A stretch of 20,357 bases of DNA. It comes from a virus. Position numbers and translations under genes: made by a program. The notes under the pieces are model-generated. The model made no database searches. It was not told the origin of the DNA and saw only the letters and a list, made by a program, of their open reading frames with translations. This document shows positions 1-20,357 of the stretch, one piece after another; within the stretch, counting starts at the first letter, position 1, and every line of letters begins with the position of its first letter. The stretch lies in IMG/VR virus record IMGVR_UViG_3300046010_012265, positions 1 to 20,357 of that record. One strand, written 5' to 3'.

Positions 1-1601
1 AATATTACAATAGGTTGGTTTATCTGCCATTTATCTATATCAAAGAAATTCTGTAAAGCTAATATACAATCAGATAATATTTGGTTGTTATTTAAACCAG
101 GAATAACGTTTATATCAAAATTAACTCCTAAATTAATATAGAATGCATTTTTAATATTAACAGAATCTGTAACCATTCTAAATGGTTCAAGATAATTCTT
201 TAAGTTAGTTTTTAATTCAGCTGTAGCATTTTCAAGTTTTTTACTACTATCATATGCTAAAACATACATTGATAATGCTAAAGGATTATTATCTATTAAT
301 GGATCATTTCCTGAACTTACAGATAATGCTGATGCTTGTTCAACATATACTTTAGCAATTGTACCAAAATCAGAAGGCATACTTAAAGCACGTGTCATGT
401 AATCATCCTTAGTCACAGCTCTTAATTGTGCTGAAAATGAATTTAATGTATTCAAACGAATTTCTTCAGTTGTATCTCCACTTCTACCTCCTGTAGAAGG
501 AATAGGATTTGTACAAACTAAAGTAGTCAAAGAAGTAGTAGTATTTCCAGAATTAACAGCGCTTATACCAGCAGTTGATGATATTATGATAATATCATTT
601 GCCGGAACATTTGATTCAACACCACCACCAACAATATACTGAACATATAAAGTTACATTAGCTGGTACAACACCATATTGTTTAGTATAAAATACGGCTG
701 CTTGGTTGTAGTCATTTACTAAGTCAGATGTATCTACTGACGGTACTAAACCTAATTGGATAGTATCTGGGTTAGGAATAATAATATCATCTGCATCTTG
801 TGTGTACATTCCTGAACCAAATTGTAATTCTACAATGTCATCTGTTTTTATTCTTGTAACATATCTATTTGGTGTTTCAAGTAAACTTACTAAGTAAGGA
901 ACTTTAGTAGCATTAGCACCAGTATTGGTTGTTCTATTAACAATATTTGATTGTGCTAAATAAGGTACTTCATACCAGTTACTAGCATCGCTACCTGATA
1001 TTTGTAATATTTGTAAAAAATTAGGTTCGTTTAATTCAACAGATGTGAATTTAACAGGAGCACCAAATGTATAAGTTGTATTTTTTAATTCAGCTGATAT
1101 TACTCTAGTTGATTTTTTAAATAAGTAATTATTTGAGTCGTATAAACTAATTTCAACAGAAGCAGTATCAGAAAAATCTACTTTATCAAGCGTTAAAAAG
1201 TTAATACCTGTAGTAGCAGACTGTAATTGCGTATTTTCAGGAATAATTAAACAATAGCTTAAATCAGGTGTACCAGATATAATAGGTACTCTTTGATAAA
1301 AATCAACAACTGAAACTGAGGCATAAGATGACTTAGGTCTATAACCTAAAGAATAAGCCATGTTCAGTAAGTTTGTCTTTTCTTTAGCAGTTAAAACAAA
1401 GTTTTCCTGAATTTGAGTATCAGTATAGAATGACAGCACATCACCCACATAAGCAGCCATCTCGATAAACATAGTACCGGGAGATGCTTCTGAAAAGTCA
1501 GTGTAAGTGTTTGGGAAGTAATTTTTAGCAAACTCAATAAGAGATGCTTTAAATTCAGGGAATGTCTTATTTAAATAAGATATGTTTTTGTTATCTGCCA
1601 T
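1..1601 (-). CDS. 6: Baseplate wedge protein gp6-like, 3' end outside window
   Basis: Partial gene: 533 codons are visible and the frame is open to the window edge, so the C-terminus is missing (T4 gp6 is about 660 residues). The protein begins MADNKNISYLNKTFPEF and continues with a segment on membership of the baseplate (EASPGTMFIEMAAYVGDVLS, roughly residues 39-58) typical of gp6/J-type baseplate wedge proteins; later comes STGGRSGDTTEEIRLN, also characteristic of that family. gp6 forms the dimeric ring of wedges in the contractile-tail baseplate. The ATG overlaps the gp25 stop codon by one base (TAATG), so the two are translationally coupled, and the gp25-gp6 order is the usual one in T4-like phages. 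Family assignment is by recognised sequence pattern, not by alignment. Confidence 0.85.
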   Translation of the reverse strand, partial: MADNKNISYLNKTFPEFKASLIEFAKNYFPNTYTDFSEASPGTMFIEMAAYVGDVLSFYTDTQIQENFVLTAKEKTNLLNMAYSLGYRPKSSYASVSVVDFYQRVPIISGTPDLSYCLIIPENTQLQSATTGINFLTLDKVDFSDTASVEISLYDSNNYLFKKSTRVISAELKNTTYTFGAPVKFTSVELNEPNFLQILQISGSDASNWYEVPYLAQSNIVNRTTNTGANATKVPYLVSLLETPNRYVTRIKTDDIVELQFGSGMYTQDADDIIIPNPDTIQLGLVPSVDTSDLVNDYNQAAVFYTKQYGVVPANVTLYVQYIVGGGVESNVPANDIIIISSTAGISAVNSGNTTTSLTTLVCTNPIPSTGGRSGDTTEEIRLNTLNSFSAQLRAVTKDDYMTRALSMPSDFGTIAKVYVEQASALSVSSGNDPLIDNNPLALSMYVLAYDSSKKLENATAELKTNLKNYLEPFRMVTDSVNIKNAFYINLGVNFDINVIPGLNNNQILSDCILALQNFFDIDKWQINQPIVI

Positions 1602-2011
1602 TATTCAAAATTAACTGTTACTGTGTCTGTTTGTCCGGATATTAATATTTGGTATGATATACTTACGGTTAACGTATTTCTATCTATATCAGGTAAAAAT
1701 TCTATTCTGTTTACTCTTATTTCGGGAATGTATATTTGAATACTTTCTAATATACTATCTTCAATATCACCAAATGATGTAGGATCTATTTGTTCGAATA
1801 ATTGAGCCTTTAAAGTTGTACCAAATTCAGGATTTTCAACTCGTTCGCCTTTAGCGGTTAATAGTAGGTTTATAAGATTATACTTAAGTTGATCATTAGT
1901 TGAAAATACACTATAAAATACAGCGGGGGCATTAAATGGTAACTTAACACCGATCGCTGTATTTTTTTGTAGATCTCTAGGATCAATTCTAGTACTTCTT
2001 ATATAAGCCAT
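1601..2011 (-). CDS. 25: Baseplate wedge protein gp25-like
   Basis: 136-residue protein of the gp25/GPW family, a sheath-initiating baseplate wedge component shared by T4-like phages and type VI secretion (TssE). The family signature GERVENPEFGT is at residues 55-65, followed by LKAQLFEQ; length is normal for the family (T4 gp25 is 132 residues). The C-terminal half has the alternating hydrophobic pattern of the family beta strands (RVNRIEF, TLTVSISYQI). It overlaps gp6 downstream and the 109-aa gene upstream by one base each, indicating one late operon. T4 gp25 was once reported to have lysozyme activity, but nothing in this sequence supports an enzymatic role. Confidence 0.9.
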   Translation of the reverse strand: MAYIRSTRIDPRDLQKNTAIGVKLPFNAPAVFYSVFSTNDQLKYNLINLLLTAKGERVENPEFGTTLKAQLFEQIDPTSFGDIEDSILESIQIYIPEIRVNRIEFLPDIDRNTLTVSISYQILISGQTDTVTVNFE

Positions 2012-2340
2012 TACTGAGAGTTTCTAAAGTTATTTATTTCTCCTGGGTTTTGTTTCATTTCCGCGGCTACCTGAGCAAGCATGTTTTGGTAAACATTTTG
2101 CTTTTCAGCAAACGTTGTTGGCTTAGCTTGAGGCATAGCAGGTGGAACCATTCCCATTTTTTCCATTAAACTTGAACGTAACGCTGGGTTTGTGTTACTT
2201 GTGTTTAGTTTAATAGTTGGCCATTCTTCTTGTTGTGTAAAAGATTCTTGAATCTTTTGTTTTCCAAGATTGGCTAATTCTTCTTTCAAAACTTCTCTAA
2301 CTGACTCTTTAATAAGATTTTTTAGTTTTTGTGTTTCCAT
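2011..2340 (-). CDS. Hypothetical 109-aa protein of the baseplate operon
   Basis: Not recognised. The N-terminal 25 residues (KLKNLIKESVREVLKEELAN) form a charged amphipathic helix of a kind often seen in small T4-like virion or chaperone proteins; the middle is Pro/Met rich (MVPPAMPQAKP, about residues 64-74) and probably extended; the end is polar. No membrane segment or catalytic motif is visible. It overlaps the gp25 gene by one base (TAATG) and lies 11 bases after the 434-aa gene, so it is co-transcribed with baseplate genes and is probably a minor structural or assembly protein. Function is inferred from position only. Confidence 0.6.
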   Translation of the reverse strand: METQKLKNLIKESVREVLKEELANLGKQKIQESFTQQEEWPTIKLNTSNTNPALRSSLMEKMGMVPPAMPQAKPTTFAEKQNVYQNMLAQVAAEMKQNPGEINNFRNSQ

Positions 2341-2351
2341 ATTAATAAATA

Positions 2352-3656
2352 TTAAGGTTCAAGATTTTGTTCGTCTATAATTAGTTTTAATTCTTCAACT
2401 AAAACAGTAGGTTCTAAAGTAAATGATGGGCGAGATTGTAAAACTATGAATCCACTTCTATCCAACACCACAGCGTAACGACGTTTATTACCAGCTACGA
2501 CAAATCGAGGATCATTTTCTTCATATACAGCAAATCGGAATCCTCTATATGTAACACCATCTAACAATCCTAATTGACCTAAATTACCTCCAGACAATAA
2601 ATTAGCAATTTCTGATGGGTCTAAGTTATCATTAATAGCTTGATCAATAACATCACTTATTGGTAATAACCTAGATTTTTGGTATTGTACTTCGGCAACT
2701 AAATCGTCAAGGGCGGATCGAGTAATGCCTATAATTATAGTAATAGAATCTAAAGTTAATATAACGTTTACTATTTTTTGTACAACCTTAGGTGTTGTAG
2801 GTATAGGGAATAATAATAAAATGTTTAATGCTAATGATGTTATAGTAAGTATTAGCTCTAAGGTTTTAAAAGTATCTCTAATCTTTGTTATTTGACGTTC
2901 AGCGCTATTTAATGATACTAAAGCAGCATCACGTGTTACTCTTGCTTTTAAAACGTCTTGTTTAGTTTCAATTGATTCGATTTGATCATTTACTGAGTCT
3001 ACAAGTTCACCTAGTTGTTGAACATTAGCAGATAGTGCCTGGATTTGATCATTTAATATTTTAGCAATAACAAATAATAATGCGGCTTTAGCTACTGCTT
3101 TAATAGCGGCCTTATTCTTTTTTACAAACGCTCTAGCATTATTTAAAGTAATTTTTTTACGTTTAGTTTTTACTTTAATTGTACTTTTTAATTTTTGGGC
3201 ATCTGCTTTTCGTCTTAAAGAAATACCTGATATTACTATACCTAATTGGTTTTTTATAACATTAATACGTGCTTTAACTCCATTTATGAATTTAGTAGCT
3301 TGTTGTATTTCTTTTTGTGCTTTTTTCTTTGCAAGTTCTGCAACATTTGCTTTTCCAACAGCACCATTTAATTGCTGTTTTTGTATAGCTTGAATATCGG
3401 CTCCTGGTTGATTAACAGCAGCAGCATATTCTTTAGGATCAGGTGCAAATGAAGCTGCTAGTCTTAAAGCTTGTACTGTATCAACATTAGTATTACCTAA
3501 TGCTTTTGCAAACGCAGAAGCTTGTGCTGCTGCTATTGTAGCCTGATTGTATACTGCTTCTGCTTTTTTATATTGTCTTTCTCCATCATTATACAATTTA
3601 GTAGCATCGTCTAATGCTTTCTGGGCAGCTTTTATTCTTTCCTCTGTAGTAGCCAT
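2352..3656 (-). CDS. Putative virion protein with coiled coil and hydrophobic core
   Basis: 434 residues. Residues 1-60 are an alanine-rich coiled coil; residues about 100-180 are strongly basic (KKKAQKEIQQATK, KVKTKRKKITLNNARAFVKKNK); a second helical region follows (LSANVQQLGELVDSVNDQ), then a hydrophobic stretch around 265-315 (LILTITSLALNILLLFPIP). The C-terminal domain (TYRGFRFAVYEENDPRFVV then KRRYAVVLDRSGFIVLQS) resembles a C-terminal domain I associate with large virion proteins of T4-like marine phages; that resemblance is from memory and unverified. It sits between the gp5-like and gp25 genes, abutting the former by one base, so a baseplate or tail component is likely. The hydrophobic stretch could be a membrane-interacting segment used at DNA delivery. 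Confidence 0.65.
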   Translation of the reverse strand: MATTEERIKAAQKALDDATKLYNDGERQYKKAEAVYNQATIAAAQASAFAKALGNTNVDTVQALRLAASFAPDPKEYAAAVNQPGADIQAIQKQQLNGAVGKANVAELAKKKAQKEIQQATKFINGVKARINVIKNQLGIVISGISLRRKADAQKLKSTIKVKTKRKKITLNNARAFVKKNKAAIKAVAKAALLFVIAKILNDQIQALSANVQQLGELVDSVNDQIESIETKQDVLKARVTRDAALVSLNSAERQITKIRDTFKTLELILTITSLALNILLLFPIPTTPKVVQKIVNVILTLDSITIIIGITRSALDDLVAEVQYQKSRLLPISDVIDQAINDNLDPSEIANLLSGGNLGQLGLLDGVTYRGFRFAVYEENDPRFVVAGNKRRYAVVLDRSGFIVLQSRPSFTLEPTVLVEELKLIIDEQNLEP

Positions 3657-4858
3657 TATAAAGTATATGTTGTGTTAGAAAGTAAATAATTAGTTTTTTC
3701 TAAATTAGTTGAATTACTACTAATATATTTTTGTAAAGCCTCTGCTGCTAAACTAACCTGTGTAATAGTTAAACCTTCAGGAGTAGACTTAGCATCAATT
3801 ATAGATGTACTAAAATCACTTAGGGCTTGAAATAATCCTGTTAAAAACTCTCTTAAATTATTCCCTAATACTAAAGGTTGAGTAGTTTGAGCATTATTGT
3901 ATGGACCTAAAAATATATTATTATCTTGTAATGTAATTCCTACTTTATTGCTTTGTAAATAAACACTTCCTTGAGAATATAGTTCGATTCCTGTTCTACC
4001 AAACAATAAAACTTCATCTGATTTAGAAGAAATAATAACTCTGTCTGCATTTAATATTGCTTGAGGGTCACTAAAATCTCTAATTCCAATAGGTGCTGTA
4101 ATGTTACTTAAAGTAACATTTCTTATGTTTAAAGGAATTATTTGTTGTGATGTAAGATAAAGTGAAGAACCATCTAAATTTATATCTTCAATGTATAAAT
4201 CAGAATCAGAAAGTTTATCATTATGTTGGTTTGAAAGTATCAATATGGGATTACTATCTAATTCAGTTGGATTAGTAGACCAAGGAGATAAATCCTGAAT
4301 GCCTGATTTATTTGTACTTCCAAAACGAATAGCATTACCAAATCTGCCCTCTAGTATATAATCACCCTCAAATGTTTGTAAACCCCTAAAATCTTGATTT
4401 TCAGTAAATGAATTATACAATAAGTTTTTATTTTCCTCTATAAACAAACCATTAAACTGAGGGCTATTCCAAGCATTAATTACAGTGCTGTAGTATGTTT
4501 CTTCAGTTTTACTAGTAATTGGAGAAGGAGCTGAAGGTAAATTTTGTAGTAATACTATTTCACCAGGTAATGGGAAATATTTTTGATTAGGGTATAAAGG
4601 TAAGGCAGTAGGTAACTTAGCAAGTTCATTATCTGTTAAGTTTTCTAAAGGTATTTCTTGATCCTCAATATATTCTTGATATAGTATAGTACCAATACCA
4701 GCCCAACCACCATTATCTAACCACACTTGTTGAGGAACACTTCTTTCATCTAACATAACAGCATATACCTTACCTACCTTATATTCAATTGGAGGTAAAT
4801 AGTTGTTATTACCGATAGCGGTTGTAATAAACGAAAGTCCTTCTCGTACACGTGTCAT
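3656..4858 (-). CDS. gp5-like baseplate hub/spike protein (OB-fold)
   Basis: 400 residues. The N-terminal part (GKVYAVMLDERSVPQQVWL, then residues about 83-105, ALPLYPNQKYFPLPGEIVLL) has the pattern of the OB-fold of gp5-type hub proteins. Next is GDYILEGRFGNAIRFGST (about 165-182), a motif common in gp5-like proteins of marine T4-like phages. The region around 270-330 is a run of short beta repeats (DEVLLFGRTGIELYSQGSVY, SNKVGITLQDNNIFLGP) compatible with a beta-helical needle. The lysozyme domain found in T4 gp5 is absent; no muramidase motif is visible. Its stop overlaps the next start by one base. Assignment as hub/spike is moderate; another OB-fold baseplate protein is the main alternative. 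Confidence 0.65.
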   Translation of the reverse strand: MTRVREGLSFITTAIGNNNYLPPIEYKVGKVYAVMLDERSVPQQVWLDNGGWAGIGTILYQEYIEDQEIPLENLTDNELAKLPTALPLYPNQKYFPLPGEIVLLQNLPSAPSPITSKTEETYYSTVINAWNSPQFNGLFIEENKNLLYNSFTENQDFRGLQTFEGDYILEGRFGNAIRFGSTNKSGIQDLSPWSTNPTELDSNPILILSNQHNDKLSDSDLYIEDINLDGSSLYLTSQQIIPLNIRNVTLSNITAPIGIRDFSDPQAILNADRVIISSKSDEVLLFGRTGIELYSQGSVYLQSNKVGITLQDNNIFLGPYNNAQTTQPLVLGNNLREFLTGLFQALSDFSTSIIDAKSTPEGLTITQVSLAAEALQKYISSNSTNLEKTNYLLSNTTYTL

Positions 4859-5214
4859 TATTTATCTGTATTAGGTCCTAAAAGATTGTTATTAACCTCA
4901 TGAACAGCAGAAAATAATTGTTCTTTTTCAGCTTCACTTAAAATAAAACTAGCTGCTTCATCTGGAGAGGCAGACATAGCACGTTGAACAATACCGGCCA
5001 ATTTGATTAGCTGTTCGTCATTTTTAACACTAATGTTTAAATGTTCAGCAATCAACGGAACTATCATAAGAGCTGATTGAGAATCCTTAACCAATGGTTT
5101 TAGAGTCTCAATCAAGTCTTTAATTTGTTTCTCTTTATCTTTAGAGTTAACATATATATCTTTAAGTAAATCGGAGAATTTTTTATTACCCCACATTACT
5201 TGTTCAAAATTCAT
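4858..5214 (-). CDS. Hypothetical 118-aa protein, first gene of late block
   Basis: Not recognised. Predicted all-helical from its pattern of leucine and charged residues, with no membrane segment, cysteine cluster or catalytic motif. It overlaps the gp5-like start by one base and is the first gene after a 39-base gap following the sigma factor gene, so it may head the late structural operon. The gap contains an A/T-rich element reading TATATTTATAA on the minus strand, a possible promoter -10, but no matching -35 box is seen. Confidence 0.6.
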   Translation of the reverse strand: MNFEQVMWGNKKFSDLLKDIYVNSKDKEKQIKDLIETLKPLVKDSQSALMIVPLIAEHLNISVKNDEQLIKLAGIVQRAMSASPDEAASFILSEAEKEQLFSAVHEVNNNLLGPNTDK

Positions 5215-5253
5215 ATCTTATTTTTTGATTATAAATATAGAAGCAAACAAAAG

Positions 5254-6051
5254 TTATATATTTACATAACCATCATCATAGTACTTATTGAATAGATCAA
5301 CATATACGATTTTCAATTTCTTAGTAATCTTAGTAATTTGAGGGGTATCAACATCAATCATCTCACGAATGTAGATATACAATGCTTTCTTATTAAAAAT
5401 ATCCAACGCTTCACGTTTACGGAATAACTCCATAACTGCATCTGCTGTTTTAGCATCTATATCTTTAGGGAATAATTTATGAAGATGTTTATCTATGTAA
5501 CGAACATACAAACCCATAAATTCACTAAGGTTATGATCTTGACCATAATGGCTATTCATTACTTCTTCCTTAACTTTTTTATCGTCATCTACCTCAACTA
5601 AGTCACCTTTGTCTTGTAGTTTCTGATAGTTTTTCTTATTTTTAAGGATCAAATAGCGTTTAGCAATTGTGCCAAAATAAGAGTAAGCCTTACCTTTTTC
5701 GGGTTTATATAGCTTTAATTTTTCAAGTAAGAAAGCAATTACTTCTTGTTGTACATCTTCTACTGATTCACCATCGGTATAATAAAACTTAAATGTGTGA
5801 ATGATATTTTGAGTTAACTTAAAAAAACCATATTCAACACGTTCACGGTAAACAGTATTCCTAAAGTCCTGATCTTCCGATTTAACATACTCAACAATAG
5901 CGTTTTGTGTGTCCTCAGTAAAATAAGTATTAGATGTTTTCGGCTTACGCTTACGTGGCTTCCCTGATTTAGTTAACTCAATCGTTAATGAACTATCTTC
6001 TATTGCTATTGATTCTGTTTGTTCCACGGGCTTCATTAAGGTTAAAGTCAT
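5254..6051 (-). CDS. 55: Late-transcription sigma factor (T4 gp55-like)
   Basis: 265 residues. After a polar N-terminus with a basic patch (KPRKRKPK, 31-38), residues about 72-145 match sigma region 2: FFKLTQNIIHTFKFYY, then SVEDVQQEVIAFLLEKLKLY, then KPEKGKAYSYFGTIAKRYL, which is the DVxQEV...fdpekGkafsYf pattern of phage late sigma factors. In T4 the homologue redirects host RNA polymerase to late promoters together with gp33 and gp45. It is longer than T4 gp55 (185 residues). Chosen start at 6051 is preceded by AAAGAGAATTAA; an internal ATG (residue 6) is possible. The gene's start overlaps the end of the upstream 106-aa gene by about 59 bases. It lies directly upstream of the late structural genes. 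Confidence 0.8.
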   Translation of the reverse strand: MTLTLMKPVEQTESIAIEDSSLTIELTKSGKPRKRKPKTSNTYFTEDTQNAIVEYVKSEDQDFRNTVYRERVEYGFFKLTQNIIHTFKFYYTDGESVEDVQQEVIAFLLEKLKLYKPEKGKAYSYFGTIAKRYLILKNKKNYQKLQDKGDLVEVDDDKKVKEEVMNSHYGQDHNLSEFMGLYVRYIDKHLHKLFPKDIDAKTADAVMELFRKREALDIFNKKALYIYIREMIDVDTPQITKITKKLKIVYVDLFNKYYDDGYVNI

Positions 6052-6313
6052 TTAATTCTCTTTGTAATGTTTTTACACTTTCAAAAAACCAACCAACCTC
6101 ATCATCCGATTGGAAAGTTCCTTTAGCGTCTATATCTTCTAATCTTTTATTAGCAAAGTCAACTGTGTTGGAAAATTTAGTAATATATTGTTCTTGCGAA
6201 TCAACAATTTCCTCTAACATTTCAACTTTTTTAAACAGGTTATAAATCGTATAACCGGCTACACCCAATAAAAGAAATAATGTAATAATAGTAGTTATCA
6301 TAATTAATTCCAT
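5993..6313 (-). CDS. Small membrane-anchored coiled-coil protein
   Basis: 106 residues: an N-terminal membrane segment (MITTIITLFLLLGVAGYTIY, from residue 5) followed by a heptad-like stretch (FKKVEMLEEIVDSQEQYITK) and a polar C-terminus. Topology is probably N-out with a cytoplasmic coiled coil. Two ATGs are possible, at 6313 and at 6301; the second lies two bases after the upstream stop codon (TAATTATG) and is equally plausible. The C-terminal 20 codons overlap the sigma gene in another frame. Function unknown. Confidence 0.6.
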   Translation of the reverse strand: MELIMITTIITLFLLLGVAGYTIYNLFKKVEMLEEIVDSQEQYITKFSNTVDFANKRLEDIDAKGTFQSDDEVGWFFESVKTLQRELNDFNLNEARGTNRINSNRR

Positions 6314-6486
6314 TCATCGTGTTCAATAGAAATAGTATCATGCAATGATTTAACTAATTCTTTAATTCGCTCCATAATAGTAATAATTTCGCTTAATGAA
6401 GAAGATGTATTAATAGCAACTTCTAACGCGCGGATTTGGTTTTCAATTTTACCAACCTTGTTTAGGGCTTGTTCTTTGTATTTCAT
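6304..6486 (-). CDS. Hypothetical 60-aa helical protein
   Basis: Entirely helical by pattern, with hydrophobic residues at heptad spacing (VGKIENQIRALEVAI, IITIMERIKELVKSLHDTI), suggesting a short coiled coil. It immediately precedes the membrane coiled-coil gene and overlaps its possible first start, so the two may interact; that is inference. A candidate promoter lies at 6505-6535. Confidence 0.55.
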   Translation of the reverse strand: MKYKEQALNKVGKIENQIRALEVAINTSSSLSEIITIMERIKELVKSLHDTISIEHDEWN

Positions 6487-6504
6487 TTTTTAGTAGTTTT
6501 AATT

Positions 6505-6535
6505 GCAATATACGACATGTTTTTAACACATCCAA
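6505..6535 (-). promoter_or_regulatory. Candidate promoter, TTGG-N19-TATATTG class
   Basis: On the minus strand TTGG (6532-6535) is followed after 19 bases by TATATTGC (6505-6512), close to the Bacteroidota arrangement of a -33 TTTG box and a TAnnTTTG box. The same upstream decamer AAAACTTGGA occurs with the same spacing before the metallopeptidase gene (18037-18067). It would drive the 60-aa gene, the coiled-coil gene and possibly the sigma gene. Confidence 0.4.
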
Positions 6536-6616
6536 GTTTTTACCGCTCTATTTTCTTAGGGCTTTTACACTTCTATCATCAATAGATACGTATATACGGC
6601 GATCTTGAGTAGAGAG

Positions 6617-6648
6617 AAAGCCTAAAAGACTTTCAATCAATTAGGCTT
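6617..6648 (-). terminator. Candidate intrinsic terminator
   Basis: An 8-bp inverted repeat, AAGCCTAA (6618-6625) with TTAGGCTT (6641-6648), begins at the stop codon of the 89-aa gene and is followed on the minus strand by TTTCTCTCT. The U-tract is interrupted, so efficiency may be moderate. Confidence 0.5.
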
Positions 6649-6916
6649 AATTACGAAGTGAACCAACGATTTCTTTAAGGTTAACTTTTTTAATTTTATA
6701 TGAAAAGGAATTCTTATCAATCAACATTTCAAGCATTTTTTGTTCAATAGGATTATCAGTAACAAATACAGTTATATCATTTTCACCGCCATCACCAGGT
6801 ACATCAATGAAATTAGTACTATCCAATTCCATATTAGGTTTAATTTGTTTTAACAATTTGTTCATACGATTGATGAAAGCTGCTTTATCTCTATCGTGTA
6901 GTAAATATTCTGCCAT
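6647..6916 (-). CDS. Hypothetical 89-aa protein
   Basis: Not recognised. Helical N-terminus (DRDKAAFINRMNKLLKQI), an acidic/glycine loop (VPGDGGENDITVFV, about 48-61) and a helical C-terminus. The pattern suggests a small globular cytoplasmic protein. It appears monocistronic: a hairpin follows its stop codon and a weak copy of the recurring promoter lies upstream at 6939-6966. Confidence 0.55.
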   Translation of the reverse strand: MAEYLLHDRDKAAFINRMNKLLKQIKPNMELDSTNFIDVPGDGGENDITVFVTDNPIEQKMLEMLIDKNSFSYKIKKVNLKEIVGSLRN

Positions 6917-6938
6917 GTTATAATTTTGTATTAATTGC

Positions 6939-6966
6939 TGAGTATAAATATATGAATGGGGTTTCC
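6939..6966 (-). promoter_or_regulatory. Weak copy of the recurring promoter
   Basis: GGAAACC is followed, after the usual 13-base gap, by TATACTCA instead of TACATTTA; a better TATATTTA lies closer (6945-6952) but at the wrong spacing (7). Reported as a degenerate match only. Confidence 0.3.
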
Positions 6967-6997
6967 GGGTAAAAAGATTACAAATATGAATAATAAC

Positions 6998-7465
6998 CTA
7001 AATACCAGCATTATTATCGACGATGATCTTATCGATAACACGCTCAGCCTCCCGTATACTAACGTTAAAACCTTCTTTATTCACATGGTATTGACTAAGG
7101 GATTGATGAACGAGTGTCTCGATGTATTCGGGCGACTTACACGCAAATGAATTAACTATATACCAAGGTATAATAACACCGGTACCTCCGTTAATCTCAT
7201 TTAAACGTTGTTGTGGTGTACGGTCCGTATACCCAATCTTTAAAATACCCGATTGTCCCTTACTTTCTAAGATATAGATATATCCCTGGTTAAATGATAA
7301 ACTAGCATCAAAACGTTGACGCTTAACCCAATAGTGAACGTGTTCACAATGTGGGTTATTCTCATCTGGTGTAAGTGTGTATGCGTCCGTATACTTAACG
7401 GACATTCCCGCTGGTTTGGGGTAGTAATTTTCTTGAGCTTCCGCTGATGTAATGTATGTAATCAT
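6998..7465 (-). CDS. T5orf172 / GIY-YIG-like domain protein
   Basis: 155 residues from the preferred start. Residues 61-80 (GYIYILESKGQSGILKIGYT) carry the GYxYIL...KIGYT signature of the T5orf172 (MUG113-like) branch of the GIY-YIG nuclease superfamily; TPQQRLNEI (83-91), LVHQSLSQYHV (118-128) and EGFNV (131-135) match the later conserved blocks. Members are common in phages and are presumed DNA-cleaving or DNA-binding; the activity here is not established. The preceding 60 residues are not recognised. A longer ORF begins at 7489, but its first eight codons are the promoter itself (TACATTTG at 7471-7478), so ATG at 7465 is preferred and the mRNA would be nearly leaderless. Confidence 0.75.
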   Translation of the reverse strand: MITYITSAEAQENYYPKPAGMSVKYTDAYTLTPDENNPHCEHVHYWVKRQRFDASLSFNQGYIYILESKGQSGILKIGYTDRTPQQRLNEINGGTGVIIPWYIVNSFACKSPEYIETLVHQSLSQYHVNKEGFNVSIREAERVIDKIIVDNNAGI

Positions 7466-7470
7466 AATCG

Positions 7471-7498
7471 CAAATGTACGTATATACATTTGGTTTCC
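7471..7498 (-). promoter_or_regulatory. Recurring promoter, copy 1
   Basis: GGAAACCAAA, then 13 bases from AACC to TACATTTG (7471-7478). This copy has the full Bacteroidota TAnnTTTG box. The start codon follows only five bases after the box. Confidence 0.65.
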
Positions 7499-7753
7499 AA
7501 AAAGATCCGTATAAAAGAAAGGATTGCGGGTCTAGAAATGTTTGTCGAAAGGGGTATAAATGATTTTGCGGATGGCGGATATTCGTATATACGCGCGCCT
7601 TGGGTAAAGATCGTGGTCTTGCTGTGAATACGGGGAATTCCGCGCCATATATGCGCCGCGTCGATGGACCGCTATTGCCGTGGGCCCGTTGCGCCGTCGC
7701 TACGCTATCGCTCCGCTATCGTTTATTTTCATTTTCTTTTTTTTGTCATAATG
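7499..7753. other. Gene-free stretch with GC-rich island
   Basis: No convincing gene on either strand. From 7561 to 7720 the GC content is about 57 percent by hand count, against roughly one third around it. It contains the palindrome CGTATATACG (7584-7593), an inverted GCGC pair around CATATAT (near 7640-7656), and a direct repeat CGCTATCG at 7703-7710 and 7714-7721. Could be a structured RNA, a binding region or a piece of foreign DNA; the sequence does not decide. Confidence 0.5.
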
Positions 7754-7783
7754 CAAAAATAATGGCGAGTGGGGGCTCGCCAT
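7754..7783 (-). terminator. Intrinsic terminator
   Basis: Perfect 8-bp stem ATGGCGAG (7762-7769) / CTCGCCAT (7776-7783) with a six-base loop, followed on the minus strand by TATTTTTG. It lies 10 bases beyond the stop codon of the 93-aa zinc-finger-like gene. Confidence 0.75.
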
Positions 7784-7792
7784 ATCCTTTAT

Positions 7793-8074
7793 TTAATAAC
7801 CAAATCTAATACACCAAACCATGTCAGCATACTCCTCTATCGATTTATCACTATATTGTCCTATTTGCTCTGCTTGAGCATATGCTATTATGCAATGTGG
7901 ACATCCAGCATGTTTAACTTCCATTATACGTACCCAATTACTGCTTAACATTGGTCGTCCACATAATGTTCTGTATGTACCATCACCTGATTTGGCAATG
8001 TGTGCTGTGTTGCTCCATACATCACCTTTGCCTCCAAATAGATAATAACCACTGTTTAATTTGTTCTGATTCAT
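7793..8074 (-). CDS. Small zinc-finger-like protein
   Basis: 93 residues. Potential zinc ligands are His25, Cys38 (TLCGR) and the pair Cys58/Cys61 (GCPHC), in the spacing H-x12-C-x19-C-x2-C, a pattern shared by small phage and actinobacterial proteins that read H...TLCG...CxxC. The remainder is helical. Probably a metal-stabilised fold for nucleic-acid or protein binding; no enzyme motif. It is monocistronic, with its own promoter copy and a strong terminator. Confidence 0.65.
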   Translation of the reverse strand: MNQNKLNSGYYLFGGKGDVWSNTAHIAKSGDGTYRTLCGRPMLSSNWVRIMEVKHAGCPHCIIAYAQAEQIGQYSDKSIEEYADMVWCIRFGY

Positions 8075-8093
8075 ATGTTTTAATTTTATAACA

Positions 8094-8121
8094 TAAATGT
8101 ACGACGCGGGATTGGGTTACC
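8094..8121 (-). promoter_or_regulatory. Recurring promoter, copy 2
   Basis: GGGTAACCCAAT, 13 bases, TACATTTA (8094-8101), then TTATAAAA. The -35 box is the loop of the hairpin at 8102-8129. Confidence 0.65.
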
Positions 8122-8129
8122 CCGCGTCG
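8102..8129 (-). repeat. Inverted repeat enclosing a -35 box
   Basis: Perfect 9-bp arms CGACGCGGG (8102-8110) and CCCGCGTCG (8121-8129) around a 10-base loop that is the promoter -35 box. An A8 run on the plus strand (8131-8138) adjoins it, so a U-tract follows the hairpin only for plus-strand transcripts; on the minus strand it precedes it. Confidence 0.7.
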
Positions 8130-8139
8130 CAAAAAAAAC

Positions 8140-8541
8140 TTAATTAGCTTCTGTTGTAGGTTCAATTAATATTGTTTCCTCAAATACCTCAATTACTTCA
8201 TTGATCGCTTCATCTACTTCATCTATCAGGGTATCCACATTGAAATTAATATCATCCAATTCAACTCGATTATCATAAGCGATACTGAATTCAGCTGAAT
8301 CAAAGTCAATTACATCGCTGTTACTCATTCGGTCTAGTTTCCTATAGATTGCATCGTGTAACTTGGATCTTAAATCATCCAAATCGACGTTTGGTTTTTG
8401 ATGTAACTCTACTATGTCGTTTATTTCAGTGTCCAAATCGGATACTAACTCATACAATAGATTGGTAACATCGTCTTTACTGTAGATACTTGGGTAAGAA
8501 CCCTTAACGCGTTGTATTGCGTTTTCAATTGATTTAATCAT
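8140..8541 (-). CDS. Acidic hypothetical protein, 133 aa
   Basis: Not recognised. Very acidic (repeated D/E with VDTLIDEVDEAINEVIEVFE near the C-terminus) and mostly helical, with two segments of alternating leucine and charge suggestive of coiled-coil pairing. Such highly acidic small proteins are frequent in phage early regions and often bind host proteins or mimic DNA; here that is speculation. Own promoter copy upstream; stop codon lies just before the A8/T8 tract and hairpin. Confidence 0.6.
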   Translation of the reverse strand: MIKSIENAIQRVKGSYPSIYSKDDVTNLLYELVSDLDTEINDIVELHQKPNVDLDDLRSKLHDAIYRKLDRMSNSDVIDFDSAEFSIAYDNRVELDDINFNVDTLIDEVDEAINEVIEVFEETILIEPTTEAN

Positions 8542-8560
8542 ATTTTTTAATTTTATAACA

Positions 8561-8588
8561 TAAATGTACGAATCGAAACTGGGTTACC
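8561..8588 (-). promoter_or_regulatory. Recurring promoter, copy 3
   Basis: GGTAACCCAG, 13 bases, TACATTTA (8561-8568), then TTATAAAA. The 24 bases 8548-8571 are identical to 8081-8104 of copy 2. Confidence 0.65.
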
Positions 8589-8607
8589 AAATGGTAACCC
8601 TTGTTTC
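8575..8607 (-). terminator. Hairpin overlapping promoter copy 3
   Basis: GGGTTACC (8581-8588) / GGTAACCC (8593-8600) with an AAAT loop, extended by GAAAC/GTTTC (8575-8579, 8603-8607). It follows the stop codon of the 65-aa gene by seven bases and contains the -35 box of the next gene. No clean U-tract, so it may be an operator as well as, or rather than, a terminator. Confidence 0.5.
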
Positions 8608-8613
8608 TTAAAA

Positions 8614-8811
8614 TTAAAAGTATGAACCTCGTTTAGTATTGTTATCACTCCATTGTTTCATTATCTCAACTGCTCTCATTATACCCGTTTTGTCCACATG
8701 TAGACGGGATACATTTAGCTGTTTAAACCATTCTTGAAACTCCGGTGTCGCTGTTGTCTCGTTTCGTTCTTGTTCGATTTCATTCAATCGTTCAATTGTA
8801 ATTGTAATCAT
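8614..8811 (-). CDS. Hypothetical 65-aa protein
   Basis: Not recognised. Starts MITITIERLNEIEQER, similar in its first residues to the 95-aa gene at 12307-12594, then two short helices (EFQEWFKQLNV, IMRAVEIMKQW). Start supported by AAAGGTTATG and by promoter copy 4 at 8831-8860. Monocistronic. Confidence 0.6.
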   Translation of the reverse strand: MITITIERLNEIEQERNETTATPEFQEWFKQLNVSRLHVDKTGIMRAVEIMKQWSDNNTKRGSYF

Positions 8812-8830
8812 AACCTTTAATTTTATATTA

Positions 8831-8860
8831 TAAATGTAAGATGGGAAATTATGTTTCCCA
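8831..8860 (-). promoter_or_regulatory. Recurring promoter, copy 4, with hairpin
   Basis: GGGAAACATAAT then TACATTTA (8831-8838) with 13 bases between. TGGGAAA (8842-8848) and TTTCCCA (8854-8860) form a 7-bp stem directly before TCTTACATTT, so the same bases could end the upstream transcript and start the next. Confidence 0.6.
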
Positions 8861-8864
8861 CCTT

Positions 8865-9128
8865 TTAAGATAATCCTATATTTGATATACCTAATTTAGA
8901 TAACATATGAGCAACATCATCATCTGTTGCTTCATCATCATCAGATTGGTGTTTATCTTCATACACCATTGCTTTAATTATTGATACTTTAAATAACTCC
9001 ATCATCGTTTCATTTTGATTTAATACTGAAGCGATTAATGTACTTAGGTCATTACCTGTGCCTTCAACTTGTACTTGGATACCACCGTTTACTTGTTCAA
9101 TACGAACGATTGTTTTTTCTTGATTCAT
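8865..9128 (-). CDS. Hypothetical 87-aa acidic protein
   Basis: Not recognised. An N-terminal beta hairpin pattern (TIVRIEQVNGGIQVQVEG), a helical middle (DLSTLIASVLNQNETMMELF) and an acidic tail (DKHQSDDDEATDDDVAHM). No motif. Monocistronic with promoter copy 5. Confidence 0.6.
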   Translation of the reverse strand: MNQEKTIVRIEQVNGGIQVQVEGTGNDLSTLIASVLNQNETMMELFKVSIIKAMVYEDKHQSDDDEATDDDVAHMLSKLGISNIGLS

Positions 9129-9147
9129 AATTTTAAATTTTATAACA

Positions 9148-9174
9148 TAAATGTACGTTAAATAATTACGTTTC
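9148..9174 (-). promoter_or_regulatory. Recurring promoter, copy 5
   Basis: GAAACGTAAT, 13 bases, TACATTTA (9148-9155), then TTATAAAA. The -35 half is less G-rich than in other copies. Confidence 0.5.
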
Positions 9175-9201
9175 TAATTTTAAATTTAATTATATTAACA
9201 T

Positions 9202-9338
9202 TTGGGAAACCCAACTCCACTTCGTAATGTTATGTTATCGATTTGGATAGGCGCCTAATGAAACGGGTGAAGAGATCAGAGGTAGGCTGCTTAGGACGTC
9301 TCGCCCCGCCACCCCAAAATGAAATTGGTCTAAAGATA
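9202..9338 (-). ncRNA. Candidate small non-coding RNA
   Basis: A promoter copy (9331-9359) points into a stretch with no minus-strand ORF longer than a few codons. The stretch is unusually G/C-rich at 9250-9320 and can form GGGGCG-AGA-CGTCCT plus a GCCTA/TAGGC pairing on the minus strand. It ends at TTGGG-TTT-CCCAA (9202-9214) followed by an A/T-rich tract, a weak terminator. Expected RNA length about 120 nucleotides. No known RNA family was recognised; boundaries are estimates. Confidence 0.4.
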
Positions 9339-9359
9339 TGAACATGAATTGGGTTCCCC
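9331..9359 (-). promoter_or_regulatory. Recurring promoter, copy 6, before non-coding stretch
   Basis: GGGGAACCCAAT, 13 bases, TATCTTTA (9331-9338). The same -10 variant TATCTTTA occurs in copy 18. No gene follows within 200 bases. Confidence 0.55.
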
Positions 9360-9392
9360 AAATTTATTCCTTAATAAACCCCACTTAGCTCA

Positions 9393-9420
9393 TAAAGGTA
9401 CGATTCATTTTTTGGGTTCC
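9393..9420 (-). promoter_or_regulatory. Recurring promoter, copy 7, orphan tandem copy
   Basis: GGGAACCCAA, 14 bases, TACCTTTA (9393-9400). It lies 62 bases upstream of copy 6 and has no ORF of its own. Confidence 0.5.
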
Positions 9421-9430
9421 CAAATGAAGA

Positions 9431-9467
9431 AAGAAATGCACCGACACGATTTGTGTCAGTGCTTTCT
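9431..9467 (-). terminator. Intrinsic terminator, possibly bidirectional
   Basis: Stem GCACcGACAC (9438-9447) / GTGTCaGTGC (9453-9462) with one mismatch and a five-base loop, followed on the minus strand by ATTTCTTTCTTC. It lies 23 bases beyond the stop of the AT-hook-like gene. Confidence 0.7.
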
Positions 9468-9485
9468 AAATGCGTTGTGCTTTAA

Positions 9486-9728
9486 TTATGCTTCGGTCTG
9501 TACCTTCTTAGGGCGACCACGCTTCACAACTTCACCATTAGCAATTCGTGCTTCAAACGATGCTAATCGTTGCTGACGAGCACTTGTTTCATTTACTTTT
9601 CTGCCGCGTTTAATTGTTAAACCTTCGGCTTGCAACTTAGCATACATTGCTAATTTTTGCTGACGTGCACTGTTTGCGTTTACTTTTCTACCGCGTTGTG
9701 CTTTTGTTTCGTTTAATACTTCTGACAT
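9486..9728 (-). CDS. AT-hook-like basic protein with internal duplication
   Basis: 80 residues, strongly basic. RGRKVN occurs at 12-17 and 41-46, each followed by two variable residues and SARQQ(K/R)LA, so residues 12-25 and 41-54 are a tandem duplication; a third basic core RGRPKK is at 70-75. RGR(P/K) cores are the minor-groove-binding part of AT-hooks, so it probably binds AT-rich DNA, perhaps as a nucleoid-like or transcription-modulating protein. Function is inferred from the motif. Its leader is long (about 46 bases from the -10 box) compared with about 20 elsewhere, and ends CAAGGTTATG. It adjoins the large ACGT-rich non-coding stretch. Confidence 0.7.
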   Translation of the reverse strand: MSEVLNETKAQRGRKVNANSARQQKLAMYAKLQAEGLTIKRGRKVNETSARQQRLASFEARIANGEVVKRGRPKKVQTEA

Positions 9729-9774
9729 AACCTTGATTTTTATTTGTTTTTAATTATTAACTAAATTAACACTG

Positions 9775-9803
9775 TAAATATACGCTGGGTAAGTTGGGTT
9801 TCC
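9775..9803 (-). promoter_or_regulatory. Recurring promoter, copy 8
   Basis: GGAAACCCAA, 14 bases, TATATTTA (9775-9782). Drives the AT-hook-like gene. Confidence 0.6.
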
Positions 9804-10395
9804 AACTTTACTTTGTTTTAATTTTAAATACGATACATAATGTAATACAAAAAAAACTACGTTACAAAAAAAAAATTTATTTGGAGAACACAACATTGTT
9901 ACGTACAAAAAAAACAATACATAACGTTTCATATATACATTGTAACAAAAAAACAAAACGTAATGTCGATGAATGTATGTTCGTCACAACACACCCCCAT
10001 TACACCCATTATTTCATTTTGTTCCACATACCATAGCATATCCAAATATACTTACATCATGATATGTTTATGTTTTGATATACTTATATGCTGTTTTGTA
10101 CACGTTGTTATCGAACGCGTGCGTTAATTATACGTAAAATTCGCAAGTACTTCGCGTAAATCTCAATTGTCTATTTGCAATCGACAACGTACGTGAACAC
10201 GAAATTTTTGGCGGTATCTACGTTATATTCAACGTAGCGTTCGTTACGTATTGTTTCCTATTTATTGTTTCCCAGCACGTTCCGACATATGGTCGTTACC
10301 CGTTCTCATCGCCGCCCGTATCGCCGATCAACGTTCGACGACATAATGTTACCCACGTTACGGTACCCACGTTACGGTATACCGTTATGTTACAC
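9804..10395. other. Gene-free ACGT-rich stretch with A-tracts and repeats
   Basis: No credible gene on either strand. ACGT occurs about 16 times between 9855 and 10410, roughly eight times expectation. Four A-tracts of 7-10 bases (9849-9856, 9866-9875, 9907-9914, 9947-9953) each follow TAC or AAC. Further elements are an inverted repeat CTACGTT/AACGTAG (10218-10237) and a 14-bp tandem repeat (10352-10379). It could be a replication origin, a packaging or binding region; nothing proves any of these. Confidence 0.55.
10352..10379. repeat. Two tandem 14-bp repeats
   Basis: CCCACGTTACGGTA occurs twice head to tail (10352-10365 and 10366-10379), followed by TACCGTTATGTTAC, which partly inverts the unit. 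Iteron-like in layout, though only two copies are present. Confidence 0.8.
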
Positions 10396-10428
10396 AAAAA
10401 AAAAAACGTCGCGACAAAAAACGCGACG
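10396..10428 (-). terminator. Strong intrinsic terminator T2
   Basis: CGTCGCG (10407-10413) pairs with CGCGACG (10422-10428); on the minus strand the hairpin is followed by eleven T residues (10396-10406). Overlaps T1. Confidence 0.85.
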
Positions 10429-10448
10429 ACAAAATTATCTGTCGTCGC
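10416..10448 (-). terminator. Intrinsic terminator T1, overlapping T2
   Basis: GCGACGACA (10423-10431) pairs with TGTCGTCGC (10440-10448), followed on the minus strand by GTTTTTT. The lower arm is shared with T2, so the two hairpins exclude each other. It follows the 82-aa gene. Confidence 0.85.
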
Positions 10449-10473
10449 ACTGTCACCCATACACCCTTATCTA

Positions 10474-10722
10474 TTATTCCGTTTCGTCGCTGGAATCATT
10501 ATTATCATTCTCATACAATCGCTTATACGTTTCATCTCGCTCGACAATAATTTCAATATCGTACTCGTCATTTATCTTAATACCAACTGCGTTTAGTCCC
10601 GTTTTAGTTATTTCGTCTATAACTTGTTTTAGCGACGTTTTGAAGTGAAAACCACCGACGCATTCTGTCCAAGCGCCGTCTCGCCAAAAGATATTGTCTT
10701 GTTGTTCTGTTATATGTTCCAT
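10474..10722 (-). CDS. Hypothetical 82-aa protein
   Basis: Not recognised. Alternating pattern NAVGIKINDEYDIEIIVERD suggests beta strands after a helix (SLKQVIDEITK); the tail is acidic (NDNNDSSDETE). No copy of the recurring promoter lies upstream; instead a palindrome CGTATATACG is at 10745-10754 and the leader ends AATAGCAAAATG. Two overlapping terminators close the unit. Confidence 0.6.
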   Translation of the reverse strand: MEHITEQQDNIFWRDGAWTECVGGFHFKTSLKQVIDEITKTGLNAVGIKINDEYDIEIIVERDETYKRLYENDNNDSSDETE

Positions 10723-10744
10723 TTTGCTATTTTAATGAATAAAT

Positions 10745-10754
10745 CGTATATACG
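10745..10754. repeat. Palindrome CGTATATACG
   Basis: Self-complementary decamer upstream of the 82-aa gene; exact copies also at 6589-6598 and 7584-7593, with a near copy at 7479-7488. Three exact copies in 20 kb is well above chance. Confidence 0.6.
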
Positions 10755-10812
10755 TAGGTATGTATGATGTGTGAGTACTGCAAGCTTTCGCTTTAATTTT
10801 TTGTAGCTATTT

Positions 10813-11091
10813 TTAGTTACATGATTTTTCAATTGCGAGTATATACCCCCAAACATAATCGGGAATCGTATCCATCAAATTGTTGTCATCATAATAATCA
10901 ACCAAATGTTTGATATTTTCTTTAGCTTGTGTGTTGTCTTTCATTAGTGAAACAATAAATTTAGATAGGTCATTTAGTGTTTTACGCATTTCATTAGCAG
11001 ACTTATCATCACCATTGTTTTCTAATTCATCACATGTGTCATATAATGAAATTAGTTTGACAAATGCTTCGTCAATTTTTTGTTTATTCAT
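10813..11091 (-). CDS. Hypothetical 92-aa helical protein
   Basis: Not recognised. Helical with polar turns (LYDTCDELENNGDDKSANEM, then TLNDLSKFIVSLMKD). Third gene of a three-gene unit from promoter copy 9; 22 bases after the upstream stop, leader ends CAAGGTTATG. Confidence 0.6.
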   Translation of the reverse strand: MNKQKIDEAFVKLISLYDTCDELENNGDDKSANEMRKTLNDLSKFIVSLMKDNTQAKENIKHLVDYYDDNNLMDTIPDYVWGYILAIEKSCN

Positions 11092-11113
11092 AACCTTGAT
11101 TTGTATTGTTGTT

Positions 11114-11317
11114 TTATTTAATTAGTGCTTTAGCCATATTATCTGAGCCACATTTTATTCCGGCGTGAAACATGATTAGGATATCTAACGTATTTTTCAA
11201 CTCAAATTTAATTGTATCTTGTTCTTTATTATACTCGGATACAGTAACTCTGTCTTCACCTAAATGTTCTACGATGTAAGAAACTCTGTCCTTACTCATA
11301 ATTAATTCTACTATCAT
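11114..11317 (-). CDS. Hypothetical 67-aa protein, paralogue of the 79-aa gene at 13451
   Basis: Its C-terminus FHAGIKCGSDNMAKALIK matches FHAGIELGSESMAKALINK of the 79-aa protein, and both have a preceding strand segment, so they are paralogues. The family is not recognised. An alternative start, MSKDRV, lies at 11299. Middle gene of a three-gene unit. Confidence 0.6.
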   Translation of the reverse strand: MIVELIMSKDRVSYIVEHLGEDRVTVSEYNKEQDTIKFELKNTLDILIMFHAGIKCGSDNMAKALIK

Positions 11318-11335
11318 AGTTTTTATTTTTATACA

Positions 11336-11536
11336 TTAGATAACCCATTCCATTTGTTCAACTTCGTTTGATATAACTTGCAGTGCATCCGCAGGGTATG
11401 TCAATATTAGTTGCTTTAACATTTGTTCCTCCATACACACTTTCTCTAGTATGTGTTGCATTGTCTCACCATCAACCTCTATTTCATTTAGCAATGAAAT
11501 GATTGTTTCCACTTTGGGATTTTGAATTGGTAACAT
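11336..11536 (-). CDS. Hypothetical 66-aa protein
   Basis: Not recognised. Entirely helical by pattern (TIISLLNEIEVDGETMQHIL, then LKQLILTYPADALQVI), acidic. First gene of the unit that continues with the FHAGI and 92-aa genes; gap 18 bases. Confidence 0.6.
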   Translation of the reverse strand: MLPIQNPKVETIISLLNEIEVDGETMQHILEKVCMEEQMLKQLILTYPADALQVISNEVEQMEWVI

Positions 11537-11555
11537 ATTGTTTATTTTTATAACA

Positions 11556-11584
11556 TAAATGTAAAAAGGGGAACTATGTTCCCC
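11556..11584 (-). promoter_or_regulatory. Recurring promoter, copy 9, fused with terminator
   Basis: GGGGAAC (11568-11574) and GTTCCCC (11578-11584) form a perfect 7-bp hairpin followed on the minus strand by TTTTTACATTTA, a good terminator whose U-tract runs into the -10 box (11556-11563). The -35 element GGAACATAG is the 5' arm and loop. It ends the 129-aa gene and starts the next unit. Confidence 0.75.
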
Positions 11585-11591
11585 TCATTTC

Positions 11592-11981
11592 CTATCCGTA
11601 AATCACATCGTTGTATATCACTGTTTGTATAATACAATCTGCTGTTGTTGCGTCATCGCGTTCATTAATCGCATCCATTAGATGTCTGATTGGTGTGTTT
11701 TGTACTCGCTCGTGTACTAACTCTAATGTAATTGGGTGACGTTCATCATCATTTTGATCTACAATCCATATTGTTTTTCCGTTTCGTAACATTTCCATCA
11801 AAATGTCTTCATAACATAGCCCTGCACTGCTGTCTTTGAATATTAGACTTGTTTTGGCTTGACTATAATCGTCATCGCTAAAATCGATTTCTAAATCGTA
11901 ATAGCCTAATTCACCTAAACCGTTGCAGATTGCGTCGTAGAATAGATTTTCTGATTCTTCATGTGTTAAATTAACTGTCAT
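11592..11981 (-). CDS. Hypothetical 129-aa acidic protein
   Basis: Not recognised. Alternates helices and strands (YYDLEIDFSDDDYSQAKTSL, KTIWIVDQNDDERH), acidic overall, no membrane segment. Monocistronic, closed by the terminator-promoter hairpin at 11568-11584. Confidence 0.6.
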   Translation of the reverse strand: MTVNLTHEESENLFYDAICNGLGELGYYDLEIDFSDDDYSQAKTSLIFKDSSAGLCYEDILMEMLRNGKTIWIVDQNDDERHPITLELVHERVQNTPIRHLMDAINERDDATTADCIIQTVIYNDVIYG

Positions 11982-12002
11982 AACTTTTATTTATTTATAA
12001 TG

Positions 12003-12030
12003 TAAATGTAAGATAAGAATTGGGTTTACC
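12003..12030 (-). promoter_or_regulatory. Recurring promoter, copy 10
   Basis: GGGTAAACCCAAT, 12 bases, TACATTTA (12003-12010), then TATAAATA. The TAA inside the -35 box is the stop codon of the upstream 72-aa gene (12026-12028). Confidence 0.6.
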
Positions 12031-12244
12031 CAACTACCGTTACATTATCATTCTTATATATAACAAAGCTGCTAGCGAATTCTTTAGCAGTAAAAGTTAT
12101 TTCATGTTCAGCACACCAACCCGATATACCCTTAATAGTAATCTCGTTTTCATCTATAGCATATAATTCAACAACATCACCTTGTAGGCACATTACGTTG
12201 CAGTCGTCTGCTATGCCTTTAATGCATTTTAACACTTTGTTCAT
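12026..12244 (-). CDS. Hypothetical 72-aa beta-rich protein
   Basis: Not recognised. Strand-rich (GDVVELYAIDENEITIKGI, then HEITFTAKEF) with Cys at 7, 15, 19 and 44; an SH3- or OB-like small barrel is possible. Stop codon lies inside promoter copy 10. Leader ends CAAGGTTATG. Confidence 0.6.
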   Translation of the reverse strand: MNKVLKCIKGIADDCNVMCLQGDVVELYAIDENEITIKGISGWCAEHEITFTAKEFASSFVIYKNDNVTVVG

Positions 12245-12264
12245 AACCTTGATTTTTATTTCAG

Positions 12265-12293
12265 TAAATGTAAGAAGGGAGACTGTGTCTCCC
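12265..12293 (-). promoter_or_regulatory. Recurring promoter, copy 11, fused with hairpin
   Basis: GGGAGAC/GTCTCCC (12277-12283, 12287-12293) precedes TTCTTACATTTA (-10 12265-12272). The -35 variant is GGGAGACACAG. A 30-bp block including this module (12265-12294) is repeated exactly at 12616-12645. Confidence 0.6.
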
Positions 12294-12306
12294 TCTTATT
12301 TATTAT

Positions 12307-12594
12307 TTAGTAACCTGCTCCGTCTGGGTGGAATGCCCATTCGTTTAGATAACACATTATAGCCTCGTCTCGATCTTCATAGCAATTGTCCTCATTAAAT
12401 TCATCTATCTCTTCGTCCGTTACTTCGTTTAAGTATCGGTCTACTATCTTATTCAACTCATCTTTACTGTATTTGGACCAACCCGTATCTTCGGGTTCAT
12501 ATTCCTCTAACTCAGTTTCGATTGTGTTAAGCAATCCTTCTTTTAAGTCGGCTACCGATTTAGCCCAATCATGGTTTGTTGTAATTGTGATCAT
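12307..12594 (-). CDS. Hypothetical 95-aa very acidic protein
   Basis: Not recognised. Strongly acidic (TELEEYEPEDTGWSKYSKDE, NEVTDEEIDEFNEDNCYEDR), helical. Charge suggests a DNA-mimic or protein-binding role, which is only a possibility. Monocistronic with promoter copy 12. Confidence 0.6.
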   Translation of the reverse strand: MITITTNHDWAKSVADLKEGLLNTIETELEEYEPEDTGWSKYSKDELNKIVDRYLNEVTDEEIDEFNEDNCYEDRDEAIMCYLNEWAFHPDGAGY

Positions 12595-12615
12595 AACCTT
12601 TATTTTTTGTTTATA

Positions 12616-12644
12616 TAAATGTAAGAAGGGAGACTGTGTCTCCC
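12616..12644 (-). promoter_or_regulatory. Recurring promoter, copy 12, fused with hairpin
   Basis: Same module as copy 11: hairpin GGGAGAC/GTCTCCC (12628-12634, 12638-12644) and TACATTTA (12616-12623). The hairpin ends the 128-aa gene. Confidence 0.65.
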
Positions 12645-12652
12645 TTTTCTAA

Positions 12653-13039
12653 TTATATTAACTTCAATAAATCTTTCCATGACTCTGCTTCGGCTAGTGG
12701 TTTATCAAAACCAACTTCTGCACTGTATATTCGAGCCATACCTGTATGTCCATCTAATGGTGAAACATTATACACTACGTCCCCTGTTTCAATGTTAGAT
12801 ATTCTGAAATCGTCATACAATGATCCTCTTATTGGGCAGTTGTTCTTAAACCAAACATAATGCTTATCCAAATCAACATTCATTTTGGTTGCGAATTTTT
12901 TCGCTTTAGCCATTAATGATTTTGCTTTGCCTTGTAATGCTTTGTCTTTACAAAACCAATCATAGAAATAATAACATTCATCATCGATAAACTGCTTGTT
13001 GTCAAACGCTTCGATTTGTTGTCTTAATGTTGCTTTCAT
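12653..13039 (-). CDS. Conserved-looking 128-aa phage protein
   Basis: Function unknown. Residues about 62-79 (YVWFKNNCPIRGSLYDDFRI) look like a block I have seen in other phage hypothetical proteins (unverified), followed by NIETGDVVYNVSPLDGHTG. The N-terminal half is helical with a basic patch (GKAKSLMAKAKKFATKM). Monocistronic between promoter copies 12 and 13. Confidence 0.6.
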   Translation of the reverse strand: MKATLRQQIEAFDNKQFIDDECYYFYDWFCKDKALQGKAKSLMAKAKKFATKMNVDLDKHYVWFKNNCPIRGSLYDDFRISNIETGDVVYNVSPLDGHTGMARIYSAEVGFDKPLAEAESWKDLLKLI

Positions 13040-13060
13040 AACCTTTATTTTTTATTTACA

Positions 13061-13087
13061 TAAATGTATGACTAAAAATTTGGTTAC
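13061..13087 (-). promoter_or_regulatory. Recurring promoter, copy 13
   Basis: GTAACCAAAT, 13 bases, TACATTTA (13061-13068). TAA of the -35 box is the stop codon of the 53-aa gene (13084-13086). Confidence 0.65.
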
Positions 13088-13245
13088 TCTATCTCATCAC
13101 TAAGATCACCATCATACTCGTGTAATGCTTTAATCAGTTCGTCTAACTTTTCGTTTATCAACGTTGTTGTTTTGTTTATCGCTTTGATTTTATCTTCAAT
13201 TCGCTTCAACTGATTGTTTAGCTTTTGTACATTTGTTTCGTCCAT
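13084..13245 (-). CDS. Small coiled-coil protein, 53 aa
   Basis: Read from the gap: starts MDETNVQKLNNQLKRIEDKI and ends HEYDGDLSDEIE, with continuous heptads, so a short coiled coil. Charged and cytoplasmic. It lies 15 bases after the zinc-ribbon gene, in the unit from promoter copy 14. Function unknown. Confidence 0.65.
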   Translation of the reverse strand: MDETNVQKLNNQLKRIEDKIKAINKTTTLINEKLDELIKALHEYDGDLSDEIE

Positions 13246-13260
13246 GTTATTTATTTATTT

Positions 13261-13446
13261 TTATCTACCTTGCCAACCACCACCACTACCATAAGATATT
13301 CCACCTTCTGTTTTGTGGTTGTTAAATGTTTGTTCATCAGTTGGTTCGTTGTCCTCATCTTCCCAATCACAATGTTCTAAACAATCAGGACAAATACCTA
13401 TTTCAGTAAAATTGGTGTGTGCACCACAGCATGTTGAGTAAGCCAT
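13261..13446 (-). CDS. Small zinc-ribbon protein
   Basis: 61 residues. CCGA (Cys6, Cys7) and CPDCLEHC (Cys19, Cys22, Cys26) give a compact treble-cysteine zinc-binding site, the CCGA...CxxCxEHC pattern frequent in small phage proteins. The tail is Gly-rich (GGISYGSGGGWQGR) and probably disordered. Likely binds nucleic acid or protein; no enzyme motif. Lies 4 bases after the FHAGI paralogue. Confidence 0.7.
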   Translation of the reverse strand: MAYSTCCGAHTNFTEIGICPDCLEHCDWEDEDNEPTDEQTFNNHKTEGGISYGSGGGWQGR

Positions 13447-13450
13447 ATTG

Positions 13451-13690
13451 TTATTTGTTTATTAATGCTTTAGCCATTGACTCACTTCCAAGTTCTATCC
13501 CAGCATGAAAAACAAATAGCAAACTTATTACTGATGTTACTTCAATTTGGAAATGGACATATTCATCTCCATTTTCATCTGTGTATTCTTTAATAATTTC
13601 TAGTTTTTCGTGATGTTGAATAGCTTTTTGAAATATTTCAAATCTACTCTTAAGAAGAACTAACGTGCCTGCAACTAAATTGTTTATCAT
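13451..13690 (-). CDS. Hypothetical 79-aa protein, FHAGI family
   Basis: Paralogue of the 67-aa gene at 11114 (shared C-terminal FHAGI, GS, MAKALI). The central part is strand-rich (GDEYVHFQIEVTSVISLLFV). First of three genes from promoter copy 14. Confidence 0.6.
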   Translation of the reverse strand: MINNLVAGTLVLLKSRFEIFQKAIQHHEKLEIIKEYTDENGDEYVHFQIEVTSVISLLFVFHAGIELGSESMAKALINK

Positions 13691-13709
13691 AACTTTTTAT
13701 TTTATAACG

Positions 13710-13736
13710 TAAATGTATACTCAAAAATTGGGTTAC
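13710..13736 (-). promoter_or_regulatory. Recurring promoter, copy 14
   Basis: GGGTAACCCAAT, 13 bases, TACATTTA (13710-13717), then TTATAAAA. TAA of the -35 box (13733-13735) is the stop codon of the 62-aa gene. Confidence 0.65.
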
Positions 13737-13921
13737 CCAAAAAACAACATTTCAACACATTCAGCATGATCATCCATACCCATATCCTGAAATGTTGAGT
13801 AAGCACCGTCTGCATCAGCAAGGTAAACCACTTCTAATACTTCATGTACAAGATTTTTACCAAATACTTCAATTGCTTCCTTAAGTAGTTCTTCATCACT
13901 AACTAAGTCACTTAATTTCAT
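13733..13921 (-). CDS. Hypothetical 62-aa acidic helical protein
   Basis: Not recognised. Two helical segments (SDEELLKEAIEVFGKNLVHE, then FQDMGMDDHAECVEMLFFG). It lies two bases after the MSYCRFENT gene, and its stop codon is inside promoter copy 14. Confidence 0.6.
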   Translation of the reverse strand: MKLSDLVSDEELLKEAIEVFGKNLVHEVLEVVYLADADGAYSTFQDMGMDDHAECVEMLFFG

Positions 13922-13923
13922 AA

Positions 13924-14115
13924 CTATTGGTATTCAGGTTCGTCTGTTTGTTCTTTTAAGTCAACAAATAAATCAGCATTTTCAGCTAAGTACTTAATTA
14001 ACCTAATTCGGTAGCGTTCGTCGCGATCATTACCTGCTTCTTCTGTGATATTGTTTACACAATCTAACAAATCGTGATAGGTGTTTTCAAACCTACAGTA
14101 ACTCATATTTGCCAT
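13924..14115 (-). CDS. MSYCRFENT-family small phage protein
   Basis: 63 residues beginning MANMSYCRFENTYHDLLDCV, a start I recognise from small hypothetical proteins of many unrelated phages. No biochemical role is known to me. The rest is helical and charged. First gene of a two-gene unit from promoter copy 15. Confidence 0.7.
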   Translation of the reverse strand: MANMSYCRFENTYHDLLDCVNNITEEAGNDRDERYRIRLIKYLAENADLFVDLKEQTDEPEYQ

Positions 14116-14134
14116 AACCTTTTATTTTATAATG

Positions 14135-14161
14135 TGAATGTATGATTGTAAATTGGGTTAC
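14135..14161 (-). promoter_or_regulatory. Recurring promoter, copy 15
   Basis: GTAACCCAAT, 13 bases, TACATTCA (14135-14142), then TTATAAAA. TAA of the -35 box (14158-14160) is the stop codon of the 65-aa gene. Confidence 0.6.
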
Positions 14162-14355
14162 TCAAAATAACAAATAACTTGTTCCCATTTACCATTGGCT
14201 CTTGTTTCAACAACATAATCTCCATCATATTGTCTATGTTCTGGTTGTGTTAACCATATTTTATGGTCGCCATTGTCAATTTTTAATTCACTACCATCCC
14301 ACGCTTGTTCAATTGTTTCAAGCGCTTGTAATTCATGTTTTGTATATTTTGCCAT
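14158..14355 (-). CDS. Hypothetical 65-aa protein
   Basis: Not recognised. Helical start (KYTKHELQALETIEQAW) then strands (ELKIDNGDHKIWLTQP, GDYVVETRANGKW). Monocistronic; leader ends AAAGGTTATG. Confidence 0.6.
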   Translation of the reverse strand: MAKYTKHELQALETIEQAWDGSELKIDNGDHKIWLTQPEHRQYDGDYVVETRANGKWEQVICYFE

Positions 14356-14371
14356 AACCTTTTTATTTTTA

Positions 14372-14398
14372 TAAAATTACAATCTAAGATTCGGTTTC
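14372..14398 (-). promoter_or_regulatory. Recurring promoter, copy 16
   Basis: GAAACCGAAT, 13 bases, TAATTTTA (14372-14379), then TATAAAA. The -35 half lies inside the coding end of the 63-aa gene. Confidence 0.5.
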
Positions 14399-14575
14399 TG
14401 AAGTGTTAACTGTAAACTTAGGTGGTTTAGATAATTCTTCTTTATCTGCTGGTTTTGGAGTGTTTTGATTTTTTTCCATTTCAAGAAAATATGTCTTGTG
14501 TTCTCTTAAAAAATCAAGAAATACTCGTTCGTCATGATTCTCAAAAAAGCTATAAATTTGTTCTACTGCTGTCAT
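14384..14575 (-). CDS. Hypothetical 63-aa protein
   Basis: Not recognised. Helical first half (AVEQIYSFFENHDERVFLDF) and a polar, proline-containing second half (NTPKPADKEELSKPPK) that is probably disordered. Last gene of the five-gene unit from promoter copy 17; its final codons overlap promoter copy 16. Confidence 0.55.
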   Translation of the reverse strand: MTAVEQIYSFFENHDERVFLDFLREHKTYFLEMEKNQNTPKPADKEELSKPPKFTVNTSETES

Positions 14576-14576
14576 G

Positions 14577-14750
14577 TTATTTTATTTCGTTTGATGATAC
14601 AATAGTAATATTTTTAGCGTTAAGACGTTTAAGTGCATCCGTTACTTGATTTGATGCTTCAATACTAGTGTTTGCTTTAATTTCTACTTCACCACGACGT
14701 TTTCCATTATCGTCTACTACAAATATTACTTTAAATTTTTTCATACCCAT
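14577..14750 (-). CDS. Hypothetical 57-aa protein
   Basis: Read from the gap. Starts MGMKKFKVIFVVDDNGKRRG and ends with KNITIVSSNEIK: a beta-alpha-beta pattern with helix EASNQVTDALKRL. The shape suggests a tiny ferredoxin-like or dsRBD-like fold, but no family is recognised. A second ATG is at 14744. The stop is one base from the next start. Confidence 0.6.
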   Translation of the reverse strand: MGMKKFKVIFVVDDNGKRRGEVEIKANTSIEASNQVTDALKRLNAKNITIVSSNEIK

Positions 14751-14761
14751 AAATATTTTAA

Positions 14762-14992
14762 CTACATTAAAAGCAATGTTTCATAAGGTATCCAATTAAA
14801 GTGTGTTGAATCAGTAGGCATTGATATCATACATTGTCCACCTACATTCCCAATTGCATCAAATCCAAATCCTTCACATATGATGTTTACATATGAGTTT
14901 GGTTCTAGTTGTTTAAATTCTTCAAGTATATCAAAGTCCCAAGGAAATTCAGGGTCATTTAGTTCAGCCCATTGTTTGCTGTAGTCTGCCAT
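14762..14992 (-). CDS. Hypothetical 76-aa protein
   Basis: Not recognised. Aromatic, acidic N-terminus (YSKQWAELNDPEFPWDFDIL) and a strand-rich, glycine-containing C-terminus (EGFGFDAIGNVGGQCMIS). The leader is 20/21 identical to that of the 75-aa gene upstream. Confidence 0.6.
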   Translation of the reverse strand: MADYSKQWAELNDPEFPWDFDILEEFKQLEPNSYVNIICEGFGFDAIGNVGGQCMISMPTDSTHFNWIPYETLLLM

Positions 14993-15010
14993 ATTAAATG
15001 TATTGTTTTG

Positions 15011-15238
15011 TTATGGTAGTTGATTTTCAACTTTGTCGATAATCATCTTTGCTGCTTTAGTGAATGATTCTTGAGTAAACGATTCATCGCCTGTTTGTTC
15101 TAAACAATTAAATGCTTGTTCGTTTTGTTTAGAACAATCCATATACAAGAAAAAACTCATCAAGTCGATAATACTATTAAATTCTGTTACTTGTTCTTTA
15201 GCGTATTTGTAAAGAAAATGTTCATATGCTGTTGTCAT
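15011..15238 (-). CDS. Hypothetical 75-aa protein
   Basis: Not recognised. Helical (AYEHFLYKYAKEQVTEFNSI, DLMSFFLYMDC). The ATG lies one base after the upstream stop codon (TAATATG). Second gene of the unit from copy 17. Confidence 0.6.
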   Translation of the reverse strand: MTTAYEHFLYKYAKEQVTEFNSIIDLMSFFLYMDCSKQNEQAFNCLEQTGDESFTQESFTKAAKMIIDKVENQLP

Positions 15239-15239
15239 A

Positions 15240-15770
15240 TTAGATGTATTGTTTTGATAATTTAATTAATTCATCATACAATGTTGGGTGTAATGCTGGT
15301 GTTATTTCATCATTGTCTTCATCACAAACATGCCATTCATAAATAAAACAATCATCAAATGATTCATTATGTGTTACAGTGTATGATTCATCCATGTAAT
15401 CAATAGTTAATGCAGTTACTTTGTATACTTCTTTATTTACTACTTTCATTTTATCGTCTTCAACTTTTGTATCTGATTCAAGAATTGCTTGTAATTCAAG
15501 CAAAGCTAATTCAGTAACTACTCTGTTTTTACCACCAATGTGCCACTCAATTGTTTCATCATCAAGTAACGGTCTATATTCTTTCCAATCATATACAGTA
15601 AAAACATCACCATTACTTGTTTCCATTACCCACTCATAGTTAACCTTATCTTCACCATAATTTTCTTCAAATTCAGGTTCGCCTAAATGTATTTTTAACT
15701 TATTTACAGTTGTGTTAATAACTGTATGGTGGAACGATGTTCCAACTGATGATTGTCTTGTTTGTTTCAT
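15240..15770 (-). CDS. YDWKEYR/WHIGG-family phage protein
   Basis: 176 residues. Residues about 22-95 form a recognisable block: LKIHLGEPEF, VNYEWVMETSNGDVFTVYDW, EYR at 64-66 and WHIGG at 76-80, a pattern I know from hypothetical proteins of many phages (LG-EP, yEW, tvYDWKEYR, WHIGG). The rest, residues 105-176, is a second unrecognised domain with strands (YKVTALTIDYMDESYTVTH). No function is established. First gene of a five-gene unit. Confidence 0.65.
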   Translation of the reverse strand: MKQTRQSSVGTSFHHTVINTTVNKLKIHLGEPEFEENYGEDKVNYEWVMETSNGDVFTVYDWKEYRPLLDDETIEWHIGGKNRVVTELALLELQAILESDTKVEDDKMKVVNKEVYKVTALTIDYMDESYTVTHNESFDDCFIYEWHVCDEDNDEITPALHPTLYDELIKLSKQYI

Positions 15771-15791
15771 AACCTTTATTTTTTATTTATA

Positions 15792-15818
15792 TAAATATAC
15801 GACAATATTTTAGGTTTC
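15792..15818 (-). promoter_or_regulatory. Recurring promoter, copy 17
   Basis: GAAACCTAAA, 13 bases, TATATTTA (15792-15799), then TATAAATA. Drives the five-gene unit down to 14384. Confidence 0.6.
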
Positions 15819-15827
15819 TAATACAAG

Positions 15828-16103
15828 TTATTTTTTAGTTGGTGCATTAAAATTATCTTTCAACCAATCTAAGTAAGCTCTAACTTGTAAAGCGGCAATT
15901 GATTGTCTGTATTGAGGTGTCTTTGTAAATTCATACCATAAATCATCCCAGTCGCTTACTTGAATCTCTCTTTCAATTATTCTTCTTTCTATACCATATC
16001 CTTCCATTTCATTGTACTGAGTTTCAGTGCAATCACCCCAATCAGATTCAAGTGTTGAATGGTCACTGAAACAGTATTGGTATACTTTTTCTACTTTATT
16101 CAT
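15828..16103 (-). CDS. Hypothetical 91-aa protein
   Basis: Starts MNKVEKVYQYCFSDHSTLES. A longer frame reaches 16163, but its first 20 codons overlap the upstream gene and read as low-complexity HLQLKNQILNLHL, so ATG 16103, ten bases after the upstream stop, is preferred. Acidic with many aromatic residues (SDWDDLWYEFTKTPQYRQ). Not recognised. Confidence 0.6.
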   Translation of the reverse strand: MNKVEKVYQYCFSDHSTLESDWGDCTETQYNEMEGYGIERRIIEREIQVSDWDDLWYEFTKTPQYRQSIAALQVRAYLDWLKDNFNAPTKK

Positions 16104-16113
16104 TAAATGTAAA

Positions 16114-16380
16114 TTAAGAATTTGGTTCTTCAACTGCAGATGTAGAAGTTGGCTTTGTACCAACTCCTAATCCTTCATATTTCAGTAGTGCATTTGCACA
16201 GTAGTATTGTAACTTTTGAAGTGACTTCATATTAGTAATTTCTTGAATCATTTTGTTTTTATCTGATTCTTTGATTTTACTTTCATTCAAATGTGCAAGT
16301 GCAATGTTTTGAGCTGATGTTAAGTCTTTAGATGTAAAAACTGCTTCTGCAATTTTGTCTAGTGTTGAAATAATCTTCAT
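16114..16380 (-). CDS. Hypothetical 88-aa helical protein
   Basis: Not recognised. Helical repeats of leucine/alanine (DKIAEAVFTSKDLTSAQNIA, LQKLQYYCANALLKYEG) and a Ser/Thr/Pro tail. First of two genes from promoter copy 18. Confidence 0.6.
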   Translation of the reverse strand: MKIISTLDKIAEAVFTSKDLTSAQNIALAHLNESKIKESDKNKMIQEITNMKSLQKLQYYCANALLKYEGLGVGTKPTSTSAVEEPNS

Positions 16381-16399
16381 AACTTTTAATTTTGTGGAC

Positions 16400-16427
16400 T
16401 AAAGATACGAATGATTATTTGGTTTCC
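16400..16427 (-). promoter_or_regulatory. Recurring promoter, copy 18
   Basis: GGAAACCAAAT, 13 bases, TATCTTTA (16400-16407). Starts five bases before the stop of the 52-aa membrane gene. Confidence 0.6.
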
Positions 16428-16431
16428 AAAC

Positions 16432-16590
16432 TTAGTCTGAATATCTGTTATCTAAATCAACAACATTATTACTCCACCATTGCCTAAATTTATTTGTTTT
16501 TGGTTTGTCTTCTAAGTAATCTGTTACTTTAACAATAGTATACATTGTAGCAACAAATACTATTAACGCAATTGCAATTGATATCATCAT
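16432..16590 (-). CDS. Small single-pass membrane protein, 52 aa
   Basis: Read from the gap. Starts MMISIAIALIVFVATMYTIV, a membrane segment, then a basic/aromatic tail (KPKTNKFRQWWSNN). Overlaps the upstream gene at ATGATG/TGA; ATG at 16587 is possible too. Last of a run of membrane genes. Confidence 0.6.
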   Translation of the reverse strand: MMISIAIALIVFVATMYTIVKVTDYLEDKPKTNKFRQWWSNNVVDLDNRYSD

Positions 16591-16883
16591 TTGTTATTGT
16601 TTATTGCAACATAACTGTATAACCCTGTTATGCAGTATATTGCTTGTGATATAATAAGTACTTTATAAAACACATCTACATTACGTGAACCAAAAATATG
16701 GTACGTCCCAACAATATATAGTAGTGAAAATACAAATGAACCTAAACCCAATAGTATAACTCTACCTTGAAATTTTTCTGTATTGTTTGTATTCCATAAT
16801 AATTTAACTATACCCATTGTAGCGAATATATAGAAAAATACAATACCCGCACTAGTAAATAGTGATTTAAGATTGCTGTTCAT
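16587..16883 (-). CDS. Three-pass membrane protein, 98 aa
   Basis: Hydrophobic segments at about 12-30 (AGIVFFYIFATMGIVKLLW), 40-64 (ILLGLGSFVFSLLYIVGTY) and 71-94 (VLIISQAIYCITGLYSYVAI). No family recognised; size and topology suit a phage superinfection-exclusion or holin-like role, but no lysis gene is adjacent. Confidence 0.55.
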   Translation of the reverse strand: MNSNLKSLFTSAGIVFFYIFATMGIVKLLWNTNNTEKFQGRVILLGLGSFVFSLLYIVGTYHIFGSRNVDVFYKVLIISQAIYCITGLYSYVAINNNK

Positions 16884-17088
16884 TCTGTTCTAAGTTGATA
16901 TCTAAACTATCAATCAGTCCTTTATCTTCTAATTTTTTAATTACAATCATTGTTGTAACTGAAGATAGTATTTGGTTTGTAGTAACATGCTTTAGTGTAC
17001 TTTCTAATTTGTACAACTTGTACATACAGATAAGAAAACCAATGATACTAAGCATATTATATGCTTCCTGTAGGCTGATTTGTGCCAT
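16867..17088 (-). CDS. Membrane protein with cytoplasmic helix, 73 aa
   Basis: A longer frame reaches 17133, but MAQISLQEAYNML (ATG 17088) is preceded by AAAATCAAAGCA and reduces overlap with the upstream gene to 32 bases. One membrane segment (YNMLSIIGFLICMYKLYKL) and a charged helix. Overlaps the downstream gene by 17 bases. Not recognised. Confidence 0.55.
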   Translation of the reverse strand: MAQISLQEAYNMLSIIGFLICMYKLYKLESTLKHVTTNQILSSVTTMIVIKKLEDKGLIDSLDINLEQNEQQS

Positions 17089-17248
17089 TGCTTTGATTTT
17101 TAGTGTAAATGATTTGTTCCCATTCAATGTCATTCAATGTAGTATTTTGTTCTACTTCAATCCAAGTAGGAACAATATACTTCTTTCCATCAAGGGTACT
17201 TGTAAACAAAGCGGGCGGTAAACTGCTTTTATGCTTGTATTTTTTCAT
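17057..17248 (-). CDS. Hypothetical 63-aa protein
   Basis: Not recognised. Basic N-terminus, then GKKYIVPTWIEVEQNTTLND and an aromatic strand (EWEQIIYTK). Polar tail rich in Asn/Gln/Ser. First of four overlapping genes from promoter copy 19. Confidence 0.55.
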   Translation of the reverse strand: MKKYKHKSSLPPALFTSTLDGKKYIVPTWIEVEQNTTLNDIEWEQIIYTKNQSNGTNQPTGSI

Positions 17249-17262
17249 AACCTTTATTTCAA

Positions 17263-17290
17263 TAAATGTACAACTAGAAAATTTGGTTAC
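17263..17290 (-). promoter_or_regulatory. Recurring promoter, copy 19
   Basis: GTAACCAAAT, 14 bases, TACATTTA (17263-17270). Directly abuts the TAG stop codon of the 81-aa gene. Confidence 0.6.
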
Positions 17291-17536
17291 CTAGTAGTCT
17301 TCATCTTCATCACTATACCAATCATCAAAGCTTTGTTCTTTAGATGATAGGATATACTCAGCTTCGCTTACTAAATCGTAAACAACGCTTTCGTTTTCGT
17401 CTTCAACACATTTGTCAACTAAATCTTCTATATCATTAACACCCATTTCATCCATAGCTGTTTCTAAAATAGTAAGCCAAGCTTCATCATTTAATAAGCT
17501 GTCGTGTAATTCAAATAATTGATCGTAAATGTTCAT
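17291..17536 (-). CDS. Hypothetical 81-aa very acidic protein
   Basis: Not recognised. Almost no basic residues; helical with many D/E (DEMGVNDIEDLVDKCVEDEN) and an acidic tail (SFDDWYSDEDEDY). 31 bases after the metallopeptidase gene. Confidence 0.6.
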   Translation of the reverse strand: MNIYDQLFELHDSLLNDEAWLTILETAMDEMGVNDIEDLVDKCVEDENESVVYDLVSEAEYILSSKEQSFDDWYSDEDEDY

Positions 17537-17567
17537 TGTTAAATTAATTTTTTAATAAATATCATTA

Positions 17568-18017
17568 CTATTCTAAAACCCACTTACACTCATCAAATGC
17601 TCTTTCTGTATTAGCTCGAGCAAATTTTTCTGCTTGTATTTCATATGGGTTTTTCCAATATCCATATTTGTAATGATATTCAAAGTACTTATTTACATCT
17701 TGGGTATAGTGATTAAACTCATGTAACACTGATATTGTTAGACATCTTATAGTTTTATTCTTTTTAAGATGTATTGTCATTAAGTTATCATCCCATGTCC
17801 AATCTGCTAATCCTACAAAATGTTTAGTGTTGCGTCTTAAAATGTGAATATTTGGTTTACGTTTTGGTGCCTTATATCTGTATACTTTGAATCTAATCTT
17901 CTTATGATACGGAGTGTGGTATTCCTTGTGTGCTAATTTAAGTACTTCCTTAATATAAGCAACTAACACATTACGCTTTATGTTTCGCGTACGAGTATAT
18001 AAAGATATATTGCTCAT
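17568..18017 (-). CDS. Putative zinc metallopeptidase (HExxH)
   Basis: 149 residues. VLHEFNHYTQ carries the HExxH motif (His99, Glu100, His103), and NPYEIQAEKFAR (123-134) supplies the likely third ligand or conserved Glu, in the arrangement HExxH-x19-NPxExxA found in phage and SprT-/IrrE-like zincins. The N-terminal half is basic with a strand pattern (KIRFKVYRYKAP). Substrate unknown; a host regulatory protein is a reasonable guess but unproven. Cytoplasmic; no signal peptide. Confidence 0.7.
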   Translation of the reverse strand: MSNISLYTRTRNIKRNVLVAYIKEVLKLAHKEYHTPYHKKIRFKVYRYKAPKRKPNIHILRRNTKHFVGLADWTWDDNLMTIHLKKNKTIRCLTISVLHEFNHYTQDVNKYFEYHYKYGYWKNPYEIQAEKFARANTERAFDECKWVLE

Positions 18018-18036
18018 GGTTGTATAATTTCGTATC

Positions 18037-18067
18037 TAAATATACACCCACATATTCACCTTTCCAA
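18037..18067 (-). promoter_or_regulatory. Candidate promoter, TTGG-N19-TATATTTA class
   Basis: TTGG (18064-18067), 19 bases, TATATTTA (18037-18044), with the same upstream decamer AAAACTTGGA as at 6505-6535. Before the metallopeptidase gene. Confidence 0.4.
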
Positions 18068-18073
18068 GTTTTA

Positions 18074-18283
18074 TTAATTTTCTTTTTTATGTTTTTTCCA
18101 TTCAACCCAGAACGCTAACATTACTATGATGTTCATACCACATGATGCTAGTATTTCATATATATCTTCGTAAATATTAATGGTTAAATGGACGTGACCC
18201 ACTACCCAAAATGGTACTGCTAAATTGCTACCAACCCATACTATAAAGAATGTAATGAACTGTTTTATATCTATTAATTTTAG
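18074..18283 (-). CDS. Small membrane protein ORF without an ATG start
   Basis: The frame reads KQFITFFIVWVGSNLAVPFW, then HLTINIYEDIYEILASCG, then NIIVMLAFWVEWKKHKKEN: two membrane segments and a basic end. Composition makes it convincing as coding, but no ATG, GTG or TTG occurs before the first segment; the frame opens after TAG at 18286-18284, so an ATA start (18274) or a lost start must be assumed. End coordinate is the maximum extent. Confidence 0.4.
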   Translation of the reverse strand, partial: LKLIDIKQFITFFIVWVGSNLAVPFWVVGHVHLTINIYEDIYEILASCGMNIIVMLAFWVEWKKHKKEN

Positions 18284-18429
18284 CTATGTCCTAACAGTAA
18301 TGCGTAGTATTGTTCTTTTTCCTCTTCCTGTCTTAACCACTCTTCATACACGTAATCTGCATCAATTGTATCTGGTTGTAATTCAACTCTTACATTTGTG
18401 TTTACTAGTGCTTCTTTAATTTTGCTCAT
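18280..18429 (-). CDS. Hypothetical 49-aa protein
   Basis: Read from the gap. Starts MSKIKEALVNTNVRVELQPD, ends EEEKEQYYALLLGHS. Acidic, helical tail with an aromatic end. Overlaps the upstream 41-aa gene by 14 bases. Not recognised. Confidence 0.6.
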   Translation of the reverse strand: MSKIKEALVNTNVRVELQPDTIDADYVYEEWLRQEEEKEQYYALLLGHS

Positions 18430-18541
18430 ATACTAAGTATTTACCACGTTCAGTTTCCCCTACACGTGTTGGTGTTTTAATTTTAAATTGTGGGTCGCCG
18501 TTAGATATTAATGCTACGGTTTGCATCATGATAATTATCAT
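18416..18541 (-). CDS. Hypothetical 41-aa protein
   Basis: Read from the gap. Starts MIIIMMQTVALISNGDPQFK, ends KYLVYEQN. Starts one base after the stop of the MazG-like gene. An internal start at MQTVAL is possible. Not recognised. Confidence 0.5.
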   Translation of the reverse strand: MIIIMMQTVALISNGDPQFKIKTPTRVGETERGKYLVYEQN

Positions 18542-18542
18542 G

Positions 18543-18857
18543 TTATTGATTTTGTTTTCTAAGCATAAATGCATGGAATGAAGCAACGAATATGTCTGCG
18601 CTTAAATTTACACCTTTAAAATTTAATTCACTTATCCACTCATCCATTAATTGCTTTACGTCTTCAGCTTTAACGATTGAATGCTCTACTTTAAGTTTCT
18701 CTGAGTATAAGTAAGCGTCGTGTAATTCATCTTGTAAATGTTGAATCCACTCTCCTACTGTTAAATCTTTACGATCCAAATCAGTATTGTATTTTTTATT
18801 ACCCATTTCTGCTCTTGACTTAAATCGATCTACGATTCGTGTTACTATGCTGTCCAT
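18543..18857 (-). CDS. MazG-like / dATP-dGTP pyrophosphohydrolase-type protein
   Basis: 104 residues. RFKSRAEMGNKKYNTDLDRK (11-30), then W37, H40 and DELHDAYLY (43-51), follow the pattern R..G.KKYgt.L...W..H..DEL.DA.Y of the N-terminal domain of phage dATP/dGTP pyrophosphohydrolases (PF18909-like), relatives of MazG. Such enzymes remove nucleoside triphosphates that interfere with phage DNA synthesis. The short length means only that domain is present, so activity is not certain. First gene of a four-gene unit. Confidence 0.65.
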   Translation of the reverse strand: MDSIVTRIVDRFKSRAEMGNKKYNTDLDRKDLTVGEWIQHLQDELHDAYLYSEKLKVEHSIVKAEDVKQLMDEWISELNFKGVNLSADIFVASFHAFMLRKQNQ

Positions 18858-18875
18858 ATTTTGTTTTTATTTGTA

Positions 18876-18903
18876 TGAAGATAAGAATAGGGATTTGGTT
18901 TCC
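18876..18903 (-). promoter_or_regulatory. Recurring promoter, copy 20, inside hairpin
   Basis: GGAAACCAAAT, 13 bases, TATCTTCA (18876-18883). The -35 box lies in an inverted repeat at 18887-18914 (TTTGG/CCAAA core, ATAGGG/CCCTAT outer pairs) that follows the SPFH gene. Confidence 0.6.
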
Positions 18904-18936
18904 CAAACCCCTATCTTGGAAGAGTGCGTAACTATA

Positions 18937-19860
18937 TTATTGGATATTTTTAAACATTTGAGGTACTTGACCATATACAGGCAATTTACCATCCCACTTA
19001 TTAATATATTCTAATTGTAATAACAATGGTGTTAATGTTTGTTGCTTCATTCTGTTAGATTCAGCTTCAGCTTTAGCACTTGTCAACATCGCTTGAGCGT
19101 TACCTTCAGCAGTTGCTACTTTAATTTTAGCTTGTGCTTCAGCCGTTTTAACTTCATTTTCAGCTCGTAATGCTGCTTGTACAGCGTTATTCTTAGCTTC
19201 AATTGATTTCTTAAATGTTTCAGGATATACTAAGTTAGATGTAAATTGGTTAATTACGAATCCCTCTTTTAATAAGGTAACATCTAATAATCTACGTACT
19301 TCAACTTCAAATACTGCTCTATTACTAATTAATTCATCAGCTGTGTATTTGTTAGTTGCTAGTCTAAATGCATCATATACTGCTGTCTTTAGGAAGCCTT
19401 CTTCAATGTCGCCTAATGGTCTACGATACTTAGCGAAGATTGAAGGTACTTTTTCACGTTGCACTGAGTAGTTCATAATTGGGGATACTGCAAATTCAGA
19501 TCCGTCCTTACTATTTACAATGAATGAATTATCGCCTGTATATTCTTTATGTTGAATATAAGTTGGAAACTCATATACTTTAGTAGTTAATGGATTGTAG
19601 AATACCATACCAGTAACTGCTACTACGTCGTCAACACCTTTGTTGTCGCCATATTGATTTACTTTAACACCTACATGTCCGGCATCAATTCTTTCACAAG
19701 ACATAAACAGGAATACTAATAGGAAGAATCCTACTACTGCTGTTGTAATTGTTTTTACCATTTTTATTTGTTTTAATTTTTGTTCTAATTGTTCTTGTTT
19801 TCTTTGTTCTTCTATTTGTGCTCGTCTTTGTTCCCAAGCATCATTAATATCATACGCCAT
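18937..19860 (-). CDS. SPFH/Band 7 (prohibitin-like) membrane protein
   Basis: 307 residues. A charged helix (1-33), a membrane segment (VKTITTAVVGFFLLVFLFM, 35-53), then the SPFH core opening DAGHVGVKVNQYG (59-71), a domain body (EYTGDNSFIVNSKDGSEF, VPSIFAKYRRPLGDIEE), and an alanine-rich coiled coil (AEAQAKIKVATAEGNAQAML). The C-terminus LEYINKWDGKLP matches the KWDGxLP ending of prohibitin-type proteins. Bacterial relatives organise membrane microdomains and bind FtsH. In a phage it might protect the membrane or proteins from FtsH, by analogy only. Two small membrane genes precede it (gap one base). Confidence 0.85.
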   Translation of the reverse strand: MAYDINDAWEQRRAQIEEQRKQEQLEQKLKQIKMVKTITTAVVGFFLLVFLFMSCERIDAGHVGVKVNQYGDNKGVDDVVAVTGMVFYNPLTTKVYEFPTYIQHKEYTGDNSFIVNSKDGSEFAVSPIMNYSVQREKVPSIFAKYRRPLGDIEEGFLKTAVYDAFRLATNKYTADELISNRAVFEVEVRRLLDVTLLKEGFVINQFTSNLVYPETFKKSIEAKNNAVQAALRAENEVKTAEAQAKIKVATAEGNAQAMLTSAKAEAESNRMKQQTLTPLLLQLEYINKWDGKLPVYGQVPQMFKNIQ

Positions 19861-19861
19861 A

Positions 19862-20152
19862 TTATTTATCTTTTTGATTTTTCAATTTTTCTTCCATTTC
19901 TTCTTTCTTTTCATTCCATTCAGATTGAAATTGTTTTTCTTCTTCACTCTTAGTAAAGTAAGTTAATTTTACATAATTAAGATCGAATAAGAATAGAGCA
20001 ATGAATATAAGTACACATAGCATATTTACAAATGTACTTGATACTGTTAGTCCTGGAAATATAATGAATTCTAGTGCTGCTAAGTTGCCTAGGAACACTA
20101 ATACAGGTTGCCACCTGCTATCGTTTTTTAATTTATTTACTATCTCTTTCAT
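19862..20152 (-). CDS. Small membrane protein, 96 aa
   Basis: Two hydrophobic segments, about 16-36 (PVLVFLGNLAALEFIIFPGL) and 39-60 (STFVNMLCVLIFIALFLF), then a long charged helix (SEEEKQFQSEWNEKKEEM). Overlaps the upstream gene by 20 bases and ends one base before the SPFH start, so it is probably a partner of the SPFH protein. Not recognised. Confidence 0.6.
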   Translation of the reverse strand: MKEIVNKLKNDSRWQPVLVFLGNLAALEFIIFPGLTVSSTFVNMLCVLIFIALFLFDLNYVKLTYFTKSEEEKQFQSEWNEKKEEMEEKLKNQKDK

Positions 20153-20315
20153 ACATGTTTATTGTTAATTGTTTAATATAAGCAATTCCTATCCAACATA
20201 TTGTTGTGAATGAGCTAATTGCTAATGCATAGCTTTGTTCAATTAAGCTTACAACAAGACCAATTAATGTTGCAATGGAAGTGAACACCATTAAGAAAAT
20301 TTCAATTTTTTTCAT
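20133..20315 (-). CDS. Small two-pass membrane protein, 60 aa
   Basis: Segments IFLMVFTSIATLIGLVVSLI and YALAISSFTTICWIGIAYI with a short loop; small charged tail. First visible gene of the SPFH unit; its own promoter is not in the window. Not recognised. Confidence 0.55.
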   Translation of the reverse strand: MKKIEIFLMVFTSIATLIGLVVSLIEQSYALAISSFTTICWIGIAYIKQLTINMYERDSK

Positions 20316-20357
20316 TTGTAATTTACATTTTTAAAGTTAAAGAATTTGTTGTTTGTG

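Follow-up and report, generated by a model that had tools for sequence, protein, structure and literature searches.

We analysed a window of 20,357 nucleotides (IMG/VR record IMGVR_UViG_3300046010_012265, positions 1 to 20,357) from a T4-related phage whose host is probably a Flavobacterium-like member of the Bacteroidota. The window carries one bipartite element in about 19 near-identical copies, all on the minus strand between 7471 and 18906, in agreement with an earlier note that had counted some twenty at 7471-18903. Each is listed below as a predicted promoter running from the -33 to the -7 box, with the first base of the -7 box in brackets, the score against a matrix trained on relatives and, where given, the folding z of its hairpin. 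A candidate outside the 19 and the gene of a phage sigma factor are included.

5254..6051, minus strand: phage sigma factor, sigma-70 region 2 (Pfam Sigma70_r2, 8.9e-06; 25.9 bits, cut-off 24)
7471..7501 (7478), minus strand: predicted promoter, -33 to -7 box, TACATTTG; 5.3 bits; upstream of the T5orf172 gene, with about 13 bases from the box's first base to the ATG
8094..8124 (8101), minus strand: predicted promoter GGGGTAACCCAAT..TCG TACATTTA; 5.2 bits; within a strong hairpin, z -4.5
8561..8591 (8568), minus strand: predicted promoter TTTGGTAACCCAG..TCG TACATTTA; 12.3 bits; overlapped by a hairpin, z -6.1
8831..8861 (8838), minus strand: predicted promoter GTGGGAAACATAAT..TCT TACATTTA; 16.0 bits; nested hairpin, z -3.1
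9148..9178 (9155), minus strand: weak predicted promoter copy TTAGAAACGTAAT..ACG TACATTTA; -2.8 bits
9331..9361 (9338), minus strand: predicted promoter TTGGGGAACCCAAT..TCA TATCTTTA; 25.5 bits, the top matrix match; ahead of a conserved noncoding stretch
9393..9423 (9400), minus strand: predicted promoter TTGGGAACCCAAA..TCG TACCTTTA; 24.3 bits; no called ORF behind
9775..9805 (9782), minus strand: predicted promoter TTGGAAACCCAACT..GCG TATATTTA; 24.7 bits; z -3.7; ATG 54 bases on
11556..11586 (11563), minus strand: predicted promoter GAGGGGAACATAGTTCCCCTTTT TACATTTA; 17.1 bits; nested terminator-like hairpin and T run, folding p 0.04
12003..12033 (12010), minus strand: predicted promoter TTGGGTAAACCCAATT..TCT TACATTTA; 18.4 bits; box holds the upstream gene's TAA
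12265..12295 (12272), minus strand: predicted promoter; 14.6 bits; nested hairpin GGGAGAC-ACA-GTCTCCC, z -3.5
12616..12646 (12623), minus strand: predicted promoter; 14.6 bits; nested hairpin GGGAGAC-ACA-GTCTCCC, z -2.9
13061..13091 (13068), minus strand: predicted promoter AGAGTAACCAAAT..TCA TACATTTA; 15.1 bits; box holds the upstream gene's TAA
13710..13740 (13717), minus strand: predicted promoter TTGGGTAACCCAATTTTTGAGTA TACATTTA; 17.7 bits; box holds the upstream gene's TAA
14135..14165 (14142), minus strand: predicted promoter TTGAGTAACCCAAT..TCA TACATTCA; 5.9 bits; box holds the upstream gene's TAA
15792..15822 (15799), minus strand: weak predicted promoter copy TTAGAAACCTAAA..TCG TATATTTA; 0.5 bits
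16400..16430 (16407), minus strand: predicted promoter TTTGGAAACCAAAT..TCG TATCTTTA; 16.7 bits
17263..17293 (17270), minus strand: predicted promoter TAGGTAACCAAAT..TTG TACATTTA; 22.0 bits; box opens with the upstream gene's TAG
18876..18906 (18883), minus strand: predicted promoter TTTGGGAAACCAAAT..TCT TATCTTCA; 18.3 bits; within a strong hairpin, z -4.5
18037..18067, minus strand: further candidate promoter, outside the 19, TTGGAAAGG..GTG TATATTTA; 14.1 bits; ATG at 18017, 27 bases on

The 19 sites were chosen by eye for their closeness to TACATTTA or TATCTT[TC]A, which means that the letters of the -7 box are partly given by construction; neither the structural block nor the plus strand of the window showed a convincing copy. 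With the regular expression [AG]AC[CA]-N12-14-TA[CT][AC]TTT[AG] we obtained 18 minus-strand and 0 plus-strand matches in 6901-18960, for an expectation of 0.335 per strand; none of 200 first-order resamplings gave more than 3. Sixteen of the 18 belong to the 19 sites; the remaining two are at 16127, where the match directly abuts an ATG, and at 10068. The matrix was trained on 122 sites of relatives L006-L083, pre-chosen for T[T/A]GG and with exact window copies removed. At 12 bits or more it gave 15 matches on the minus strand of the window and none on the plus strand; 14 are among the 19 sites and the extra one (18044) is the last candidate listed. Five of the 19 fall under 12 bits: 14142 (5.9), 7478 (5.3), 8101 (5.2), 15799 (0.5) and 9155 (-2.8). 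Site 14379 (AACC-N13-TAATTTTA) was dropped as a further copy, with a matrix score of -8. Equal motif density in the structural block or in shuffled sequence, which would have spoken against the array, was not observed: positions 1-6900 hold 0 pattern and 0 matrix matches, and the 15 matrix matches compare with 0.04 expected per shuffled strand.

The -7 box has the consensus TAYMTTTA, and in the window and its relatives the -33 box T[T/A]GG starts 23 bases before its first base. Counted from that base, the window sites carry T at -23 (12/19) and -22 (13/19), G at -21, -20 and -19 (14/19, 15/19 and 17/19), and C at -15 and A at -12 (18/19 each), the logo of the upstream half reading TTGGGnAACC; a C stands two bases before the -7 box in 16/19. 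In promoter numbering, the TAHHTTT motif was found, partly by construction: T-12, A-11, T-8 and T-7 in 19/19 and T-6 in 17/19, with no G at -10 or -9 and a final base that is A in 18 sites and G in one. The AACC(C/A)AA noted earlier is the downstream edge of the -33 box and frequently forms the second half of a short dyad; the dyad TTGGGTAACCCAA covers -23 to -11 of the box, its centre about -29 from the predicted start. The first base of the -7 box lies 22-29 bases before an ATG in 15/19 sites, across an A-rich leader of roughly 10-20 bases; exceptions are 9782 (54) and 7478 (about 13), and no ORF was called behind 9338 and 9400. By ORF picks, nine units hold one gene and the others up to about six small non-structural genes. 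In some units, one 30-base stretch carries both the predicted promoter and the stop codon or predicted terminator of the preceding gene.

The element recurs in relatives. A -7-box-anchored alignment of 372 unique sites of fetched loci showed T (.69), T (.57), G (.60) and G (.57) at -23 to -20, which gives TTGG at the host -33 position and does not support the earlier contrast between the upstream half and the host TTTG. Of 133 pre-selected sites of relatives, 129 had T[T/A]GG at an offset of exactly 23; without pre-selection, it was at -23 in 124 of 466 A-ending boxes (sigma set), and at each of twelve neighbouring offsets in 0-8 of the 466. In fourteen phage records, one being the window's own longer contig, the pattern matched 143 times and its reverse 9 times, and the main strand of the respective record held 140 of those 143 matches; with the stricter pattern, eight phage records gave 68 versus 0. 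In phage immuto (host Flavobacterium sp. LMO8), GTTG-N20-TAYMTTTA occurred 29 times on the plus and once on the minus strand (0.15 expected per strand). Among 27 plus-strand matches to the stricter pattern, 26 were within 1-77 kb and one in the other 83 kb, where most structural genes fall; looser patterns placed 2 of 29 (GTTG) and 3 of 33 (TTG, TAYMTTTR) matches beyond 82 kb. Near-absence from structural genes was mapped in the window and immuto only.

The -7 box is constant and the upstream box varies by group: the -33 box is T[T/A]GG in the window and relatives and GTTG in immuto, and the longer box reads TTGGGnAACCnAAT in the window, near TAGGCTTACAAAAT in group B and GTTGC in immuto (group B and immuto logos being built from sites pre-selected for the core). 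Boxes like 9331..9361 were found at the equivalent place before the conserved noncoding stretch in relatives L007 and L009/L012, with TTGG and the distance kept and other letters drifted; the -7 box of L007 reads TAATTTTA. The 9775..9805 promoter is also part of a block that aligns with L007 and L009/L012. For L028, the 100 bases ahead of the shared core showed no promoter.

Excerpts of three papers describe Bacteroidota sigma-A promoters as -33 TTTG / -7 TAnnTTTG, the -33 motif of F. johnsoniae being weak genome-wide (PMC6847099, PMC2483708, PMC7366714); according to one of them, the -7 element spans -12 to -5, transcription starts 4-5 bases on, and G at -5 is nearly invariant in F. johnsoniae (PMC6847099). 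The phage sites resemble these promoters in T-12, A-11, T-8, T-7 and T-6 (partly by selection), in a T[T/A]G where the -33 element lies and in the A-rich leader, and their predicted -7 geometry fits the host rules; in relatives the upstream half is TTTGG-like, compared with the host TTTG. Of the earlier promoter reading, the geometry, the Bacteroidota-like -7 half and the non-structural concentration are supported; an upstream half foreign to the host is not supported. Unlike host promoters, the phage sites have A for G at -5 and C at -14, and unlike the weak F. johnsoniae motif, they hold a strict -33 spacing and an extra G. An invariant G at -5 was not found: T[T/A]GG at -23 accompanied 124 A-ending versus 2 G-ending boxes in the sigma set. 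Nor did a G-ending host-type class stand out there (T[T/A]GG at -23 in 2/88, TTTG at -24 in 5/88), and the strict G-ending pattern had 0 matches in eight phage records. Because this class is not prominent, the array is the only candidate we found for the genes that must be read first. No enrichment of the phage class was detected in ten host-type genomes (stricter pattern, 17 versus 15 reversed). Since the class departs from host promoters in A at -5, C at -14, spacing and this lack of enrichment, a phage recognition factor is possible.

Such a factor could act as at T4 middle promoters, where the MotA box, according to PMC2988021, has its centre at -30 and lies 12+/-1 bases from the -10. A phage protein would take over the host -33 contact by binding the 13-14 base box TTGGGnAACCnAAT near -29, and host sigma region 2 would bind the -7 box. 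Common to both are a phage-specific box whose centre lies near -30 and a host-like -10 at a distance of 12-13 bases (PMC2988021), a spacing found with the window dyad as putative activator box. The box is moreover longer than TTTG and group-variable while the -7 box stays, and the class lacks enrichment in host-type genomes. However, TTGGGnAACC is unrelated to the MotA box TGCTTtA, with no TGCTT, and the TTG core agrees with the host -33 in both letters and position. Searches for the MotA and AsiA families, these two only, found neither in 12 relative records (most fragments, immuto complete), the T4 positive controls being detected at 3.2e-63 and 2.3e-43; no second early promoter class was found either. 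We consider this factor-dependent reading rather doubtful. We would propose, tentatively at best, that T4-related Bacteroidota phages have a promoter recognition of their own, in which an as yet unrecognised phage protein reads the group-specific box and shifts sigma-A to a -7 box with A at -5. Each phage group would then evolve its own box and keep the -7 half constant, and sigma appropriation would have arisen outside the MotA/AsiA families.

Could the phage sigma factor itself read the array? Its structure model (mean pLDDT 70, pTM 0.40) had as first structural row T4 gp55 (chain 7d7c_F; 109 aligned at rmsd 9.1; Z 10.7). The tool cautions that with helical models such a Z can be background; whole-length rows gave an rmsd near 20. 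The protein is possibly a gp55-like late sigma, and a candidate reader of another promoter class. T4 late promoters, read with gp55, consist of a -10 only, TATAAATA, before structural genes; the array differs in being bipartite with fixed spacing and in its lack of matrix matches in 1-6900. Records fetched by this sigma have nearly all A at -5 (the 124 A versus 2 G above) while an SPFH set, not selected for it, is mixed (46 A, 55 G), and the helical C-terminal part of the model (residues ~173-260) could serve as region 4. The lack of a clear structural match for that part, the late-sigma likeness and the near-absence of the promoters from window and immuto structural genes nevertheless make this improbable.

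We also examined hairpins at the sites. Folding p was at or below 0.05 at 8/19 window and 5/19 immuto sites tested, and above it at 11/19 and 14/19. Within -80..+40 of 126 sigma-set sites, 20 had a GC-containing stem of at least 6 versus 1.9 expected (maximum 5 in 50 shuffles), none of them downstream of the -7 box. These values would agree with a main role of the element as intercistronic terminator or as dyad (RNA hairpin or operator), with promoter likeness secondary. Yet 106 of the 126 sites are without such a stem, and across 254 sites, stems of at least 5 within box and spacer are only mildly enriched (34 versus 19.1 expected; at least 7, 1 versus 0.66), the stretch farther upstream being richer (46 versus 20.6). 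In group B and immuto the box is retained but a dyad is not part of the consensus, and the fixed spacing and the ATG 22-29 bases on are promoter features, which leaves this account very improbable. A comparable repeat is the SAS of cluster K mycobacteriophages, 13 bases, GGGATAGGAGCCC, that lie 3-7 bases upstream of the start codon and are suggested to act in translation initiation (PMC3203893); SAS/ESAS similarly precede non-structural genes, in 11-19 copies per genome, about half with inverted repeats. The phage element differs in sequence, in lying farther upstream and in its promoter geometry.

We favour, with reasonable though limited confidence, an array of separate early promoters most likely read by host RNA polymerase with sigma-A, and exceeding the host-average consensus. 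For its transcription, timing, reading polymerase and termination, we infer the following: host RNA polymerase and sigma-A would read the array early, as sigma-70 reads T4 early promoters; each promoter would drive small non-structural genes, from a single one up to about six, and one promoter lies ahead of the conserved noncoding stretch; terminator-like hairpins just upstream of or within a minority of promoters would insulate neighbouring units; and the structural genes would depend on late promoters and the sigma factor that the phage itself encodes. The upstream -33 box exceeds the usual sigma contact in length. As at T4 early promoters (PMC2988021, in part), many strong bipartite predicted promoters stand before non-structural genes in the window and immuto with a consensus richer than the host's; sequence and host sigma differ. 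Counted against the favoured explanation were A at -5, the lack of host-genome enrichment, the long and group-variable upstream box, the looser immuto matches beyond 82 kb, the non-significant folds, the TAATTTTA box of L007 and L028 without a promoter.

Bacteroidota, a major phylum of gut and aquatic habitats, have an unusual sigma-A, and as far as the open-access literature shows, little is in print on how their phages take over transcription. The sharp phage-side consensus is also present in a cultured pair, immuto on Flavobacterium sp. LMO8, and is thus directly testable. For uncultured relatives, it may help to tell late genes and non-structural ones apart from the sequence alone. The array is also a source of candidate promoters for Bacteroidota genetics.

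All genes called in the window, a 20,357-base IMG/VR virus contig, lie on the minus strand, and a 46,259-base contig carries the same DNA. A near-identity search of the phage collection gave no match. The following features are referred to below.

Left part, minus strand: baseplate proteins (PHROG baseplate wedge families, Pfam GPW_gp25)
5254-6051, minus strand: sigma-70 region 2 protein (Pfam)
6998-7489, minus strand: T5orf172 gene
Between the T5orf172 and SPFH genes, minus strand: 35 small ORFs (our choice)
18937-19860, minus strand: SPFH protein

Twenty of the 35 array ORFs were searched against PHROGs; nine matched something at 0.01, the best matches (1.6e-12 and 1.6e-10) both being to families without known function. 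The sigma protein matched six records in the phage collection: four of Flavobacterium phage immuto, one metagenomic and one Microcystis. Since these matches are chiefly to immuto, whose homologue is 41% identical over 86%, the window phage likely has a Bacteroidota host.

We counted 19 copies of the bipartite element in the window, all on the minus strand, where the earlier note had announced about twenty. The AACC-to-box gap of 13 bases that it described applies to most copies; others carry AACC plus 14 bases or the variants AACA, GACA and AACG. Its restriction of the motif to the array was borne out: a pattern count gave 18 in the array against 0.3 expected and none in the structural block. 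Similarly, a matrix trained on 122 sites of relatives (exact window copies removed) found 15 sites in the window, none of them on the other strand or in the structural block. Two further candidates, 14379 and 16111, were dismissed as chance after scoring with this matrix. With offsets relative to the first base of the -7 box, which also gives each site its number, the most fixed letters were C at -15 (18/19), A at -12 (18/19) and C at -2 (16/19), and G occupied -21, -20 and -19 in 14, 15 and 17 of the 19 sites. The stop codon of the preceding gene falls within the box at five copies, as TAA at 12010, 13068, 13717 and 14142 and as TAG at 17270. According to our ORF picks, nine promoters each precede one gene and the remainder are followed by zero to six genes before the next promoter. 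The array is real and represents a putative promoter class common to a phage lineage, its geometry pointing to promoter function.

We then examined the upstream half in relatives, which are metagenome contigs, some overlapping (loci L009 and L012 seem to come from a single phage), with sites made unique by sequence and not by genome. From the fetched loci we took all TA[CT][AC]TTT[AG] boxes that precede an ORF start by 10-45 bases and aligned them on the -7 box only; the resulting 372 unique sites showed T.69, T.57, G.60 and G.57 at -23 to -20 (a contig identical to the window is included here, as in the sigma-set box-offset and stem counts and in the scans of 14, 11 and 8 phage records). Among 133 relatives' sites pre-selected for T[T/A]GG anywhere near, the tetranucleotide started exactly at -23 in 129. 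In loci fetched with the sigma protein, it stood at -23 in 124 of 466 A-ending boxes, compared with 0-8 at any of the twelve offsets around it, and in 2 of 88 G-ending boxes. Loci fetched with the SPFH protein had it at -23 with both endings (46/294 A-ending and 55/210 G-ending).

The consensus was further compared between phage and host-type genomes. T[T/A]GG-N19-TAYMTTTR gave 143 matches in 14 phage records versus 9 for the reversed pattern. TTG-N17-TC-N-TAYMTTTA gave 68 versus 0 in eight records (928,760 bases), 67 of them on the main strand of the record and five from the longer contig of the window; ten Flavobacteriales genomes (about 35.5 Mb) contained 17 versus 15 reversed. With G as the last base, the pattern was absent from the eight phage records and gave 10 versus 4 reversed in the ten genomes. 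Four of the 17 host-genome matches are identical phage-type promoter copies in one Algibacter genome (G020, genome of locus L244), on contigs C10, C22, C25 and C32, perhaps in a mobile element.

A longer universal box, TWGGNNNACNNRRT-N9-TAYMTTTR, was dropped: it matched in 5 of 11 records and in none of the other six, immuto included, with 1 match versus 2 reversed in the ten host-type genomes. Just three parts thus look general: TWGG/TTG, the -7 box and the C at -2. Even this C stood at 50% in the logo of group B (group names are our labels, not tree-derived), all group logos being built from sites pre-selected for T[T/A]GG, or GTTG in immuto, and for a final A in the box.

For the host side, 80 loci were fetched with GroEL; 15 non-Bacteroidota or doubtful ones were removed by hand and 31 more for a GC content of at least 40%, leaving 34 low-GC Bacteroidota chromosome pieces (613,569 bases, 567 ORF-called genes). 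No T[T/A]GG peak at -23 was seen in these pieces (1/103 A-ending and 0/125 G-ending boxes). TTTG lay four bases nearer in 11 of 103 A-ending boxes, mostly one homologous coding stretch recurring across loci. A weak TTG rise, one base farther out, occurred in 12 of 125 G-ending boxes, in agreement with the -33 element of F. johnsoniae, reported as weak in PMC6847099. Open-access papers found by searching, judged by title and opening of the abstract, included none that describes the motif for phages of Flavobacterium or Bacteroides.

The cultured phage immuto (host Flavobacterium sp. LMO8) shares the geometry, as GTTG-N16-TTC-N-TATATTTA-GGTATCAATAATTAAAA, before short ORFs adjoining its sigma-gene homologue. 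The motif occurred 29 times on the plus and once on the minus strand, with 0.15 expected. A stricter pattern had 27 plus-strand matches: the 66.5-77 kb interval holds 16, the part before it 10, and the remaining 83 kb, home of most structural genes, one.

TATTTATWA boxes precede several genes, including structural ones, across the immuto genome (MW353176.1), and one lies at 5237 (minus strand) in the window. In immuto they number 27 on the coding and 12 on the other strand (8.8 expected per strand). The ratio is 13 to 5 in 118.9-160 kb, yet it is also 7 to 1 within the initial 40 kb, so the boxes lack specificity for structural genes. They are possible late promoters. Reverse-complementing TATTTATA gives TATAAATA, the late box of T4.

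For hairpins, each 45-base segment preceding the box was folded. In the window, 8 of the 19 sites reached p of 0.05 or less and the mean z was -1.7; among starts that lack a promoter this held for 4 of 26 (mean z -0.2), and in immuto for 5 of the 19 sites tested (mean z -1.0). GC-containing stems of at least 6 were present at 20 of 126 sigma-set sites, with 1.9 expected and a maximum of 5 in shuffles that keep base content only. Twelve of these stems have their end 27-43 bases upstream of the box, and in several of the twelve a T run then extends to the -33 box; the other eight end within the promoter. None lay downstream of the box at these 20 sites. A minority of promoters therefore do have a real terminator-like hairpin, next to or inside them. 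The dyads TTGGGTAACCCAA and GGGAGAC-ACA-GTCTCCC are conspicuous in the window. As a defining feature the dyad was dropped: stem nesting is only mild in relatives, the dyad is absent from the group B and immuto consensus, and a strong hairpin is missing at most sites.

The strongest site, 9338, is followed by a stretch of ~100 noncoding bases that is conserved in L007 and in L009/L012, where a TTGG box holds the equivalent place with -7 boxes TAATTTTA and TACCTTTA. L028 has only a 44-base core, and no promoter was seen in the 100 bases before it. The stretch (9225-9338, minus strand), followed by a TTGGG-TTT-CCCAA dyad and homologous in L007, L009/L012 and partly L028, is a candidate small RNA; it had no match in Rfam, a search that gave two matches in all, both far below gathering score. 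Region 9900-10440 has few genes, and short blocks of it align to L007, L012 and L028. A GC-rich noncoding element at 7579-7736, matched by blastn in 17 searched loci and with a near-invariant core around GCGGTCCATCGACG, could be an RNA, origin or packaging element.

As to what reads the promoters, the main rival explanation invokes a phage factor. Region 2 in the window's sigma protein is supported by Pfam. Its structural model reaches a mean pLDDT of 70 and a pTM of 0.40, a moderate quality. With this model Foldseek returned nothing at or below E 0.001, though sigma factors filled most top rows, and the sigma profile had no match among PDB sequences. In a second structural search the top row was T4 gp55 (Z 10.7, 109 aligned, rmsd 9.1), and numerous other sigma factors scored within 1-2 Z of it; such values may be background for helical models, and kinship to gp55 is no more than suggested. 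The model also has a helical C-terminal part beyond region 2, a candidate region 4. No member of the MotA or AsiA families was found in the 12 records searched, T4 serving as working control. The phages examined show no prominent G-5 host-type class, which leaves the array class as the sole candidate found for promoters that must work on arrival. We therefore prefer the reading in which the array would consist of early promoters read by host polymerase.
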